Positions 1 to 64,000 of a stretch of DNA of 64,000 nt are shown here, piece by piece. The notes under the pieces were generated by a model that saw only the letters and a program-made list of their open reading frames with translations, was not told the DNA's origin and ran no database searches. The number at the start of each line of letters is the position of its first letter. Position 1 is the stretch's first letter. A program made the position numbers and the translations under genes. Source of the stretch: Streptomyces sp. NBC_00461 (lineage in GTDB: Bacteria > Actinomycetota > Actinomycetes > Streptomycetales > Streptomycetaceae); assembly GCF_036013935.1 (NCBI RefSeq), contig NZ_CP107902.1:3691001-3755000 (forward strand), given 5' to 3'.

Positions 1-1911
1 GCGCAGATCTTCCGGGGTGCGGCTGCGCATGGTGCTGACCAGTTGCAGCCGCTCGCGCACGGCCTTCCCGTACGCGTCGTGCTGCAGACGCGCGACCTGC
101 TTCTGGTAGGCGTCCTGCGCATCCTGATTGGCTTTCTCGATCGCCTGCGTGGTTTCTGCCTTCGGCGAGTACACGATAGTGGCGCTGAAGGGAAGAGACT
201 TGTTCCCCTGGAAGTTGGCATACGTCAACCGCAGCCCGAGGGACTTCTTGTCCCGATCTGGGTTGTCAGTCATCCCCAGGTCATGAGGATTGACGGTGTA
301 TTGCACTTGGGCGCCGTGGAAATCGACTTCCGGAGGCACACCCTTCTTGATTTCGTATCCATCGGGCGGCTCTGGCAGGGAAAAGTCGAACCGGAACTGG
401 ATGAGATCGTTCGCACCCACATCCGGCTTGAAGATGCCGACATTGGGGTCGGTGTCCGGTGTGTAGGTGTCCTGCGCATCGTGATCGGCGCCGTGGGTCA
501 GAACGAAGGGCAGCGACAACTGGTGTGTAAGCTTCTGGTCCTGCGGAAGCGGCTTCATCTCCGGCTTCTGGACCGCTGTCAGATCGGGCGCCTCGGCCAC
601 ATGGACCATGTCACCTAGTCCGAGCTCCCGGCCCGGATCGCCGATGAACACCTGCCAGCAGAGCCGGGTTCCGACGTGCTGAAGTTGCACGCCGACCTTG
701 CGCATCTTGCGTCGCAGCTCGTAATTGACCAGATCGCTGCCGGTGGGGTTCGTCAGAACATAGCGGCGGCTGGAGGTATCCGTCGTCTCGGTCACCGTCT
801 TGAAGCTGGTCTTGAAGTTACGCGTGATCTCGCTCGTGGCTTTCGCAGACTGGGTACGCGTGTGCTTGTGTGTTTCCTCGGACCCACGTTTGACGGTGTT
901 CTCCGTGCCGAAGCTGGCACTCACATCGGCATGGTAGATTTTCGCGTTCACCCCGCCGGTGGCACTGACTCCAAGTTTCGTGTCAGTCGAGTTTTCTTCC
1001 TTCACCGCGTCGGCGACGTCGTCCTGATCGGTCAGACTCTCCTCGGACTTCTGAGAGGCCGACTCCGACACCTCGCTCACTTTCTCGACCAGCGTGCGCC
1101 TGGTGCTGGTCTCGACCACTTCCACGGTGCCTCCCGGGCTGACCCAGATGTGGCCGACGGGAGAACCAAGGAAAGTGTCGAACTCGAAGAAATACTCCCG
1201 GAACAGGTTCACCAGCCCCACTGGGGACAGACCGCCGATAGCGCCCGCGTCGTAGTACCCGGCCAGCGCTGCAAGTGGTTGATCGACCATCGTGCGGGCG
1301 TTCGCGCCCTTGAACTGGCCGAGGGTAGTGAGCCCGGCGAACGCCGACTCGGGATGCGCCGTGGCGGCGGCCATGGAGGAAGAAGCGCCAAACCATCCCG
1401 TCAGCGGATGATAGATCCCGAACAGTTCACTGGCGTAGGGCGGTGCACCGGTGAAGTCGGCCAGCGGTCGCCCGGCATAGGCAGGTGCTCCCCGCCCCGG
1501 CATGGTGATCTTCTGTGCATGGCTGGTGGGACCGTTCGTCGTGACAGCGAAGGGTACCGACACGAGGGGATTGCCAGGTGTGGTCTTCATCAGAAGGATC
1601 TCTCCAGTGGCCGCTCGGACCGGAGCGACAAAGGAGATCGTCTGTGGACCGGCCGTGGCAGTCAGACGGCCCACATACTGGCGAGGATCAGCCGGGTCCT
1701 TCTGGAGGAATGTGCCCTGCAGGGCCGTCACCCCGGGCAAGGTTGCGGGATCCAGTACGTTGATATCACTGGACAGGGCGAGAGCGAGGCGCTGTCCCTG
1801 CGGGATCTCCTGATTACTGCCATCGATCTTGTAGGTCCAGAGGTTGTACGCGACTCCGACCGCACCGCCGAGTACGGGCGACGTGCCGACGAGTGTGAGC
1901 ACCAGCGTCAT
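1..1911 (-). CDS. Large unrecognised protein, C-terminus cut by window edge
   Basis: An uninterrupted minus-strand frame runs from about 1911 off the left edge, giving at least 636 residues. I do not recognise the family. The N-terminus is hydrophobic (MTLVLTLVGTSPVLGGAVGV), which may be a membrane or export segment. The middle is rich in Glu, Ser, Thr and Lys (roughly residues 285-390) and may be extended or coiled; beyond it is a well-ordered stretch with 'VNYELRRKMRKVGVQ' and 'LCWQVFIGDPGRELG'. The start is uncertain: ATG at 1911 has only a weak AAGGG upstream, and the frame stays open to ATG 1959 without a good ribosome site. The neighbour at 2431 is divergent. Codon use is ordinary high-GC Streptomyces type, so the frame is convincingly coding although its role is unknown. 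Confidence 0.7.
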   Translation of the reverse strand, partial: MTLVLTLVGTSPVLGGAVGVAYNLWTYKIDGSNQEIPQGQRLALALSSDINVLDPATLPGVTALQGTFLQKDPADPRQYVGRLTATAGPQTISFVAPVRAATGEILLMKTTPGNPLVSVPFAVTTNGPTSHAQKITMPGRGAPAYAGRPLADFTGAPPYASELFGIYHPLTGWFGASSSMAAATAHPESAFAGLTTLGQFKGANARTMVDQPLAALAGYYDAGAIGGLSPVGLVNLFREYFFEFDTFLGSPVGHIWVSPGGTVEVVETSTRRTLVEKVSEVSESASQKSEESLTDQDDVADAVKEENSTDTKLGVSATGGVNAKIYHADVSASFGTENTVKRGSEETHKHTRTQSAKATSEITRNFKTSFKTVTETTDTSSRRYVLTNPTGSDLVNYELRRKMRKVGVQLQHVGTRLCWQVFIGDPGRELGLGDMVHVAEAPDLTAVQKPEMKPLPQDQKLTHQLSLPFVLTHGADHDAQDTYTPDTDPNVGIFKPDVGANDLIQFRFDFSLPEPPDGYEIKKGVPPEVDFHGAQVQYTVNPHDLGMTDNPDRDKKSLGLRLTYANFQGNKSLPFSATIVYSPKAETTQAIEKANQDAQDAYQKQVARLQHDAYGKAVRERLQLVSTMRSRTPEDLR

Positions 1912-2430
1912 GGGAGGGCCCTTCGGTTCGTCATCTCCCTTTCTGTGCTCCCATGACATGCAGCAGTCATCACCGTGCCAGGCCCGAAATCACTCGACTG
2001 CATATTCCTGTGGCGTATTCCATACGCCATAGGACAGGGCTCGCGTGTGGCGCGACACAGCAGTCCCGGCGCACGCGGGCCTTTGAATTGATCCGCCGGG
2101 GAGAGTTTCGGGTGCCGGCAGCACGTGTCGGGGCCACGTGGCGGGTGCCCACCGCCCCGCTCCTGCAACTCTTGGGCCTCTCAGGCGATCAGCAGACCTA
2201 GAGACCACGATCCGCACTCGCCCCGCCCTTGGACGGGTTATTGGGCAGGCAGCGCGGTCGCTGGCGTGCTCCCCCGGGTGCGCCCCGCCGATCGGAGGAG
2301 CGGGGCCCACCCGATCAGTCACCATCTGTGCGCCCCGCCGTCCCGGCTCCCCGTACGGCTCGGGGGCAGCGGAGATGCTGCCCTCCCCGGGAACAACCGT
2401 TCCCGAGGGGAACAGACATCGGAGGTGGCC

Positions 2431-3636
2431 ATGCCGCAACTGAATCGCGTCGACCACAAGGTGAAGCACAAATCGACTATTCCGGCGAACTCCGGCGAGG
2501 AAATCGAGCTCTTCGTGCGGGAATACACGAAGGCCACCGGGCCCGCCGGCACCCCTAAGCCGGTTCTCATGCTCCATGGCAGGAGCGTTCCGGCCCTGCC
2601 CGGCTTCGACCTCGTGCTCCCTGACAAAGGCAGTTCCCCAAACCCGGACACGAGCTACAGCTGGGCCCAGTTCCTGGCGGGCAAGGGCTACGACGTGTAC
2701 ATCATGGATCTCCAGGGCTCCGGGCTCTCCCCCCGCCCGAAGATGGAGGACCCGTGCAACGCCAACCCCGCCCAGCGGGGCCTGCTGGAAACCAACCCCG
2801 GCACGGCGACCTGCTCCCCGACAGCGCCCTACCCGCACCAACTGGGCAACTCCCAGAGCGAATGGGACGAGCTGGCCACCGTCGTCAAGTTCATCAGGGC
2901 GCGGTGCAGCAACGAGAAGGTCTCCTTCGTCGGCTGGTCCGCGGCCTCGTTCGTCATGGGGCCGTATGCGCTGCAGCATCCCGAAGACGTGGCGAGACTG
3001 TTCCTTCTCGCGCCCATCTTTCCCCCGGCCGGCCGGTGGTCGACCCACACCGACGCACCCTTTGCTCCGCCTCCCGGCACGGGTCTGCCGACGCAGCCCG
3101 AGTCCAAGCCGCCCGCGGTCTTCGGCTTCCCGATGAACCTGACCAGCAAGGCGGGCCTGCAGGCCACCATCAGTGACAAGGACCTGGCCGGCCACGTGTG
3201 GCAGACCATCATGGACTGCGACAGTGTCGGCCAGAAGTGGGGCGGTACCACCGCGGGGACACCCGAAGGCATCATGCGGTGGCGGAACTCCTACTGGTGG
3301 GGCTGGAACACCAGCACCGTGCCGTACGGCTCCACGCTCGGCACCGCTGTGCCGGTGTGCATCGTCTACGGAGACCAGGACACGACGGCCAACACCGCGG
3401 AGGCTCTGGGGCCGGTGCTGCACTTCTCCGTTCCGGACCTCTACCAGGCCATTCCGGGCGCCGACAAGCTGATGATCCGGGTCGAAGGCTGGGACCACCA
3501 GCCGGTTTGGGAACGCCGGCCCAACCAGATCCTGCAGCAGATGTCCTGGAAGTGGCTCGAAGACAAGAAGGTGTACGGCGTCGAGAGCGGAAGCTGGGTC
3601 ATGGACGCGGACGGCGTGGTGACCGAAGTGGAGTGA
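2431..3636 (+). CDS. Alpha/beta hydrolase
   Basis: 401 residues. It has the alpha/beta-hydrolase signature: an oxyanion-side 'LMLHG' near residue 46, the nucleophile elbow GWSAAS with Ser170, a probable acidic residue in 'VYGDQD' (315-317) and the catalytic His in 'GWDHQP' (356). Substrate cannot be read from sequence; a lipase or esterase acting on a small ester is the default guess. No signal peptide is evident, so it is probably cytoplasmic. The start at 2431 is chosen because GGAGGT sits 4 bases upstream; the open frame extends further back but the added sequence looks non-coding. It stands alone, divergent from the large gene on its left. Confidence 0.85.
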   Translation: MPQLNRVDHKVKHKSTIPANSGEEIELFVREYTKATGPAGTPKPVLMLHGRSVPALPGFDLVLPDKGSSPNPDTSYSWAQFLAGKGYDVYIMDLQGSGLSPRPKMEDPCNANPAQRGLLETNPGTATCSPTAPYPHQLGNSQSEWDELATVVKFIRARCSNEKVSFVGWSAASFVMGPYALQHPEDVARLFLLAPIFPPAGRWSTHTDAPFAPPPGTGLPTQPESKPPAVFGFPMNLTSKAGLQATISDKDLAGHVWQTIMDCDSVGQKWGGTTAGTPEGIMRWRNSYWWGWNTSTVPYGSTLGTAVPVCIVYGDQDTTANTAEALGPVLHFSVPDLYQAIPGADKLMIRVEGWDHQPVWERRPNQILQQMSWKWLEDKKVYGVESGSWVMDADGVVTEVE

Positions 3637-3794
3637 GACCCCCGGCCGCGGGTGACACGCGGGACGAGCCGGGGCCGGCCGACACCGGGCCGCGGTGTGA
3701 GAACGGCCCGGTGTCGACGGCCAGGACCAAAGATTGGTGATCACCGCCTGGACAGACACGTCCGGCTGACTGGCCCAGTCAGCCAAGAGGCCCG

Positions 3795-4400
3795 CTCTAG
3801 TAGTGCGTCGGTGAATGCGGGCGCATCACCGGCCTGTCCGGCGGTGAGAACGAACGCCGGGGGCCTGCCAGAGGGCATTGTGAGCGGTCGCGCAATTCCC
3901 CATCAACAGCACCTTCAGCACCGCGTAATTCCCCACCTCGGCCGAGGCCGGTGACGGGCCGCCCGACTGCTGAGTGTGGGGCTGGTCCGGCCGGTCAAGG
4001 GCGCCTGCGGCGGCGCTCCGCGCTGGCCTGCGGCCACCCTGGACAGTCCTGACCAGCCCGAACGATCGGCGGATTATCGGGCGGCCCGGGAACCCTGGCG
4101 CCGTGGGGACGACGACGCGCCCCCATCATCCCCATGGGCACGACGACGCCGACTCCGCCGTCCCCATGGCCAATTACGAGGAGTTCCGCATGGGGAAATA
4201 CGAGATCGTCGACAGGCATCGGCAGCGAGGTAGATCTTGGTGGTCAGCCCGCCGCGGGAGCGGCCGATGGCGTGGTCGGCCGGTTCGCCAGCCGCGGCCC
4301 CTTTTTGCGGGCCCCGGCCGCGTGCTGGTGAGCCCGCACGGCCTCTGGTCGATCCGACCACGGCCACACGCTCGGCGCTCTCAAGATGCAGTCTTAAAGT
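3795..4400 (-). pseudogene. IS5-family transposase remnant, frameshifted and interrupted
   Basis: Two pieces of a DDE transposase lie on the minus strand. The upstream piece (about 4400-4205) gives 'RAHQHAAGARKKG' and 'GRSRGGLTTKIYLAAD' in different frames, so it has suffered at least two frameshifts. The matching next piece, 'RPPAFVLTAGQAGDAPAF', lies at about 3905-3795. In intact IS5-type enzymes these motifs are adjacent; here about 300 bp (3906-4204) separate them. The separating stretch begins and ends with related AATTCCCCA / TGGGGAAAT-like ends, so it may be a small non-autonomous insertion. The element is inactive. The C-terminal half of the transposase is missing. Confidence 0.7.
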
Positions 4401-4510
4401 CACTGTGATCCAATAGATGTTAGCTCCGTACCTCCAGTCGGTGTATGGGTCGTCAAGACCACACAAGTCCTGGGCAACTGCCTCTACGACACTTCGCAGA
4501 GGTGCATGAG

Positions 4511-6448
4511 ATGCAGCCGTTCATCTACCTATCTTCTTCTCGAGGAGCCATCTGCTTGCTCCTCGTCGTGGTCGCTCTCGGACTTTTCGTTCTCCCGATT
4601 GCCGCTCCGCGCCTCGGCTGTTGGAAGGTTCGAGGACTACTAGTTGGGATGGCGCTGCTCTGGCTGTGGGCTGCCTACCGAGTTGGAACATATACAATCA
4701 AGGAATCCAATCTCTCCAATAATTCACTCTCCTCAGATAAGATAATTGGAAGGGGTGCCAATGCCGCAACATCTTGCCTAATTAATCATCAACTAGAATG
4801 TTTTGGAGCGCAAGACTCTCTAACCTATCCACATCCGCCAGGTTACATTACATGGATCGCAATTTTTATTGCACTCGTAGCTTTTGTGCGCTGCATCGAA
4901 GTGCGCAACGCGCGCAGTGCTCCGATTTCAATTCAGGTGGAAAGTTTCCTCGATCCCGAAAACTCCAATGGGGCGAACCAGAAAGAAATTCACCCTAATC
5001 GTTCCGAGATTAGCGCCTCCATAGTGCGTAGGGTTCTGTCTAGTTATGTGCAGACCCCGCCACCGATGCCCGGGACGGCTCCGATATTGAGCGTACCTGC
5101 AGTACTCAATGAAGCGAGCCCTAAAGACGGCAACATTATTACTAAATTTTTGGCGCTAGCTTGGCAGACTGCTTTTCCCGAACGAGGATGGAAGCTTAGA
5201 GGAACCATTGAACCCGCCCCGGTAACTCCACGAATTAATCCTGCCGGCGTTACAGTCCAAGTAGCAGAGCGCTCAGGAAACCGCAGCATCGAGCAGCGCA
5301 CATACTGGAAGGAAAACTTCGAAGAAGCCAGCTACGCGGCTGCTTATGGAGTAGCTCAGCTCGCGATTGGAAGCTCCCCTAGGCTACCCGAATGGGCCAA
5401 GTGGCGCGCCAGGATGGGGTACGGGCTTCGGATGTACCGAGACGGTGTCGACCATGCACGCGGTGGAAATTTCCTTGAGGCAACCCCCCTGCTCTGCGGT
5501 GCGGTGAAAGCCGATCCAGGCAACATGCTAGCCCAGGCAGAATATGCCCTTGCGCTGGAGGGATCGGGAAATTACCTTGACGCTTTGGAGATATACCTAA
5601 AACTGAGCAATCCCAACAATGAGATGCTCCAGCCGCGTTATCGTGCTGCCGTCGTGATGGATTTGGTGAGCTTCTGGCTACAGGACTGGAAGAGCGCGGC
5701 AGGCACCTCTACACGAGAACGACTAAGGGTCGCTTTGACGGAAGCAAATCTCTCGGTGGAAAACTATCCTGCCGCTGACGCTTCGGATACTTCAATAAAA
5801 GAATTCTTCCTCCAGCGCTCTGGCGAGCAGCTTCAGCGGCTCATCTCCTCCATGTCCTACCGGCGACTTTTGATGAAATGGCTGCCCCAAAGTGGCAGGA
5901 TCCTCTACGGAGACTTCGTGCGACCGCTAGGAACTCTTCGCCCAACTGCGAAGTCAGCCATTCTCATTTCACAATGTTGCCAAGAGTTGAGCACCTTCCT
6001 CAATAAGCCGAACGTCACCACTCATAAATCTCTAGCAGAATATCGCGAAGATTCAGAGTTCCCGAAACTTGAGCATCGACTCTATAAAGCCTTGGAGATA
6101 GGACTCCTAGCGAAGTGGGCCGGCCGTCGCGGCCAGCTTGGCACATCTGGAAGAAATGTTCGGGTTGGAAAAATTGGAGCCCTGGAGAATTCCCACATAT
6201 TCGGCTTGCCGCTCTATAACGCTGCCTGCTTCTATGCGCGTCTTGTGAATGGAGATAGGACTACGAGCGGCCAACAAGAGCTAAGCAATGAAGCTGCCAC
6301 CAAAGCGCTCGACTATCTCAGCAAATCGTTGCAACGATCGGAGCTAAAAGAAGGCTGGATGTATGCAATCGAGCAGGATTCAGACTTCCGGGATCTACGA
6401 ACTCACAAACTCTACCGGGAATGGTTCCTGAAGCGCCTTGATGGCTAG
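4511..6448 (+). CDS. Membrane protein with TPR-like repeats, atypical base composition
   Basis: 645 residues from ATG 4511, which has AGAGGTG 6 bases upstream; the frame is open back to 4445. Three membrane segments lie near the N-terminus ('ICLLLVVVALGLFVLPI', 'LLVGMALLWLWAAY', 'YITWIAIFIALVAFV'), with a soluble part after them. The region around residues 310-400 ('AEYALALEGSGNYLDALEIY') looks like tetratricopeptide helices, and the end ('ALDYLSKSLQRSELKEGWMY ... DSDFRDLRTHKLYREWF') resembles the closing repeat of TPR proteins. Codon use is clearly more AT-rich than its neighbours, which suggests acquisition from another lineage. Function unknown. It ends just before a hairpin at 6463. Confidence 0.8.
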   Translation: MQPFIYLSSSRGAICLLLVVVALGLFVLPIAAPRLGCWKVRGLLVGMALLWLWAAYRVGTYTIKESNLSNNSLSSDKIIGRGANAATSCLINHQLECFGAQDSLTYPHPPGYITWIAIFIALVAFVRCIEVRNARSAPISIQVESFLDPENSNGANQKEIHPNRSEISASIVRRVLSSYVQTPPPMPGTAPILSVPAVLNEASPKDGNIITKFLALAWQTAFPERGWKLRGTIEPAPVTPRINPAGVTVQVAERSGNRSIEQRTYWKENFEEASYAAAYGVAQLAIGSSPRLPEWAKWRARMGYGLRMYRDGVDHARGGNFLEATPLLCGAVKADPGNMLAQAEYALALEGSGNYLDALEIYLKLSNPNNEMLQPRYRAAVVMDLVSFWLQDWKSAAGTSTRERLRVALTEANLSVENYPAADASDTSIKEFFLQRSGEQLQRLISSMSYRRLLMKWLPQSGRILYGDFVRPLGTLRPTAKSAILISQCCQELSTFLNKPNVTTHKSLAEYREDSEFPKLEHRLYKALEIGLLAKWAGRRGQLGTSGRNVRVGKIGALENSHIFGLPLYNAACFYARLVNGDRTTSGQQELSNEAATKALDYLSKSLQRSELKEGWMYAIEQDSDFRDLRTHKLYREWFLKRLDG

Positions 6449-6462
6449 CCAAAAAGGAAAGA

Positions 6463-6486
6463 GCCTCGCTGCGTGAGCAGCGAGGC
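6463..6486 (+). terminator. Hairpin after the TPR membrane gene
   Basis: Perfect 10-bp inverted repeat GCCTCGCTGC / GCAGCGAGGC with a 4-base loop, 14 bases after the stop codon. There is no run of T, so it would act as a factor-assisted or I-shaped terminator, common in Streptomyces. Confidence 0.65.
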
Positions 6487-6524
6487 GTGTATTTATGAAC
6501 ACATGATACTTACCAAGCTAGGGA

Positions 6525-6680
6525 TCAGATCAGGTTCGTTGGTGTCCAGCCGAGTATGGGCCGTCCCTTGGGCGGGTTATCAGGGCGGAGAAATTCCTTG
6601 TGCTCGCATGTGACACACTTCAGGACAGTGCGCCAGGGAACAAGGAAGCTTCTTCGGGTGAAGAAATCGTGGTTCCCTTC
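6525..6680 (-). CDS. Possible small protein with a CxxC pair
   Basis: A 51-residue reading from ATG 6680 includes 'WRTVLKCVTCEHKEFLRP' and ends 'ILGWTPTNLI'. The CxxC followed by charged residues could be half of a zinc site, but no second pair is present and no ribosome site is convincing. It may be a fragment of a longer lost gene. Listed as a possibility only. Confidence 0.25.
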   Translation of the reverse strand, partial: EGNHDFFTRRSFLVPWRTVLKCVTCEHKEFLRPDNPPKGRPILGWTPTNLI

Positions 6681-7132
6681 CATGCCGACGCTGCAAGACC
6701 TACTGCCAGGGACAACTCCCATGTAAGGCACTCTTTGCACGACTTACTCCTTAGCTCTGCAGACCGAAACTCCAGCTAACGCAAGTGTGTGCTTACTGCG
6801 GGTTAACTGAAAGCAATCCGATAGAGACGGAAAACCCAACAAAGCAAATCAGGTATCCGTTGATAGATTAAATGAATTTCCAGAAAAAGACAAGACGACA
6901 AAAACCGAACACGGTTTAATTGGGCGCGCATTCATCGACTATCTGCTCAACTTTCGTCGGACTAAACCGCATATTTGCCTCAATCGCAAGAGATAAGTGA
7001 CTGACGTCACAGAGCCTGGCGTACGGCCTGCAACCGCACACAGATCACGGTGAAATTTCGCCTTGATAGCTCGACACCGACGGTCTCTAGCCTCGATCTT
7101 TCGTGAGATCCAGTAGGCGGAGCAAGACTTGA
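6681..7132. other. AT-rich intergenic stretch
   Basis: About 450 bp with lower GC than the surroundings. I see no supported gene, tRNA or clear promoter in it. Confidence 0.5.
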
Positions 7133-7849
7133 TCACTGAAGCAGCACCAGGTACCCCGGCTGCACGCCGTAGATCGTCTCGATCGCCGTGCCAGCCGTGA
7201 CCCAGACACTCGTCGGTTTGTCACCCGTCGGAATCTCGAAGACGCCGTGCACTGGCCCCTGACTGCCGGGGTTGATGCCGAAGGTTGGTGGTGTCTGGCC
7301 CTGGCTACTCCAGTACTGGGCGTAGTCCGTGGCGTACTCGTCATCCTTCTGCGTCTCGGTGTACCGAGTGTCGCCTACGTTGAGGCTGACCGTGTTCTGC
7401 GCATTCCAGCTCGCCATGCTCTTGCCGACGTTGGTCCCGTTCATGGTCAGGACGCAGAACTGCTTGCCAGCCTCCGGGGCCGGCGTGGTCGTCGGTGCCC
7501 CAACGGAGTCCGCGGCGTACGCCATCACCGCCTGGTCCAGCGGCTTGCCGCAGTCCACACTGCGCACGGTGAGCTTCCATTGATCAGGTTCACTGGGAGT
7601 GTCGGACGTCAAGAGAGCGAAGGTGAAGGCCTCACCGGGGTGGACCGTGCCGAGCAGCTTGGCACCAGGAGGTATGCCAGCGGTGGAGCCACCGCCCTCT
7701 GAAGACGGTGATGTTCCAGTTGAGACGCTCGCCGACGGCCCCGTGGTCCCGGAGCTGCTCGGAGTTCCTGAGCCTCCGGAGCAAGCCGTTGCCACCACGA
7801 CGAGTGCTGCTGTGGCCGTCGTGGCGTAGAGCGGTCGACGCCAGGCCAT
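7133..7849 (-). CDS. Lipoprotein, DUF4352-like
   Basis: 238 residues. A lipobox (VVATAC, Cys near residue 23) follows a short positively charged N-terminus and hydrophobic core, so it should be an exported lipid-anchored protein. A Ser/Thr/Gly linker follows to about residue 60. The folded part has the pattern of DUF4352 (immunoglobulin-like) proteins: 'FCVLTMNGTNVGK', then 'VSLNVGDTRY' and a late 'GTAIETIYGVQPG'. The family's molecular role is unknown; such proteins often sit near secreted or surface systems. Single gene, followed on the left by an AT-rich gap; start by lipoprotein logic. Confidence 0.75.
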   Translation of the reverse strand: MAWRRPLYATTATAALVVVATACSGGSGTPSSSGTTGPSASVSTGTSPSSEGGGSTAGIPPGAKLLGTVHPGEAFTFALLTSDTPSEPDQWKLTVRSVDCGKPLDQAVMAYAADSVGAPTTTPAPEAGKQFCVLTMNGTNVGKSMASWNAQNTVSLNVGDTRYTETQKDDEYATDYAQYWSSQGQTPPTFGINPGSQGPVHGVFEIPTGDKPTSVWVTAGTAIETIYGVQPGYLVLLQ

Positions 7850-8195
7850 ATCTCAATGCTGATCCTGGTCGCGCTCTGCCGCGACTCGGACAGCGCATGG
7901 TCAGGGATGTACCCGCGAGCCCAGGTGACGTCCTACCTGGGGCACTGTCGGCGTCGGCTGAACCTGGGCGTCAACGAGAGGCACACTGGCTGTCGGTACG
8001 TCAGTACTCCCGCGAGTCGACGGTCACCGCCGCTCGCCAGAGCGCGACACCTTTCACCGCCTACGACCCCGATCGCCGAAACGGGATAGTGCGCGCCGGT
8101 CAGTCTCCTCATTGTGTTTAGCCGTTGTTAGGGCCGATCGGCAGGTCAGGCTTCGCGACGGCCAGCTTTCTCGCACAAGCTTGTGCTGTGGCAGC
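7850..8195. other. Intergenic gap between two lipoprotein genes
   Basis: About 345 bp. It must contain the promoter for the lipoprotein gene at 7849. I see no gene in it. Confidence 0.4.
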
Positions 8196-8927
8196 TCAAA
8201 GATTGAGGTTTGTTCGAGCCTTGTCGACGGCGAGCTGGTAAAAGGCACTCGCCAGTTGCGACGAACCTCCGCCTGCTTGGAAGAACGAGTACGACAGCAC
8301 CACGTTCTTGCTCAGCCGCTCGATCGCGATATAGCCGTTTACGAGCACTCCTCGGTAGGTACCGTCCAGGCGGACAGCAGACGAGCCAGGACCACCAAAA
8401 TGGATTGGCGTGAGCGAGAAGTCGATCGTTTTGCCCGCCGAGACGAGGGTGATGGAGTCGCAAGACTCTAGCGCTCGCTTGGTCGCTGCGTAGTCAGTGC
8501 CCAAAGCGGCTGGCGGCTCGGCCAGCAGCTCTTCAGCCACGGCGACCGCCCCCTCCCGAGCCTTGAACGTGACGGTGGCCTGGGGATTGTTTGAGCGCCC
8601 AGCTCCTCCGTTCAACAGCATCGCCAAGGGCCGACAGCCCTTGAACGTGTCACCCTCATCTGATCTGTTGGACTCGGATGGTGACGGGCTGGCCGATTCC
8701 TTGGCAAAAGCTGGTCCCAGCTCGCCCGCCTCCAGTAGCGCGGCCTCCAATTGTGCAGTCGAAGGCAGCTTGCTGGTGGGCGATGGTGAGGAGGCCGTCT
8801 GTACCGACGCGCTGGCTGTCCCGGTGCCCGTCGTGCTGGACGACGTACTGCCATTGCAGCCGACCACTGCCAGCGTACCGATGAGAGTTACGGCTTCAGC
8901 CGCGCGGGCGGCCCGACTGCTTCTCAT
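8196..8927 (-). CDS. Lipoprotein, sensor-domain-like
   Basis: 243 residues. Lipobox LAVVGC with Cys near residue 24, then a Ser/Thr-rich spacer to about residue 55. The rest resembles the extracellular PknH-type sensor fold found in many actinobacterial lipoproteins: an early 'LLEAGELGPAF', a conserved Cys in 'GCRPLAMLL', a second Cys in 'ALESCDSITL', and an alternating beta pattern to the end ('VLVNGYIAIERLSKNVVLSYS'). The paired Cys residues suggest a disulfide outside the cell. It may belong with the lipoprotein at 7133 since both are exported and read in the same direction, but a 346-bp gap separates them. Confidence 0.7.
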   Translation of the reverse strand: MRSSRAARAAEAVTLIGTLAVVGCNGSTSSSTTGTGTASASVQTASSPSPTSKLPSTAQLEAALLEAGELGPAFAKESASPSPSESNRSDEGDTFKGCRPLAMLLNGGAGRSNNPQATVTFKAREGAVAVAEELLAEPPAALGTDYAATKRALESCDSITLVSAGKTIDFSLTPIHFGGPGSSAVRLDGTYRGVLVNGYIAIERLSKNVVLSYSFFQAGGGSSQLASAFYQLAVDKARTNLNL

Positions 8928-9307
8928 AGCACACCTCTACTGATCAGGTTGCTGGCTCCGCGTGGCTCGGTTGGGATCACTTGCCCTTGCCTTGTCCTCT
9001 CAATGGTCGCTCTTTACTGCGGCGAGGTCACCCAGCAGTATCTGGTGGCGGAGGAAGGCGAAGCCGCCCGCGCGGACATACCCCCGGCGAAGCGGGCCAA
9101 GGGGTCTCGTATATCTGCTGGCTACTCCTGGAAGGGGCGGGGGCGTCCGGAACTGGCACACAGACGTCACGAAATCCTGCAGATTGACCGGACGAGGTTG
9201 CAACGTCGTCGCTGATCGACTGGCGAGGCAGCGGGCCCGACTACTGGCCCCATCTCGATTAGGGCTGATGGGTCCCCAGCGGGGCTGTAAATCCTCGGCG
9301 CAGCCGG
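8928..9307. other. Intergenic stretch
   Basis: About 380 bp between divergent genes. A GCTGTAAATCC string near 9285 recalls a tRNA anticodon arm, but no T-arm follows. No gene supported. Confidence 0.4.
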
Positions 9308-10663
9308 GTGCTACATCACTACCGTGGCCATGTGGCCAAGACGAACATGCCCCCAGCGGGCGAACCGCTCACGCCGGTCTACCCGTACAACGAACCCGGC
9401 CAGGCCATCGTCCTGCACGACGGCCTGATCGGTGGGCTCGGGGCGGCCGATGTTCCTGGTCGCGTCGAGCTCACGTGCTCGAACGGCTTCAACTTTGAGT
9501 GGAATGTTGGCGCTGGAGCGTCGCCGTTCTTTGCCAACCGAGACGAGGTTCCTCTGACGCTCAGCCGTCGGACGGGCGACATGACCATGCTCGGCGTGCC
9601 GCGCAACATCGACGGTGGCTGGTCGAACGGAGCCGTGTATGGCGACTCCGCAACTCCCCTGACTCGAATCCGCGTCCATTGGTTCAACCTGCCCAATTGG
9701 CACGGCCCACTGGGACTGGTCGAGAAGACGCCTCGTGGCGAGCACGAGTGGTCGGGCCGTTGGTGGCTCGAAGCTGACGGCTGGAAGATCACACTCGATG
9801 TGCGTCCCGACTACCGGCAGGTTTGGCGGGAGCTCCACAAGACCGATGTGTACGTGATGACGCATGTCATGGAGGTGCGCCGCGCCGATGACGCGGTCTT
9901 CACGGCCGATGAGGTCGACCCGTTGCTGACCGCGCTGCACGTCGGGATCTCGTTCGCCCTCGGCCGCTGGGCCGCTCCGATGCTGCCAGTCGGCGAAGAC
10001 CGCGACGGACAAGTGGTGTGGGAGCAATGGCGAGCCGCCTTCTGCGACCCAGCCCGCCCGAACAGCGACGGCTGGTGGTACGACCAAGATCACGAGTCGT
10101 TGGGTGACTTCCTGAGCCTCGTGATCGACGCCTTCGCTGACCCGGACAAGCTCACGCCGCTGCGCTTCCAGATGATGTACGCCATCTCCTCGATGAGGAG
10201 CCGAGACTTCGTCGAGCCGCGGATCATCATGGGGACGGCAGGCTTGGAGCACATCGTGTGGCAGAGCCTCGTCCTCAGCGGGGTCATGACCAAGCAGCAG
10301 TACGCGGGAAGTCATGCACACGTTCGACTCCGCAAGGTTCTGCGTGATGCCCAGATCCCCGTTGACATCGATCCTGCTCTCTTGCCGGCAGCCGCACAGT
10401 ACGCCGCCGAGGTGAAGGCGAACGAGAACAAGGACATCGACGGAGCTGACGTCGTGACGTGGGTCAGGAACCGACTGGTGCACCCGCAAGAGTCGCAGGT
10501 GCGGGTCTACGGACTGGACGGGCTGACGCGGGACGCATGGCTGCTGGCTCGGCACTACCTCGTACTGCTGATCCTCAACTCGCTCGGATACAACGGAAGT
10601 TACAGAGATCTCACACACATCCGAGGCTGGGTAGGGGACGTGAGTAAGGTGCCCTGGATCTGA
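9308..10663 (+). CDS. Protein with C-terminal HEPN-type RNxxxH motif, ApeA-like layout
   Basis: 451 residues if the GTG at 9308 is used; an internal ATG at 9347 is also possible and neither has a good ribosome site. The first half is beta-rich and aromatic ('VHWFNLPNWHGPLGLV', 'GRWWLEADGWKITLDV'); the second half is helical and carries 'VRNRLVHP' (Arg387-His392), the R-X4-H signature of HEPN ribonucleases, followed by a long amphipathic helix. This order, a beta N-terminal domain and a HEPN-type end at about 450 residues, recalls the ApeA abortive-infection proteins. I infer an RNA-cutting defence role; sequence alone shows only the motif. The next gene (11086, P-loop kinase-like) is 420 bp away on the same strand. 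Confidence 0.65.
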   Translation: MLHHYRGHVAKTNMPPAGEPLTPVYPYNEPGQAIVLHDGLIGGLGAADVPGRVELTCSNGFNFEWNVGAGASPFFANRDEVPLTLSRRTGDMTMLGVPRNIDGGWSNGAVYGDSATPLTRIRVHWFNLPNWHGPLGLVEKTPRGEHEWSGRWWLEADGWKITLDVRPDYRQVWRELHKTDVYVMTHVMEVRRADDAVFTADEVDPLLTALHVGISFALGRWAAPMLPVGEDRDGQVVWEQWRAAFCDPARPNSDGWWYDQDHESLGDFLSLVIDAFADPDKLTPLRFQMMYAISSMRSRDFVEPRIIMGTAGLEHIVWQSLVLSGVMTKQQYAGSHAHVRLRKVLRDAQIPVDIDPALLPAAAQYAAEVKANENKDIDGADVVTWVRNRLVHPQESQVRVYGLDGLTRDAWLLARHYLVLLILNSLGYNGSYRDLTHIRGWVGDVSKVPWI

Positions 10664-11085
10664 AGGGTTCCGAGCGCGATGTCGATGTCGAGGTCTCCTC
10701 GTGCCGGCTTGTTCCGGATGGGGTACCGCCTCCTGTAGGCCAGGCTAGGAAGACCGTGTTCCGTCAACGCGTTGTGCCGTGGCACCGGGCCGCCGCTCGC
10801 ACGCTCCAATCCGGACATCTCCTGGAGTGTCCAACCCAAAGATGTGTTTGATCTGGATGACCCTGAGTACTGAACCAAAGCTTCGATTGGCGGTTTGACC
10901 CAATCGAGGTCACCATGGAGGTATTGCCGACGGCCAGCAATTTAGCATCGCTGGGGCCGAGACCGGCGTTGCTTCTCTGCCTTCTGCGGGCACGCGACTG
11001 AGACCGGCAGGGGTGATCGCTAGACATCGGTTAGTGGCGCAACGGAGCAGGCGATCGTCAGGTCATTCGTTCCTGGAGAATCAAC
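10664..11085. other. Intergenic stretch
   Basis: About 420 bp with no convincing gene. Weak minus-strand coding character around 10640-10860 may be a decayed gene but I cannot name it. Confidence 0.35.
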
Positions 11086-11811
11086 ATGGAGCAGCAAATT
11101 ACCGAGGCTCAGCTCGAAAAGCTCCAGCATCGAGCATCCCGCGTCCGTTCGTCTCTTAATCGCCGGGCCGAGAAACCACTCGTCGTGGAATTTGCAGGAA
11201 GCCCCAAGGCCGGTAAGTCCTCTACCATCGACACAGTGGTTCACTTCTTCAAGCGCACTGACTTCCGCGTCTTTGCGCCAACGGAAGGAGCCAGTAAACG
11301 TACTCCCGAGCAGCTCCGTCAAGACAAGGTTGCATTTAACGTCTGGACCATTAACGACGCTATTTCGCAACTTCTCGCCGCATACCATGAAGGTCAGTCA
11401 GACCTAATCATCCTAGATCGCGGCTGCTTCGACTCAATAGCCTGGTGCGATCTACATGTAAAACAGGGAAAGCTCAGCCCTGAAGAGGCAAAGGTAATTA
11501 AAGACTTCGCTATCCACCCACACTGGATAGGCTACATCAGTCGTCTATACCTGTTCACTTGCGCCCCAGGGGTGTCAATGCAGCGCGAGACAGCGGCCAC
11601 ATTGACAAGCCTGGAGGGGAGCACCATGAACTCGAATACGCTCGCAGCCTTGCTCCAGGAGTATGACGGGCTCGTGCAGACCTTGAGTGACGAGTATGAG
11701 GTGCGTAAGCTTGACACAACCAGCCCGGGTTCCCCACGAGCCTCTGGATACTTCATCGCGGATGACATTCTCAAGATCTGGGAATCAAATCTCCCAGGTG
11801 AACTAAATTGA
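11086..11811 (+). CDS. P-loop nucleoside/nucleotide kinase-like protein
   Basis: 241 residues; ATG at 11086 with GGAG about 8 bases before it. Walker A is GSPKAGKSS (38-46), and 'DLIILDRGCFDSIAW' (about 106-120) is a Walker B/DR-type segment like that of thymidylate and deoxynucleoside kinases, which use a DR motif for substrate phosphate. It lacks a recognisable lid motif, so it may be a diverged kinase that phosphorylates a nucleotide or another small molecule. The N-terminus is a helix before the P-loop. Codon use is more AT-rich than the neighbours, so it is probably imported. Its place after a HEPN-type gene suggests, but does not show, a shared role. Confidence 0.75.
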   Translation: MEQQITEAQLEKLQHRASRVRSSLNRRAEKPLVVEFAGSPKAGKSSTIDTVVHFFKRTDFRVFAPTEGASKRTPEQLRQDKVAFNVWTINDAISQLLAAYHEGQSDLIILDRGCFDSIAWCDLHVKQGKLSPEEAKVIKDFAIHPHWIGYISRLYLFTCAPGVSMQRETAATLTSLEGSTMNSNTLAALLQEYDGLVQTLSDEYEVRKLDTTSPGSPRASGYFIADDILKIWESNLPGELN

Positions 11812-11854
11812 CCTAATTAGCCAGGATTGCATAATGCGACTCCGCGTGTTTTAC

Positions 11855-11883
11855 TTGACAAGATGCATTACGCATCAATAATT
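11855..11883 (+). promoter_or_regulatory. Sigma70-type promoter with operator-like dyad in the spacer
   Basis: TTGACA at 11855-11860 and ATAATT at 11878-11883 are 17 bp apart. The spacer holds a perfect dyad GATGC-attac-GCATC (11862-11876), well placed for a repressor. The next start codon downstream is 11916. Confidence 0.6.
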
Positions 11884-11915
11884 GTCATGACTACAGCAAG
11901 GGATCTCTGGGTCTT

Positions 11916-12170
11916 ATGTGTGTAGACGTTAAAGTCACGCGCCGTGCACTCCTCGTTAGGAACTTCGAGAGCTCCGTATACAGTCGAGTGCTAGCGGATG
12001 ACCTGTCGGTACGAGCGCGATGCGAACAGATGATTTTCATCAGGCGCAATCGACTCCGTGAGGTTGGCTGGTCTGATACAGAAATTCTCGCGTTTGAGCT
12101 TGAGGTCGAAGAACGCGCTTGGGCTCACCGGAAATGGCTCCTCCATCTGGAGGGTTCGAAAGTGAGCTAG
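11916..12170 (+). CDS. Small helical protein, unknown
   Basis: 84 residues, charged and mostly helical, with 'LREVGWSDTEILAFELEVEERAW' cut here as two helices around a GWSDTE turn. No family recognised. Support for it being real comes from context: a good promoter 33 bp upstream and a strong intrinsic terminator 18 bp downstream. No strong ribosome site precedes the ATG. It could be a small regulator acting on the operator-like dyad, but no helix-turn-helix is evident. Confidence 0.5.
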   Translation: MCVDVKVTRRALLVRNFESSVYSRVLADDLSVRARCEQMIFIRRNRLREVGWSDTEILAFELEVEERAWAHRKWLLHLEGSKVS

Positions 12171-12187
12171 GATCTCCATCTCTTTTC

Positions 12188-12221
12188 TCCGCTTAGTTGT
12201 TTTGGCTAGGCGGATTTTTTT
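12188..12221 (+). terminator. Intrinsic terminator
   Basis: Nine-bp stem TCCGCTTAG / CTAGGCGGA (one G-T pair) at 12188-12196 and 12206-12214 followed by seven T. This is the textbook form, unusual for Streptomyces, and it fits the lower-GC gene upstream. Confidence 0.85.
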
Positions 12222-12271
12222 GTGATCGTTAACCCGACTCTTGGCAATGTGCAACTGCTAGTTGGCCTTGG

Positions 12272-12301
12272 AATTGGGCGCCATTGCAATGACGCCCAAT
12301 T
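12272..12301. terminator. Hairpin between convergent genes
   Basis: Perfect 9-bp inverted repeat AATTGGGCG / CGCCCAATT with a 12-base loop, placed between the end of the plus-strand gene and the stop of the minus-strand operon at 12305. It could stop transcripts from either side. Confidence 0.6.
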
Positions 12302-12304
12302 TTG

Positions 12305-13027
12305 TCAGCGGAAGGCGGTGACGAGGTCCTCCAGCTGGTGAGGCAGCTCAGGGCTGGGCTGGGGAATGGCACCGAACTCGTCTATGAGGTCGACGTCCAG
12401 ATCCTCCAGTGCGTCTCTGACCGCGGCCTCCGGTACAGCTACTTGATGGTCCGGTAGGTCGATGAGGACAGTGACGCCCCCGGTGGCGGAGGACGTTTCG
12501 ACGATCTCGTGGGCTATGGGCGAGTACTGCCACGGCTCGTGCTCGAGACGTGCCATCTGCCTCGCCCAGTGCTGGGCGTCGCGCCACTCACCTCGGCGCA
12601 AGTGGAGCAGGTACAGGCAGAGCGCTCCCGTAGCTTGGCCACCGCCGGCCGCAAACTGCAGCCAGAACTGAGCCCCCTCCTCTCGGTCGGCCAGCATGAG
12701 CAAGCAGGCAAACGCGAGGGCGCCACCAGGGTCGCGCGCGGTGTCGAAGCGGGCCAAGCGGCGGGCGGCATCGTCGTCATGAATGACGCCTTGGCACAGG
12801 GCTCGTAGGTCGTGAGCTGCACGCTCATGAAGCATCAGAGGTGCCCACGCCGAATGACTCCCAGAGCTTGGCATGGGGGACGCCAATGCCTGCATCCAGC
12901 GCAATTCGAGCAGCTGCTCGGTGATGCGTTGTCGGGAGCTGTCCAGGTCTGCTCGTGTGTACTCGCCAGCAAAGACGCGAGACCGCGCAAGGGCTTCTTC
13001 GATGGTGCGCGGGCGTTGCGAGCCCAT
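12305..13027 (-). CDS. Unknown protein, last gene of sigma-like operon
   Basis: 240 residues from ATG 13027, which follows GAGGAG by 10 bases; an upstream ATG at 13048 overlaps the preceding gene. Helical throughout, with repeated paired helices ('DPGGALAFACLLMLADREEGAQFWLQFAAGGG', here in two halves) that resemble TPR/Sel1-type packing, ending in an acidic tail. The same three-gene order (64-residue protein, sigma-like protein, this protein) suggests that it acts with the sigma-like factor, perhaps as regulator or partner. I cannot name a family. Confidence 0.7.
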   Translation of the reverse strand: MGSQRPRTIEEALARSRVFAGEYTRADLDSSRQRITEQLLELRWMQALASPMPSSGSHSAWAPLMLHERAAHDLRALCQGVIHDDDAARRLARFDTARDPGGALAFACLLMLADREEGAQFWLQFAAGGGQATGALCLYLLHLRRGEWRDAQHWARQMARLEHEPWQYSPIAHEIVETSSATGGVTVLIDLPDHQVAVPEAAVRDALEDLDVDLIDEFGAIPQPSPELPHQLEDLVTAFR

Positions 13028-13034
13028 GACTATG

Positions 13035-13652
13035 TCACTCCTCATCATCGACGTCCCCGATTTCGTCGATCTTCAATCCCAGGTCCGCGGCCAGCCGGCG
13101 TTTGGCGGCGCGACGGGTCGAGCGGACCGTCGCCTCGCAGATGCCCATCACCAGCGCAGTGCGCTTGGTGGGGAAGCCGAGGGCGAACTGGAGCACCATC
13201 ACATCAAACTGGCGCTCCGGTAAGCGGGCCATTGCCACATACAGGCCCAGGCTGTCCTCAAGTTCGGTAACCTGCGCACGAAACTCCTGACGGAAGCTGT
13301 CCAAGATGGGATCGCAGGCCGCGCGTATGGCGCGTTCGAAGGCCAGTGTTTCCGAGGCTGCTGGATCACGGCCCTGCGCTTCCAGCTCGCTGGCGACCCG
13401 CTCCTTGAGCAGGGTCCAGGCGAATGCGCCGGGGTTCTCTTGGGCGGTTACCTGGTGCCAAATGACGGCCAGGAAGACGAACGTTGTGTCCACCAGCCGG
13501 TCAGCAGAGACCTTGTCGCCCAGCTGCACGTGGGCGTACTCGAAGTACGCCTGGTGGTACAGCTCATGGAAGGCCCAGAAGGCCGGAGGCATCACGTCGC
13601 TCGGTTCGCGCAGAGCGCGCTCGTCGCGATCATCCGGGGGCTGTGCGTTCAT
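13035..13652 (-). CDS. Sigma-70 family-like DNA-binding protein
   Basis: 205 residues. The C-terminal segment 'MARLPERQFDVMVLQFALG' then 'GICEATVRSTRRAAKRRLA' has the form of sigma region 4: a 'LPxRQ' entry, a first helix, and an HTH recognition helix with TVRS. The N-terminal part ('FHELYHQAYFEYAHVQLGD', 'TTFVFLAVIW') is where region 2 would be, but it is too diverged to call with certainty. It overlaps the stop of the preceding gene by ATGA, so the two are translationally coupled, and it is followed by the 240-residue gene. Probably an ECF-like factor or a DNA-binding relative that controls this operon. Confidence 0.75.
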   Translation of the reverse strand: MNAQPPDDRDERALREPSDVMPPAFWAFHELYHQAYFEYAHVQLGDKVSADRLVDTTFVFLAVIWHQVTAQENPGAFAWTLLKERVASELEAQGRDPAASETLAFERAIRAACDPILDSFRQEFRAQVTELEDSLGLYVAMARLPERQFDVMVLQFALGFPTKRTALVMGICEATVRSTRRAAKRRLAADLGLKIDEIGDVDDEE

Positions 13653-13843
13653 CGCCGGCCCCCTTCATCGAGCCCAGGCTGGTCAGGTTGGGCGACGGGC
13701 TGCTGCTGTTGGATGAGAGTCGCAGCACCGACCCGTACGCCAGCGCTCAGGAGGCGCCGGAAACCGGAGCGCACGTCGGGCGCAAACGCCCGTGCGGCGG
13801 CGGCCGAGGCCAGCCCAAGGCTGGCAACGTCGTCGAGTGTCAC
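13649..13843 (-). CDS. Small protein, first gene of sigma-like operon
   Basis: 64 residues from GTG 13843, with GAGGA about 9 bases upstream. N-terminal Ala-rich helix ('LGLASAAAARAFAPDVRSG'), then 'LLSAGVRVGAATLIQQQQ' and a polar end. Its stop overlaps the start of the sigma-like gene (ATGA). No family recognised. It may be a small regulator of its neighbour. Confidence 0.6.
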   Translation of the reverse strand: MTLDDVASLGLASAAAARAFAPDVRSGFRRLLSAGVRVGAATLIQQQQPVAQPDQPGLDEGGRR

Positions 13844-14158
13844 CTGGTGGTCCTCTTGATCTCACACGGCGCCAGTCTGCAGCTCGTCCCCGCTCGTCAA
13901 CTCTCAGCGCCTGGAGCCTCGTTGCTCCTGCCGAGAAGCAAACCGTGTGAGGGGGCCGGTTCGTGCAGAGCACCTCACCACCACTTTTTAACGGATAGTA
14001 GCTTTCCGGTTACAGCAAATCCCGTACAGGGGTTCGCACCATCCCTCGCCCAGTCGCGCCACCCCATGCGCCACGCCTGCCACCTGCGGGACGGTCGGCA
14101 CGACCTGTGATCTGCCATGATTTGCGCAAACTCTGAGTGACCACCCAACTACGCTGGT
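13844..14158. other. Intergenic stretch with operon promoter region
   Basis: About 315 bp. It should contain the promoter of the minus-strand operon. A perfect palindrome TTTGCGCAAA lies at 14121-14130; related TTTGCGC strings occur at about 16338 and 16397 beside the WhiJ-like module. Confidence 0.4.
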
Positions 14159-14299
14159 GTGACAGAGGTCACGGTCGGCGACTGGCTTGTGCGACCCTTC
14201 GGCCAGGGTTACGAGGCGTCGACCAAGCACGGCGAACGCGGATCAGGGGGCAGCGTCCCGGTCCCCCTCGGAGACATTGGCTGGCGGCGCCAGCGGTGA
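14159..14299 (+). CDS. Possible 46-residue protein
   Basis: A GTG-started frame reading 'VTVGDWLVRPFGQGYEAS' with good third-position GC. A TACGCT string lies just upstream. It may be a real small protein or the front of a lost gene. No homology recognised. Confidence 0.35.
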   Translation: MTEVTVGDWLVRPFGQGYEASTKHGERGSGGSVPVPLGDIGWRRQR

Positions 14300-14351
14300 C
14301 GGACGCAGCTGGCGCCGGACTCCCGTGAGGGCAGTCGCCTGAAGGCCTGCG

Positions 14352-14534
14352 CTATCCCCGCTTAGCGAAGGCCACGAACGCTGCCCAGGTGGTCGGCTGG
14401 ACGGCCATGACTCCGCGGTTGCGTGCCTTCGTGTCCCGCACCATCACCTTCGTCGGTTCGTTGTCGGCCACTTCGATGCAGTTCTCGGTTCCGGTGTAGG
14501 TGCTGGTCCGCCAGTTCGGGGCGACACGCTGCAT
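14352..14534 (-). CDS. DUF397 protein
   Basis: 60 residues, standard length for the family. It shows the DUF397 pattern: 'WRTSTYTGTENCIEVA' then 'VMVRDTKARNRGVM' and 'WAAFVAF'. DUF397 proteins are encoded with WhiJ-like XRE regulators in Streptomyces and are thought to modulate them. AGGAG lies 5 bases before the ATG, and the stop of the XRE gene is 9 bases upstream, so the two are co-transcribed and probably function as a pair. Confidence 0.9.
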   Translation of the reverse strand: MQRVAPNWRTSTYTGTENCIEVADNEPTKVMVRDTKARNRGVMAVQPTTWAAFVAFAKRG

Positions 14535-14543
14535 GGGGTTCTC

Positions 14544-15398
14544 CTAGTCGCTCGGCATCTGATCGAAGGACTGGATGGCGGTGAGGATGAGGTCGCGGAC
14601 GGCGGTGCCGTAGACCGCGGACTGCTTCAGGAGGGCGAAGGCCTTGGTGTACAGCTCGATCTCTCGGGGCTGGGTGACGGAGAATTCCGCCGAGTAGGTC
14701 TCCACGAGGACGAGTTTGTCGTCGAACATCGAGAACCCGTGACCGAGCCAGATCTCCGTGGCCGCGGCACGCGGGACGATGCCCAAGCTCACCCGGGGCA
14801 ACCCCATCAAGGCCAGCAGCCGGTCGAGTTGGGCCTTCATGACCTCTGGCCCACCGACGTTGGAGTACAGGGCCTGCTCGCCGAGGAGCACGTTGTAGAT
14901 CCGGTTGCCCTCGTAGAGGTACCGCTGACGTTCGAGCCGCTTCCCGACGGCGGCCTCGGTGTCATTGGGAAACTCCAGGAAGCGAACGGCTTGTTGGAAG
15001 ATTTCCGCGGCGTAGTCGGCCGTCTGGAACGTTCCCCAGATCAGGTTGGGGTGCCAAATCCGGAAGACCTTGGTCTTGGCATAGACGGGCAGGGATTTCT
15101 GCTGCCGACGCTCGGCGCCTGTCTGCACCTGCCGGCGCCACTCAAGCCATAGCTCGTCGATGTGGCGCACAGTGGCAATCAGGTCAGGGATGTGCTCGTC
15201 CTGCCGGGTCGCCATGCACCAGGCCCGAATGTCTTGCTCGCTGACGTTCTGCTTTCCGTGCTCGAGTCGGGAAACCTTCGATTCCTGCCAGCCGAGAGCA
15301 CGCGCAAGGGCCCGACCGCTGGTGAATCCAGCATCCTTTCGGAAGCCGCGCAGCCGGGCACCCAGTGCCTCGCGCGTTTCTTGTGCTTGGTTGCTCAC
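14544..15398 (-). CDS. XRE-family regulator with DUF5753 (WhiJ-like)
   Basis: 284 residues from GTG 15398; the frame is open to 15494 but the extra residues overlap the previous gene and look non-coding. N-terminal helix-turn-helix ('SGRALARALGWQESKVSRLEHG', split at the turn) covers roughly residues 20-60. The rest is DUF5753, with 'LIWGTFQTADYA' and 'EQALYSNVGGPEVMKAQL'. WhiJ-type proteins repress development or antibiotic genes and work with a DUF397 partner, here the next gene. Part of a four-gene leftward operon with DUF6879 and a small conserved protein upstream. Confidence 0.9.
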   Translation of the reverse strand: MSNQAQETREALGARLRGFRKDAGFTSGRALARALGWQESKVSRLEHGKQNVSEQDIRAWCMATRQDEHIPDLIATVRHIDELWLEWRRQVQTGAERRQQKSLPVYAKTKVFRIWHPNLIWGTFQTADYAAEIFQQAVRFLEFPNDTEAAVGKRLERQRYLYEGNRIYNVLLGEQALYSNVGGPEVMKAQLDRLLALMGLPRVSLGIVPRAAATEIWLGHGFSMFDDKLVLVETYSAEFSVTQPREIELYTKAFALLKQSAVYGTAVRDLILTAIQSFDQMPSD

Positions 15399-15405
15399 GG
15401 ATGGT

Positions 15406-15930
15406 TCAGGGCTTGTACTCGCGGTGGGGGGTCGCCAGGTCCCACAGCAGATCCCGGACGCGGACACATTCGGCAACAGCGTCGGGAGCCTCAACCAGCT
15501 CTGATCCGAGCACCCGGCCGTCGCTATCGAAGTGCCCTACGGCCAGGAGCCGGCTGTCGAACAACCACCAGTCGTTGCCGCCGGCAGGGAAGACGAGCTC
15601 GCCGGGGAGGAAATGACGGGGCAGCCACCGGATCTGCTCGCCCGCCTCCTCGTTATAGCTGGTGGCAGCGTGCTCCCACTGGATGTAGGGCGTGTGCGGT
15701 TCGGTGACGACGCGGACGCGCCGGACGGTCTTGCCCTCCCCGGTGACCCGCTTGATCAGCTGCGTCCATGGCTCCATGTAGGAGTAGTCGACTGTTTCTC
15801 CGCGGAGCCAGCTCTCGTACGGACCGTTCTCATCGGGAACGGAGTAGTCGTCCCTCAGCTCCAGATGGAAGGCGTCCTCGGTGAAGGTCTCAAAGAGCCG
15901 GTTGCGCTTGGCGCTGGAGATCAACTCCAC
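15406..15930 (-). CDS. DUF6879 family protein
   Basis: 174 residues. Hallmarks of the family are present: 'FTEDAFHLELRDDY' near the start, 'VRRVRVVTEPHTPYIQWE' in the middle and 'AGEQIRWLPR' after it, then a 'WWLFDS' strand. These proteins accompany WhiJ/AbaA-type regulatory modules in Streptomyces; their activity is unknown. The start overlaps the end of the upstream gene by 41 bp and the stop lies 7 bp before the XRE start, so translation is probably coupled. Confidence 0.85.
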   Translation of the reverse strand: MELISSAKRNRLFETFTEDAFHLELRDDYSVPDENGPYESWLRGETVDYSYMEPWTQLIKRVTGEGKTVRRVRVVTEPHTPYIQWEHAATSYNEEAGEQIRWLPRHFLPGELVFPAGGNDWWLFDSRLLAVGHFDSDGRVLGSELVEAPDAVAECVRVRDLLWDLATPHREYKP

Positions 15931-16309
15931 GCGGTTCCTCCAGTAGGGCGGTGATCGCGTCCTTGGGGACCTCGACCACGATCTCGTAGTCCGGAATCTC
16001 CATCTGGGCCAGGGCCTCGGGGTCGGTCACCTCCAGGCCCTGGACGACGTAGGTGCCGCCGGGCGTGAGGATCATGATCGGGTCCTCGATGCGCCTGAAC
16101 TCGCCGACTGCCAGCCCGTCCCCCTTCAGGAACTCGAACAGCTCCGTCGGTACTTCCACTGCCGTCTGCCCCTCGGGGATGTCGAGCTGCATCAGCAGGT
16201 CATTGGCGAAGATCTTCCAGCCTTGGACGAGGTACGTGTCCCGATCCGTGGCGTACAGGGTCGGGCAGTCGCCCACGGTGGAGTTCTTACCAAGGAACCG
16301 TAGCTTCAT
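15890..16309 (-). CDS. Conserved small protein of the WhiJ/DUF6879 module
   Basis: 139 residues from ATG 16309, with AGGAG 6 bases upstream. Two halves appear related: 'YLVQGWKIFANDLLMQLDIP' and 'YVVQGLEVTDPEALAQMEIP' each lead into 'AVEVPTELFEFL' / 'VVEVPKDAITALL', so the protein is an internal duplication of about 60 residues. No enzyme motif seen. It is the first gene of the regulatory operon and overlaps DUF6879. Confidence 0.75.
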   Translation of the reverse strand: MKLRFLGKNSTVGDCPTLYATDRDTYLVQGWKIFANDLLMQLDIPEGQTAVEVPTELFEFLKGDGLAVGEFRRIEDPIMILTPGGTYVVQGLEVTDPEALAQMEIPDYEIVVEVPKDAITALLEEPRGVDLQRQAQPAL

Positions 16310-16488
16310 GGCGCTCTCCTGTCTGCTGCCTTGCGCTTGTTTGCGCGACATCACGATGGTCGAGGGTCCGTTCAGGGTCGTCAATCGACTTGCTGCAAAC
16401 TCGCGCAATCTCCTTGGGAGTTGAATAACGGCCGCTCTACGGTCGTCATCGAACCCAAGTCCGCGCAGGCAGCGTCGAGGGGAGAAGC

Positions 16489-16860
16489 GTGGTGGCGAGC
16501 GTGACCGAGGAACCCGAGGCCGGCGTCGACAGCTTGCCCATCGATGTGGAGCTGATCTCGGACGTCACGGATGACGTGCTGAAGATGGAGCTGAGCACGT
16601 CGACCCGAAAGGACATCGACTTCAAAACGACGAGGGTCGTTGGTCTCCTGAGTGTGCTCCTGGCCGAAGACCTGGGCGCGGACGCCGATGACGAAGTCTT
16701 GGAGCTGTTCCGTCGGGCGTACAAGCTGCTGGAGCTGACCAACCGTCCCGGCAGACAGACGCCGAGCTTCACGGCCTTCTTCTTCATGCGCGACGTAGCC
16801 AACCTCACCCGGCGCCTGCTGTGGGTCTACGTCGAGAGGAACGGCGGGGTACGGCAGTGA
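16489..16860 (+). CDS. Unknown helical protein
   Basis: 123 residues from GTG 16489 (GGGGAGAAGC just upstream). Acidic N-terminus, then two long helices ('VLELFRRAYKLLELTNRPG'), ending 'DVANLTRRLLWVYVERN'. No family recognised with confidence. It is divergent from the WhiJ-like operon and leads a run of small genes into the radical SAM locus; its stop overlaps the next start (GTGA). Confidence 0.65.
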   Translation: MVASVTEEPEAGVDSLPIDVELISDVTDDVLKMELSTSTRKDIDFKTTRVVGLLSVLLAEDLGADADDEVLELFRRAYKLLELTNRPGRQTPSFTAFFFMRDVANLTRRLLWVYVERNGGVRQ

Positions 16861-17048
16861 CTGACAGACAACTGCCTGGCGTGGGTGACGAGGTCGAGTA
16901 CCAGCCCGGATGCCGAGCGATCGTGACAGACGTCAGCCATGGCGTGCCCATCCTCCGGACCGCTGCTCGTTCCGAGTGGCCAGCCGACAATCCAGACCAA
17001 CTCGTTGTGACGCGCACTCGGCAGAAGCGCACCGAGGCCGGAGCATGA
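16857..17048 (+). CDS. Small beta-rich protein
   Basis: 63 residues from GTG 16857, overlapping the previous stop by four bases. 'VGDEVEYQPGCRAIVTDV' and 'PILRTAARSEWPADNP' suggest a small beta barrel of the KOW/SH3 kind seen in many short Streptomyces proteins beside DUF6879-type modules. The stop overlaps the next ATG (ATGA). Function unknown. Confidence 0.65.
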   Translation: MTDRQLPGVGDEVEYQPGCRAIVTDVSHGVPILRTAARSEWPADNPDQLVVTRTRQKRTEAGA

Positions 17049-17236
17049 CCCCTCGCCAGTGGGTCAGGGGGACATGTCTGCTCTGCCGTCGCTCCGATCA
17101 ACTCGTGATCTTCATAGGCCCGGTCGAGGTAGGCGGCTTATCGGCCCCGGCATTCGCTTGTGGCGACTGCTGCGAGTGGTGTCGCCACATCGTCTGCTCC
17201 TACAACCAGCGGCGGGACGCGCGTCCTGCCATATAG
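17045..17236 (+). CDS. Small zinc-ribbon-like protein
   Basis: 63 residues. Cys pattern CLLC near residue 11, then CGDCCEWC about 30 residues later; the two pairs could bind one zinc. Start ATG 17045 overlaps the preceding stop by ATGA, so the three small genes from 16489 are translationally coupled. The radical SAM gene follows after a long hairpin. It could be an accessory factor for the peptide pathway, but that is only position-based. Confidence 0.65.
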   Translation: MTPRQWVRGTCLLCRRSDQLVIFIGPVEVGGLSAPAFACGDCCEWCRHIVCSYNQRRDARPAI

Positions 17237-17238
17237 CT

Positions 17239-17277
17239 CCCACCCCGGCTCGGTTCCCCCGTACGAGCCGGGGTGGG
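17239..17277 (+). promoter_or_regulatory. Long hairpin between zinc protein and radical SAM gene
   Basis: Perfect 14-bp inverted repeat CCCACCCCGGCTCG / CGAGCCGGGGTGGG with an 11-base loop, starting 2 bp after a stop and ending 22 bp before a start. It may terminate part of the transcript and so set the ratio between the small genes and the peptide-modifying genes. Confidence 0.7.
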
Positions 17278-17299
17278 GCTCAGCCCCAGGAGGTATCGG

Positions 17300-18427
17300 A
17301 TGCACCAGCTGATCGTCAGCCCGTTCCTCGACGGCTACCTGGCCGTTCGACCGGGGGGTACCGCTTGCGTACGCCTGCCGGCCGAGCTCTACGAAGACGT
17401 ACGACAACGTGCTGGCACCGACGACCCCGTGCCCGAATGGCTGGCCACCACCGCGGCTGAGGCGTGGGATCTCGACCTGGACGGCCAGACCGCTGGATCG
17501 GCGTTGCTCGTACGGGAGCCGACCGAACTCGCCTTCGCGCGGGCGAGTTGGGAGATCAACCTCTACTGCAACTTCGGCTGCAAACACTGCTATCTCGGCG
17601 AACGGCCCCTGGCCGGCTTGAGCTGGGAACAGAAGGTCAGGCTCATCGACATCTTCTGTCACTCAGGGGTCCTCTGGCTGCAGATCACGGGCGGCGAACC
17701 GACGGTCGATCCCGACTTCGAGGGCGCCTACCGATACGCCTACCGCCAGGGCATGATGCTCACGGTCTCGACCAACGCCTCGCGTCTGTGGAAACCCGAG
17801 GTGTTGCGGCTGTTCCGGGACTGCCCGCCGTATCGCGTCGTCGTCAGCATGTACGGCGCCACGGAGGAGTCCTTCGACGAACTCACGCAGCGCAAGGGCG
17901 CCTGGAAGAACTTCCACAGGGGCATGGTCGCGGCCCGCAACGCCGGTCTGCCCCTGCGGGTCTCCGTCGTGGTCACCGAGGACAACGCCCACGAGGTCGA
18001 CGCCATGGTGGCCCTGGTCCGCAGCTGGGGCCTGGACCACCACGTCTACACCAACATGCAGCCGACCTTCTCCGGCACCGGCGAACCCCTGCTCGTGCAG
18101 TCCACTGAGCATCTGCGCAAGCGCCCGGTCTTCCAGGGCTGCAACGCGGGAGTGACCTTCTTCCACGCCGACCCGCACGCCAAGGTCTCGATCTGCAAGA
18201 TCGGCCGAGACGACCAGATCGACCTCATAACGGAGGGCATCGACGGACTTCGCCGACTCGGAGCGATCTCCGATCGGCTGATGCTTCGCACCGGTGGCTG
18301 CTCGGGTTGCTCGCTTTCCGGCTCCTGCCGGGTATGCCGACCGCTCGCCAAGGTCTACCAGGAGGCGAAGGCACCACTGAACACCTACTGCCAGCACGGA
18401 GACACCAAGGAGATGGTCCACTCATGA
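17300..18427 (+). CDS. Radical SAM/SPASM peptide maturase
   Basis: 375 residues from ATG 17300 (AGGAGGT 5 bases upstream). Cys90, Cys94 and Cys97 form CNFGCKHC, the CxxxCxxC site for the SAM-cleaving 4Fe-4S cluster; 'ITGGEPTVDPD' is the GGE motif that holds SAM. The C-terminal part has seven further Cys (about 281, 299, 334, 337, 343, 346, 364), as in SPASM domains with auxiliary clusters. The first 70 residues could be a peptide-recognition domain. SPASM enzymes modify ribosomal peptides, making thioether, C-C or epimer changes. Its stop overlaps the start of a 55-residue peptide gene, which is the natural substrate candidate. Confidence 0.9.
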   Translation: MHQLIVSPFLDGYLAVRPGGTACVRLPAELYEDVRQRAGTDDPVPEWLATTAAEAWDLDLDGQTAGSALLVREPTELAFARASWEINLYCNFGCKHCYLGERPLAGLSWEQKVRLIDIFCHSGVLWLQITGGEPTVDPDFEGAYRYAYRQGMMLTVSTNASRLWKPEVLRLFRDCPPYRVVVSMYGATEESFDELTQRKGAWKNFHRGMVAARNAGLPLRVSVVVTEDNAHEVDAMVALVRSWGLDHHVYTNMQPTFSGTGEPLLVQSTEHLRKRPVFQGCNAGVTFFHADPHAKVSICKIGRDDQIDLITEGIDGLRRLGAISDRLMLRTGGCSGCSLSGSCRVCRPLAKVYQEAKAPLNTYCQHGDTKEMVHS

Positions 18428-18591
18428 GTTCTGTTCTCGTCGAGATCCTGACCCGCCGCCCGGCGGTCGTCCGTCCGGCTCTGCCCTCCACCCTCGTCGC
18501 GACCACGGCGGTCGTCATCGAGGCCGACGCCGACGCCCTGATGGAGGGCAGTGCCTGCTCCTGCGCGGCCGGCGACGACAACCCGAACTGA
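18424..18591 (+). CDS. Candidate RiPP precursor peptide
   Basis: 55 residues, starting at an ATG that overlaps the radical SAM stop (ATGA). The first 40 residues are a plausible leader (hydrophobic and Val/Ala-rich, with 'IEADADALMEG' before the end). The last stretch, GSACSCAAGDDNPN, holds the only two Cys (45, 47) and a Ser between them; it is the likely core. Coupling to a SPASM enzyme and its own terminator-like hairpin 19 bp downstream support a dedicated substrate. It is not one of the peptide families I can name (no PqqA, MftA, SCIFF or FxSxx end). The modification and bioactivity are unknown. Confidence 0.75.
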   Translation: MSSVLVEILTRRPAVVRPALPSTLVATTAVVIEADADALMEGSACSCAAGDDNPN

Positions 18592-18609
18592 CCCCTTCGG
18601 TCACCTGCG

Positions 18610-18643
18610 CTCAGGCCCTGGCGCGTCAGCGTCGGGGCCTGAG
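18610..18643 (+). terminator. Hairpin after peptide gene
   Basis: Nine-bp inverted repeat CTCAGGCCC / GGGCCTGAG with a 16-base loop, between the peptide stop and the GNAT gene. Probably ends the radical SAM-peptide transcript. Confidence 0.6.
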
Positions 18644-18661
18644 CTCTGAGCGCGAAATGAG

Positions 18662-18667
18662 TACCTT
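18662..18667 (+). promoter_or_regulatory. Possible -10 box for a leaderless GNAT transcript
   Basis: TACCTT lies exactly 6 bp before the ATG at 18674, the spacing expected when transcription starts on the start codon. No Shine-Dalgarno sequence is present, which fits. No clear -35 is seen. Confidence 0.45.
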
Positions 18668-18673
18668 AAGCAC

Positions 18674-19540
18674 ATGCGATTCCGCTGGGACTGGCTACGT
18701 CCAGTGGTGCTGGCGCCCTACGTGCCGACGATCGGGCCGGTCCACCCGTCCGTCCTGACCGAGGACCTCTTCACTGACACCCTGATCGCGGCTTCCACCG
18801 ACCGGAGGTTCTTGCGCTACGACAAGGACATCCGCTGGTCCGACAGCAAGGTCGAGACCGTTCTCGTCGAGGCCGTCGTTCACCGGCCTGGTGAGACGTT
18901 GATTCCCACGCTGTCCCGGCGAGGCGCCGGCATGGTCAAGGTTCATCTCTACGGCATCGACGACAGCGCCCTCGCGGCGACCGAACTGGCTCAGAAGCTG
19001 GCCGCCGAGCATGGAGCGGCGAAGGCACGCATCGTGCGTTTCCTCGGCCCCGAGGCACCAGACGGGCGCGGTACGCGCATCCAGCTTCAGGACTTCAGGG
19101 CGACCATCCGGCCGGCAGGCGATGGCCCCGTCCGCTCCTTTGACGAGTGGCCGGCGAATGCACGAGGCACCTTCGATGACTTCGCTGAGGAGATGGCCGC
19201 AGACGGCTTCGCCTTCCTCTACGAACAGATGCAGGCCGGAACGGTCGGCCCGGTCCTGACCGCCGTCTTGGGCGGCCGGGTGGCCGGTGCCATCGGCCCC
19301 ATGGAGATCCGGCCCGACGCGATCGGCACCCCACAGCTGATGCCGCAGTACTTCGGTGTCCTCCCAGAGCACCGTGGCAGGGGTCTAGGCCGCCTGCTGT
19401 GGCGAGCTGCGATGCACTGGGGGCAAGCCAACGGAGCTGCCTACCAACTCCTTCAGACCGAGGTCGGTGGCGCTTCGGATTGCCTCTGCCGGTCCGAAGG
19501 GCTGATGTCACTCGGCTTCACGTACTGGCAGGCCAGCTGA
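18674..19540 (+). CDS. GNAT-family N-acetyltransferase
   Basis: 288 residues. The C-terminal third has the acetyl-CoA site: 'QYFGVLPEHRGRGLGRLLW' (about 223-242) is the Q/RxxGxG/A loop, followed by a helix and 'YQLLQTEVGGASDCLC'. The N-terminal ~130 residues are a separate domain ('ASTDRRFLRYDKDIRWSDSK') that I do not recognise. It sits directly after the radical SAM/peptide pair on the same strand, so it may acetylate the peptide or give self-protection, but it seems to have its own leaderless promoter and could be independent. Confidence 0.8.
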   Translation: MRFRWDWLRPVVLAPYVPTIGPVHPSVLTEDLFTDTLIAASTDRRFLRYDKDIRWSDSKVETVLVEAVVHRPGETLIPTLSRRGAGMVKVHLYGIDDSALAATELAQKLAAEHGAAKARIVRFLGPEAPDGRGTRIQLQDFRATIRPAGDGPVRSFDEWPANARGTFDDFAEEMAADGFAFLYEQMQAGTVGPVLTAVLGGRVAGAIGPMEIRPDAIGTPQLMPQYFGVLPEHRGRGLGRLLWRAAMHWGQANGAAYQLLQTEVGGASDCLCRSEGLMSLGFTYWQAS

Positions 19541-19697
19541 ACTTACCGCGGGCTGCTTCCGAGCAACGATCGCCCCGGGGAGTTCGATGAGAACCCGCTA
19601 CCCGCGCCCTGGTAGCCCAAGACCTGACATCTCCGGGCGGCGAGGGTAGCTTCGGTCGAGTCGCACTGAACTGCGAAAAGAATAGCTCGTGGAATAA

Positions 19698-19726
19698 TTG
19701 ACAACGGTTGGTTAAGTCGGCAGGAT
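19698..19726 (+). promoter_or_regulatory. Promoter of the ImmA/IrrE module, leaderless
   Basis: TTGACA at 19698-19703 and CAGGAT at 19721-19726, 17 bp apart. The GTG start at 19733 lies 6 bp beyond the -10 box and has no Shine-Dalgarno sequence, so the transcript is probably leaderless. Confidence 0.65.
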
Positions 19727-19732
19727 GCCGGT

Positions 19733-20347
19733 GTGACGCAACCGATCTCGGCTGAAGCCGCCACCCGGATCTTGTCCCCACACCTCGACAGCATCGGTTT
19801 ATGTATCGACCAGGGCTGGAAGCGCTGGCGGGCGCTACTTGCTCGCGATGCCGAACTGGGCGTCATCATCAGTAACCGCTCCCGCGCAAGCCTGGTCTAC
19901 GACTTCATCCGCTACGAAGCGATGAACACCTTCGATGGGAACCCGAAGGTAACCGTCAGTGACAGCAGAGGGTTCCTTCTCCTCACGTTCGCCGACAAGA
20001 TCGTGATGCGGTTCAAGAAGTTCCGCGACGGCAGTCTGCGCACCAGCAGCATCCCGACGCAGCAGAGCATCGAGTACGCCAACCAGGTGCTGCCTGGCAT
20101 GGACGAGTTGACGCACCTGGTGGCTGGTTACTTGCCAGATGAAACGGGCCTTGACCTGCGCTTGGCGGCCATCACCTGCACTTTGGACAAAGATCAACTC
20201 TGGGTTCTTGACCTGGACCTCGGGATCGACCAGGCCGCGCCGGTCACCCCCATCCCGCTTGCAAGCACGCAAGATCAGCTGGATACCATCGTCCGGCCCA
20301 AGACGGCCGCAAAAGACACAGGCCAAACCGCTTCGGAAGAAAGGTAA
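19733..20347 (+). CDS. Unknown partner of an XRE-ImmA/IrrE protease
   Basis: 204 residues. Mixed alpha/beta with 'RASLVYDFIRYEAMNTF', 'GFLLLTFADKIVMRFKKF' and a late 'LAAITCTLDKDQLWVLDL'; the C-terminal 40 residues look disordered. No catalytic motif recognised. It lies 5 bp before the XRE-ImmA/IrrE gene and is first in that transcript, an arrangement typical of two-gene toxin-antitoxin-like or stress modules in which the ImmA/IrrE protein cleaves or represses. Which protein is toxic cannot be told from sequence. Confidence 0.7.
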   Translation: MTQPISAEAATRILSPHLDSIGLCIDQGWKRWRALLARDAELGVIISNRSRASLVYDFIRYEAMNTFDGNPKVTVSDSRGFLLLTFADKIVMRFKKFRDGSLRTSSIPTQQSIEYANQVLPGMDELTHLVAGYLPDETGLDLRLAAITCTLDKDQLWVLDLDLGIDQAAPVTPIPLASTQDQLDTIVRPKTAAKDTGQTASEER

Positions 20348-20352
20348 CCACC

Positions 20353-21384
20353 ATGAACCCGCGCCTGCTCCAACTCGCGCGGGAGTCACGCGGACTGTCG
20401 CAGTCCAAACTGGCCAACCTGGCGGGCATTTCCCAGGCAGCACTGTCTAAAGCGGAGAACCAAGTCGGACCCTTGTCACCTGAACGGCTGGCTGCTCTCG
20501 CCGACGTACTGGGCTACCCCCAGGAGCTGTTCGACTGGCCTGATGAGCCCGTAGGCCTGGGACCATCGGGCTTCTACCACCGCAAGCAGTCGGGTCTGGG
20601 TAAAACAGCGCTGCAACGCATCGAGGCCGAGGTAAACCTTCTACTGATGCAGCTCCGTCGGCTGGAAGCCAGCGTGGAGATCGACCCGCCCTTCCGTCTC
20701 CCTGTGCTGGATGCCGAGGAACACGAGCCAGAGGAGGCCGCCGCGAAAGTACGCGCGAGCTGGATGATTCCAGACGGGCCGGTGCACGACGTCATCCGCA
20801 CCGTCGAGCGGGCGGGCATCGTGGTGGTACGTCGGGACCTAGAATCCCTGAAGATCTCCGGCCTTAGCGTCCACCCGCCCAACGGCCTTCCGGTGATAAT
20901 TCTCAACACGGGGATGCCACCCGCTCGGGAGCGGTTCACTGTCCTACACGAGCTGGGACATTTGATCATGCATCAGATCCCCAGTGACGATGGAGAGCGC
21001 GAGGCGGACCGATTCGCGTCTGAGTTCCTCATGCCGGCGCGCCTAATCGGTCCCCACTTGACCGGTCTGAACCTTCAACGTGCTGTTCAACTCAAACAGT
21101 ATTGGAAGGCGTCGATGGCCGCGATCATCCAGACCGCACGCCGTCTCGACAAGATCGACGACCGCAAGTTCAAAAGCCTCCAGGTGCAGATGTCGCAGCA
21201 CGGCTATCGCCGCAACGAACCGGCCGAGCCGGAGAGGGAAGAGCCCCGCATCCTGCCGAGCATGCTCGATCTACACCGCAGCGAGCACGGCTACTCGGAT
21301 GCCGAGCTCGCGAAGGTGGTGGGCCTGCGAGTTCGCGAGTTCCATACCGAATACGGCGCGGCCCGCGGGCTTCGCGCCGTCTGA
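20353..21384 (+). CDS. XRE-family regulator with ImmA/IrrE metallopeptidase domain
   Basis: 343 residues. Residues about 3-60 form a helix-turn-helix ('GLSQSKLANLAGISQAALSK'). A linker leads to a zinc peptidase domain with HELGH (His199, Glu200, His203) and the downstream 'EREADRFASEFLMP', where Glu217 is the likely third zinc ligand. Relatives cleave a phage-type repressor (ImmA) or the DdrO repressor (IrrE/PprI) in response to DNA damage. Here the domain is fused to its own DNA-binding domain. It follows the 204-residue gene after 5 bp. Likely roles are toxin-antitoxin, mobile-element control or defence. Confidence 0.9.
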   Translation: MNPRLLQLARESRGLSQSKLANLAGISQAALSKAENQVGPLSPERLAALADVLGYPQELFDWPDEPVGLGPSGFYHRKQSGLGKTALQRIEAEVNLLLMQLRRLEASVEIDPPFRLPVLDAEEHEPEEAAAKVRASWMIPDGPVHDVIRTVERAGIVVVRRDLESLKISGLSVHPPNGLPVIILNTGMPPARERFTVLHELGHLIMHQIPSDDGEREADRFASEFLMPARLIGPHLTGLNLQRAVQLKQYWKASMAAIIQTARRLDKIDDRKFKSLQVQMSQHGYRRNEPAEPEREEPRILPSMLDLHRSEHGYSDAELAKVVGLRVREFHTEYGAARGLRAV

Positions 21385-21449
21385 CCCCGCGCACCCCCCC
21401 CGCTGCCTCCCTGGACGGCGAGGACCGTCGTCACGTCCGCGCGGTTTCC

Positions 21450-21704
21450 TCACGGAACAACCTTTGCGACCTCGGTGAGCGCTCTCTTGATCGGCAGCTT
21501 GGCGAAGTAACCAGCACCGAAAGCGACGCACATCAGGACGTACCAGAAACGCTCCGCCCCGGTCATCTCGCCGTATCCGAAGTCGGCAAGTGCTTTCTTG
21601 GCGGGGACCTTGGCGAAGTACGAGGCGCCAAAGGCGATGCAGCCGAGGACGTACCAGAAGCGCTCCGCTCCGGTCATCTCGCTGCGCGTGTGGACCTGGT
21701 TCAT
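21450..21704 (-). CDS. Small membrane protein made of two tandem 37-residue units
   Basis: 84 residues. Residues 9-45 and 46-82 are near copies: each starts EMTGAERFWYVL, continues with a short hydrophobic stretch (CIAFGASYFAK / CVAFGAGYFAK) and ends in a basic P-x-K-x-AL. The duplication is plain in DNA too (about 111 bp). Each unit could form one membrane-associated helix, so the protein may insert as a hairpin. No ribosome site of note. Convergent with the ImmA/IrrE gene. Function unknown; possible small membrane effector. Confidence 0.65.
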   Translation of the reverse strand: MNQVHTRSEMTGAERFWYVLGCIAFGASYFAKVPAKKALADFGYGEMTGAERFWYVLMCVAFGAGYFAKLPIKRALTEVAKVVP

Positions 21705-22139
21705 AACGTGTCTGCCTATTCATATCGCTGCGGATCAGAAGCGACTAGGGCACCTGGGATGGACCTTTGAGTCCGGCTCATACCGCCTGGTCGAGTCCCC
21801 TTGGAGTCTGACTGAAGTTGGGGCGAGAGCACAGACCTGCCTCACCGACCCACGCAGAAAGTCCGAGGAGCCCTTACTGAGGGCGGTCCGCAGGCCCTGG
21901 CCTCGAAGAGACCGGCCTCGCTGCCGCGCGCAATCGATCCCCGATATCCAGCTGAGACGTCTACGGGCTTCTCGTTCTCTCTTTCGCCACAAGTGACCAC
22001 TTGATACTTGACTTCTTGAAGGGCCGCCACTTGGACAGCGGTGCGATTCTCGCTACCGTCCCATGCCTATGGTTCTACAGCACCTTCGATGGGCAAGAAA
22101 AGGCACTCCCACCATCGCTCAATCAAGTTCAGCAGCCAC
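21705..22139. other. Intergenic stretch
   Basis: About 435 bp, mixed composition. No supported gene; it should contain the promoter for the minus-strand gene at 21704. Confidence 0.35.
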
Positions 22140-22883
22140 CTACGAATTCTCGCACTTGCTACCGTTTATCCGCCACACAGGGAACTGCCTAACGACAGTC
22201 GCCTTATCTGGCAACCATGTTAGATTCAGATTCAAGGTCTTGGGGATGACCATCCTTTCCATAGCACTGCTGGTCTGCTCCGAAACCAGAAACACTACGA
22301 TCCAGAACGTGCGGCTGTCATTTGCTTCGCCGATCCAGAATTTATTGGTGTACCAACTCGCGGTTTCTTTAGTAGCCTTGCGCAAACTCATGAGCTGAGT
22401 CGCATCGGGATGCCCACCGCTGTCATAGGCATTCCCTATCCATAGCTCCAGGCCGTCAGGAACCCTCCCAGTGCCGGAGACAACTTGGCATGATTGCAGT
22501 CGATCTTTCGGCTGCGGATAGGTCACCTCCAAGGACGCAGAATCCGGCTTGGCATTGTCCCGCGAGGTGCGTGAAGTTTTATTGACGGCTTCCGCTTGAA
22601 GGCCGGCAAGACCAGGTCTCGCGTGCACAGCGAAGCCGCCCGCGGCAAGGATGCCAACGAGCACTAGGCAGATTGCCAGGGCTCTCTTAGTCGCCACGAT
22701 GTGAGCGGCGGTGGTGCGTCGCAGCACCCACGCCGCAGCTAACACAGTAGCCACAACCACCAAGCTGACCGTGAGCCACTCAGGCAGAGAAGCAATAGCC
22801 AGGTAGACGGATACAGCGGCGGTTACGAGAGAAGCTACAAGATCAACGTTCTGCTTGATCCGATCCCAGGTCGGCGATGGCAT
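22140..22883 (-). CDS. Membrane protein, unknown
   Basis: 247 residues. Three hydrophobic segments in the first 95 residues ('LVASLVTAAVSVYLAIASL', 'LTVSLVVVATVLAAAWVL', 'ALAICLVLVGILAAGGFAV') are followed by a soluble domain with two Cys ('LQSCQVVSG' and 'NGSKCENS' at the end) that may form an external disulfide. The soluble part has 'LELWIGNAYDSGG' and 'TFWIVVFLVSEQTSSA', a beta-sandwich pattern. No family name. Base composition is a little lower in GC than core genes. Stands alone before the first recombinase-end repeat. Confidence 0.7.
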   Translation of the reverse strand: MPSPTWDRIKQNVDLVASLVTAAVSVYLAIASLPEWLTVSLVVVATVLAAAWVLRRTTAAHIVATKRALAICLVLVGILAAGGFAVHARPGLAGLQAEAVNKTSRTSRDNAKPDSASLEVTYPQPKDRLQSCQVVSGTGRVPDGLELWIGNAYDSGGHPDATQLMSLRKATKETASWYTNKFWIGEANDSRTFWIVVFLVSEQTSSAMERMVIPKTLNLNLTWLPDKATVVRQFPVWRINGSKCENS

Positions 22884-23023
22884 GAACTAGCAATAACTCG
22901 CATAGCCCCACCAAACCTTCCTCTTTGCTCATTCATGGCCATTCTGAGTCAGATTTGACACATACCGACCATCATTCGTAGCGAATATATTGGACTTAAG
23001 TGGTACTAGGACTCACCCTCACC

Positions 23024-23170
23024 GAGGTCTGCTACAGCATGAACTGTGCTGTCGAACAGATCAGATGGTGTTTGCGGCGTCCGCTAGCACTTCCAATCGT
23101 TCAGCATGCTCAGCACAGGCCGAGTTATAGCCATCCCGCTGGGTTCGTAAGAAGAACGTCAGACGGTCCC
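23024..23170 (-). repeat. 147-bp direct repeat, copy 1 (recombinase-end core F)
   Basis: Matches 27546-27692 over its full 147 bp without a gap; I count 14 differences (about 90% identical). Its left end, read on the minus strand, gives 'STVHAVADLGEGES' and stop, similar to the serine recombinase C-terminus at 47.3 kb (VADLIEAEISSGG). The right part codes on the minus strand for the end of a small protein ('RDGYNSACAEHAERLE'); this frame is open from about 23204. The rest of 22884-23390 holds no other supported gene. Confidence 0.8.
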
Positions 23171-23390
23171 AAATCGAGCTTGGGATGGCGAGGATGTAGC
23201 CCACCGATGTGTCGTGGGCGCCTACTGACGCACGCCCACCCGTTCAGTTCATAACTAACGGGGTTCTTCCGGCACGAACAAGTTGCGCAATATGTCAGCC
23301 TTGACGCCAAGGCATGCCCACGCCGATGGCGAAGCTCACCCCTCCAGGCTATTAGACTCCTTGCAGTCCAACTGGAAAGAGGAAATTTCT

Positions 23391-23723
23391 ATGGTTCAGC
23401 GCACCGTAACCATCTTCACCGACGATCTGACGGACACCGAGGGTGAGGACATCGCAACCCACACTTTCAGTCTCGATGGCGTCAGCTACGACATCGACCT
23501 CAACCCTGACAGTTACCAGCAGCTGTTGGATGCCTTGGGACCCTTTGTGAAGGTCGGTCGCAAGAGCGGCGGCACCTCTCGTCGGGGTGGAGGCGGCAGG
23601 AAGGCTGCTGGAGGACCGGACCCCGTCAAGGTGCGTGAGTGGGCTCAGGGGCAGGGCATCGAGGTCAGCGCCCGCGGCCGTGTGCCGCGGACTGTCATTG
23701 AGCAGTACGAAGCAGCACATTGA
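23391..23723 (+). CDS. lsr2: Lsr2-family nucleoid protein
   Basis: 110 residues, the usual Lsr2 length, from ATG 23391 (GAGG 8 bases upstream). N-terminal dimerisation domain with 'TDDLTDTEGEDIATHTFSL' and 'YDIDLNPDSYQQLLDAL'; Gly/Arg-rich linker near residues 60-80; C-terminal DNA-binding part with 'VREWAQGQGIEVSARGRVP', where the RGR is the AT-hook-like minor-groove motif. Lsr2 binds and silences AT-rich acquired DNA in actinobacteria. A copy inside this accessory region could silence neighbouring cassettes or counter the host's own Lsr2. Confidence 0.92.
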   Translation: MVQRTVTIFTDDLTDTEGEDIATHTFSLDGVSYDIDLNPDSYQQLLDALGPFVKVGRKSGGTSRRGGGGRKAAGGPDPVKVREWAQGQGIEVSARGRVPRTVIEQYEAAH

Positions 23724-23933
23724 GCATGGGGCACTCGCTCGGCCTGGCTCGGGCGACTTTGGTGAACGCCGACGGTTTCCTCAGCGCGAAATGGGCTTTC
23801 GAGAAGCGTTGAACGGGTGGACCCCTCTGTCGGCAACGTGTCAACCAAGCGACAGAGGGTGCCCGTCACCCTTGCATCTGGGTCTGGGCCTTGGAACGCC
23901 GAGACTCCGGAACTGCTGATCGCCGCGCGAGTT

Positions 23934-24137
23934 TCAGTCCTCCGAGGGGATGCGTGCGGCAATCTCTCGAGCCCACCGAGCGGCATCTGGCGATTCGGGG
24001 CCGCCTTCCTGCGCGACGGCGAGCAGCAGCCGGCGCAGATCGCGCGCTTCGTTCAAGGTGAGCAACGCGAGTCGGTCCGTCATGGGCTCCATGTCGAAGT
24101 CGATCTCATCCAGGTCGAGGTGGCCGTAGTCGTCCAT
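23934..24137 (-). CDS. Small acidic protein, unknown
   Basis: 67 residues, very acidic N-terminus ('YGHLDLDEIDFDME') then a helix ('LNEARDLRRLLLAVAQ') and 'AARWAREIAARIP'. Similar short acidic proteins are common on Streptomyces plasmids. No family recognised. Confidence 0.5.
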   Translation of the reverse strand: MDDYGHLDLDEIDFDMEPMTDRLALLTLNEARDLRRLLLAVAQEGGPESPDAARWAREIAARIPSED

Positions 24138-24259
24138 GCCTGGCCAACGGCATCAGACACAAGCGGGTCACGGAACCAGACCAGAGGCAGGTCACGCCCG
24201 GCTACGGAGTGCGCCACCCAATCCGGCTCTGGCTCCGGTAGGGACCTGCCGGACAGTCC

Positions 24260-24751
24260 CTAATGCGGTCCCGGCGGCTCCGGGGACAAGCCGGGGACCA
24301 CCGTGAACGTCGCGTCCTTCCGGCCTAGGTCGCTGTCCACCTCTTCGACGAAGAGGTGGAAGTCCCTGTGCCGCAGGAACCGGTTGGGGAAATTGAAGGA
24401 CCGGAACGACACCGCGTTTGGGTTCGCGAGTCCCGGGACCATGGCGAACGTGGCGTCCTTCCGCATCAGCTGCATGTCCGGGGACTCGGGCGGGGGTGCC
24501 GACCCGGGGGGAACGAGCGGGGGGTTCGGGCCTTCGTGGAGTTTGACGCGGAAGTCCTGGTGCCGCAGGAAGTGGAGAGGGAAGTTGACGGACCGGAAGG
24601 ACACGAGGTTGTGGTCCGCCAGGCCGTTCACCATGTCGAAGGTGGCGTCGGCGCGGTCCAGGTCGCTCGCAATGGCCGACAGCTCGCCCAGGAAGTTCGC
24701 GTGCCGGACGAAGTGATTGTCGATGTTGAAGGACTTGAGCGAGGAACCCAT
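24260..24751 (-). CDS. AbfB/CBM42-like beta-trefoil protein
   Basis: 163 residues from ATG 24751, with AAGGGAG 9 bases upstream. Three repeats of the AbfB pattern: 'SLKSFNIDNHFVRHANF', 'SFRSVNFPLHFLRHQDF' and 'SFRSFNFPNRFLRHRDF', each followed by 'DATF..V.GL'. This is the arabinose-binding module of fungal and bacterial arabinofuranosidases (CBM42), a beta-trefoil that binds arabinan side chains. There is no signal peptide and no catalytic domain, so a stand-alone intracellular or atypically exported lectin-like protein is suggested. Confidence 0.8.
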   Translation of the reverse strand: MGSSLKSFNIDNHFVRHANFLGELSAIASDLDRADATFDMVNGLADHNLVSFRSVNFPLHFLRHQDFRVKLHEGPNPPLVPPGSAPPPESPDMQLMRKDATFAMVPGLANPNAVSFRSFNFPNRFLRHRDFHLFVEEVDSDLGRKDATFTVVPGLSPEPPGPH

Positions 24752-24920
24752 GGTGTGCACTCCCTTGCGGCCGTCGGAGGGAATCGCTTATCAGGGCAAC
24801 GCCCTGAGGAAAGCGTCTCTCCGTCCGGTCGGTCCCACCAACCCGGATCGTCCTTTTCCTGCGAATGGTGGCGGTGAGAGTGCCTCTCTGCGGGTGCGGG
24901 CGTAGTATGCGGTCGCCCTG

Positions 24921-24998
24921 GACCCGCAGAAGCGCTACACGGTGCAGAAGCAGCCAGCTGCGGGCTCCTGCCACTATCGCTACGAGAAGGGGGAGCCA
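24921..24998 (+). pseudogene. Fragment of the nuclease-like lipoprotein gene
   Basis: Reads 'DPQKRYTVQKQPAAGSCHYR' and matches the lipoprotein at 26207 around 'GPQKHYTVQQQPAAGSCHYR'. The similarity stops near 25000, where a 32-bp dispersed repeat begins. A broken second copy of the 26.2-kb gene. Confidence 0.65.
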
Positions 24999-25004
24999 CT
25001 GGCG

Positions 25005-25036
25005 TTCGAAATATTGGCCCACATCGCCAGGAATTC
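25005..25036. repeat. Dispersed 31/32-bp repeat, copy 1
   Basis: The 32 bp beginning TTCGAAATATTGGCCCACAT correspond to 42312-42342 with one indel and two mismatches. It abuts the end of a gene fragment here and an ISAs1-type transposase remnant there, so it may be an insertion-sequence end. Confidence 0.55.
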
Positions 25037-25097
25037 AGGACGCCCATCTGCCCGGTGGGGTGCCGATATTAACCTGGGCTGAATGTGACCCGCACGG

Positions 25098-25214
25098 TCG
25101 AATCAGTAGCTGCGGAACGTCGATCTGCTCGTTGAGGAAGTCCGGGTTGTAGCCCTGCAGGGGCTGTACCTCTTCGGGAGACGGCTGCTGCAGCCAGACC
25201 TTCCACGTGACCTT
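25098..25214 (-). pseudogene. Gene fragment, unknown
   Basis: A minus-strand frame bounded by stops reads 'KVTWKVWLQQPSPEEVQPLQ' then 'YNPDFLNEQIDVPQLL'. The composition is protein-like but no start is present and I cannot name the parent gene. Confidence 0.35.
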
Positions 25215-25237
25215 CTATGCTCGGCGCAGACGCTGCA

Positions 25238-25729
25238 TCAGCCGTCAGCCGCCGCCTGGGCAGCCATCGCAGGCGTACCGGTTGCCAGCGTGTTCGCCAG
25301 TGCCGGATCGGGATCCTTGGTGGCAGCGCCGACGGCTGCAGTCCTAAGAAATCGCTTGTCGACTTCACTGGTAATGATTCGGGCACCTCCGACACCGGCC
25401 AGGAGCGCACCCATTAGCGCAGTAACTGTCAACGAAGCAGTGACCTCTCCTGATGGGCGCGTGCCGATTAGTACCGCATCCTTGAGGGGTCCGTAGAGAC
25501 CCCAGGTTACAAGGGCCGCGAAAGCACCGAGGACCACGTTACCAAACACGCCGGGGCGGAGAATTCCTCTCTCCATCTTCGGCACAATGAAGCCGTTATC
25601 GGTGATCAGTGCGTTGATGATGCCACCCACAGCACCGGCGCCGACGACAGCGCCGAGGATACGCCAAACTTCGGGTGAGGTATTTCCCTGTGTAGCGGCC
25701 GCAAGCAGATCCGCAGTCTGAGTGGTCAT
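25238..25729 (-). CDS. Small polytopic membrane protein
   Basis: 163 residues, ATG 25729 with GGAAGGGG 5 bases upstream. Three hydrophobic segments: 'ILGAVVGAGAVGGIINALI', 'GVFGNVVLGAFAALVTWGL' and 'ASLTVTALMGALLAGVGGA', followed by a soluble Ala-rich tail. Glycine-rich helices and small size recall holin-like or channel-like proteins, but nothing identifies it. Single gene between two gene fragments. Confidence 0.65.
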   Translation of the reverse strand: MTTQTADLLAAATQGNTSPEVWRILGAVVGAGAVGGIINALITDNGFIVPKMERGILRPGVFGNVVLGAFAALVTWGLYGPLKDAVLIGTRPSGEVTASLTVTALMGALLAGVGGARIITSEVDKRFLRTAAVGAATKDPDPALANTLATGTPAMAAQAAADG

Positions 25730-25957
25730 CTCGCCCCTTCCAAAGGATGGTCATGGTTTAGCATCGGCTCGACCGTGCCCAAATGATTGACGTACCGCAT
25801 GACGGAAATGCATTCATGTGGCAAGAATTCGACACACTAGGCGGACGGATTCTTCGGCTGGTTGAGCTGCAAACAGAATACTCCGCGCATTGCCACCAGC
25901 TTTGGATATCTCATCATCAGCGTGCCGCTGCGTGCGACTGGTTAGGTTGGCCACAAC

Positions 25958-26112
25958 AACAAGGCGCGGCGCGTCCTCTACCGGCCAGGACGCCGAGGTG
26001 GTTGTGAGAGACCTGGTTGTCGTCGAACCGACCCGGCTGAACGACTTCCTCGCCCAGTTCGCCGTTGGGGCCCTGGAGTACGTGCCAGTTGCTCAGTAGC
26101 GCAGGCTGCACA
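25958..26112 (-). pseudogene. Chymotrypsin-family protease fragment
   Basis: The minus strand reads 'ALLSNWHVLQGPNGELGEEV' and 'VQPGRFDDNQVSHNHLG', which matches the region around the catalytic His of secreted S1-type proteases ('LSNxHVLxG ... GDxxxQPGxxD'). No Ser or Asp part is present. A decayed gene piece. Confidence 0.5.
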
Positions 26113-26206
26113 CGGGCGTGCCTCTTTGCGCGGTACCCCGCTCGGTAGGACTGGGCGGTCATGGGGGAGCATCTGCTCAATCATCGCCTGCCCGTGAAGG
26201 ATCGTC

Positions 26207-26878
26207 ATGCGTTCTGCCCGCCGTGCCGTACCGCCCGTCCTGCTCGCCTGCCTGCTGCTGGCGGGCTGTTCGTCCGTCAAGCTCGGCACGTCGACGTCGT
26301 CCGCAAACCAAAGCCCGGCAGAAGGAGCTTCGGGATCGGCCGCGCAGGCTGGGGCAGGGAAGCCGATCGCGGTGGGGGCGGGCCCGCAGAAGCACTACAC
26401 GGTCCAGCAGCAGCCGGCCGCCGGCTCGTGCCACTACCGCTATGAGCACGGCGAGCCGCTGGAGGATCCGAAGTGCACTCCGGGTGCGATCTCCCCGGCG
26501 GTGACGCAGGCGAACCTGAAGTCGACGATCTGCCGCAAGGGCGGCTACACCTCCGGCGTACGCCCCTCTGCGTACGTGACGGGCAAGGAGAAGAAGCTGA
26601 ACGCCGCATCCTACGGCTACACCGGCCGCATGGGCGATGCTGAAATGGACCACTTGATCAGCCTGCAGCTGGGAGGCGACCCCAACGACGCGCGCAACCT
26701 GTGGGTAGAGCCTGCCGACCCAGGCCACAAGAAGGGCGCCGGGGTGAACAACAAGAAGGACCCGGTGGAGACCAAGTTGCACACCGCGGTCTGCGCCGGC
26801 CAGGTATCGCTCTCCGCCGCGCAGAAGGCGATCGTCGCCGACTGGACCACAGCATTGACCGTTCTTCACCTCGGCTGA
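26207..26878 (+). CDS. Exported HNH-like nuclease lipoprotein
   Basis: 223 residues from ATG 26207 (GAAGGA upstream). Signal peptide and lipobox LLAGC (Cys near residue 21), then a polar linker to about residue 60. The folded part has 'EMDHLISLQLGGDPNDARNL' followed by 'WVEPADPG' and a late 'KDPVETKLHTAVCAGQVSLS'; DH followed by N/H-type residues is the HNH/beta-beta-alpha-metal layout found in a widespread family of small secreted endonuclease-like proteins. Four Cys outside the lipobox may form disulfides. It could digest external DNA or act as a toxin between cells. A fragment of a second copy lies at 24921. Confidence 0.7.
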   Translation: MRSARRAVPPVLLACLLLAGCSSVKLGTSTSSANQSPAEGASGSAAQAGAGKPIAVGAGPQKHYTVQQQPAAGSCHYRYEHGEPLEDPKCTPGAISPAVTQANLKSTICRKGGYTSGVRPSAYVTGKEKKLNAASYGYTGRMGDAEMDHLISLQLGGDPNDARNLWVEPADPGHKKGAGVNNKKDPVETKLHTAVCAGQVSLSAAQKAIVADWTTALTVLHLG

Positions 26879-27150
26879 AGAGGCCCCGGCGCCACCGCAC
26901 CAGTTGCGTCACACAGCTGTGGCACCTGTCCGGGACGGTGATGTGGGTGCCAGGCCTCGTCGGCAGTCTAGTTGTTAGCCATGGGAACTCCAAAGGAAGG
27001 AAAGGGGGGTTGGGGTGAGAGAGAGCCGGGGACTATGAGCCCTCCCCAGCAGAGGTGAGTCATTTGCATCTACGCCAACCGGGGTGAAGACTGGACGTAG
27101 AGCGCCCGATCAAGTAGGACGCGCCGTCTCGAACCAGAAGGGAGACGGCA

Positions 27151-27411
27151 ATGACGAACTACAATGATCCAAAGTCCATAGAAGAGATGGCCCAGAAGAA
27201 TCGGGAATTGGCCGATCGCCAGCAGGAAGCACTCGACGCTAAACGTCGGCGAGGAGAAAAGCCATCCGAGGGAGAAGAAAGGGGCATCAGGCGACTTCGG
27301 GAGCAAGCGGCGAGAGATGAAGAGGTAGCGCAGAGAATGCGCTACGGCCCTTCCGCGACGCATGAAAACCAAAGTTCCTTGCATCACCAGGCCGAGAGGT
27401 ATCGCTTTTGA
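27151..27411 (+). CDS. Small charged coiled-coil protein
   Basis: 86 residues; ATG 27151 has GGGAG 8 bases upstream. Almost entirely charged helix ('AQKNRELADRQQEALDAKRR', 'RRLREQAARDEEVAQRMRYG'). No domain recognised. Lies just left of the second 147-bp repeat. Confidence 0.55.
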   Translation: MTNYNDPKSIEEMAQKNRELADRQQEALDAKRRRGEKPSEGEERGIRRLREQAARDEEVAQRMRYGPSATHENQSSLHHQAERYRF

Positions 27412-27474
27412 CAGGCGAGGGCCCGGCTCGGCTGAACCCTCCCGGCAGGGACAGGAAATGTTGCCGCCGTACCA

Positions 27475-27593
27475 GCTGAAAGAGACACGGCTGCGTGGGG
27501 ATCGAGTCTCTGGACACCACCTCCGGCCGAGAGCTCGGCCTCAATGAGGTCTGCTACAGCCTGAACTGTGCTGCCGAACAGATCAGATCGCAT
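27475..27593 (-). pseudogene. Serine recombinase 3'-end remnant (core E)
   Basis: Minus strand reads 'RSDLFGSTVQAVADLIEAEL' then 'SAGGGVQRL', matching the last ~25 residues of the intact recombinase (TVNVVADLIEAEISSGG then SIPRL). No recombinase body lies upstream; instead the right side is the 'RDGYNSACAEHAERLE' coding piece shared with the copy at 23 kb. Confidence 0.7.
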
Positions 27594-27692
27594 TTGCCGC
27601 GCCCACTAGCAATTCCAATCGCTCAGCATGCTCAGCACAGGCCGAGTTATAGCCATCCCGCTGGGTTCGTAAGACAGACGTCGGACGGTCCC
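27546..27692 (-). repeat. 147-bp direct repeat, copy 2
   Basis: Partner of 23024-23170 (14 differences, no gaps by my count). The right-hand two-thirds code on the minus strand for 'RTQRDGYNSACAEHAERLEL' followed by a short end and stop, and are identical in frame in both copies. Confidence 0.8.
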
Positions 27693-27832
27693 TGAGGAAT
27701 GCAACACTCACAAGACCCGTTTCCGTTGATCGGCGGGGATCTCTGCCCGCACTGTCCACGGCGCGGCCGGCCTTGCTTTGCACCTCGCCAACGGCGGCCG
27801 TCGCAAGCGTCAAGACCGTGTGAGGCGAGTAG

Positions 27833-30800
27833 TCACACACGGAACAACCTATCGGTGTGATCGACGAACGTGGCGAGGCAGAGCTGCGCCGACTCAGGGC
27901 TGATCAGAGTGGCCGCCAGCAGAAGGTCCGCAGTGATACCGCAGGCCAACCCTTTACCCAAGAGGCCGGGAGTACGCTCCGGAGCGGCTGTGGCGGCGAG
28001 ACGGGCCAATGTGCCGAGAGCACGGGCACGCATCTCGGTCGGTAGCTGTTGCGCCGCGCGCTCTGCGGTGGTCCACAGTCCCGCCTGCGCTGCTGTCACG
28101 AGCAAGTCGTACGTCTGTTGTTGCTCGCCTTCCCATCTCCACCAGGCCGCAGCCCCGTACCCCGAGGGATTAGGCGGTGGCGGTACGCGCTCGACCAGCA
28201 CAATCGCGCTGTCCGCGTCGACCTTGGCGACGGTCTCCACCAGGTGGCGAAACACCAGGGACAGGTCGTGGACGTGGGCCCACACCGGGCCGTCCTCCAG
28301 CAGCCCCAGATCCCTGGCCGGTTGCACGTTCCCCAGTTCGGCATGTAGCTGGGCGCAGGTGATCAGACCCTCGCCCTGGAGCCGCGGATCACGCTCGCAT
28401 CGCACATGCGCGTCATAGGTGTCCAGCAGCGTGCGTGCTCTGTCCGTCTTCCCCGCTTCATGGTGGGTGCGGATCACCGAAGGGAGAAGTGCGCGCCAGG
28501 TTTCGCGGTGGCCGCGCAGAGCAAGGGCTTCGGCACCCGAGATCAGCTTGTCGTAGCGGACCGAGTCGCCCAGCAACAGCGCTGTGGACGCCAGATGGCA
28601 CAGGATGCGGCCGGCACCGTCGGGGTAGACGACCCAGTCGCAGATACGTTCCGCGCGGTCGATCCCGTCGATGGCACCGGAGACGATGCGTGCCTGTGCG
28701 CAGTGTCGTGCATAGACGGACCAAGCCCATACCCGGGACTCCGGCAGCATGAGGCTGTCGGCGAGCAAGCGTGCACTCTCGTCGAGACCGGCATCGACAC
28801 AGCCGGCCACCGCGGCGACGATGGCAGTCTCCACATGCGAGGCGAGATCCCGCTCCTCGCCTTCGCAGTAGGCCAGGTAGGTCTGCAGAAGCTCGAAACC
28901 CGCATCCTCCATGCCGGAGCCGAAGGCTGTGTCCAGCGCGCTGGCCACCACGTGTGCGGTCGTCAGCCTGTCCGGATGGGCGCTGGCCAGGAGATTGACT
29001 CCCTCCGCCCAGAGATCGGGGTCGTCGGCCCAGATCTCGGAGATCCTTTGCTGGCAGTGAGCGGACAGGACATCGTGTTTCACCTGACCAAGGAAGTGGC
29101 GCGCCAATTCCGTCTCCTTGGCGTCTGCCGCCCCCAGGGCTGCGGCAGACCTCCTCAGTACGCTCGCCTCGTGATCGAAGCCGTCATCGTTCCCTTGTGT
29201 GATGGTATGTCTGGCCGTGCTGCCGAACTGGTTGGTGCGGATCATGAGGCTGACAAGGTCGGCGAATGCATCCATCGCCTTTTGGTCGTCGCTCCAGCAG
29301 TAGGAGGGATCGTGCTCGTGCACGCTCTCAGCGCACCGACGCTGCGCCGCCTCCAGGACGTCGGCCACCTTGGGGTGCTCCGGATGTTCATGCACGAAGA
29401 CCAGAGCGATCTCCGCGAGAGCCTCACGTTGGGCCTGTCCACCGATGTTGGTGACTCCGAGAACGCTGTACAGGTTGAGTGCCTCGATCAGGCCGAGGAG
29501 TGCGTCAACGTCACCTCGCTCCGCTGCCGCTCTGGTGAGCTGCCACAACTCCATACGGGCGGTGTCCTGTCCGGGTCGGCGCCGCCGCTCCCAGGCCGGC
29601 CTGTCTGCACGCCCATGTGCCAGGAACAAGAATTGCGTATGTAGGTCTTTGGACCACGTCGCTTCTGGAGGCATGGGCGCCGGATCCATCTGCGGGATCG
29701 CGAAACTGCCGTCCTGGAGTGCACCTAGAACCGACGACGCGGCACCCGCGCTGAGGACTCGATGCGCTGTTGCCGCCAAAAGCGCACGCAGATCAGTCGT
29801 GTCCTCCTCGCGGCAGTTCTTCAGCATTTCTATTGCCGTGTCCAGGAGGCGTCGGGCATGAGCGCGTTCCGCGCGCTGGTGTGTCAGGAGGCAGAGGTAG
29901 GTCATGAGCCGTACGCGGTGATCCGGCTCTTCCAGATGAAGCGCGATGCGCTCCGCTCGGGCCAGGTGCCCGGCCTCTGCCCACGCCCGCCCCAGGTCCG
30001 CAGGTAGGCCAGTCACCGGGCGTCGTAGTTCCTCCAGGTCCAGCGCCCGACTGGTCATCCGCAGCACGGGGGGATGGGGCGAGGCGGCCAGAGCGGACAG
30101 ATAACGCTCGTTGTCCTCCAACAGCCGTACATGCGAACCTGTGCGCTGGTGCAGCAGGGCTGCCCACCGCTCGGACTCCAGTAGCTTTCCCCACGTGTCG
30201 AGTTTGCCGGAGAGTTTCAGATAGTCCGGGTACAGCTCGGTGACCCAGCGGGGTGTTGCATCGGGCCAAGCATCCGCCCACGTGCGGACCGCCGTCTCTA
30301 TCGCACCGTCGAGAACCGTCCGCCGCTTCTTGTCCATGTCCTTCAGGAATGCCTCGCGCAACGTGTCGTGGGCGAAGGCGAACACCGTCGCGCCGCAACG
30401 ATCGCTGGCGTGCACCAGACGCCGGATCGGCGGGGACGTGAGCACTCGCGTGACTTCACGCTTCGTCAGGTCGCAGTCCATGAAACCGCTCAGCGTGTGG
30501 AGGTCATCCGTATCCAACGGTCCTAGCACGGCTATCTGTCCGAGAAGTACATGAGCGGGAGTGGTGTCGCTTTGACTCAGGATATCTGCCATGTCATGGC
30601 TAGCTTGCTGCTCGGCTGTGCGGGCGTGATCCGTGGGAGACAGGACGACTTGCGCCGCTCTCAAATGCGGCGGAGCGAAGTCCACGCCTTCGTCCCGTGG
30701 TTCGGCGAACGGGAACGACTCCAGCGGTGTCCGGCTGAAGAGCAGTACGTGTGTGCCTTTCTGATGTCCGCCGGGAAGTGACGCCAGCAACGCATCGGCG

Positions 30801-31999
30801 TCCTCCATTTCGTCGATCCCGTCTATGAGCAGAACGAGATGGCGTCCTTGCTCACGGGACTGATCCAGCGCTCGTGTCCACAGTGAGTGGAACCGTTCCA
30901 TCGTGGGATCCAGAGCGAAAGGATCACCCACGAGGGCCGCGAGTTGGTCGTTGACCGCGGACCACAGCTCGGAGCGTGGCATACGACGGACACGGGAGCA
31001 GAAGTACGACACGACGTCCACATCGGGCGGTGGGCCGCAGGCGAACGCCGCTGCCAGAGACGTCTTGCCCGACCAGGGCGGTCCGGTCCACAGCGCGAAG
31101 CGGCTCGACGAACGTGCCCAGTCGGCCAGGTCGTGCCACTCGTGCTCCCGGTCCTCAAGCCGTCCGGTCCTGCGCGTCAACTCCTCGACCGTTGCCGCGT
31201 AGAAGGACCGCCGCCGGGCGATCGGCAGCGTGCCCGCAGAATCGTCGTCCGCGGAGGGCACGACCCCTGCACCTGCCAGCAGCTGCCACAGGGCCACACT
31301 GTTGGACCGTGGCTCTCCCAATGGCCGTCCCTGATGCGTGACGGTGGGCTGTTCATGTCCCGTCGCGAGAGCGACGGGCACAGCGATCAGTTCCTGACGC
31401 CCGCTCCGGGTCACGGCCTCCACGACCACGGCGGTGAGGAACCCGAACGCAAAGACTGGCGCTCCCGACATGCCCTGCCAGGAGCCATGCCCGCCTTCTG
31501 TGCTCTCCACGGAGAGGCGAAGCCTGCCGTCGCGTACGGACGTCGCCAGTGGTACATGCGCCTGCACTTCGAACGCGTCGACATACGGAAGGGGAGGATC
31601 ACGCAGCTGTCCGCGGGCAAAACGGGGGAAGCCCAACGCCGTGCACGGCATCGCGGCTCCGCCTCCGTCCCTGTGCACCCGGGCCAGGCGGACGTCGGGG
31701 GCGTGAGGGAGTGCCTCGCGATCCGCGTCGGCCAGTCGCAGCACCGCGATGTCGGTGAAGGTTCCCTGACCGCGCCAGCACACCTGTGCTGACACGGTCG
31801 GGCTTCCCGGCGCCAGCCCGAACTGGACCTCCGCCTCCTGGGAATCGCCCATCACATGCCGAGCCGTCAGGACCAAACCGTCCGCGATCAGGCAGCCGGT
31901 CCCGCGAAAGACGAAAGGGTCCTGTCGCGAAGCGCGGCAACGCACGGCCACTACGCAGCGCGCCGGGTAGTCGTCGAACGATTTGGTCCCATCGCTCAT
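27833..31999 (-). CDS. Trypsin-like protease-STAND NTPase fusion with TPR-like C-terminus
   Basis: 1388 residues; ATG 31999 with GGAGGG 8 bases upstream. Residues 1-215 are a chymotrypsin-fold protease with His48 (LTARHV), Asp83 (FTDIAVLRL) and Ser178 (GMSGAPVF). Walker A GPPWSGKT (306-313) and Walker B LVLLIDGIDE (388-397) mark a STAND-type NTPase, followed by winged-helix-like sequence and a long helical array with TPR-like repeats to the end. STAND proteins sense a target through the repeats, oligomerise on ATP and activate the effector; a protease effector would cleave host or phage protein. It follows a Trypco2 gene after 42 bp. This pairing is known from actinobacterial conflict systems. 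Leftmost gene of its block, ending beside repeat E. Confidence 0.92.
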   Translation of the reverse strand: MSDGTKSFDDYPARCVVAVRCRASRQDPFVFRGTGCLIADGLVLTARHVMGDSQEAEVQFGLAPGSPTVSAQVCWRGQGTFTDIAVLRLADADREALPHAPDVRLARVHRDGGGAAMPCTALGFPRFARGQLRDPPLPYVDAFEVQAHVPLATSVRDGRLRLSVESTEGGHGSWQGMSGAPVFAFGFLTAVVVEAVTRSGRQELIAVPVALATGHEQPTVTHQGRPLGEPRSNSVALWQLLAGAGVVPSADDDSAGTLPIARRRSFYAATVEELTRRTGRLEDREHEWHDLADWARSSSRFALWTGPPWSGKTSLAAAFACGPPPDVDVVSYFCSRVRRMPRSELWSAVNDQLAALVGDPFALDPTMERFHSLWTRALDQSREQGRHLVLLIDGIDEMEDADALLASLPGGHQKGTHVLLFSRTPLESFPFAEPRDEGVDFAPPHLRAAQVVLSPTDHARTAEQQASHDMADILSQSDTTPAHVLLGQIAVLGPLDTDDLHTLSGFMDCDLTKREVTRVLTSPPIRRLVHASDRCGATVFAFAHDTLREAFLKDMDKKRRTVLDGAIETAVRTWADAWPDATPRWVTELYPDYLKLSGKLDTWGKLLESERWAALLHQRTGSHVRLLEDNERYLSALAASPHPPVLRMTSRALDLEELRRPVTGLPADLGRAWAEAGHLARAERIALHLEEPDHRVRLMTYLCLLTHQRAERAHARRLLDTAIEMLKNCREEDTTDLRALLAATAHRVLSAGAASSVLGALQDGSFAIPQMDPAPMPPEATWSKDLHTQFLFLAHGRADRPAWERRRRPGQDTARMELWQLTRAAAERGDVDALLGLIEALNLYSVLGVTNIGGQAQREALAEIALVFVHEHPEHPKVADVLEAAQRRCAESVHEHDPSYCWSDDQKAMDAFADLVSLMIRTNQFGSTARHTITQGNDDGFDHEASVLRRSAAALGAADAKETELARHFLGQVKHDVLSAHCQQRISEIWADDPDLWAEGVNLLASAHPDRLTTAHVVASALDTAFGSGMEDAGFELLQTYLAYCEGEERDLASHVETAIVAAVAGCVDAGLDESARLLADSLMLPESRVWAWSVYARHCAQARIVSGAIDGIDRAERICDWVVYPDGAGRILCHLASTALLLGDSVRYDKLISGAEALALRGHRETWRALLPSVIRTHHEAGKTDRARTLLDTYDAHVRCERDPRLQGEGLITCAQLHAELGNVQPARDLGLLEDGPVWAHVHDLSLVFRHLVETVAKVDADSAIVLVERVPPPPNPSGYGAAAWWRWEGEQQQTYDLLVTAAQAGLWTTAERAAQQLPTEMRARALGTLARLAATAAPERTPGLLGKGLACGITADLLLAATLISPESAQLCLATFVDHTDRLFRV

Positions 32000-32041
32000 C
32001 TACTCACCCTCCGCAGGACAGGGACCACCGGCCAGAAGGCG

Positions 32042-32344
32042 TCAGAGGCTCTCCTCGGCGTCGGGGTACCGCACGAGAGTCCCCTCCTGAGGCAGCAACG
32101 TCATACGAACCCGCTGGGTGCGCGCAGAACTCCTCCTGACACCCGTCCCCGCTTCCGTCACCCAGAACCGCAGCCCGGCCCTGCCGTCGACCTCACGCGT
32201 GGTGCAGACGTCAAACTCAAGGTCAATCGGCCCCAACTCGAACTTCAAGGACTCGTCCTCGGCCGCCTCCTGAGCCGCACGCAGCTCAGCACGCAGGGCC
32301 GTCAGCCAGTCCGCGAGTGGTATGTCCCCCGCGCTCTTGGCCAC
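32042..32344 (-). CDS. Trypsin-co-occurring domain 2 (Trypco2) protein
   Basis: 100 residues from GTG 32344 (GGAGGGGG 4 bases upstream). The Trypco2 pattern is clear: N-terminal helix 'WLTALRAELRAAQEAA', then 'GPIDLEFDVCTTREVDG', 'AGLRFWVTEAGTG' and 'TQRVRMTLLP'. The family was defined by its association with trypsin-STAND proteins and may act as adaptor or trigger. It sits 42 bp before the protease-STAND gene and is surely co-transcribed with it. Confidence 0.88.
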   Translation of the reverse strand: MAKSAGDIPLADWLTALRAELRAAQEAAEDESLKFELGPIDLEFDVCTTREVDGRAGLRFWVTEAGTGVRRSSARTQRVRMTLLPQEGTLVRYPDAEESL

Positions 32345-32701
32345 AGTTCCCCCTCCGCCTCTGCCAGGCCCCCAAGATGTCTTTCACTGCTCGCTACGGA
32401 CATACGCCAAACCTCGCACGAACGTAAATACGCCGTGACTCAGCCGAGCCAAGCGTCCGGCGAGCCGTGCACCACAGCCTCTCAGAGCCAGTCCCGATCA
32501 TCTGTCAGCGCTCCCGAACCAACCAGCCGCAACAGCTGTTGCTTCTGGGGCAAAAGGGCTGTTGGATCAGGTCCCCGGCGTGATCGACTCCGCTGGGCGA
32601 GCGCGTGGCGCCAGGCGGCCGCAACTGCCTTTGGAAACAATCATCCAGCTCAACACCCAGATGAGGTTGCCCCAGCCGAACGTCGGTCGGACTATGGCCT
32701 C
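32345..32701. other. Divergent promoter region
   Basis: About 355 bp between the Trypco2 gene and the HEPN-like gene. It must carry promoters for both; I do not see a clear sigma70 consensus. Confidence 0.4.
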
Positions 32702-33379
32702 ATGGACTACCGTCCTCTAATCGCTCAGCACGCTGTCGAGCTCACGCACGACGTACCGCGATGGGACGAAGCCGCACGTGTCACCGGGCTCGATCCCTAC
32801 GTGTGCAAGGCGTCGTACATATGTGGTGCCATGCGCGAGCTCATGCAGGCCTCCGGGCTCAACTTCGAGGCCGACTACCACCTGGGGTCGCTCTTCCTTG
32901 CCCTCGATGCCACCGAACTGCTGGGCCGGGTCGTCAGCGGTAAGCGTGGAACAGACCACGTCACGGAAGTACTCCGGACAGGCGTGAGGTACCTGGAGGG
33001 GCACGCTGAGCCGGAGACGGCGCCCCTGCCGCACTCCCAAGCTCAGTACGCGAAGCTAAGGAACTTTGCTGGGCACGGCGCGTCTCAGCTCCCGCGAAGC
33101 GTGGTCTTCGGCCCCGACTCAACCCAACTACTCCTCCGTCACTTGGCCTACGTGCTGAACACGATGTGGAAAGACCTGGCTCTGCCGGCCAAGCTGGCTG
33201 AGGCTGAGATCCATCCGGTGTTCTCGGCGATCAAAGGGAGTCGGCAGCCGGTATACGTGAACGAGATCCAAGAGCATCTCAAGACACGACAGCCCGCCGA
33301 CGGTCTAGATCACGAATCCTGGCGATACGACATCGTGCGCATGGACAACTCCTCTCCTCCGGTAAGCGGTACCGGGTAG
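32702..33379 (+). CDS. HEPN-like protein divergent from the Trypco2-STAND operon
   Basis: 225 residues from ATG 32702; the open frame extends much further back but that part is antisense to the Trypco2/STAND genes and looks spurious. Mostly helical, with 'YAKLRNFAGHGASQ' giving Arg120-x4-His125, the RNxxxHG form seen in HEPN domains. The helix before it ('RTGVRYLEG') and the one after ('LLLRHLAYVLNTMWKDLAL') fit the four-helix bundle. HEPN proteins are often RNases of defence systems. It lies inside the same repeat-bounded block as Trypco2-STAND. Confidence 0.6.
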   Translation: MDYRPLIAQHAVELTHDVPRWDEAARVTGLDPYVCKASYICGAMRELMQASGLNFEADYHLGSLFLALDATELLGRVVSGKRGTDHVTEVLRTGVRYLEGHAEPETAPLPHSQAQYAKLRNFAGHGASQLPRSVVFGPDSTQLLLRHLAYVLNTMWKDLALPAKLAEAEIHPVFSAIKGSRQPVYVNEIQEHLKTRQPADGLDHESWRYDIVRMDNSSPPVSGTG

Positions 33380-33423
33380 CCCGGGCATCTGCAAGGGGAG
33401 GCCACAAGAAATTTCGCTCACGA

Positions 33424-33588
33424 TCATTTTGCGAGCTCTTCGCTAGCCCCAGATGATCGCAGTTCATCAAGTCGAATCTGTAACTCAGCCGGTAACTCAA
33501 CTTTTGCGTGGATCGCTCTCCCTCTTTCAATCTGCTCCCCAACGAGGTCTGCGACAGTCTCTATTCTCGTGCACCAGGCACGAGATCA
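33424..33588 (-). pseudogene. Recombinase-end-like remnant (core C)
   Basis: Reads 'WCTRIETVADLVGEQIERGR' then 'AIHAKVELPAELQIRLDELR', closely similar to the copies at 38.8 and 47.1 kb. No start codon; the frame is separated by one TGA at 33588-33586 from upstream coding-like sequence ('VQLNVDYFANRLFSAQSIVD', about 33590-33760), so a longer gene broken by a nonsense codon is possible. Confidence 0.6.
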
Positions 33589-33794
33589 CTCTCTCAAGTC
33601 CCCGAGTTCATTCCACTCGGGCAGATCAACGCTTTCAATATTGACGTCCAGGATAGTTCGAACATCGTCTACTATGGACTGGGCAGAGAAAAGACGATTG
33701 GCAAAATAGTCAACGTTTAGCTGTACAGAGCCAAAGTCTTCGGAGTTTCGGGGTTCTAACCCTAGGACTTGATTCGATCCCTAAATATGCCGTC

Positions 33795-36700
33795 TCATGG
33801 GGTTGGTGTCGCGTTCTCAGGTGGGTGTGGCAGTTCGTCGAGCAGAGGGTCGTACCCCGCGTTGTCCGAGTGCGCGTCGATCAGGTTGTGCGCCCGATCC
33901 ACCCAGTCTTCCGGTACGGGATGTCCGGCCAGCTCCCATTGGTGCAGCACCACGGCCAGATAGCGTTTGATGAAGTCCGTCGCGTCCGGGTCGAAGCAGA
34001 GCAGCGCCGCGCGCACGGCGTCCCGGTGCACGGGCGAGAAGTGGCCGCCCGCGCTCCACAACCGGAAGAGCAGCCGGGCGCCGGATACCGCCTCTCCGTC
34101 GGGCAGTACCCCGTAGCCGGTGAGCGCCAGTTCGAGGTCGAGCTCTTCCAGACCCTGGGCCAGGTGCAGCAGTGCGTCGGTTCCTGTGTCGCACCGCAGG
34201 TGGGCGTCTCGCGTCACCGTATCGGGGCTGGCGGTCTGCCAGCCGATGTAGCGGCGCTGTTCCTCACTGCCGTGGCCGTGGGTCCAGTGTGGGTTCACCG
34301 CGTGGGGATCCTCCGGGTTCTCTCCCAGCCCGATTGTGATGGCGCGCCTCTCCCCGTCCCACACCCGCTGCAGCCGCAGCCGGTCCGCCAGGGCCCGCCA
34401 CTCCTCCGCGTGCAGCTGTGACTCCAGCAGCAGCATCGTGCCCCGCCATGCGCTGACCGGGTCGGGGTCTGTGGGGAACAGCTCTCGTCCTGACACCGCC
34501 TCCTCCGCCACTATCAGCAGAAGCAGCAACAAGTTCGCGCGGTAGAAGGCGGGAGCGGCCGGAGCAGGGTGCCGGCGCGGCTGGTAGGAGGCGTAGGAAG
34601 AGACGGGGCGATCATCCAGGGAATCGTGGAACAGTCTCAGGAGCAACTGGCTCAGCTCCTCGCGGTTCCGCGTCGGCAGCGGGCGCAGCGCCTCTGTCAG
34701 GAACGCCACCACCGGCCCGCGCCCCGCGCACGCGGCGAACGACAGCAGCGCGTACAGGAACGAGTCATCGGTACGGGAGCGCCGGGCCCGCTGGGTCTCC
34801 GCCCGCTCGGCCGCCAGCAGGTCCTGAAGTTCGTGTGCGACAAGCCGGGCGACAAAGAACTCGCCGAAGGTCGCGTGCAGAAATTCGTACGAGTGCAGCC
34901 GCACGCCGTCACGAAATGCTTCCGCGCGGTGGATGAAGAAGAACCGGCCGATGGTCGTTTGTGCCCCGCTCAGCGTTGCCCGCAGCCCCGTAGGCAGGGA
35001 TGTCTGCTGAGGCAGCAGCTCCTGCAAGTCGGACTCCAGCTCGTCTTCGGTGACCCACTGCTGGCGCCGGTTGAACATCCCGAAGGCGGCTACCGACAGC
35101 CGCAGCAGCTCGTACTCGATCGCCTGCGCCATGTCCTCGTCGGTCAGCCGCGCGTCGTGCTTGAGTACTTCCCGGAGTGCGAACCGGGCGAGCAGCCGCT
35201 CGTACAACTCGTACCCGGCGAGCGTGCCCGCCTCGCGCTGGTAGAGGTTGTCCTGGGCGTCGTACAGGGCCAGCATCAGCAGCAGGAGAGGCTGGCTCGC
35301 GAGGTCGGGCTGGGCAAGGGCCTGCTCGGGGGTGAGCGGGCGCAGGCCGTGGCGGCTGAAGTAGGCGGCGTTCTTGCGGTTCCACAGCTCCAGCCACTGT
35401 CCGGTCTGCGTAGCGCTGAAGGATTCGAGCCGGATAGCGATCCCGCCGGGCGTCAGCCGGGCCCGGTCCGCGACGACGGTGCGGCTGGTCACCACGATGG
35501 CGAGCGGTCGGCCGAGCGCGGCTTCGCGCTCCTGGAAGACCCCCACCCGTTCCAGGTAGTCGGACTGGTGCAGCCCGGTCGCCTGGAGCAGCTCGTCGAA
35601 TCCGTCGAGGAGGACGACGGGCAGGGCATGGCCGGCCGCGCGGACGACGTCCGCCCAGTCCATGGTTCGCTCGCCAGTAGCCTGCCGGATCGCCGCCTCG
35701 ATCTGGTCCTGTACGCCTGTGTCAGCGGGCACGTCCCGCAGCGGGACCCGCACGACCAGGAAGTCCTCGGTAGGAAGCCGGGCCGCGAGCACCTTGGTCA
35801 GGAGCGACTTGCCGGAGCCGGGAAGTCCCAGCAGCAGGATCGGCACCTCAACCGCCTTGGGCGCGGTCAGGAAACCCTCCAGAAACGTGTCCAGGCCACC
35901 GCGCACCTCGTGCTGCCGCCACCATGCCTCGCTGGTCAGCCGGTCCGCCTTGCCGAACCCCGCCACCCGGAAGTCCGCGCTCACGTACGCCTCGCGCAGG
36001 CTTGGGATCGCCATCCCCGCGGCGGTCTCCTCCGCGCCCAGGATCGGCCCGTCGAGCAGCAGGGCCCCGGCGCGGCGCAGTGCGGTCAGTCGGCCGGCCG
36101 GAAGATCTCCGTCCGCGAGCCGCGTGACCGTCTCCTCCAGACGGCGGACCGCGAAGCGGGTCGCCCGGTGGTCAACCCTGTCGGCCCAGATCCCCACGTC
36201 CGGGAAATCCACGGCCAGTTGGCGGAACATCTCCTCGTAGAAAGTCAGGGCGATGTCTGGGACGTGATCGTGGAGGGTCGCTCGCACCTCCTCGCACGCT
36301 TCTGTGGTCAGCCGGTCCCAAACCGCCAGCCCAGACACGTATGCCTCCATGTGCCCGGACATGGAGGCATAGAAGCCACGCAGCGCGGTCAGAGTCGTCT
36401 CGTACGGCTCGTGCGGCGAGGGCAGGGGCAGATGCGAACCCAAGAGGTGATCGGCGACAGCGGCAAGACGGCGAGACTCAGGGGCGTCACCGGTGGCGAG
36501 CCGCACTGAATCGGTCCGGGTCGTGGCCAGTTCTCGCACCTCGAAGGGCAGTTGTGCCTGCGCCATCGCGTCACCGTAGGCGGCCACCACGATCACCGCG
36601 TGGGCGGCGGCCAAGCGCTCGGTGCGCTCGAACCGGCCCAGGCCCTGAATCCGTTCGGCGGCCCTCGAAACCAACGAGCGGCTGAGAGCGGCCAGTTGGG

Positions 36701-36851
36701 CATCGGCCCCGAAGAGCGAGAGGATCAATTCCGGCGCGGGTCCGACGGCGGTCGTGAGGGCACCGCCCAAAACCCGGTCCAGCGCGTCAAGAGCCGGTCC
36801 GTTCCCTCCGAGCAGTTGAACAGCATCGGCGTAGCGCAATGGTCCTGGCAT
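33795..36851 (-). CDS. NNH7-NACHT NTPase
   Basis: 1018 residues. The N-terminal ~110 residues ('LRYADAVQLLGGNGPALDAL', 'RFERTERLAAAHAVIVVAAY') match the NACHT N-terminal helical domain 7 common in Streptomyces. The NACHT core has Walker A GLPGSGKS (342-349), Walker B PVVLLDGFDE (411-420) and a winged-helix region with 'LHSYEFLHATFGEFFVARLV'. The C-terminal ~300 residues are helical and may sense the trigger. Bacterial NACHT proteins include anti-phage effectors; NNH7 is thought to be the effector or adaptor part, with no catalytic residue known. Divergent from an unknown 485-residue gene, with which it may form the module of this block. Confidence 0.9.
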   Translation of the reverse strand: MPGPLRYADAVQLLGGNGPALDALDRVLGGALTTAVGPAPELILSLFGADAQLAALSRSLVSRAAERIQGLGRFERTERLAAAHAVIVVAAYGDAMAQAQLPFEVRELATTRTDSVRLATGDAPESRRLAAVADHLLGSHLPLPSPHEPYETTLTALRGFYASMSGHMEAYVSGLAVWDRLTTEACEEVRATLHDHVPDIALTFYEEMFRQLAVDFPDVGIWADRVDHRATRFAVRRLEETVTRLADGDLPAGRLTALRRAGALLLDGPILGAEETAAGMAIPSLREAYVSADFRVAGFGKADRLTSEAWWRQHEVRGGLDTFLEGFLTAPKAVEVPILLLGLPGSGKSLLTKVLAARLPTEDFLVVRVPLRDVPADTGVQDQIEAAIRQATGERTMDWADVVRAAGHALPVVLLDGFDELLQATGLHQSDYLERVGVFQEREAALGRPLAIVVTSRTVVADRARLTPGGIAIRLESFSATQTGQWLELWNRKNAAYFSRHGLRPLTPEQALAQPDLASQPLLLLMLALYDAQDNLYQREAGTLAGYELYERLLARFALREVLKHDARLTDEDMAQAIEYELLRLSVAAFGMFNRRQQWVTEDELESDLQELLPQQTSLPTGLRATLSGAQTTIGRFFFIHRAEAFRDGVRLHSYEFLHATFGEFFVARLVAHELQDLLAAERAETQRARRSRTDDSFLYALLSFAACAGRGPVVAFLTEALRPLPTRNREELSQLLLRLFHDSLDDRPVSSYASYQPRRHPAPAAPAFYRANLLLLLLIVAEEAVSGRELFPTDPDPVSAWRGTMLLLESQLHAEEWRALADRLRLQRVWDGERRAITIGLGENPEDPHAVNPHWTHGHGSEEQRRYIGWQTASPDTVTRDAHLRCDTGTDALLHLAQGLEELDLELALTGYGVLPDGEAVSGARLLFRLWSAGGHFSPVHRDAVRAALLCFDPDATDFIKRYLAVVLHQWELAGHPVPEDWVDRAHNLIDAHSDNAGYDPLLDELPHPPENATPTP

Positions 36852-37019
36852 CCCCGCACCCCCTCGGGAGCCAGAATGCCCACACAGACGCCATGCGGAA
36901 CCACAGCCCGGTCGTCTCTACCGGGGGAAGAGGACTGGCCCCGTGTGCGCGATTCGGCTGTGCTTGATGGGCTTTCAAATGCGGTGCGGTACCCACCTGG
37001 GTTAGGGGATCATCGAGGC

Positions 37020-38477
37020 ATGGGCGCTGCCACATCATCAGGCGGCTGGATCCCGTTCGAGCCGCCCGCACCATTGACCCCCTCCATCACCGCCTACCTG
37101 TCGGTTGCAGGCTGGCAACACCGTCGCGATGGGGCGGTATATAGGCTGCGCACGCAGGAGTCCTACACCCGGCAGACGCCGGTTCTACTCGACGCGAGGC
37201 ACATCCCTGCCAGAGGCACGGACGCTTTCGGGCACCTCGCTTCTCTTTCGGAGCAGCCGCCGAGCTGGGCGCCGCCCGCTGAAGCACTGCGGCGGTTGCA
37301 CGAGCAGGATGATCTACCGGCGCGTGCCGCCGAGTTCCAGCTGAACTTCCTGACGACACGACCCGACGGCCTTCCCCATGCGATGCGAACGTTCTTCGCC
37401 GACCGTGCGGTGCCGGCCTTCCCGGACTCCCAACTCCTGGTCGTCGCCATGGCCCAGGAACTCGCCAGCCGGTACGCGCTCGTCAGGGGCCTGGTATCCC
37501 TGGAGAACGACCCGACGATCGCCCTGGGTAACGGGCACGAACTTCCCGCAGGCCGGGCGCTGGCCACCAGTGGCATCTTCGGGGCGCAGTCCTACCTTGG
37601 CGCCGCGCTGAACGTCCTCGCCCCCTACGTCTACGCCGTACCGGCCCCGCGGATGCGCGCCGTCGGGATCTGGGTTTTCGGCGACCTCACACCCGGTGCC
37701 ACCTGGCCGAGCAACCAGCTCGTCGACGCCCTCAAAATCAGCGACGACCGCTTTACTGGGCCGTCTCTACGCGGCGGCCAGAACCGCCCGAACCTCACGA
37801 GCAGCCAACTCCACACCTTCCTCACCTGGTGGATCGCCCGGGTCAACGATGTCCTGGCGCTCGCCACCGACCCGGCGCGTTTCTTCCTGGACAAGTCCAC
37901 CCCCACCTACGACCCGGGGCTGCACTGGCAGTACCTGGCCAGCATCGAACGCGTTCTCCGCGACGTTGCCGAGACTATGCTCGACTCCGAGCAGAACGAG
38001 ACCGCCCGGCTCCGCGCCGCCTACGACGCGCTGGACGCCATGGAAGGCATGAAACTGGTGGGCTTCGATGCGGCCGTCACGCCAAGCAACGCGCGCAAGG
38101 CTTACGACTGGCTCAACCAACAGCTCCCCGCCGATGTTGCCGCAGTAGCCTTGCCAGCTTGTCTCCGAGGGGTCGAAGCCCTCGACCGGGTCAAGGACGG
38201 CTTCAGTCCTGGGAGATACGTCGGTACGGACGGCCTGGTCAACCTCCCGGGAAAGAACGGACCAGTCAAGCGCTCCTGGGACGGGGCGACCGCCGGGTAC
38301 CTGCGCCTGGACCGCAACAGCGCGCACTCCTTCTTGAACCAGACCGCCGAGCAGAAGGCCGTCCTGTTGTCTCACAACGGTCACCTGCCGCGTGGCCTCG
38401 CCAACATCGCCCTGCTGTGGCTGATACGGCTACTCGCTGACCCGACGCAGCTTGCGGTCAAGTTGCCCGTGGTGTGA
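37020..38477 (+). CDS. Unknown 485-residue protein beside the NACHT gene
   Basis: Starts at ATG 37020 with GAGG immediately upstream; the open frame to 36552 is antisense to the NACHT gene and is ignored. No domain recognised. Visible features: 'LLVVAMAQELASRYALVRGL', 'IFGAQSYLGAALNVLAPYVY' (helical, partly hydrophobic), 'MRAVGIWVFGDLTPG' and a C-terminal hydrophobic helix. No signal peptide. Divergent from NACHT with about 170 bp between, and followed by repeat A, so the pair fills one repeat-bounded block. It could be the effector, target or immunity partner. Confidence 0.7.
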   Translation: MGAATSSGGWIPFEPPAPLTPSITAYLSVAGWQHRRDGAVYRLRTQESYTRQTPVLLDARHIPARGTDAFGHLASLSEQPPSWAPPAEALRRLHEQDDLPARAAEFQLNFLTTRPDGLPHAMRTFFADRAVPAFPDSQLLVVAMAQELASRYALVRGLVSLENDPTIALGNGHELPAGRALATSGIFGAQSYLGAALNVLAPYVYAVPAPRMRAVGIWVFGDLTPGATWPSNQLVDALKISDDRFTGPSLRGGQNRPNLTSSQLHTFLTWWIARVNDVLALATDPARFFLDKSTPTYDPGLHWQYLASIERVLRDVAETMLDSEQNETARLRAAYDALDAMEGMKLVGFDAAVTPSNARKAYDWLNQQLPADVAAVALPACLRGVEALDRVKDGFSPGRYVGTDGLVNLPGKNGPVKRSWDGATAGYLRLDRNSAHSFLNQTAEQKAVLLSHNGHLPRGLANIALLWLIRLLADPTQLAVKLPVV

Positions 38478-38700
38478 ACGTGCCGTGAGGTGCACAGTGC
38501 AGGCCTGCCTGACGCTGCGTCTACCACCAGGACCGCATTGCGCAAGTCGCTGACCTGGCGTGGTGAGTTCCCTCGGGATCTCACCACGAGTCAAGGAGAA
38601 CTCACCACGGTCTGGAAGGGCAATTACTACGCCGCAGAGGAGGGTAGGCGCCGGTGCGGGCCCCCTTCCTCTTTCGTCAAGGGGCTAGGCTGTTGATTTG

Positions 38701-38847
38701 TTATACAGCTTCGTCAGCCATGAGCCCTGCCCCAAGGTCCTTCAAAGCATTCAGTCGACTTTGCAGCTCAGGCGGCAGCTCAACTGCTATATGGACTGTC
38801 CGACCGCTCTTGACTTCTTCACCAACAAGGTCTGCGACAGTCTCCAT
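38701..38847 (-). pseudogene. Recombinase-end-like remnant or 48-residue protein (core A)
   Basis: From ATG 38847 it reads 'METVADLVGEEVKSGRTVHI' then 'AVELPPELQSRLNALKDLG'. The front (WCTRMETVADL when read from upstream) aligns with the intact recombinase end (WWTTVNVVADL); the back differs and is shared with copies B and C. No ribosome site. Either the tail of a lost recombinase of a second type or a short stand-alone antitoxin-like protein. Confidence 0.6.
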
Positions 38848-38979
38848 TCTCGTGCACCAACTGCAAGGCAGTAGAAAGATGCCCAGGCCTGGCCACCACC
38901 GAATCCGGCGGGGGATACGGATCCGAGTGATGACAAGCCAAGAGGTATCAACAGATACGGACTATTGACTTTCGATTGA

Positions 38980-39375
38980 GAAGAGAGTTCGCATACTGTC
39001 CCTCAGCCCCAGCAGTTTCAGCAGGCGATTCCACGGCTGCACTCGACAGGATTCGCGGGTACCACGCGGGTCTCAGCGGAGCGGGTAGCGGTTCGCGTGG
39101 AGAAGTCAGGAAGCACCGTCTACGCACTTGATATCTACCCCGGTGGCCTCAGCGACGGCACGCTTGCCTTCAGCCTGGATCAGCACCGTCTGGGCGGGAG
39201 CGGTATGCACGCCTTCGCCACTCCCCTCTACGATCGCGAGGCCGGTGGTCCGAGGCTGGAGCTCACTAACTTCTCGCTCCTCGACATGAGCGGAGGCGTC
39301 AGCCGAACCATGACCAAGGAGGAGCTGTTCACTGCCATTTGGGATCGTCTGATTGAGCAGATCGAGCGGCGGTGA
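38980..39375 (+). pseudogene. Gene lacking its 5' end, unknown
   Basis: The frame is coding-like from 38980, just after a stop, through to 39375 ('QQFQQAIPRLHSTGFAGTT', 'YALDIYPGGLSDGTLAFSL', 'LFTAIWDRLIEQIERR'), but no start codon precedes the well-formed part; GTG 39097 is the first possible one. The break lies about 120 bp from repeat A, as expected if an insertion event cut the gene. Family not recognised. Confidence 0.5.
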
Positions 39376-39441
39376 TGAACTCGACTCTCTCCATGCCTGC
39401 TCGTCGAAAGCGCGGTCCTCAGAGAACCGGCGAGGTGGTAC

Positions 39442-41379
39442 CTACCGCTTCACCCGGCTGCGGACCGCGAGGACTACCAGACCGAGGAGGACTGGCTCCG
39501 TCAGCCGGGAGAGCACTGTGATGTAGGCGCCGGCGGTGGTGAGGTCCTGGCCGGATGAATGGAAGACGACCGAGTTGATCACCACGCGCAGGCTCTTCTC
39601 GAACCGCCCGCTCGATATTCGCTCGTGTAGCGGGCTGGTGGGGTTGGTTGAGCCGGGGGTGTCGGTGATGAGCCGGATCTCCTGGCCGGTCACCTTCCCG
39701 GTTGAGACCGACTTCGGGTCGTCGGCGGGAAGGCCCCACAGCATCATCGCCAGCAACGTTGCGGTCATGGCCAATAGCAGCCACACCAGAGCGCGGGTGG
39801 CCCTTAACCCGTAGCCGGACAACGCCCAGTAGGCCACGAGCAGGCCACGTTCGGCGCAGGGGGTAGCGGAGTCATGGCGGCGCATCTCCATCTCGCCGTA
39901 GTAGAAGTCGGCGGCCCCCGGCTCGTTCTTGCTGTCTTCGAAGGATTTGCGCAACGCCCGGTACACCGGCGCTACTTGCCCAGGCTCGACGTGTCCGACG
40001 CCGAACACGGCCGTGTTCCATCCCCGGATCGCTGTTGGACGGCTCGCTCGCCAATGATGCTCCTCGGCCAGGGTGCGGCGCTGTGTGAACCACACTGGGC
40101 GCCCGCGTCGCCAGTGCGTACCGGGCGGAATCACTTCGAACAAGCAGATACCTTCCAACCGCAGCTGATCCAGGTGAACGGTGCCGGTGAACAGACAGCG
40201 CGACAGGTCGACGTCCGCGAGGACGAGATGTGCAGCATCCACGCCTCGAAGCGAGGCCATCCAAACCGTGGCATCGGGCTCGCTAGAGAGAACCTGTTCA
40301 TCCACCAACATTCCGTCAGAGAGACGGAAGAGGCCGGGTTCCGCAGCGATCGTGAGCGGGTGTTCGAAGACCGAGTGGGCGAAGTCGACTGTGGCGTACC
40401 GCAGCTGCAACACGGCCGTTGACGACCAATGCGTCCGCCAACACTCCAGACGTCTCGCGGCGATCGTGATGGTTACAGGACTGCTGAACACTGCCCCGGA
40501 CAGCGTCACCTGCCCTGCGCACACCAGCGGTCCCAGACCAGCCGACCGTTTGAAAACCGTTGACGTGAACCGGACGTTGCCCTTGAAGACTGCCGCTCGA
40601 AAGTCGGCATCGGCCTTGAAGGTCGCTGATCCGAATCGAGCGTTGCCCTCGAAGACTGCCGACCTGAACCGGGCGTTTCCCTCGAAGACCGCGGACTTGA
40701 AGGCAGCATCTTTGAAGAACACTGACCTGAACCGGGCGTCGCCCGTGAAGGTGACCGACGTGAACCGGGCGTCGCCTCTGAAGATCGCCGACCTGAAGTC
40801 TGTGTAGCCCTCGAAGGTCGCCCACTCGAACGAGGCAACGTCTTCGAAGGCCGGCGATACAAACGCGGCGTCTCCTTTGAAGATCGCCGCCGCGAACCCA
40901 GCGGCTCCCCTGAAAGTGGTCAACTCGAACCAGGCGTTGGCCTCGAAGGTTGCCGACCCGAACCAGGCGGCGCCCCCAAAGGTCGCCAAAACGAAATTAG
41001 CGGTGCCCTTGAAGGTTACCGACCGGAAGTCGGCATCGCCCTCGAAGGTCACCGACCGGAAGTCGACGGCATCCTCGAAAGTCACCCACCGGAAGTCGGC
41101 ATGACCGAGGCGCACAGCTCTGGTGACAGGATCGCGCAAGGCATCTAGCAGCTGTACAAGCAAGGGCGCGTCCAGCTCAGTGCCGCGATGGTCCAGGGCG
41201 TTGCCGGGGCCAAGGCCACTAAAATAGTCTGCGCGTTCGCCATCGCTGAGATGACGCAGGCACCGCCCGTAGGGCTCGGTCCTGTGACCGCGGCAGCCGA
41301 CCGGATCATCCGAGCCTCCGCCCTGAGCGCAGTGCGGCCATGACGGCTGGGCGGCGGCAGGCAGGAGCGGGGACGTCAT
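39442..41379 (-). CDS. Pentapeptide-repeat protein with C-terminal membrane segments
   Basis: 645 residues. From about 90 to 330 the sequence is a run of pentapeptide repeats of the 'F.SATF' kind ('DFRSVTFEGDADFRSVTF' cut to one pair), forming a right-handed quadrilateral beta helix. A non-repeat middle domain follows, then two membrane segments near the end ('ALVWLLLAMTATLLAMML' and 'LTEPVLLGLVVLAVRSR') separated by a loop, as in pentapeptide-repeat proteins fused to ion-channel-like domains. The beta helix would sit in the cytoplasm as a docking or sensing surface. Possible roles include membrane effector in defence. Confidence 0.88.
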   Translation of the reverse strand: MTSPLLPAAAQPSWPHCAQGGGSDDPVGCRGHRTEPYGRCLRHLSDGERADYFSGLGPGNALDHRGTELDAPLLVQLLDALRDPVTRAVRLGHADFRWVTFEDAVDFRSVTFEGDADFRSVTFKGTANFVLATFGGAAWFGSATFEANAWFELTTFRGAAGFAAAIFKGDAAFVSPAFEDVASFEWATFEGYTDFRSAIFRGDARFTSVTFTGDARFRSVFFKDAAFKSAVFEGNARFRSAVFEGNARFGSATFKADADFRAAVFKGNVRFTSTVFKRSAGLGPLVCAGQVTLSGAVFSSPVTITIAARRLECWRTHWSSTAVLQLRYATVDFAHSVFEHPLTIAAEPGLFRLSDGMLVDEQVLSSEPDATVWMASLRGVDAAHLVLADVDLSRCLFTGTVHLDQLRLEGICLFEVIPPGTHWRRGRPVWFTQRRTLAEEHHWRASRPTAIRGWNTAVFGVGHVEPGQVAPVYRALRKSFEDSKNEPGAADFYYGEMEMRRHDSATPCAERGLLVAYWALSGYGLRATRALVWLLLAMTATLLAMMLWGLPADDPKSVSTGKVTGQEIRLITDTPGSTNPTSPLHERISSGRFEKSLRVVINSVVFHSSGQDLTTAGAYITVLSRLTEPVLLGLVVLAVRSRVKR

Positions 41380-41646
41380 ACCAAGAAGAGACGGCGGAGA
41401 AGGCTAAAGAGTTGCGTACAAAGGTCGGGGCGAGCCAGCGAAGCGCGGGCTTCAGCTGCTACCCACCTCAGCCGCCTCGCTCGGCCATTCCAGCACGCCG
41501 CGACCCGGTGGATTCGGGATCAACCACCTTCCTCACTGGGTAACCGTAGTAGCTCACCCATTTGCCTTTCATGAGTGGCATAACTGGTCTCCGATCATCA
41601 ATCTTGAGAAGCATGCCTCAGTGACTCCAAGCGATAGGTGCTGCCA

Positions 41647-41844
41647 ATGAACGAGGAACAGGCCATTGAGGCCGCCAAGCAGATCGGCTTGAATATCGGC
41701 GAGCATGTGATTATCCAGAACGATGGACAGATCACGCATCCGCATACCAGCGACTCTAGCGACTTTCGTCATGTAGACGGCTGGAGAGTCGAGCGTACTG
41801 GCGAGGACGAGTACGAGGCAGAAAAGGTCCACGGGCCAGCCTAA
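41647..41844 (+). CDS. Small unknown protein
   Basis: 65 residues from ATG 41647 (ATAGGTG 6 bases upstream; an in-frame ATG lies 9 bp earlier). 'EEQAIEAAKQIGLNIGEHVI' followed by a polar stretch and 'WRVERTGEDEYEAEKVHG'. Lower GC than the neighbours. No family known. Confidence 0.55.
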   Translation: MNEEQAIEAAKQIGLNIGEHVIIQNDGQITHPHTSDSSDFRHVDGWRVERTGEDEYEAEKVHGPA

Positions 41845-41907
41845 GAAGGCTTACGCTGGACGCATTACAACCCGCTCTATATGATCTGATCATGAAAGGC
41901 GGGCTGT

Positions 41908-42198
41908 ATGGCCAAACTGAATCTCGCAGATGCGCACTATAACGATGAAGCCAACTTCCTAGATGGCCTCCTCGCTTTCCATCCTGAGTTGTTCAAACAT
42001 CTCAGTCCAGAATCACGCCAAGCCCTAAATGACTACTATTCGCTTGATCGAGAGCTGAAGGTTGATTTTCGTCGCTACCGCCAGGAAGCTATCACACGGG
42101 ACGCCACCCTGGAAGCAACTGCCAAGCTAGCTTTCTCCGAAGTGCTTCGGTTAGCCGAGATCGACAGCTTCATATACACAACACCCGCCGAAGACTAG
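41908..42198 (+). CDS. Small helical unknown protein
   Basis: 96 residues. Helical with 'FLDGLLAFHPELFKHLSPES' and 'ALNDYYSLDRELKVDFRRYR'. Lower GC than neighbours; follows the 65-residue gene by 63 bp and is followed by a terminator, so the two are probably one transcript. No function known. Confidence 0.6.
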   Translation: MAKLNLADAHYNDEANFLDGLLAFHPELFKHLSPESRQALNDYYSLDRELKVDFRRYRQEAITRDATLEATAKLAFSEVLRLAEIDSFIYTTPAED

Positions 42199-42214
42199 CT
42201 GACGCCAAAAGCAA

Positions 42215-42263
42215 TCGGCCGACCCCTCTTCCAGACGGGGAATACTGGAAGGGATCAGCCGAG
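42215..42263 (+). terminator. Bulged hairpin terminator
   Basis: TCGGC, CCC and TTCCAG segments pair with CTGGAA, GGG and GCCGA, starting 17 bp after the stop of the 96-residue gene. Confidence 0.6.
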
Positions 42264-42311
42264 CTAGGTCCAGAGTGCGGCGTTAGCTATTGACGCCAGT
42301 CATGAACAATG

Positions 42312-42342
42312 TTCGAATATTGGCCCACATGGCCAGGACTTC
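42312..42342. repeat. Dispersed 31/32-bp repeat, copy 2
   Basis: Counterpart of 25005-25036 (see there). It lies 30 bp beyond the stop of an ISAs1-type transposase remnant, a position consistent with the terminal repeat of that element. Confidence 0.55.
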
Positions 42343-42371
42343 GGCGTACTCGCATGACACCCGGTTCGTGA

Positions 42372-42610
42372 TCATCCGAGGCCGAGGAGTGCGAGGGGGC
42401 GGCGAGGGTCGCGGGCGTTGCGGCGGAGGCCGGCTGCCGTGTTCTTCAATGCGGCCATGCGGAGGGCTCCGATAGCGAGGTTGCGCCAGGTGGCCATCGC
42501 GCGGGGCGTGTTGCCGGTCCGCAGCTGAGAGGCGTCCAGGATCGTTCGGGCGCCTTGATGCGCATGCGCGAGGCAGAGAAACCACCTGAACGGCCCACGT
42601 TCCCGGTCGG
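42372..42610 (-). pseudogene. ISAs1-type transposase C-terminal remnant
   Basis: Reads '[20 protein letters not shown]' then '[20 protein letters not shown]', the conserved C-terminus of ISAs1-family transposases (RTGN..., RNLAI..L, RHHARDP..PL). No N-terminal part or start present. Confidence 0.7.
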
Positions 42611-42667
42611 CGTGCGAGATGACCCATTCGGCCGCACGTTTAACTCCACTGCCGGTACGCGACAGGT

Positions 42668-42835
42668 GTGATCACGCTCCGTCCGGGAGGCATCGTGATC
42701 CTCATAGCTCTTCTTGTCCCGATGGCGCTGCTTCTGGTGATGGTCGCACTCGACGCGTTCGAAGACCATCTGTTCCCTCCACGCCAACCTCCGCCGCTGG
42801 AGAACACCATTCCCGAGCAGTCAGAACTCGACTGA
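42668..42835 (+). CDS. Small single-pass membrane protein
   Basis: 55 residues from GTG 42668. One membrane segment ('[20 protein letters not shown]') then '[11 protein letters not shown]' and a Pro/Glu-rich tail. Streptomyces genomes have many such short N-terminal-anchor proteins of unknown role. It lies 29 bp before the AccE-like gene and is probably co-transcribed with it. Confidence 0.6.
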
Positions 42836-42864
42836 GCAGTCCATCGAAGACGGGAGAAAGAACC

Positions 42865-43068
42865 ATGAGCACTCCTTGCGGAAACCTGCTCCGCGTCGAG
42901 AAGGGTCATGCCGAGGCCGAGGAGCTGGCCGCCATCGTCGCGGTCCTGATGGCCCGTGCTGCCACCCTGCCCTCAGCCGCCCCGACCCGCCGCGGCCGCT
43001 CCAGGGCCGGCTGGTGTCGTCTTGAGCGCACCCCGGGCTTCCGCGCCCCGCACAGCTGGCAGGACTGA
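42865..43068 (+). CDS. Acyl-CoA carboxylase epsilon-subunit-like protein
   Basis: 67 residues; GGGAG 8 bases before ATG 42865. 'LLRVEKGHAEAEELAAIVAV' matches the AccE/PccE pattern (Rv..G.p..eElAAlvAVL), followed by an Arg/Pro stretch and a C-terminal Trp ('SWQD'). In actinobacteria this small subunit joins the beta subunit of acyl-CoA carboxylase and raises activity. No beta subunit is near, so this may be a stray or specialised copy. Confidence 0.75.
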   Translation: MSTPCGNLLRVEKGHAEAEELAAIVAVLMARAATLPSAAPTRRGRSRAGWCRLERTPGFRAPHSWQD

Positions 43069-43517
43069 CCAAGGCGCTCGATCACGCGCCCGGGTGAGGT
43101 CCGTCTCGGTCGGCGTCGGAGTCCGGCTCCGGTTCCGGTTCTTCGCCTGGCTCGGGCCACCGCCCGAAGGGGCCGATGGGCTGCTCAGGGTGACACCGAG
43201 CACGCCGGGTCCCTTTGTACGGTGCGGTGGCATCGGGATCACGAGTCCTCACCTTCATGTCGGGCCTGCGCCAGCAGCGCTGTCACGACGTCGTTCGCTT
43301 GGTCCGCGGTCTGCTCATCAACCGGGGTCAGGAACCTGGAACCCCCGGCGGCTCGGAGCGGGCGGCACGAGCCCGCTCCGGCCGAGAGGACAGCCCGCGT
43401 GAGCTCCGCAACTGCGGATGGCGCGGGCCGACATGCCACGCCTGGCGTAATGAGTCGCTCCGGCTGCTTGACCAGGTCACGTTGTGCGCAGGCAGTATCC
43501 GGAGAGGGGGCAGGAAG

Positions 43518-44759
43518 GTGGTGGCGTACCGGGCCATGGACGAGGAGAGCGTGGACCGGTCGGAGGGTTTCGGGGAGCGGCTGCTCGGTGTGCTGCTGGA
43601 CAGAGCGCGGGTGTTGCCGCCGCAGCTGATCGCCCCGCTCATCGCGGAGGAGGTGGCCAGGATCGGCGGCCGTGACGTGTCCATCCTGCTCCAGGACTAT
43701 GCGCAGGAGCTGCTGGTGCCGCTGCCGGGCAGGAAGCTGCACGTGGGCCAGCCCGAGCCAGTGGTCGACTCGCCCGCTGGCCGGGCCTTCCAGCGAGCGG
43801 AGGCCGTCGAGGTGCCACAGGCCGGCGGCGTGCGAATGTATCTGCCCCTGCTGGACGGAAGCGATCAGGTAGGCGTCATCGCCCTGACGCTGGACACGGT
43901 CGGCGACGATGACCGGCGCCTGCTACGCCGGTTCGCCGGACTGGTCGCCGACATGTTGGTCACCAAGAACGCCTACACCGATCAGTTCTTTCTGGCCCGG
44001 CGTCGGGAGCCGATGAGCGTGTCCGCGGAGATCCAGTGGGGCCTGCTGCCGCCGCTGACGATGACCGTGCCGCAGGTCGAGGTGGCAGGCATCCTGGAGC
44101 CCGCCTACCGCGTCGCCGGTGACAGCTTCGACTACGCCCTCAACGACAACATCCTGCACATGGCCGTGATCGATGCGATGGGCCACGACCTGGATGCCGC
44201 CGCGATGGCGACCATCGCCATCGGCGCCTACCGCCATGCCCGGCGCGTGTTCGTCAGCCTGGCCGAGAAGTACGCGTTCATGGACAGTGCCATCTCCCGG
44301 CAGTTCGGCGCCGACCACTTCGTCACAGCGCAGCTGATGCACCTGAACATCGCTACCGGTGAGATGGAGCTGGTCAACGCGGGCCACCCGGCGCCCCTGC
44401 TGATCCGCGACGGCCAGGTCGTGCGGCAGTTGGAGACCGCGACGACGCTGCCCGTCGGCTTCGGAGGTGAGACGCCCCGCGTCAGAGAGCACACGCTCCA
44501 GCGGGGCGACCGGGTGCTGTGCTACACCGACGGCATCATCGAGGAGCGCGTCGACGGCGGGGAGCCGTTCGGTGAGGATCGCCTCATCCGCTGCGTCAAC
44601 CGCCTGGGGCAGGAGCCGTCAGAGGGGATGCGGGCGGACCTGCGCCGGCTCTCCCACACGCTGAAGAAACAACGGGGCGGGCGCACTAGCGACGACGCCA
44701 CCCTCTTCATGATCGAGTGGCACGGAGGCGCCGCCGACCATCTCGTAGTCCTTGACTGA
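43518..44759 (+). CDS. GAF-like/PP2C (SpoIIE-type) phosphatase
   Basis: 413 residues from GTG 43518 (GGAGAGG about 11 bases before); the frame is open to 43215, so a longer form is possible. The N-terminal ~170 residues look like a GAF sensor ('VRMYLPLLDGSDQVGVIALT'). The SpoIIE phosphatase domain has 'YRVAGDSFDYAL', 'HMAVIDAMGHDLDAA' (metal Asp/Gly-His), 'NAGHPAPLLIRDG', 'GDRVLCYTDGI' and 'SDDATLFMIEW'. Such enzymes dephosphorylate anti-anti-sigma factors in partner-switching stress control. No kinase or STAS gene is adjacent. The preceding 43069-43517 has no other supported gene. Confidence 0.88.
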   Translation: MVAYRAMDEESVDRSEGFGERLLGVLLDRARVLPPQLIAPLIAEEVARIGGRDVSILLQDYAQELLVPLPGRKLHVGQPEPVVDSPAGRAFQRAEAVEVPQAGGVRMYLPLLDGSDQVGVIALTLDTVGDDDRRLLRRFAGLVADMLVTKNAYTDQFFLARRREPMSVSAEIQWGLLPPLTMTVPQVEVAGILEPAYRVAGDSFDYALNDNILHMAVIDAMGHDLDAAAMATIAIGAYRHARRVFVSLAEKYAFMDSAISRQFGADHFVTAQLMHLNIATGEMELVNAGHPAPLLIRDGQVVRQLETATTLPVGFGGETPRVREHTLQRGDRVLCYTDGIIEERVDGGEPFGEDRLIRCVNRLGQEPSEGMRADLRRLSHTLKKQRGGRTSDDATLFMIEWHGGAADHLVVLD

Positions 44760-45065
44760 ACACCTGGGACGTCGACCGGGACGCTTGAGTGGACGTCCAG
44801 GAGCAGACAGAACGCAAGTCGATCTCGCTTTTCGAGCGGGCCGTTCCGATCCAGTTCGATGAGCTAATTTTCGCCGTGGCCTCCGTCTGAATTGCGAGGA
44901 ATGGTGGCCGGAAGGAAACTGAAAGGTGGGCAAGGCCCTGTCCGGCGGTATGGATCTGAAGCGCGAACGGATTCACAACCATGCCCTCTCCGGGGGATCC
45001 GCTCGGATGTCGCGCGCCCTCATCCGTCCGTGAGTGTCCCCGTTCTTCCCACAGGGGTGTCAGCC
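44760..45065. other. Intergenic stretch
   Basis: About 305 bp between the phosphatase and the oxidase on the same strand. No gene seen. Confidence 0.4.
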
Positions 45066-46490
45066 ATGGGCGGTTTCAATGCATCGATTCTTGACGGGCT
45101 TCGCGAGGCGCTGCGGGGTCCCGTCCTCGCTCCCCAGGATCCGGGCTACGACGAGGCCCGCAGCATCTACAACGCCATGATCGACCGACGTCCCGCCGCC
45201 ATCGCGCAGTGCGTCGACGCCGCGGACGTGAAGGCCACGATCGCCTTCGCCCAGGACACCGGGGCGGAACTCGCCGTGCGCGGCGGCGGCCACAGCGGGC
45301 CGGGCCTGTGCCTGGTGGACGGCGGACTCGTGCTCGACCTGTCGCCCATGCGTTGGGTGCGCGTGGACCCGGCGACGAGCAGCGCACAGGTGGGCGGCGG
45401 CAGCCAGCTGGGGGACGTGGACCACGCGACCCACGCCTTCGGCCTCGGCATGCCGGCCGGAATCATGTCGACCACCGGCGTCGGAGGTCTGACACTGGGT
45501 GGCGGCCACGGCCACCTGACCCGCAAGTACGGGCTCACCATCGACAACCTGCTGGCCGCCGACGTGGTCCTGGCCGACGGGAGGTTCATCACCACGTCGG
45601 AGAAGGACTACCCGGACCTGTTCTGGGCGCTGCGGGGCGGTGGTGGGAACTTCGGTGTGGTCACGTCCTTTACGTACCGGCTGCACCCTGTGCATACGGT
45701 CGGGGTCGCGGTGACGGTGTGGCCGATCGACCGGACGGCGGAGGTGCTGCGGTGGTACCGGGAGTTCCTGCCTGGCGCGGACGAGGACCTCAACGGCTTC
45801 TTCGCGGTGCTGGTCGTGCCGCCCGGGCCGCCGTTCCCGGAGCCGATCCACGGGCAGAAGATGTGCGCCGTGGTGTGGTGCTACACCGGCGACCTGGACG
45901 CCAACCGCCTCGAAGAGGTACTGGCCGTCGTCAACGAACCGGCTCCGCCCGCCTTCCACTTCGCCACCCCCATGCCGTACCCCGCCCTGCAGACCATGTT
46001 CGACGAACTGATCCCCAAGGGGCTGCAGTGGTACTGGCGCGGCGACTTCTTCGACGCCATCTCCGACGAGGCGATCGAGGTGTTCCAGCAGTACGGCGAG
46101 AACATCCCCACCGACCTGTCGACGATGCACCTGTACCCGGTGGACGGGGCCGCCCACCGGGTGAGTGCCGACGACACCGCCTGGGCCTACCGCGACGCCG
46201 TCTGGTCCGGCGTGATCGGCGGAATCGACCCCGACCCCGCGAACGCCGATCTGATCCGGCAGTGGTGCGTCGACTTCTGGAACGACCTCCACCCGCACTC
46301 CATGGGCGGCTCCTACATCAACTTCCTGGGCGAGCAGGAAGGCCCTGAGCGGGTGCGGACCACCTACCGCGGGCACTACGACCAACTCTCCTCGATCAAG
46401 AGCACCTACGACCCGGACAACTTCTTCCGCGCCAACCAGAACATCCCGCCATCAGCCGGGCAACGCGGCGCAGCGTCACAGACGGCCTGA
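45066..46490 (+). CDS. Berberine-bridge-type FAD-linked oxidase
   Basis: 474 residues from ATG 45066. FAD-binding PCMH domain with 'RGGGHSGPGL' (His that links FAD 8-alpha), 'GGLTLGGGHGHLTRKYGLT' and 'LFWALRGGGGNFGVVTSFTY'. The C-terminal BBE motif is 'YRGHYDQLSSIKSTYDPDNF' with 'RANQNIPP'. These enzymes oxidise sugars, phenols or pathway intermediates using oxygen. The usual second FAD-linking Cys (6-S-cysteinyl) would be near 'WCYTGD', where a Cys is present. Upstream open frame to 44892 looks non-coding. Unlinked in function to its neighbours as far as visible. Confidence 0.88.
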   Translation: MGGFNASILDGLREALRGPVLAPQDPGYDEARSIYNAMIDRRPAAIAQCVDAADVKATIAFAQDTGAELAVRGGGHSGPGLCLVDGGLVLDLSPMRWVRVDPATSSAQVGGGSQLGDVDHATHAFGLGMPAGIMSTTGVGGLTLGGGHGHLTRKYGLTIDNLLAADVVLADGRFITTSEKDYPDLFWALRGGGGNFGVVTSFTYRLHPVHTVGVAVTVWPIDRTAEVLRWYREFLPGADEDLNGFFAVLVVPPGPPFPEPIHGQKMCAVVWCYTGDLDANRLEEVLAVVNEPAPPAFHFATPMPYPALQTMFDELIPKGLQWYWRGDFFDAISDEAIEVFQQYGENIPTDLSTMHLYPVDGAAHRVSADDTAWAYRDAVWSGVIGGIDPDPANADLIRQWCVDFWNDLHPHSMGGSYINFLGEQEGPERVRTTYRGHYDQLSSIKSTYDPDNFFRANQNIPPSAGQRGAASQTA

Positions 46491-46765
46491 TGACCGACCC
46501 GCCAGCTCACGAACTGCTTCGGTGTGAGTTAGACAGCCCGTGCGGGGGACGTCGGCTGGCTCATATTTCCGATGTAGTGGCCCGCGTTCTATCTGTTGAC
46601 TGTTGTAGTCAAAAGTAGTCCGAATAGATCGGACCAGTCCCAGCGTGCATCAGTCCCAGGCCAGTCATTACTGGTCAGCAGCTAGCCCACACAGACATGT
46701 TTTACGCTCAACCTTGCATTCGATTCGGAGTTGCGCAATAGTTAACACACTAAGCGGAGATTCCC

Positions 46766-47050
46766 ATGAAAGAGTTCGATGACGCCGCCCTGCAAGAGCT
46801 GGACGAGCAACTTCCCGAATGGATAGGCGACGTGATAGCCGCCCGAGAAGCCGGAACCGGGATACAGATAGATGTCTGGGGTTTCGGTGAGCCCGATCTT
46901 CTCTATAGCGCGCTGATGCTTGCCGCCAGTGCGGGAGTCCCAGTATCGACTGCACCAAGCCAGGAATGGTTAAATAAGCGCTACGACATATCGAATTTGG
47001 AGATGCGCGACCAAATTCGCCTGGACAGGGAACTATGGTCCTCTAACTAG
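46766..47050 (+). CDS. Small unknown protein
   Basis: 94 residues; GGAG 9 bases before ATG 46766. 'LDEQLPEWIGDVIAAREAGT' and 'LLYSALMLAASAGVPVS' suggest a compact alpha/beta fold. Lower GC than its neighbours. Convergent with recombinase-end copy B, 15 bp away. Role unknown. Confidence 0.6.
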   Translation: MKEFDDAALQELDEQLPEWIGDVIAAREAGTGIQIDVWGFGEPDLLYSALMLAASAGVPVSTAPSQEWLNKRYDISNLEMRDQIRLDRELWSSN

Positions 47051-47065
47051 AAGCAGAAAACGCTC

Positions 47066-47185
47066 CTAGCCGTCTTTCAGGCTGCCGCGCAGTGCATCAA
47101 GTCGAGCTTGCAATTCTGTGGGCAACTCTACCTCCGCATGGACTGTCCGGCCGCTCTTGACTTCTTCTCCAATAAGGTCTTTCAT
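47066..47185 (-). pseudogene. Recombinase-end-like remnant or 39-residue protein (core B)
   Basis: From ATG 47185 it reads 'MKDLIGEEVKSGRTVHAEVE' then 'LPTELQARLDALRGSLKDG'. Near copy of core A (38.8 kb). GAGG lies 10 bases before the ATG, so a small real gene is conceivable. Only 63 bp separate it from the end of the intact recombinase gene. Confidence 0.6.
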
Positions 47186-47248
47186 AGTGTTTAGCCTCGT
47201 GCGCCACAGCATACGCTCAAGCGCCAGGCAGGTCTCTCGCATCTATTT

Positions 47249-48943
47249 CTAAGTGACATTGCCAAAATCGGGATGATCATCCTCTATGAGCCGAGGAATG
47301 GAGCCGCCCGAAGAAATCTCCGCCTCGATAAGGTCTGCCACAACGTTGACTGTGGTCCACCAATTTGGAATCATCAACGCCAAAGAGCCAGGTCTTTGCT
47401 CTGTAGAGCCTTTTTCAGAGGTTCTAGCCTGAAGATATATAGCTTCCTCGGGTGAGTAGCCTTCCCGGATCTTGTGGTACCACTTTTTAGCTTGCAGAAC
47501 CACTTTTCTGTCATGCAGCAAGAGGTTCGAGCCAAGGGTGAGCAGCATACGCCTTTTCACGGCTGGGGTCGCACGACGGAACGTATCGTCAAGTTGAGTA
47601 AGATCTTCGAACAGCCCCATGGCGGCCTTAAGAACTTGACCTCGAACGGCAATATCCCCAGTCTCCATACGCTTCTGTAAGCTTTCCATCGAAGTCTGGT
47701 ACTCATCCTTTCGAGCCATGAACTCCTCAGAGGTAATCTCCCCGTCGGCTCTCATGTCAATAAGTCGCTGTATTCTGCCTCTCATCCTCTCTAGCTCCCG
47801 CCGTTGTGAAGCCTTGACAGCTTCAACCTCGCCCACCTTCCCAACATAGCGATCCTCTAGAATTTCGAGGGCTACGTCACGAAACTCAGGTATGAGCCGG
47901 TATTTTTCGACCTCTTCCTCAAAGGAGGAAACGAGACCCGCGTTAGTGACGGCGGGTTCATGACATTCAGTAGACCTCTTCTTGTGAGTACAGTGGTAGT
48001 ACAGATACAGGGCATCTCGATTCGTCCCGCTGTAGTGCTTCCACTTCTCAGTGACAACAACCGCACCGCCACAAGTAAGACAACGTAAGAGGCCCGTATA
48101 GTTGACGTAGCTGCGTTTCGTGTAACGGCGGTATTTTCCTTGGCTGTGCCTCGCCATGATGTCCAGCAAGCGCCTGTGCTCATCGAGAGTGATGACAGCA
48201 GGATACGTACCCTTGTTGTGGTAAATTCGGCCGTTCCACTTGAAATATCCTGTGTAAAAGATACTCCTGAGCATATCGCTGACCTGGTTGTAGCTCAGTG
48301 GTCGGCCCTTGCGTCCAGTGAAGCCCCAACTGTTGATGGTTCGCCGAATCTCGGCAACTGTATAGTCGCCGGTTAACGCGAGCCTCAGAGCACGCTCCAC
48401 TAGAGGCAGCCGTTTCTTATCGGCATAGACGAACCTCTCTCCCTTGTTGACTGCTGGTCCTGAATTGAGGTATCCGGGAGGCGCTTGGGCCGGAAAATGC
48501 CCTAGCTCAGCTTTGTCCGCCATACCTTGTTTACAAATCTGCTGAAGTTTGCCAGATTCATACTGAGAGTGGGACATGAGGCCCTGCAGTGCCATCAGCC
48601 CCTCGATGGAGTTTTCAAAGTTGTAGGCGGTGAACTTAAGGTTTGCCAACTCTCCGGTCCGCAACATGTAACTAATGGTCGCAGCGTCGATTTCGTTTCG
48701 AGAGAGACGATTTGGGTGCCAGGCTACGATGCCATCGGCTTCACCCGCCTTAATGCGGGCAATCATGTCCTCAAAGATCGGCCGGACGTAAGGTTTGAAC
48801 GCACTCTTACTCTCTGCGGGAAGAAAAGTAATGTCCAGATCGGGAAACGAATCCTGGATGCGCCTAATCTGCCCCGGAAGGGATAGGATCTGCCGCTCCT
48901 TGGACTCGGTGGACTTGCGAACATAGGCAAAATATTTTGGCAC
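47249..48943 (-). CDS. Large serine recombinase
   Basis: 564 residues. N-terminal resolvase domain with nucleophile Ser11 in 'YVRKSTESKERQ' and 'VAWHPNRLSRNEID'. A recombinase domain follows (about 150-270), then a zinc ribbon with Cys288, Cys291, Cys318 and Cys327, and a coiled coil near 375-430 ('ASQRRELERMRGRIQRLIDM'), as in serine integrases. It ends 'WWTTVNVVADLIEAEISSGG' plus 20 residues. Base composition is clearly more AT-rich than typical Streptomyces, so it is foreign. It is the only complete recombinase in the window and its 3' end resembles the five remnants to its left. Expected to cut and join short att sites without a tRNA target. Confidence 0.93.
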   Translation of the reverse strand: MPKYFAYVRKSTESKERQILSLPGQIRRIQDSFPDLDITFLPAESKSAFKPYVRPIFEDMIARIKAGEADGIVAWHPNRLSRNEIDAATISYMLRTGELANLKFTAYNFENSIEGLMALQGLMSHSQYESGKLQQICKQGMADKAELGHFPAQAPPGYLNSGPAVNKGERFVYADKKRLPLVERALRLALTGDYTVAEIRRTINSWGFTGRKGRPLSYNQVSDMLRSIFYTGYFKWNGRIYHNKGTYPAVITLDEHRRLLDIMARHSQGKYRRYTKRSYVNYTGLLRCLTCGGAVVVTEKWKHYSGTNRDALYLYYHCTHKKRSTECHEPAVTNAGLVSSFEEEVEKYRLIPEFRDVALEILEDRYVGKVGEVEAVKASQRRELERMRGRIQRLIDMRADGEITSEEFMARKDEYQTSMESLQKRMETGDIAVRGQVLKAAMGLFEDLTQLDDTFRRATPAVKRRMLLTLGSNLLLHDRKVVLQAKKWYHKIREGYSPEEAIYLQARTSEKGSTEQRPGSLALMIPNWWTTVNVVADLIEAEISSGGSIPRLIEDDHPDFGNVT

Positions 48944-49060
48944 TGCATTGAATCTCCGTTTAGCTCAAAGGCGGCCGACCGCGTTCGGTTCCCAGGGTCA
49001 GCGACTGTTGAACTACACCGAGAGACGCGCCTCAGTCAAAGGTCCCCATTTTATATTACA

Positions 49061-49276
49061 TTATAAACCCTTCACGCTTCTCTTCCGAGAAGGCTTTTCT
49101 TTCAAGGCTGAATTTTCCACGTCGATGCGATCCTGAAGTTCGGGGTGATACATCAAGCTCACCATAAAGATGAGCTCGTTTAGCTCTTCGGCGGCTTGGC
49201 CGGGCTCAACATCCTCGTTAAAATACTTCTGACACAGATCCTGATACCTCTTGATATCTTCATCGGTATAGGTCAT
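49061..49276 (-). CDS. Small acidic unknown protein
   Basis: 71 residues; GAGGAGG 5 bases before ATG 49276. Two acidic helices ('TDEDIKRYQDLCQKYFNED', 'AAEELNELIFMVSLMYHPEL') and a basic tail. Lower GC, similar to the recombinase, with which it may have arrived. No family known. Confidence 0.65.
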   Translation of the reverse strand: MTYTDEDIKRYQDLCQKYFNEDVEPGQAAEELNELIFMVSLMYHPELQDRIDVENSALKEKPSRKRSVKGL

Positions 49277-49349
49277 GGGGTCCTCCTCGGGGTTTGATGG
49301 CTAAAGAAAATGGGGTGCACGGTATAGCCGTGCACCCCTGGCGGACAAG

Positions 49350-50333
49350 TCAGGCAGCCACCAGCTCCCGTGCCAGTTTCAGGGCGCGGGCTTTCAGCGG
49401 CTCCGGCTTGATGAGCGTCCGATTGAGTTTGGTTTCCCAGGTGCGGGAACGTCGGACGTGGTCCAGGTACTCTCCTGCGGCCTGTACGAGCCCGTAGGCA
49501 GTGTGGGCGATGGGAGCGGCAGTCGGGGAAGCCAGGATGGCGCGGACGGCCTGGCGGGCTTCCTCGACGTTGTTGGCAACTCGATCCGTGACGAGGCCGG
49601 CGGGCGGCATGGGAATGAACTCCCTGACGAACAGCTCACGTTGCCGGGTAGAGATGGGCAGCGTCAGCAGTTCGCGGGCCAGTTCCTCGTAGGCCCTCAT
49701 CTCGCGGCGTGCGCCAGTGACGGCGTCGCGGGCTTCGTCGACGCGGTTGCGCCAGCCGTGCTTGTGCACGAACGAGAAGGTGGTGCCGGTGCGGTCGCCT
49801 TCCAGTTCGGCGGCGCGGAAGGTGTTGCCACAAACGATGCGCACGGCGGTCGCGCGGGCCGTGCAGCCTCCGGGTAGTCCGTGCCGGTTGGTGATGCCGA
49901 GGTACGGCAGTGTGACGGTGTCGTCGCCGGGCAGGACTATGGGCTCGTCCAGCAGGGCCAGGCACCAGACGGAGCGGCCTTCGTCGAGAACGCCCGCAGT
50001 TTCCCAGGTGACGTTCGGCTGGGCCAGAACGGCTTCGACAATCTCGCCCATCTCCCCGTGATCGATGACGGCGTAGGAGTCCCGGTTGATCCACAGGGTG
50101 GCGCTGGTGTCGGAGCGGGCTATGCGCTGCCAGCCCTTGATGGGCTCGTACAGCGGTTGGCCGGCTTCGTCGATGCCGCGGAGCTCATAGACGGCCTCGG
50201 TGATGGGGTCCCAGGTGAGGCCGGCGAGTTGCCGTGCCTCGTCCCAGGTTGTGGGGTGCTGGTCGAGGACCAGGCCCTCGCGGTGCCAGGGCATCTCCCT
50301 GACGGAGAACATCGACTCGACGTTGGCAGGCAT
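49350..50333 (-). CDS. DUF932 phage/plasmid-like protein
   Basis: 327 residues. Matches the DUF932 pattern: 'PWHREGLVLDQHPTTWDEA' near the start, 'IARSDTSATLWINRDSYAVI', 'LGITNRHGLPGGCTARATAV' and 'RIVCGNTFRAAE', then 'SFVHKHGWRNRV'. The family is found on phages, plasmids and integrative elements; its activity is unknown. GGA-rich ribosome site near 50340. First of the conjugative-type block to the right of the recombinase, all read leftward. Confidence 0.85.
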   Translation of the reverse strand: MPANVESMFSVREMPWHREGLVLDQHPTTWDEARQLAGLTWDPITEAVYELRGIDEAGQPLYEPIKGWQRIARSDTSATLWINRDSYAVIDHGEMGEIVEAVLAQPNVTWETAGVLDEGRSVWCLALLDEPIVLPGDDTVTLPYLGITNRHGLPGGCTARATAVRIVCGNTFRAAELEGDRTGTTFSFVHKHGWRNRVDEARDAVTGARREMRAYEELARELLTLPISTRQRELFVREFIPMPPAGLVTDRVANNVEEARQAVRAILASPTAAPIAHTAYGLVQAAGEYLDHVRRSRTWETKLNRTLIKPEPLKARALKLARELVAA

Positions 50334-50426
50334 TAGTGCCGTCCTTTCGTAGGCCGAGAAATGGGACCGGGGAGCCTGAGCACCTGGTGGTGCCCGGACT
50401 CCCCGGATGGGATGTGGAAGGTGCGG

Positions 50427-50609
50427 TCAGTCGGTGTCGACGTATGTCAGCTCGGTGATGTGGAAGCTGGCAGCTGGATGGAGGGCGTTGGCGTAGCCGG
50501 TGATGGGCAGGCCGGTGAAGAACCGGATCTGCTCAGCCAGCCAGCACCGGGCGAGCAGTACGTCTGACCCGTCCTCAGGCTCGAAGGTGATCTTCAACGT
50601 GAGGTCCAT
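50427..50609 (-). CDS. Small unknown protein of the plasmid-like block
   Basis: 60 residues from ATG 50609 (GAGGAG 8 bases upstream). 'LTLKITFEPEDGSDVLLARC' then 'WLAEQIRFFTGLPI'. The longer open frame to 50774 overlaps the next gene and is not used. No family known. Confidence 0.6.
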   Translation of the reverse strand: MDLTLKITFEPEDGSDVLLARCWLAEQIRFFTGLPITGYANALHPAASFHITELTYVDTD

Positions 50610-50721
50610 GGCATGGCTCCTCTCTGTGGGGATGCCAAGGGACTGGGGGAGACACCAGCGACAGGCGGGGCTTCCCGCCGCTGATGTCAGAGGGGCCGCC
50701 TCAAGAGCAGCCCAAGGCGGG

Positions 50722-51309
50722 CTACACCTCCGAGACCTGGATCCCTGAGACCTCGTACGTGGTGGTGTCGTCATCGACGTCGTCCAGGCCCGACAGGTCA
50801 GGCTGGAGGCACTTCAGGGCGTCTTCTTCCGCGGCGGCCTCGCTGCTGGGATCGACCTCGTAGCTGCCCGTGATCGTGTACTCCACCCGAACCCGGGTCA
50901 CGTATGAGGCGAGACCGAAACTGGCCAGGAAGTCGTCCAGGCCGTCGCGGCAGATGTCTCCCTCTTCGTGCCGGTCGACGGCGTACTGCCGGATGGCGTC
51001 CATCACCAGCTCGTTGGAGCGGTGCTGCTCGGCGTGCTTCTCGATGGCCACCTTGCGGCAGATGGCCAGGGCCTCGATGGCTTCGCGCAGCGTGGCCTCA
51101 CGAACGGCCGGGTCGGTGATGGGCTGGATCTGGAGCACCTGGGTGCTGTACGTGGTGATGCGGCCGGCGAAGTAGAACTCGATCAGGTCGGTATCGACGA
51201 GTCGTAGGAGGACTCCAGCCCGCTCCCCGGTGTAGACGGGGGCCGGCAGATGGGTGGCGAGATCCTGCGGCGCGAGGCTGCGCAGCATCTCAACGGTCAG
51301 CTCTGACAT
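50722..51309 (-). CDS. Unknown protein of the plasmid-like block
   Basis: 195 residues; AGGAGGT 5 bases before ATG 51309. N-terminal alpha/beta part ('GVLLRLVDTDLIEFYFAGR'), central helix ('AIEALAICRKVAIEKHAEQH'), and an acidic C-terminal tail with 'LDDVDDDTTTYEVSG'. Found in the usual place between DUF932 and the replication-relaxation gene; function unknown. Confidence 0.65.
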   Translation of the reverse strand: MSELTVEMLRSLAPQDLATHLPAPVYTGERAGVLLRLVDTDLIEFYFAGRITTYSTQVLQIQPITDPAVREATLREAIEALAICRKVAIEKHAEQHRSNELVMDAIRQYAVDRHEEGDICRDGLDDFLASFGLASYVTRVRVEYTITGSYEVDPSSEAAAEEDALKCLQPDLSGLDDVDDDTTTYEVSGIQVSEV

Positions 51310-51454
51310 GGCTGACCTCCTTTGTGACAGGTACGAGCGCTGATTTCGGTAATGAGGCTCAAGCGCTCTGGGGCCCCGGGCAGACGCCCGCCCGACCAGC
51401 CAGCAGATGAATCACATGCGGCTGGTCGAGTGGACGTCCGCCCACCGAGGCTCG

Positions 51455-51748
51455 TTAGAGCTTTCTGTGGCAGAGGCCGCAGCGTTCGCTGTCGAGTTGT
51501 TCCTCCGGGCCGATGGGCTTGGGGAACTGGTAGGCGCTGAAGCTGTTCTCGTCGTAGCGGTTGATGCCTCGCTCGCGAGCTACGAAGTCGAGGACCTGCT
51601 CGACGGTCGGATCGTCATCGATCAGGTCGAAGGGTAGGAACAGGTCGCGGATGCAATCGGTGCAGTAGGCCTGCTCGCCGAACATGTAGCCCGTGATGTC
51701 GCTGGTGGAGACTGAGGGTCGTTCGCGGGTGGAGGTGTGGGAAGAGAT
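51455..51748 (-). CDS. Small zinc-binding-like protein, apparent ATC start
   Basis: From the well-placed site (AAAGGAG 6 bases upstream) the first codon is ATC at 51748-51746, giving 97 residues ('SSHTSTRERPSVSTSDITGY' next); the first ATG in frame is 51685 (76 residues) and has no ribosome site. Two Cys pairs, 'YCTDCI' and 'CGLCHRKL' at the end, could bind zinc. 'SDITGYMFGEQAYCTDC' resembles the openings of related small proteins of plasmid-like blocks. Either a rare ATC start or a mutated ATG. Confidence 0.55.
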   Translation of the reverse strand: MSSHTSTRERPSVSTSDITGYMFGEQAYCTDCIRDLFLPFDLIDDDPTVEQVLDFVARERGINRYDENSFSAYQFPKPIGPEEQLDSERCGLCHRKL

Positions 51749-51798
51749 GGCAGTCTCCTTTCGTGGTTGCTGCTTGATGGGTGCGGACTGGGACGCGA

Positions 51799-52614
51799 TC
51801 AGCTGATGGTGGTTCCCAGGACGGTCGGGGCATCGGCATCGGTGGCGACCATGAACAGTCCTTGGGCTTCGGCCGGCTGGTGCTCGATGACGCGCTGGAT
51901 GACGCGAGCTCGGGCGCTGGTGGGGACGACGAAGAGAACCCCAGGGAAGACGCCATGCCGCCGCTGCTCGACGTCAGCCAGCTCGTAGGCGGTGTAGGCC
52001 CGGCACTTGGCGGTAATGTGCGACGGCCCTTCCGTGCCGCGATCGATCTCGACGAACCAGGACAGTTCCTGGCCGCCCGAGATCAGTCGCACGAGGGCAT
52101 CCGCCTTGATCACGAGGGACTCGCCGGCGTAGCCGGTGTAGTGCCGCCAGCTGTCGGGTTCCGACCTGAACTCCCGCACGGTAGGGCCGCCTGCACGAGC
52201 CTGCTCGACCAGCCGGACGTACAGCTCGGAGATGGCGAGCCGATGAGCGAGGTAGGCGTCGTTGGGCTGCCAGCTGCCGCGCTGGCGTCGGCGCGGCGTG
52301 CCGTCCACGCCGCTGAGCGACAGACCAGCGTCGGTGAGCTTCAGGATGAACCCGGGCGGTCCGACCTTGCGGTCACGGGATCGGTTGACGAAGCGGTGCA
52401 TGAGTCCGAAGCGCACCAGGCGTTGCGTATGGCGTTGTCCGAGTCGTCTGGCTGAGGCGGGCTTGTATTCGCCGAAGACCAGCCGACTGAGTTGCCCGGT
52501 GGTGGCGAGGTGGAGTGTGGCCAGTTCGCGGAGCATCTGGTGTTCCCGCGCGGTGAGGTCGACGGCCAGCTGGGCCAGGCGACCGCCGGTGAAAGGGCGT
52601 TGGACAGCAGGCAT
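51799..52614 (-). CDS. Replication-relaxation family protein
   Basis: 271 residues; AAGGAG 9 bases before ATG 52614. N-terminal winged helix ('MLRELATLHLATTGQLSRLV', 'ARRLGQRHTQRLVRFGLM') and the family's second half with 'DAYLAHRLAISELYVRL', 'IKADALVRLISGGQELSWF' and 'VEIDRGTEG', which has a restriction-endonuclease-like EID...K layout. Family members are found on actinobacterial plasmids and integrative elements, where they were named for a role in plasmid replication or relaxation. Read with the TraD-like gene. Confidence 0.85.
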   Translation of the reverse strand: MPAVQRPFTGGRLAQLAVDLTAREHQMLRELATLHLATTGQLSRLVFGEYKPASARRLGQRHTQRLVRFGLMHRFVNRSRDRKVGPPGFILKLTDAGLSLSGVDGTPRRRQRGSWQPNDAYLAHRLAISELYVRLVEQARAGGPTVREFRSEPDSWRHYTGYAGESLVIKADALVRLISGGQELSWFVEIDRGTEGPSHITAKCRAYTAYELADVEQRRHGVFPGVLFVVPTSARARVIQRVIEHQPAEAQGLFMVATDADAPTVLGTTIS

Positions 52615-52763
52615 GACATGGGGCTCCTTTTGGATGAGTCAGGAAAGCAATGAGTAATGAGAGGGACATACATTCGTACACACGAATGGCCCAAATAGCA
52701 GGGTTGACCAGGTGTGACGTGCAGCGGGGCCGCGCCACGTTGCGACAGGGTCGATGACAGGCG

Positions 52764-55052
52764 TCATTGGGCGGCTCGGGACTGCCGAGGGCCGGAGCGA
52801 GGGTGGCCGGCTGGTCGCCGGGCGGCAATCTCTTGCTCGACTTCGGTCCGGTCTCGGCCGTAGGTCAGTCGGGATGCTGCTCGGGCCAGTCCGCCCCAGC
52901 CGGTCGGTATGGGTGGTGGGCTGGTGGTGATCGTGACGGGCGGCGTGACCCGTCCACCGACCACCACGGTGGCCACGGCGGTGCGGGGCTCCAGGGTCAG
53001 CAGGTCTTCCGGGTTGACCGTGGGTCCGAGGGCCCGAGCCAGGGTGGTCGCATCGTCGGCGCCGGGCTGGAGCACGATCTTGGTACGGGCCTCGCTGAGC
53101 AAGGCCGCTCGCAGATGCGGTGGTACCTGGGTGATGTGCTGGAGGGCCGCGATGATGCCGAGGAAGTGGCCGCGGGCGCGGGCCAGCATGTCGGTCAGAT
53201 CGGCCCCGCTGCGCAAGAAACGAGCGGCTTCGTCGATGTAGAGGAACGTGGGCCGGCGCTGTTGACGCTCAACGGCGGCGCGGCGCATGACCGTGTTCCA
53301 GACCATGCTGACCAGCAATCCGCCGAGCAGGTCGACGGCGTACGAGCCGGCCAGACCGGAGGGCAGCGCTACCAGGAGGATCTTGTTCTGGTTAATGACC
53401 TCCTGCATGGTCCAGGCGGGCTTGGCCTGGCCGAGCATGGCGCGCAGCTGGCGCCGGTCCGTCAGGGGCGACACCTTGTTGATGACGGCCGAGACGGCCT
53501 GGCCGCGTTCGCCTTCGCTCCAGCTGTTGAAGCGTGAGAAGAAAGCTCCCACAGTCGGGGCGAAGGCAGGGTTGAGCCGGTTCAGGAGCGAGGCGCGGAA
53601 GCTCTCGTCAATCAGGACGGCCGGGAGTTCCACCAGCGTCATGCCGGGCGTGGCCGCCAGCAGAACGAGGCTGGCCTTGAGGACTTCCTCCAAGCGAGGG
53701 CCCCAGTTGTCGGCGCTGGCGCGGATGAGTTCCAGAACCTGGTCGGCTACCAGCTCGGCGTCTTCTACGGCGCAGGCCAGTGGGTTGACGCCCACTGGGC
53801 GCTCGTCGGCGGCGTCGAGGTAGATCAGGTCACCGATGCGGTCTTCCGGAATGCGGTCGGCCACGTCGCGGGCCAGGTCGCCGCCGGGGTCGAGCAGGAT
53901 GACACCGCGGCCGGCCTCGATGTCCTGCGTCAGCTCATTGAGCAGCAGCGTCGACTTCCCAGAGCCCGTAGGTCCTGTGACTAGTTGGTGCATCAGCGCA
54001 TCGACGGGCGTGATGGCGACCGGTCGACCGAGGCCTTCGTACGCAGCCTGGCCGAGAATGCGCCCACGAGTGGGCAGCTCAGCGACTGGTGGAAAGGTCC
54101 GGCCGCCTTTGAGGATCAGCCCGGGCAGGGTCGGGCCGCTCAGGGGCCAGGCCACCAGCGTGGCAGCCTCCCGGGCATTGACGTGCACGGGTGGTACCGA
54201 TGAGCCAGTGGCGGCACGAGCCAGCCAATCGGCGGCCCGGCTCGGCAGCCAGCGAGGAACGAGGGCAGCCCCGTTCTGATCCAGCTGGTGCAGGGTGGCC
54301 ATGAGCCGACCCACTAGGAAGTGGGCCCGCCGATGGTCAGCCGCGTGAGCGCCGACGGTGCCGACGACGCCGAACCAGGGCTCGGCAATCTTGGCCTTGA
54401 AGTCGGCTGCAGCCTGCTTGTCCAGCGTGGCTGGGGGCGCGGTAGTCAAGAGCCGGCCCAGCTGGCGGGCCCACGCTGGTAGGGCTCCGTCGAGGAGGCC
54501 GGAGCGCTGCGGTCGTGGCAGCTCAGGCGTCCGGACGGGATAGACCACCAGTTGGTAGAGCAGCAGCTCCTCCCGGCCGACTGGCTGGAGCGTGCTGAGC
54601 AGACCCGTAGCGAATGTTTCCGGAGCATCCGTCCGCAAAGGGCGGGCGGTGGTCGTCAGACGGATACGCCGGAGCCACTGTGCCTTGGGCAGTGCTGGGC
54701 TCTCAATGGGGGTGGTGCGCAGATTGGGCACGATGCCGCGTAGCTGCCGGAGCAGTACGTCGGCCTGGTGCTCCGGAAGGCGCAATCGATACTCGATCCG
54801 GCCAGGTCGACCAACCCACTCGAACACCACGCTGTCGCGACCGTAGAGCCAGCCTCGCGACGGCCGCAGCCGGGTGAGGGCGTGCATAAAGGCCGTCACC
54901 TGTTGGATGGTCAGGTCACGTGGGAAGTCGAGCCGGTAGGTTACGCGGCTGCTATCTCGGACAAACTGGTCGCGGGAACGAAGATAAAGAATGAGTCCCA
55001 TGGTCGCGCTAAAGAGCGCGGTGCTCGCGACGAGCAGGGTGCTGTCTGTCAT
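52764..55052 (-). CDS. TraD/VirD4-like conjugation coupling ATPase
   Basis: 762 residues. One N-terminal membrane segment (about 5-25). Walker A GPTGSGKS (360-367), Walker B TFLYIDEA (602-609) and 'LDPGGDLARDVADR' as in TraD/TraG-type coupling proteins and related TraM-recognition ATPases. These hexameric motors bind DNA substrates and pump them through the membrane during conjugation. The first ~350 residues are specific to the actinobacterial subfamily. Transcribed from a good promoter near 55240. It suggests that this block could be mobilised, although no relaxase is seen in the window. Confidence 0.88.
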   Translation of the reverse strand: MTDSTLLVASTALFSATMGLILYLRSRDQFVRDSSRVTYRLDFPRDLTIQQVTAFMHALTRLRPSRGWLYGRDSVVFEWVGRPGRIEYRLRLPEHQADVLLRQLRGIVPNLRTTPIESPALPKAQWLRRIRLTTTARPLRTDAPETFATGLLSTLQPVGREELLLYQLVVYPVRTPELPRPQRSGLLDGALPAWARQLGRLLTTAPPATLDKQAAADFKAKIAEPWFGVVGTVGAHAADHRRAHFLVGRLMATLHQLDQNGAALVPRWLPSRAADWLARAATGSSVPPVHVNAREAATLVAWPLSGPTLPGLILKGGRTFPPVAELPTRGRILGQAAYEGLGRPVAITPVDALMHQLVTGPTGSGKSTLLLNELTQDIEAGRGVILLDPGGDLARDVADRIPEDRIGDLIYLDAADERPVGVNPLACAVEDAELVADQVLELIRASADNWGPRLEEVLKASLVLLAATPGMTLVELPAVLIDESFRASLLNRLNPAFAPTVGAFFSRFNSWSEGERGQAVSAVINKVSPLTDRRQLRAMLGQAKPAWTMQEVINQNKILLVALPSGLAGSYAVDLLGGLLVSMVWNTVMRRAAVERQQRRPTFLYIDEAARFLRSGADLTDMLARARGHFLGIIAALQHITQVPPHLRAALLSEARTKIVLQPGADDATTLARALGPTVNPEDLLTLEPRTAVATVVVGGRVTPPVTITTSPPPIPTGWGGLARAASRLTYGRDRTEVEQEIAARRPAGHPRSGPRQSRAAQ

Positions 55053-55186
55053 GGACGTCCTCCGGCAAACGGAGAACCCGGACGAGAGACAGTTACCGAG
55101 ACGGTTCGAAGATTGTGTGGAGCTTCATCGAGCATCCACCCCCCTTGGCCACGCCAATCTATGACTACAGATTGGGTGACAATTAC

Positions 55187-55198
55187 ACTGTGCACAGT
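55187..55198. promoter_or_regulatory. Perfect 12-bp palindrome near the TraD-like promoter
   Basis: ACTGTGCACAGT, 27 bp downstream (on the minus strand) of the -10 box. A partial dyad GTGACAATTACAC adjoins it. Likely operator for a GntR/KorA-type repressor of transfer genes. Confidence 0.5.
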
Positions 55199-55224
55199 TT
55201 CTTCCACTGCAACTCAGCCCACTA

Positions 55225-55253
55225 AGTTTAGCATGGCAGAGCCAAAAAGTCAA
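55225..55253 (-). promoter_or_regulatory. Sigma70-type promoter of the conjugative block
   Basis: Minus strand TTGACT (55253-55248), 17-bp spacer, TAAACT (55230-55225). One of the best promoters in the window. The rest of 55053-55356 holds no supported gene. Confidence 0.75.
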
Positions 55254-55356
55254 GATCTTTAAGGCCTGCTATCTGTTGGCTGGCGAGATTTTCAAGCCTT
55301 CCGGAGCGGATTATGTGGGATTAGCGAATGCGCCCCGGACTTGCGCCCCACACCGC

Positions 55357-55509
55357 TTAGCGGCGACCACCGAAGACTCGGATGGCTAGCAGGTACACGA
55401 TGACGAGGCCGACGAAGTAGCCGTAGACGCCGCGCAAAAACTGCCCGGCCAGGATGACGGCGTAGCCCGCTGCGAGGATGCGTATAGCGGTCTTTTCGTG
55501 CGGTGACAT
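55357..55509 (-). CDS. Small two-helix membrane protein
   Basis: 50 residues from ATG 55509. 'ILAAGYAVILAGQFLRGVYG' and 'YFVGLVIVYLLAIRVF' form two short membrane segments, ending in 'GGRR'. It starts 6 bp after the stop of the preceding gene, so it is in an operon with it. Too short for the usual gene callers. Function unknown; possibly a helper of the transfer apparatus. Confidence 0.65.
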   Translation of the reverse strand: MSPHEKTAIRILAAGYAVILAGQFLRGVYGYFVGLVIVYLLAIRVFGGRR

Positions 55510-55515
55510 AGTCGT

Positions 55516-55791
55516 TCACCCCTCGCTGTCGAAGTCAGCCAGTGTCTCTGCCAGATCTTCGAGGAGGCCGAGGATGATCGTGACTTCGTCGAACGCCGCC
55601 TCCAGCAATTCGCTCGGCTCCGCACTGATGAGCTGCTTGGTCATGATGACGGCCCGCAGTCGGCAGCCGGCCATCGTGAGGGCGGCAGTGCCAAACTGCA
55701 TGTTGCCGCGCAGCTCTTCGTACCGGGCGATGGTCGCCTTCAGCTCAGCCACGTGATGGTCGTGGTTAGCGAAGGCGGGATGTTCTTCCAT
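55516..55791 (-). CDS. Small helical unknown protein
   Basis: 91 residues from ATG 55791 (AGAGGA 9 bases upstream; an ATG at 55800 is also in frame). Long helices: 'VAELKATIARYEELRGNMQF' and 'LLEAAFDEVTIILGLLEDLA'. No family. First gene of the short operon ahead of the TraD-like gene. Confidence 0.6.
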   Translation of the reverse strand: MEEHPAFANHDHHVAELKATIARYEELRGNMQFGTAALTMAGCRLRAVIMTKQLISAEPSELLEAAFDEVTIILGLLEDLAETLADFDSEG

Positions 55792-56052
55792 GACGTGCAT
55801 TCCTCTAACAGACGGCCCAAGGCGCACGGGTAGTGCGGACAGGGACCAGGATGGGAATCGAGAAGGATGGCGGCGGAGGTACACCGGCCACCTCTCCTAC
55901 CGAGAATTCGGCAGGACCAGGATGACCAAATCTGCTAGCGGAAACCAGTAGGTAAATCCATCAATTCGCCTCCGGACCGGCACGGCTGTGCCCGTCACAC
56001 GGCGAACGGGCAAGATCTTGCCGAGTCAGTCCGGCAGCCTCACGATGAAGCT

Positions 56053-56835
56053 GTGTCAGACGAGCTTCGTGTCCTGGTCGCTTCCGCGCTGGGCAAACTT
56101 CTCGGCCAAGTCCTGAAGGAAGCGCTCCCCCACGCCACCATCGTCGTGGCCACCGACCCCTCAGCTGTCCACCACGCCGTCGTAGGCCGGGTCCGCTTCG
56201 ACGCCGTCGCAGCCGACCTGATCTGGATGGACCCCACCTACGAATACGACTTCGACGGCCTGGACGTTCTCAAGCTCCTGCGGGACAGCAACCGCAGCGC
56301 ACCCATGGTCGTGGCTCTACACGGCCACGGCATCGAGCGGGACCATCTGGAGGAAGCCGTCACCCAACCCGAAGTCGTCGGCGTCGTCCAGAAAGCGGCA
56401 GGCTTCGAACCACCGGTCGAGGCCGTCCAGATCGCGGCGGCCGGCCGCACCCTGCCGAAGACGAAGTTCCCGATCGGCCAGCGCTTGATCTCCCCGTCAC
56501 TCGACAGCTACTTCCGCAGTAGACGACGCGGCCACACCGCGGCCCTCCTGGCTGGAGCCATCGCCGCCGGACGAGCCACCGATTACCAGTCCCTCGCTGC
56601 TGCCACCGGTATGCCGCTCAACACGGTCAACAAGCTCGTGAGCTACCTCGGGCCTCTCATCGAGGCGCGCGGCGAACATGATCCTGGACTGCCGATGAAC
56701 TCGCAGGCTGTGTACCGCTGGTGCGGCGAGCATTCGCGCTATGTCTCTAGCTGGTGTCGCCGGGCAGGGGTGGAAATCGCGCGAGGACCATGTGGGACTC
56801 GACGAGTGAGGGACAAGTCGCGTAGCTCACGTTGA
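56053..56835 (+). CDS. Receiver-like regulator with C-terminal HTH
   Basis: 260 residues from GTG 56053. Residues 1-130 follow the response-regulator receiver fold: 'LRVLVASALGKLLGQVLKEA' (beta1/alpha1), 'FDAVAADLIWMDP' (beta3, with Asp in the phosphorylation position), 'MVVALHGHG' and 'VVGVVQKAAG' (beta5, Lys). A HTH lies near 178-200 ('YQSLAAATGMPLNTVNKLV'). The C-terminus is basic. It lacks the canonical acidic pair at the start of the receiver, so phosphorylation is doubtful. No kinase is adjacent. Divergent from the conjugative block, which it may control. Confidence 0.75.
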   Translation: MSDELRVLVASALGKLLGQVLKEALPHATIVVATDPSAVHHAVVGRVRFDAVAADLIWMDPTYEYDFDGLDVLKLLRDSNRSAPMVVALHGHGIERDHLEEAVTQPEVVGVVQKAAGFEPPVEAVQIAAAGRTLPKTKFPIGQRLISPSLDSYFRSRRRGHTAALLAGAIAAGRATDYQSLAAATGMPLNTVNKLVSYLGPLIEARGEHDPGLPMNSQAVYRWCGEHSRYVSSWCRRAGVEIARGPCGTRRVRDKSRSSR

Positions 56836-57079
56836 ACGGGGCAACCAACTCATCCTGTGCGAGGATGCACCACTGATTCCCCAATACCAGATGTGATCTT
56901 GTTTTTCAAGATCACATGACATATCATCAAAACATAGGTCTAGACCACCTTGCACCTTGCGCGAGCCCCCCGTGCCGAGTTGCGCCAGCCCTGAAGCTGT
57001 GGCGCACTTGCAATAAAGGGCAGTCAGACCAACCTCAAGCGCACTAAGCGCGATAGACAGGACAATCCGAAAGGTCGAC

Positions 57080-57325
57080 ATGTCCGAGATTGCCAACTGC
57101 CTTACAGACGAGATCATCGAGCGGCAGCATTTCGGCCAAGCCGTAGAAGCGCTTCGCAATATCATCCGAGAAGAATCAGCTCCGTGGCTGTTCTCTGACC
57201 TCCAGGAAGAGATTATGAGGCGGACCGGTTTGGAAAAATGGCCTGCTCGTCAAGCCATTTGGAATCTCGTGAGCCGCGGCGAACTTTCGTCCACCCAACA
57301 GCACGGTTACCTCGTGCCACGATAA
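57080..57325 (+). CDS. Small winged-helix-like protein
   Basis: 81 residues; AAAGG 6 bases before ATG 57080. 'LFSDLQEEIMRRTGLEKWPA' and 'RQAIWNLVSRGELSSTQQHG' followed by 'YLVPR' fit helix-turn-helix plus wing. AT-rich for this genome. It lies 90 bp ahead of the dGTPase-like gene with a terminator between; it could regulate that gene through the 20-bp repeats. Confidence 0.65.
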   Translation: MSEIANCLTDEIIERQHFGQAVEALRNIIREESAPWLFSDLQEEIMRRTGLEKWPARQAIWNLVSRGELSSTQQHGYLVPR

Positions 57326-57335
57326 ATAGCCCCCG

Positions 57336-57364
57336 AAACCCCTCGAATTTAATCAAGGGGTTTT
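57336..57364 (+). terminator. Intrinsic terminator
   Basis: Eight-bp stem AAACCCCT / AGGGGTTT with 12-base loop, ending in TTTT, 10 bp after the winged-helix gene. Confidence 0.75.
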
Positions 57365-57402
57365 CTATAGGGCACCTTTCCCTTCTATAGGGCACCTTTC
57401 CC
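57363..57402 (+). repeat. Perfect 20-bp tandem duplication
   Basis: TTCTATAGGGCACCTTTCCC occurs twice head to tail, just before the ribosome site of the dGTPase-like gene. Each copy holds the palindrome CTATAG. Could be paired operator or promoter elements. Confidence 0.8.
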
Positions 57403-57414
57403 TAGGAGTGTGAG

Positions 57415-58806
57415 ATGTCTGCTCCGAACGAAAACAAGGAATACTTTGAGTCGTCTCAGCACCGACGCCGTCACGATACTCAGGGAAAGAGCGAGGGTGG
57501 ATATGCTTGTAGGTATGACGAAGACCGAGATCGAATATTCTACTCGTCTGCTTTCCGCAGGCTCGCCGGTGTAACCCAGGTTGCCCCGGCAACTGAGAGT
57601 CGGCTGCTCCATAATAGGCTCACTCATAGCGTCAAGGTCGCGCAGGTTGGGCGACGATTGGCGGACCTTCTCATAAACGACCCAACGCTTGGCAAGAAAA
57701 GCCACAAAGACATCATCATTCCCTCAATCATTGAGACAGCTGGACTCGCACACGATCTCGGCCATCCGCCGTTCGGTCATGTGGCCGAGACAGTGCTGGA
57801 TGATCTTATGTCCGCCGTTGAAGGGCTCGAAGGATTTGAGGGAAACGCTCAAACATTCCGTATCGTCACAAAACTGTCGGTCCGGAATGACGAAGAGGGT
57901 GGGTTGGACCTGACTCGGGGAAGTCTCGACGCCATCCTCAAGTACCCGCGCCTCAAGGAAAATACTTCCGACGAGGAAGCAGGTAGCGGTAGGGAGTGGT
58001 CTAACCGCGAGTACGGCACCAAGTGGGGCTGCTATGAAAGCGAGGCTGATTACCTCGACTGGGTACGAGGCGAGAACACGGACGACAGCCGCTGCGCCGC
58101 TGCCATGCTGGTTGACTGGGCAGACGACATCACCTACGCGATTCATGACGTAGAAGACTACTACCGCGCAGGTTTGATCCCTCTTCACAAGATCGAAGAT
58201 GACCTCGGAAAAATCGCAACTCACGGCGCCGCACGCCTCACAAAGGCAGGCCATAAGGGTTTTAATGACCAGAAATTCCATAAATCACTTGAGAGCCTGC
58301 TTCAAGACCTCCCATTCAAGCGCCCCTTTACTGGAACTCGATATGACCGTCAACGCCTATACGACTTCATGGACTCAAAAATGCGCCATTTTGTCTGTGG
58401 AGCCGTCGCCATCAAGCAAGCACCCTATGTGAAAATTCGCGAGACTTTCCAATACGAAGTAGAGGCCTTGAAGGAGCTAACCTGGTACTACGTGATCCAC
58501 CATCCCTCTCTCGCTCTGGCGCAAGAAGGACAAAAGAAGGTAATCCGTGAGCTCTTTAACACTCTGGCGGACTGGCTCACGTCGGACGTAGAAAGTCCCC
58601 GGATTCCACGAGATCTAGCTGATCTCTATTCGGCCATCGGAGACGATCACGAGGTTGGCGCAAAGATCTCGAAAAGCAAGGATGCGAAGATCGCGCGGGC
58701 CGTGTGTGATTATATCTGCACCCTAACCGATCAACAAACATTCGACATGTATGAACGGTTGCTCGGAATTTCACGAGCTTCAATATTCGGCTCCATGATC
58801 AACTAG
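57415..58806 (+). CDS. dGTPase-like HD-domain dNTP triphosphohydrolase
   Basis: 463 residues; TAGGAG 6 bases before ATG 57415. HD metal site: His71 in 'NRLTHSVKVAQ', HD at 113-114 in 'LAHDLGHPPFGHVAE', and Asp237/238 in 'VDWADDITYAIHDVED'. 'RDRIFYSSAFRRLAGVTQV' is the dGTPase substrate motif. These enzymes cleave dNTPs to nucleosides and triphosphate; some stop phage by draining dNTP. Length and motifs are full, so it should be active. Coding is AT-rich relative to the genome. Isolated from replication genes and close to the island edge, which favours a defence role over housekeeping. Confidence 0.92.
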   Translation: MSAPNENKEYFESSQHRRRHDTQGKSEGGYACRYDEDRDRIFYSSAFRRLAGVTQVAPATESRLLHNRLTHSVKVAQVGRRLADLLINDPTLGKKSHKDIIIPSIIETAGLAHDLGHPPFGHVAETVLDDLMSAVEGLEGFEGNAQTFRIVTKLSVRNDEEGGLDLTRGSLDAILKYPRLKENTSDEEAGSGREWSNREYGTKWGCYESEADYLDWVRGENTDDSRCAAAMLVDWADDITYAIHDVEDYYRAGLIPLHKIEDDLGKIATHGAARLTKAGHKGFNDQKFHKSLESLLQDLPFKRPFTGTRYDRQRLYDFMDSKMRHFVCGAVAIKQAPYVKIRETFQYEVEALKELTWYYVIHHPSLALAQEGQKKVIRELFNTLADWLTSDVESPRIPRDLADLYSAIGDDHEVGAKISKSKDAKIARAVCDYICTLTDQQTFDMYERLLGISRASIFGSMIN

Positions 58807-58902
58807 AGCTTGGGCCCTTTACACCGCCATGAGTAGGCGTCATTCGAATCTCCCGCCGCCACCCTCCTCCCCGGATACTGCTCCTGACATGCGGCGTCAA
58901 AG

Positions 58903-60177
58903 TCACGTCAGCTTGGGGCCATGTCGTCCGCAGGACCAGGTGAACGCGGCCTGCGGAGCGTGGATGCGTCGGCCGGATAGGCCGCTGGCGGAGCGCTGAC
59001 CAGGGAGCCACGCCACTTTGGGCCAGCAGTACGTGTCCAGGTTCACGCTGTAAGTAGTCGGTGGATGCTGATCGTGCCCCTGACTCCATGGGGCTGCATT
59101 CAGCAGCTCGTACGCGCCAGCGAACAAGAGCGATCCCAGTAGCACCAAAACACTGAGGAGCATAAACAAGCCCAGGACCGTCAGTCGAAAGTCGCGCCAG
59201 TTGGCGAAGGTCAGTGGAGGCGCCGGCGGCTTCGTGATGAAGGCGGTCACGCCGACGGTTTCGGTGACACCGTCCAGGTGGATCTGCAGCCGCTCGGTGA
59301 ACCGGCCTTGAGCGCGGGCGGGTGCAACCGGTCCACCCTTGATACAGATGATGAGGCAGGCCGTGTCACGCACGACAGGCTCGGACACCACATGCCAGAA
59401 CGAGCCCGTCGTGTTGAGGACTCGCGCAATGCCAATGGGTGAGCCGTCAGCGAAGCGGGCCTCTACTACCTGCTCCTGCGCCTCGGCACCAGTCCAGACC
59501 GACCCCAGGTTGATGTACCGGTGATTCAGGACGATTGTGCGGGGCTTCGGTGGTGGCGCCGGAGGAGGGGGCTGCGGAGGCGCTGTCACCACGTTCAAAC
59601 AGACCGGCACCACCGCCATGAGATCGTCAACCATGATCTTGAGCCGGTCGCTGCGGAGCCCAGGCACCTCATGCGCTGACAGCGGCCGGACTCGAAGCCG
59701 CAGCCTCACGGATGAGACGTCGCGGTATGGCTGCGGCTCGACCACCTGCCAGAAGTCTCTGCGGTCCGTCAGTGCCCACGCGTAACGGATGATCGAATTG
59801 TCGCTGAGCCTCACCGTGATGACCTGGTCGCGCAGCATTCCGCCGATGAAGACGGACCCGAAATCCACAACCTCGGGATCGACAACGATGACTCGCGGCG
59901 GAGGAGGCGGTGGTGGTTGACGGTGCTGCTCGCGCTTGGCGTTACGTGCTGAACGGCGGTCGAGGTCATAGACAGCACGTTTGCCAGGGTCACTCAGCGT
60001 CTCGTACGCCAGGTTTAGCAGAACCATCTCCTCATGGGCCGCTGCGGCCTCCGCAGGCGGACGACTGTCTGGATGGGTCTGCCGTATGCGGGCGCGGAAG
60101 GCTTTGCGGATGGCGGCCCCGTCCGCAGCCTCCGCGACCCCGAGCACGGCGTACAGATCGATGGACGCAGTGTTCAC
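58903..60177 (-). CDS. J-domain membrane protein
   Basis: 424 residues. Residues 5-73 are a J domain with the HPD motif ('IRQTHPDSRPPAE') and 'LLNLAYETLSDPGKRAVYDL'. A Pro-rich linker follows, then two beta-sandwich domains ('VVDFGSVFIGGMLRDQVITV' and 'YINLGSVWTGAEAQEQVVEA') that look like a repeated Ig-type/ASPM-like fold. A membrane segment near 350-380 ('LTVLGLFMLLSVLVLLGSLL') and a short tail finish it. Such a protein would recruit Hsp70 to the membrane. No chaperone gene adjoins. It is the last gene before the tRNA fragment. Confidence 0.8.
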   Translation of the reverse strand: MNTASIDLYAVLGVAEAADGAAIRKAFRARIRQTHPDSRPPAEAAAAHEEMVLLNLAYETLSDPGKRAVYDLDRRSARNAKREQHRQPPPPPPPRVIVVDPEVVDFGSVFIGGMLRDQVITVRLSDNSIIRYAWALTDRRDFWQVVEPQPYRDVSSVRLRLRVRPLSAHEVPGLRSDRLKIMVDDLMAVVPVCLNVVTAPPQPPPPAPPPKPRTIVLNHRYINLGSVWTGAEAQEQVVEARFADGSPIGIARVLNTTGSFWHVVSEPVVRDTACLIICIKGGPVAPARAQGRFTERLQIHLDGVTETVGVTAFITKPPAPPLTFANWRDFRLTVLGLFMLLSVLVLLGSLLFAGAYELLNAAPWSQGHDQHPPTTYSVNLDTYCWPKVAWLPGQRSASGLSGRRIHAPQAAFTWSCGRHGPKLT

Positions 60178-60321
60178 GAGCGCCCCCGTGCTAGCGCGGG
60201 GCTAACGGCGCCGCCGGACGATCCTGAACTACCTCGGATGAGGCTGGCACAGTCACACCGCTGCTGACCTGCGAGAACGAACGATTCCGGACTCATTCGG
60301 CATCATCCGGCTCGTCGTCCG

Positions 60322-60368
60322 GCTGACTCTTAATCAGCGGGTCCGGGGTTCGAGTCCCTGGCGGCGCA
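60322..60368 (+). tRNA. 3' fragment of tRNA-Lys(CTT), probable attachment site
   Basis: Anticodon arm GCTGA-CTCTTAA-TCAGC (anticodon CTT at 60329-60331), variable loop, T-arm CGGGG-TTCGAGT-CCCTG, acceptor strand GCGGCGC and A. The D-arm and 5' acceptor strand, which should read GCGCCGC upstream, are absent; instead the upstream sequence is unrelated. A half tRNA that starts at the anticodon arm is the usual scar of an integrative element at its right end, with the complete tRNA at the other end outside this window. Confidence 0.85.
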
Positions 60369-60374
60369 CGTTGG

Positions 60375-60428
60375 CGATGGCGAGGCATGTTCGCGGAAAG
60401 CGCGAACCGGCCTCGCCATCGTTGTTTT
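60375..60428 (+). terminator. Strong two-part hairpin terminator after the tRNA fragment
   Basis: Outer stem CGATGGCGAGGC / GCCTCGCCATCG (60375-60386, 60410-60421) and inner stem GTTCGCG / CGCGAAC, followed by TTGTTTTT. It is the original tRNA-Lys terminator. Confidence 0.85.
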
Positions 60429-60833
60429 TGCGCGGCTTCGCCGCGCGTTGCGGGGGCTTCGCCACCCACACCCCCCAACCCCGTCGGCCGGCGTGAGCGT
60501 CGGCCCGGGGGCTGGACTCTGGGGTGGAACGGGGCCCCTTGGCGGGGTGGGCCAAGGATCACCGGGGTGCGGGGCCGGGCCCGTCATGACCGGGGCCTCT
60601 CTCTTGCTCACCGCGGAGGCGATCCGTCACGGGCCACGGGCCAACGCTCGCCATAGACACGGATCCATCGCGCCCACGGGCTCGCACTCACCATGGACGT
60701 GGACCCGTCGTGACCGCCCACCCGCTCACACCGTGGACGCGGGCTGCCGCTTGCCGTGGATGTCGACCCACCATGACCACCCTGGCCGCCGTGGCCGCGG
60801 CGGCCCTCATCGCCGTCGTGGCCATCGCCCCCA

Positions 60834-60878
60834 TGACCCCCGTGACCCCCGTGACCCCCGTGACCCCCGTGACCCCCG
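60834..60878. repeat. 9-bp minisatellite, five units
   Basis: TGACCCCCG repeated five times without a break. It lies downstream of the metalloprotease stop and outside any supported gene. The remainder of 60430-60936 holds no supported gene. Confidence 0.8.
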
Positions 60879-60936
60879 TGGCCGGCGGCCGCGGCGGCCG
60901 CCGTGGCCGCCGGCCGAAGGATGCCCTCGCCGTGGG

Positions 60937-62220
60937 CTACTGGCCGTCTGCGGTGATCTTGACCCTCCAGGCGCCCGTGGACGTTCGGGCCTCCGCCTGT
61001 ACCCGGAGGTTCTCGCCCGGGACCGTGAAGGTCTCGCCCAGGCCGATCGGGGCGTCGGCGAGGGGTGGGTAGACGGAGTTCTCCCAGCAGGCCTCGGTGT
61101 GCGGGTGGGCGTCCAGCACCTCGATCGGGCCGTCGCCCGACTGTGCGCCGCCGCGCACCCGGTAGACGAGAATCCCCGCCCGACAGGACCCCGTGTCGTT
61201 GCCGACCGGTCCGCGCGCCTCGAAGGCGATCACGCTGTCCCGGCCGGTGCGCACCACGCCGAGCTTCACGCCCTGCCCGATCCCGAGGGCCGGCGGCCCC
61301 GCCACGCCCGTCTCCGAAACCCCCGGCCCGGCACCCAGCGGCTCCAGCGTCAACCGCGTGACGCCCGACTCCCGCACGCACACCACCTGCCGCGGCGCCA
61401 GCCACCCCAGCTTCCACTTGTGCCAGCCGAACAGATCGGGGGCCAGTCCGAACTGGCTGCCCATCAGGTCCCAGTCGCCGACGTACGTGTCCCAGTCGCC
61501 CTTGCCGTCGTCGGGCCGGTGGTACAGGTCCGGCAGGTCGAAGACGTGCCCGGTCTCGTGGGCCAGCACGAGTCGGTCCGGCGGGTGCTTCTCGAACACG
61601 GTGACGACCCGACGGAGGTCCGTGCCGTCGGCATGCAACGGGGTGTCCAGGTTGACGACCTTCGTCGCGTCCGAGTCCACGCCGGGCGCGTCCGGGTCGG
61701 CGACGAAGTACACGACGTCGTAGCGGGAGAAGTCGACCTGCGGGTCGGCGGCGGCCAGCGCGTCGTGCAGGTACGCGGCACGGCGGTCGGCGCTCCAGTC
61801 CCGCTGTATGGCGTACGCCGTCGACGCCTTCGGCATCCGGATCCAGTGCCGCAGCGGATGCGCGCGGAGGGTGAACTTGCCGTAGGAGGCCTGTTCGAAG
61901 AAGCGGCTGGTGGCCGGGAAGTGGTCGGCGGCCAGCTGGGCGGGCGTGGTCCGCGGGACCGCGTCCGGGAAGGACAGGAAGACCATCACCGCGTTCAACG
62001 AGCGGGTCGGCCGCGGGTACGCGGCGTTCCAGGTGTCGAGGCCTTCCGAGTGATGGACGCCCTTGCGTTGCAGCGCGCACGGCACCGCCGAGAACGGTTC
62101 GGCCACCGAGGGCCCGGTCACCAGCGAGGTCGCGGCGACGGCCGACAAAGTGGTGAACACGGCGGCGGTACTGCGCAGTCGGGGACCCCTGAATCCCTTG
62201 AGGGGAGACGGTTGCAGCAC
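60937..62220 (-). CDS. Secreted M6-type metalloprotease
   Basis: 427 residues from GTG 62220, chosen because GGAGGT lies 5 bases upstream; the frame is open to 62364. A Sec signal peptide covers about residues 1-40 (basic start, 'AAVFTTLSAVAATSLV', cleavage near 'SVA'). The zinc site is HETGH (221-225) with 'VFDLPDLYH' after it and 'DWDLMGSQFG' as the Met-turn-like segment, as in the InhA/immune-inhibitor A (M6) family. It should digest external protein. Divergent from the PAS-GGDEF-EAL gene. GC and codon use are typical core Streptomyces. Confidence 0.87.
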   Translation of the reverse strand: MLQPSPLKGFRGPRLRSTAAVFTTLSAVAATSLVTGPSVAEPFSAVPCALQRKGVHHSEGLDTWNAAYPRPTRSLNAVMVFLSFPDAVPRTTPAQLAADHFPATSRFFEQASYGKFTLRAHPLRHWIRMPKASTAYAIQRDWSADRRAAYLHDALAAADPQVDFSRYDVVYFVADPDAPGVDSDATKVVNLDTPLHADGTDLRRVVTVFEKHPPDRLVLAHETGHVFDLPDLYHRPDDGKGDWDTYVGDWDLMGSQFGLAPDLFGWHKWKLGWLAPRQVVCVRESGVTRLTLEPLGAGPGVSETGVAGPPALGIGQGVKLGVVRTGRDSVIAFEARGPVGNDTGSCRAGILVYRVRGGAQSGDGPIEVLDAHPHTEACWENSVYPPLADAPIGLGETFTVPGENLRVQAEARTSTGAWRVKITADGQ

Positions 62221-62533
62221 AGGGACCTCCGGGAGCGGTACACGGGACACCGCACCCAGCCTGTGTGCATTTGTAGTACTACGCCCTGTTTGCCTGCCCC
62301 AGACGAGTGAGGCAGCCGAAGGTCCGTCAGTGCCGACACCCCCGAAACGCTCACGGAACGTCACAAGTGATCGGCAGCCTCAAGAACCCGTCCAGCTGCG
62401 GGCAGAAACGATCTGTCAGAAGTGCCGCTCGATCCGGGACACTGGACAGTGGCTGGAAGGCCCTTGGGTCTGCCTCTATGATCGGCACACTTTCCTGCAC
62501 GGACAGAGATCGAGTGCACTGCGGGAGCGAGCG
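62221..62533. other. Divergent promoter region
   Basis: About 310 bp between the metalloprotease and the cyclic-di-GMP gene. No gene or clear consensus promoter seen. Confidence 0.4.
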
Positions 62534-64000
62534 GTGAGCGGAACGTCCGAAGGGCCGGCGCCCACGGCAGACCTCGACCGGGGCGCCGTAACAGAGAGTG
62601 ACGCCTGTGCGTCTCCTCGTACCGAGCCGTTGACGACTCGAACAGAGCCGCCGGCGTACCACTCGGTCTTCACAGCTGCCCCCCTGGCCATGGCGGTCGT
62701 CGACCGCGAGGGCCTGGTGGTCAGCGCCAACGACGGGTTCGGGGCCCTGCTCGGCAGCCCCCCGGACACCCTGGTCGGCCGGATCGCCGCCGACCTGATG
62801 GACCTGGCGTCCGACGCCCGCACCTGGCACGCGTACCGCGAGATGCTGCGTGGCCGCGAGGCCAGACTGCGTTGCACACGCCGTCTGAAGCACCCCGACG
62901 GCCAGTCGGCCTGGGTGCAGGTGACGGTCTCGCCCCTGACGACCCACGACGAGGGGCTCCTGATGTCCGTCACGGACATCAGCGCCCATCGCGAACTCCA
63001 GGGCCGGCTGCGGCACTTGCAGATGCACGACCCGGTGACCCGGCTGCCCAACCGCACCCTCTTCTTCGAGCGCCTGACGGCCGCGCTGGAGGCGGAGTCG
63101 TACGAGGAGAACGGCACCGGCCGGATCGGCCTGTGCTATCTCGACCTGGACGGCTTCAAGGCCGTCAACGACACCCTCGGCCACCGGGTCGGCGACCGGC
63201 TGCTGGCCGCCGTGGCCGAACGCCTCACGCGCTGCGCCGACGAGGCGGGTTACGCCAGAGCCAGCGCCCCGCTGGTGGCGAGACTGGGCGGCGACGAGTT
63301 CGCCCTGCTGGTGGAGGACTCCACGGGCACGGACCAACTGGCCGATCTGGCCGAGTCGGTGCTGGAGGCGGTCCAGGCACCCTTCGACCTCGCCGGACAG
63401 CGGGTGTCGGTGTCGGCCTCCATCGGCGTCGTGGAGCGGCAGGCGGCCGGCACCTCCCCCACCGCCCTGATGCAGGCGGCCGACACCACCCTCTACTGGG
63501 CGAAGGCCGACGGAAAGGCCCGCTGGACGCTCTTCGACCCGGAGCGCAACGCCCACCGCATGACCCGTCAGGCTCTCGCCTCCACCCTCCGCCCGGCCAT
63601 CGAGCGCGGCGAATTCGTCCTTGAGTACCAGCCGTTGGTGGGCATGGACAACGGGCGGCTGCGGGGTGTCGAGGCGCTGGTGCGCTGGAACCACCCGCAG
63701 TTCGGTGTCCTGACGCCGAATCGGTTCATCGGATTGGCGGAGGAGGACGGTTCGATCGTCCCACTGGGCCGCTGGGTCCTCGTCACGGCCTGCCGGCAGG
63801 CGCGCCGCTGGCAGTTGGAGCACCCGGACGAGCCGCCGCTGTTCGTGAGCGTCAACGTGGCGGTGCGTCAGGTCTGGGACTCGGATCTCGTCGCCGACGT
63901 GGCCGAGACCCTCGCTGAGACGGGCCTCGCCCCCCATCTGCTGCAGCTGGAGCTCACGGAGTCGGCGGTGATGGGGTCCTCGGGCCGCCCGCTGCAGGTC
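62534..64000 (+). CDS. PAS-GGDEF-EAL cyclic-di-GMP enzyme, cut by window edge
   Basis: At least 489 residues from GTG 62534 (GGGAG 6 bases upstream). A PAS sensor at about 45-150, then a diguanylate cyclase domain with intact GGDEF (252-256), then the start of an EAL phosphodiesterase domain with 'EYQPLVGMDNGRLRGVEALV' (EAL at 380-382) and 'FVSVNVAVRQV'. Both active-site motifs are present, so it may make and break cyclic di-GMP, which controls development in Streptomyces through BldD. The rest of the EAL domain lies beyond the window. Confidence 0.92.
   Translation, partial: MSGTSEGPAPTADLDRGAVTESDACASPRTEPLTTRTEPPAYHSVFTAAPLAMAVVDREGLVVSANDGFGALLGSPPDTLVGRIAADLMDLASDARTWHAYREMLRGREARLRCTRRLKHPDGQSAWVQVTVSPLTTHDEGLLMSVTDISAHRELQGRLRHLQMHDPVTRLPNRTLFFERLTAALEAESYEENGTGRIGLCYLDLDGFKAVNDTLGHRVGDRLLAAVAERLTRCADEAGYARASAPLVARLGGDEFALLVEDSTGTDQLADLAESVLEAVQAPFDLAGQRVSVSASIGVVERQAAGTSPTALMQAADTTLYWAKADGKARWTLFDPERNAHRMTRQALASTLRPAIERGEFVLEYQPLVGMDNGRLRGVEALVRWNHPQFGVLTPNRFIGLAEEDGSIVPLGRWVLVTACRQARRWQLEHPDEPPLFVSVNVAVRQVWDSDLVADVAETLAETGLAPHLLQLELTESAVMGSSGRPLQV

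Follow-up and report, generated by a model that had tools for sequence, protein, structure and literature searches.

Apparent successive capture of recombinase-less gene blocks at a serine recombinase's own 3′ coding end in a Streptomyces tRNA-Lys island

Introduction

Cis-mobilizable elements (CIMEs) keep attachment (att) sites without an integrase. Integrons have a resident recombinase gene beside the first site, together with recombinase-less blocks whose sites lie in one orientation; the attC sites of their cassettes form hairpins and are read as single strands. In the cited sections of earlier work, accretion, recombinase-less (CIME) elements and att sites in serine-integrase genes are all already described (PMC5704250, PMC5357655, PMC7563491). 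In the cited part of a survey of streptococci, every IME that stood in accretion at one site had a tyrosine integrase, and some decayed IMEs encode serine integrases; the recombination site of IME_Spy2096_SNF2 is inside the serine-integrase gene and that of IME_SsuT15_SNF2 adjoins the 3′ end of the serine-integrase gene (PMC5357655). Staphylococcal and enterococcal cassette chromosomes (SCC/ECC), as portrayed in the cited passages, are islands driven by large serine recombinases (LSRs), with att sites of ~50 bp, a conserved central motif and variable cargo, and one closed enterococcal chromosome has two attR downstream of ccr and no attL upstream (PMC6222049).

Here we describe a region of Streptomyces sp. 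NBC_00461, located in a window of 64,000 nucleotides (the whole stretch of DNA that was analysed), in which blocks that lack a recombinase are bounded by copies of the end of an LSR gene. The blocks resemble CIMEs, as they are flanked by putative att sites, and neither an LSR body nor, among the 10 larger block ORFs, a relaxase or integrase family was found in them. In ICE/IME accretion with CIMEs, however, the target is a housekeeping gene, whereas here the left anchor would be the recombinase's own 3′ coding end, and the locus has two apparently nested site types and an LSR enzyme. As in the cited descriptions of the streptococcal SNF2 IMEs, the attachment site would be in or at the end of the integrase gene; those IMEs target snf2, whereas in our locus the recombinase is followed downstream by recombinase-less blocks with site copies at their boundaries. 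SCC/ECC islands have a CcrAB pair and the 3′ end of rlmH, in contrast to one LSR and its own 3′ end within a tRNA-Lys island. With integrons the locus shares a recombinase beside the first site, recombinase-less blocks and same-orientation sites, but the integron enzyme is the tyrosine recombinase IntI whereas ours is a serine recombinase, the blocks are multi-gene (4.5-8.3 kb), and the recombinase gene points into the array. A literature search that covered abstract openings of open-licence papers brought up no LSR array for which the end of the LSR gene itself is the anchor. What is new here is the combination of accretion, recombinase-less elements and in-gene att sites with an LSR end as anchor.

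Results

The recombinase gene and six site copies

An LSR-clade profile matches a single gene in the window:

47249..48943 (-), large serine recombinase, 564 aa, with Resolvase and Recombinase domains (Pfam)

Both domains score over their Pfam cut-offs (Resolvase 3.5e-12, 47.1 bits; Recombinase 1.8e-07, 31.7 bits), and a zinc ribbon is under its own (22.2 bits, cut-off 25.3). Residues R9, K10 and S11 are invariant in an alignment of 11 sequences, and S11 is presumably the Ser of the N-terminal catalytic motif. The last 37 codons, from Trp528 on, overlap the first of six site copies, all of which are on the minus strand and contain an invariant AGACCT, the sole run of six bases that is invariant across all six. 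We define the core position as the first base of AGACCT on the minus strand, which places the cores at 23030, 27552, 33550, 38833, 47180 and 47336.

47301..47362 (-), site c47.3, type 1; core 47336-47331; left arm formed by the end of the recombinase gene
47145..47206 (-), site c47.1, type 2; core 47180-47175; presumed type-2 target arm on the left
38798..38859 (-), site c38.8, type 2; core 38833-38828
33515..33576 (-), site c33.5, type 2; core 33550-33545; presumed type-2 target arm on the right
27517..27578 (-), site c27.5, type 1; core 27552-27547
22995..23056 (-), site c23.0, assigned to type 1 from the left arm; core 23030-23025

The first-pass annotation had reported six same-orientation copies with a recombinase body only at the last, and this is borne out, as the site at 47336 alone carries the gene. 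The two tail types that it distinguished are visible. The peptide core that it gave, W-x-T-R-x-x-x-VADL, stands in part: W-x-T-R is present in c33.5, c38.8 and c47.1 only, c47.1 reads KDL instead of ADL, and c23.0 and c27.5 have F instead of W.

Leave-one-out scores of the six sites were 27.8-56.1, versus at most 8.6 for non-sites (164 kb, both strands). A model built from the six sites gave them 39.5-47.4 bits in the 10.37-Mb genome, where 150 of 2163 first-look candidates were scored; the next match reached 14.4 bits, and no comparable seventh site was found among these candidates. At the protein level, c33.5 is matched by P0008 (tblastn 1.6e-11) and c27.5 by the recombinase's own end (tblastn 2.9e-04). 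With a short profile of the clade's tails, c47.1 scored 3.4 bits and c23.0 1.3 bits; these values are no better than the best reversed-sequence control (5.5), so the assignment of c23.0 rests on its DNA match to c27.5, and that of c47.1 on DNA and P0008. Flanking inverted symmetry, which had been anticipated, did not emerge: no dyad symmetry at the core exceeded that of shuffles among 11 real or inferred sites (lowest p 0.18). Rather than gene debris, the six copies are most plausibly attachment sites that overlap the last LSR codons.

This reading, and the earlier proposal that the recombinase's attachment site lies in its own gene end, fit the clade. Eight homologs of the LSR were found below 1e-110 (8000 scored candidates, from about 5.8 billion proteins). 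All named members of the family are from actinobacteria, and we take P0003-P0005 to belong to Pseudonocardiaceae. The Trp is kept in 122 of the 142 listed homologs, and in 107 of the 142 it is followed by an antisense-tRNA-type tail, as detected by loose patterns; at the one LSR locus where such a tail was checked directly, the frame reads through tRNA-Gln. Five homologs carry the tail word RDSNPRHP, which is antisense to a tRNA-His of the NBC_00461 genome. The clade thus appears to tend to place its attachment site in its own gene end.

Site arms and nested triplets

In comparisons of site DNA, arm similarity changes at AGACCT. Sites c47.1 and c38.8 are identical at 27/30 positions in the right arm and 16/30 in the left, whereas the left arm of c38.8 is nearly identical to that of c33.5 from the TGG codon to the core (25/26). 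The resemblance stops at this Trp codon, with 0/4 bases in agreement just outside. Similarly, c23.0 and c27.5 agree at 28/30 positions in the left arm (24/26 in the triplet comparison) but 14/30 in the right, and the right arm of c27.5 is closest to that of c47.3 (18/30). Among 10 possible splits into two triplets, the best has 47.1/38.8/33.5 inside 47.3/27.5/23.0 (score 34.5, versus 21.0 for the next). In each of these triplets, left-arm similarity is highest between sites 2 and 3 (24/26 in the outer, 25/26 in the inner) and right-arm similarity between sites 1 and 2 (18/30 and 27/30), which is the pattern that two tandem insertions at one target predict, and the change falls at AGACCT in both. 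Judged from these alignments, the arms are best explained by two nested triplets, and the left target arm of the outer one is the recombinase's own 3′ end. A one-level cassette array, which was our first idea, was dropped after this arm test.

The outer triplet is the weaker one, as the right arms of c47.3 and c27.5 agree at only 18/30 positions and the right arm of c23.0, which cannot be typed, may be degenerate or may be the original target arm. Margins in typing single arms are small; for example, the left arm of c47.1 has 3/8 peptide identity to both P0001 and P0009. Differences between the type-2 right arms fall mainly on third codon positions (for example 12/4/23 at first, second and third positions in c33.5 versus c47.1), which indicates that the arms evolved as coding tails.

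Blocks between the sites

The cores delimit five blocks:

47181..47335, block A, 155 bp, separating c47.3 from c47.1; contains the recombinase tail with its stop, and a spacer
38834..47179, block B, 8.3 kb; three Pfam-identified proteins
39442-41379 (-), block B, pentapeptide-repeat protein (Pfam)
43215-44759 (+), block B, SpoIIE-domain phosphatase (Pfam)
44892-46490 (+), block B, FAD/BBE oxidase (Pfam)
33551..38832, block C, 5.3 kb; NACHT protein and divergent ORF
33795-36851 (-), block C, NNH7-NACHT protein (Pfam NNH7 1e-67)
36552-38477 (+), block C, divergent partner ORF; start uncertain, no Pfam family
27553..33549, block D, 6.0 kb; NACHT-type protein and divergent ORF
27833-31999 (-), block D, trypsin-like/NACHT-type protein (Pfam Trypsin_2 2.2e-08, NPHP3_N 2.9e-06)
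31856-33379 (+), block D, divergent partner ORF; start uncertain, no Pfam family
23031..27551, block E, 4.5 kb; AbfB-domain ORF and ORFs without a family
24260-24760 (-), block E, AbfB-domain ORF (Pfam AbfB 5.6e-36)

In an all-against-all blastn, blocks B and C match over 26 bp at the start (96%) and over 86 bp at the end (78%), and D and E match over 140 bp (90%) at the same end, in each case flush with the cores. Together with the change in arm similarity at AGACCT, these ends provide the common DNA junction that the first-pass annotation had looked to. The only two other matches between blocks were an internal 33-bp match of B and E and an inverted 23-bp match of C and D. When ends are joined as in a putative circle, the sites of B and C agree at 58/66 bases, versus 49/66 for the best in-place pair; for D and E as neighbours the value is 47/66, no better than the best in-place pairs (47-49).

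Pfam supports the earlier description of two blocks, C and D, with a NACHT protein and a divergent partner, although NACHT itself is below its cut-off in the block-D protein (3.9e-04). PADLOC recognized STAND_TPR in block D (1.4e-25) and gave no family for block C. The description of the whole array as defence modules thus holds for C and D, which carry NACHT immune-type proteins, while the other blocks are not clearly defence. No significant similarity was detected between the two NACHT proteins or between the two divergent partners. The block-C partner has three plasmid relatives; the two examined are on Streptomyces plasmids and have no site within 8 kb, so this gene also occurs outside the cassette form. 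The block-D partner had no plasmid match. Among the 10 larger block ORFs, which were analysed with Pfam, no relaxase or integrase family was found.

The enclosing island

The whole array is within a 68.7-kb island at tRNA-Lys, with a tyrosine integrase over tRNA-Lys. Its ends and backbone are as follows:

genome 3682712-3682759, left 48-bp copy, outside the window
60322..60369 (+), right end (attR), 48-bp exact copy of the tRNA-Lys 3′ part
49350..55052 (-), backbone segment with conjugation-type genes
49350-50333 (-), DUF932 protein (Pfam)
51799-52614 (-), Replic_Relax protein (Pfam)
52764-55052 (-), TrwB/TraG-like coupling protein (Pfam)

The island is absent, and its site empty, in all seven relatives checked (single-contig genomes). 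It thus has the integrase beside a tRNA, the direct repeat and the empty site in relatives by which tRNA elements are recognized. The DUF932 protein was found only in its own genome among 75 and had no plasmid match. We had considered 49-56 kb as the recombinase's own element, and dropped this idea once the ends of the tRNA-Lys island were found.

Searches for a second locus

We searched for other arrays with the recombinase protein or its 9-member alignment. No close LSR relative was found in 392 genus, 394 class, 35 + 341 family or 392 order genomes; these five samples overlap, had E limits of 1e-20, 1e-70, 1e-60, 1e-50 and 1e-40, and in most of them scoring was confined to the top 3-4 candidates of each genome. 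LSRs at a greater distance (24-26% identity) are present in 8/392 genus genomes besides the window's own, and more distant LSRs also occur in 22/392 order genomes. Plasmids and phages had no LSR match at 1e-30, a single-sequence query found one distant LSR in genome contigs, and viral contigs gave two. A route through Pseudonocardiaceae (RecA trees, marker family) gave nothing in the first two families, and the order sample was without a close relative.

Searches with the sites gave a comparable picture. A type-2-tail profile had partial and weak matches (2.6e-4 to 9.7e-4) in 4/295 genus genomes besides its own. Site patterns were found in 42, 7 and 0 stretches of viral contigs; the listed recombinases had no tblastn match at 1e-5 in the 42, and the site model, applied to 33 of the 49 (26/42 and 7/7), found partial matches of at most 21.1 bits in 25 stretches. 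With blastn, the c33.5 arms and the c27.5 repeat had no match in plasmids, and the c38.8 arms had none in phages. The evidence base is one locus. As no close LSR relative was found, neither the presence nor the absence of a block at one of the junctions was observed elsewhere, and as no second locus was obtained, we infer mobility from this locus.

Discussion

A model of nested accretion

We give an even chance to the hypothesis that this region was built by nested site-specific accretion of recombinase-less elements at the LSR's own 3′ end. The sites would be attachment sites of a small LSR family, each extending from the conserved Trp codon through AGACCT to ~30 bases further and overlapping the last recombinase codons. 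Two nested rounds of accretion would have occurred. The 3′ end of the resident recombinase would have supplied the left half of the target for the outer (type-1) round, in which two single-site circles, X1 (47.3-27.5 kb, with all of its present contents) and E (27.5-23.0), would have integrated in tandem. A type-2 target within X1, itself like an LSR 3′ end, would have received B and C as tandem insertions, probably by the action of a P0008 relative that has since been lost; no type-2 recombinase is present. The right arm of whichever element is beside the recombinase would become that protein's C-terminus, and the whole region would be carried by the tRNA-Lys integrative element with its conjugation-type genes. 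The sites, their arm mosaic and nested pattern, the flush block ends and the enclosing island with its absence from seven relatives are observed; recombinase action on these sites, the circles and this order of events are our interpretation, and elements without a recombinase of their own could presumably move only with one supplied in trans.

Alternatively, complete LSR-bearing elements could have stacked and later lost their recombinases by CIME-type decay, such that the sites are remnants and their gene-end position is incidental. We regard this as possible but lean against it. Accretion with decay is a described route to tandem islands, in the cited sections of PMC5704250 and PMC7563491. 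A candidate remnant is present in block C only, where 33649-33678 encodes SIVDDVRTI, nine residues of one LSR tail, after an LEP-like segment. Its tblastn value is 0.024, and in the word search a 9-residue match, though of low complexity, turned up in one 20-kb control as well; relative to reversed controls, a short profile scored it at 9.2 bits versus at most 5.5, and a longer profile at 4.3 versus 4.5. Furthermore, the sequence left of c47.1, examined by eye, keeps 'LAL' at the recombinase's spacing to Trp. However, the clade profile found no recombinase body in any of the six frames of blocks A-E, and the left arms of c33.5 and c38.8 both end at the Trp codon, an outcome not favoured by decay that recurs independently. 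The surviving recombinase also had no upstream site copy in our searches, so the LSR does not look like the right end of a two-site element.

The first-pass annotation had instead proposed a single array that grows as every new element enters at the end of its predecessor, with an exchange of tails. Same-orientation sites and mosaic arms would agree with this, but the nested split gives the best account of the arms, and none of the six sites is clearly a type-1/type-2 hybrid (some margins are small). The tails of 8 family members also seem, by eye, to follow their recombinase bodies, which argues against frequent tail exchange; we therefore consider this proposal improbable. Least probable of all is homologous recombination or duplication between copies of a short sequence with no site-specific enzyme, since, although the copies are similar enough in parts (repeat D3, 89% over 159 bp), the break in similarity falls on the same six bases in either triplet, and B and C have just 26 bp in common at one end.

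Implications

Nested accretion, as favoured above, could be extended to a 'serine integron', a tentative and in our judgement rather unlikely reading. The LSR 3′ coding end would be a resident capture site at which recombinase-less circular blocks are captured in trans, each giving a new C-terminus; the platform would be present twice, one nested in the other's captured element, and would ride an integrative conjugative-type element that spreads immune modules. The 26-base left arm and AGACCT provide a searchable signature. Separately, the antisense-tRNA-like C-termini in most listed LSRs of the clade suggest that the tail is set by the attachment site. If recombinase-less blocks are indeed taken up at an LSR gene's 3′ end, serine recombinases have produced an integron-like capture platform that takes whole multi-gene modules, here including NACHT immune-type ones, and that travels on an integrative element. 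This would explain why unrelated modules are found side by side in such islands.

Six sites with a common junction

The six copies of a recombinase gene end reported by the first-pass annotation are present, and were recovered as candidate attachment (att) sites with the core AGACCT on the minus strand. They delimit five blocks, A being nearest the large serine recombinase (LSR) and E farthest from it:

47336 (-): core of site c47.3
47180 (-): core of site c47.1; block A (155 bp) lies between c47.3 and c47.1
38833 (-): core of site c38; block B (8.3 kb) lies between c47.1 and c38
33550 (-): core of site c33; block C (5.3 kb) lies between c38 and c33
27552 (-): core of site c27; block D (6.0 kb) lies between c33 and c27
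23030 (-): core of site c23; block E (4.5 kb) lies between c27 and c23

With leave-one-out weight matrices built from five sites, the sixth scored 27.8-56.1 and everything else in 164 kb (both strands) at most 8.6. A whole-genome model built from all six sites and applied to 150 of the 2163 first-look candidates gave these sites 39.5-47.4 bits, whereas its next-best match reached 14.4 bits (10.37 Mb, one contig). In tblastn searches of 34 kb, the recombinase's own end matched c27 (2.9e-04), and P0008, a homolog from Streptomyces sp. So13.3, matched c33, c38 and c47.1 (1.6e-11 to 1.0e-10). With a short profile made from tail peptides, c47.1 reached 3.4 bits and c23 1.3 bits, not above the reversed control (5.5).

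The proposed DNA-level junction was found at AGACCT: the nearest relatives of a site differ for its left and right arms, and the similarity of block ends is flush with the core. Random arm pairs agree at about 8/30 bases on average, c23 and c27 at 28/30 (left) and 14/30 (right), c33 and c38 at 25/30 and 16/30, and c38 and c47.1 at 16/30 and 27/30. In all-against-all blastn of the blocks, the first 26 bp and the last 86 bp are common to B and C and the first 140 bp to D and E; each of these stretches directly abuts the core. Only two other matches were obtained: 33 bp within both B and E, and 23 bp that C and D share in inverted orientation. A near-identical stretch of 27 bases (93%; window 25010-25036 in block E and 42316-42342 in block B) is included in the longest internal match. 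Inverted symmetry had also been expected at the core, but no dyad symmetry was seen at the sites.

We read the six copies as sites, not as debris of recombinase genes. The left arms of c33 and c38 begin at a conserved Trp codon: between TGG and the core they match at 25/26 bases, and just before TGG at 0/4.

Arm types and proposed nested triplets

By their arms, c47.3, c27 and c23 form type 1 (left TTV/STV; right LIEAE, degenerate in c23), and c47.1, c38 and c33 form type 2 (left TR[IML]; right [IV]GE...VELP), although margins are small for single arms and the left arm of c47.1 is equally near the homologs P0001 and P0009 in peptide identity. If one target had received two insertions in tandem, sites 2 and 3 should have a common left arm and sites 1 and 2 a common right arm. 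The type-1 triplet fits this prediction (left 24/26, right 18/30), as does the type-2 triplet (left 25/26, right 27/30); 3/20 ordered triplets have the predicted pattern. Of the ten possible ways to divide the sites into triplets, the nested arrangement, with type 1 enclosing type 2, scores best (34.5; next 21.0). The circle sites deduced for B (c38-left/c47.1-right) and C (c33-left/c38-right) have 58/66 bases in common, compared with at most 49 for in-place pairs. Against this model stand the modest type-1 right-arm match, the poor agreement of D and E as neighbours (47/66, inferred circle sites) and the lack of dyad symmetry. We consider it an even call whether the sites represent two nested triplets from insertions at two targets; the outer triplet would then include a 19.8-kb element (X1, c47.3 to c27) and have the recombinase gene end as its left target arm. 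The genome-wide search found no further site upstream of the recombinase, so this gene does not resemble the right-hand end of an element that carries two copies of the site.

Counted by codon position (1/2/3), the differences between type-2 right arms are 12/4/23 (c33-c47.1), 16/7/18 (c33-c38) and 10/6/12 (c38-c47.1). The right arms evolved as coding sequence, and therefore probably served as recombinase tails for a long time.

Block payloads and possible decayed elements

The proposed defence role of the blocks fits C and D, which encode NACHT-type proteins, but not B and E, where no recognised defence family was found in the ORFs examined (Pfam on selected ORFs; PADLOC on one B ORF and two E ORFs). 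Block C encodes an NNH7-NACHT protein (Pfam; no PADLOC family) and block D a trypsin-like/NACHT-type protein (PADLOC match STAND_TPR). Each has a divergent ORF that overlaps the start of its neighbour and has no Pfam family. Two Streptomyces plasmids carry relatives of the block-C partner (50% and 35% identity) with no site within 8 kb, which indicates that this gene also occurs outside cassettes. In block B, window 40540-41094 holds 33-base periodic repeats (at least 13 overlapping copies) that code for part of a pentapeptide-repeat protein.

The blocks could instead be complete elements that lost their recombinases, a possibility we take seriously but lean against. It would be favoured by a candidate LSR-tail remnant in block C, if real: 33649-33678 (minus), about 100 bases before c33 and containing TTCGAA, yields a tblastn match (0.024), shares the word SIVDDVRTI with a VRT-type LSR tail in a word search, and is a possible remnant of another recombinase end. 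A short profile scores it above the reversed control (9.2 vs 5.5 bits), a longer one does not (4.3 vs 4.5), and in the word-search control one 20-kb stretch also yields a 9-residue match, of low complexity.

The enclosing tRNA-Lys island

Three features mark a larger island:

genome 3682685-3682759: tRNA-Lys(CTT), left end of the island
L163 (genome stretch with this left end) 11704-13443: tyrosine integrase, 579 aa, overlapping tRNA-Lys(CTT)
window 60322-60369: attR, an exact 48-bp copy of the tRNA-Lys 3' part

The site is empty in 7/7 single-contig relatives checked, where the left flank continues to the tRNA-Lys end and right-flank similarity resumes 67-254 bases past it; in one relative this interval holds another partial copy of the tRNA. 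Therefore the window up to 60369, whole array included, is inside a 68.7-kb tRNA-Lys(CTT) island. In NBC_00461, about 580 bp (window 60370-60950) follow attR before right-flank similarity sets in; they may be left over from an earlier insertion. The island encodes Replic_Relax and TrwB/TraG-like proteins and, outside the array, an HTH and IrrE-type peptidase gene with strong PADLOC RmrA matches (window 20353-21384 (+), 3.4e-59). Beyond it, an ARAGORN tRNA-Arg call at 61923-62014 (+), within a conserved gene of the opposite strand, is probably a false positive.

The recombinase clade

Passages of PMC5704250, PMC7563491 and PMC5357655 already describe accretion, CIMEs and att sites within serine-integrase genes; others describe LSR cassette chromosomes (PMC6222049) and a Streptomyces island excising in modules (PMC4057263). 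Our search of the open-licence literature found no array anchored in a recombinase's own gene end.

As had been proposed, the array has a single recombinase body: a profile of 142 LSR homologs (the best-listed matches of two protein searches), run on the six-frame translation of the window, matched a recombinase body only at 47252-48964; its one other hit has E 4.7. Trp at position 528 is conserved in 122/142 listed homologs. Assigned with loose patterns, the tails after it are of antisense-tRNA type in 107, 'VRT' in 13 and 'VADL' in 8, with the remaining 14 truncated or of another kind. The eight with 'VADL' are the array's recombinase and seven others, of which four come from named actinobacteria and three from metagenomes. 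Exchange of tails between recombinase bodies, part of the original proposal, was not borne out, as similar tails are kept within P0001/P0002, P0003-P0005 and P0008/P0009 (by eye); among these, P0003 comes from Saccharothrix sp. NPDC042600 and P0005 from Actinosynnema sp. CA-248983, and P0002 lies on a contig.

At L012, the locus of one homolog, the recombinase frame passes through a tRNA-Gln on the opposite strand (ARAGORN), and RDSNPRHP, the tail word of 5 homologs, is the antisense reading of a tRNA-His in the NBC_00461 genome. Together with the tail types, these cases suggest a tendency in this clade for the att site to overlap the 3' end of the recombinase gene itself. Most listed LSRs (P0012-P0142 and L012) end in an apparent translated antisense tRNA (DSNPR/DLNPRHPA tails); it thus seems that the integration site dictates their C-termini.
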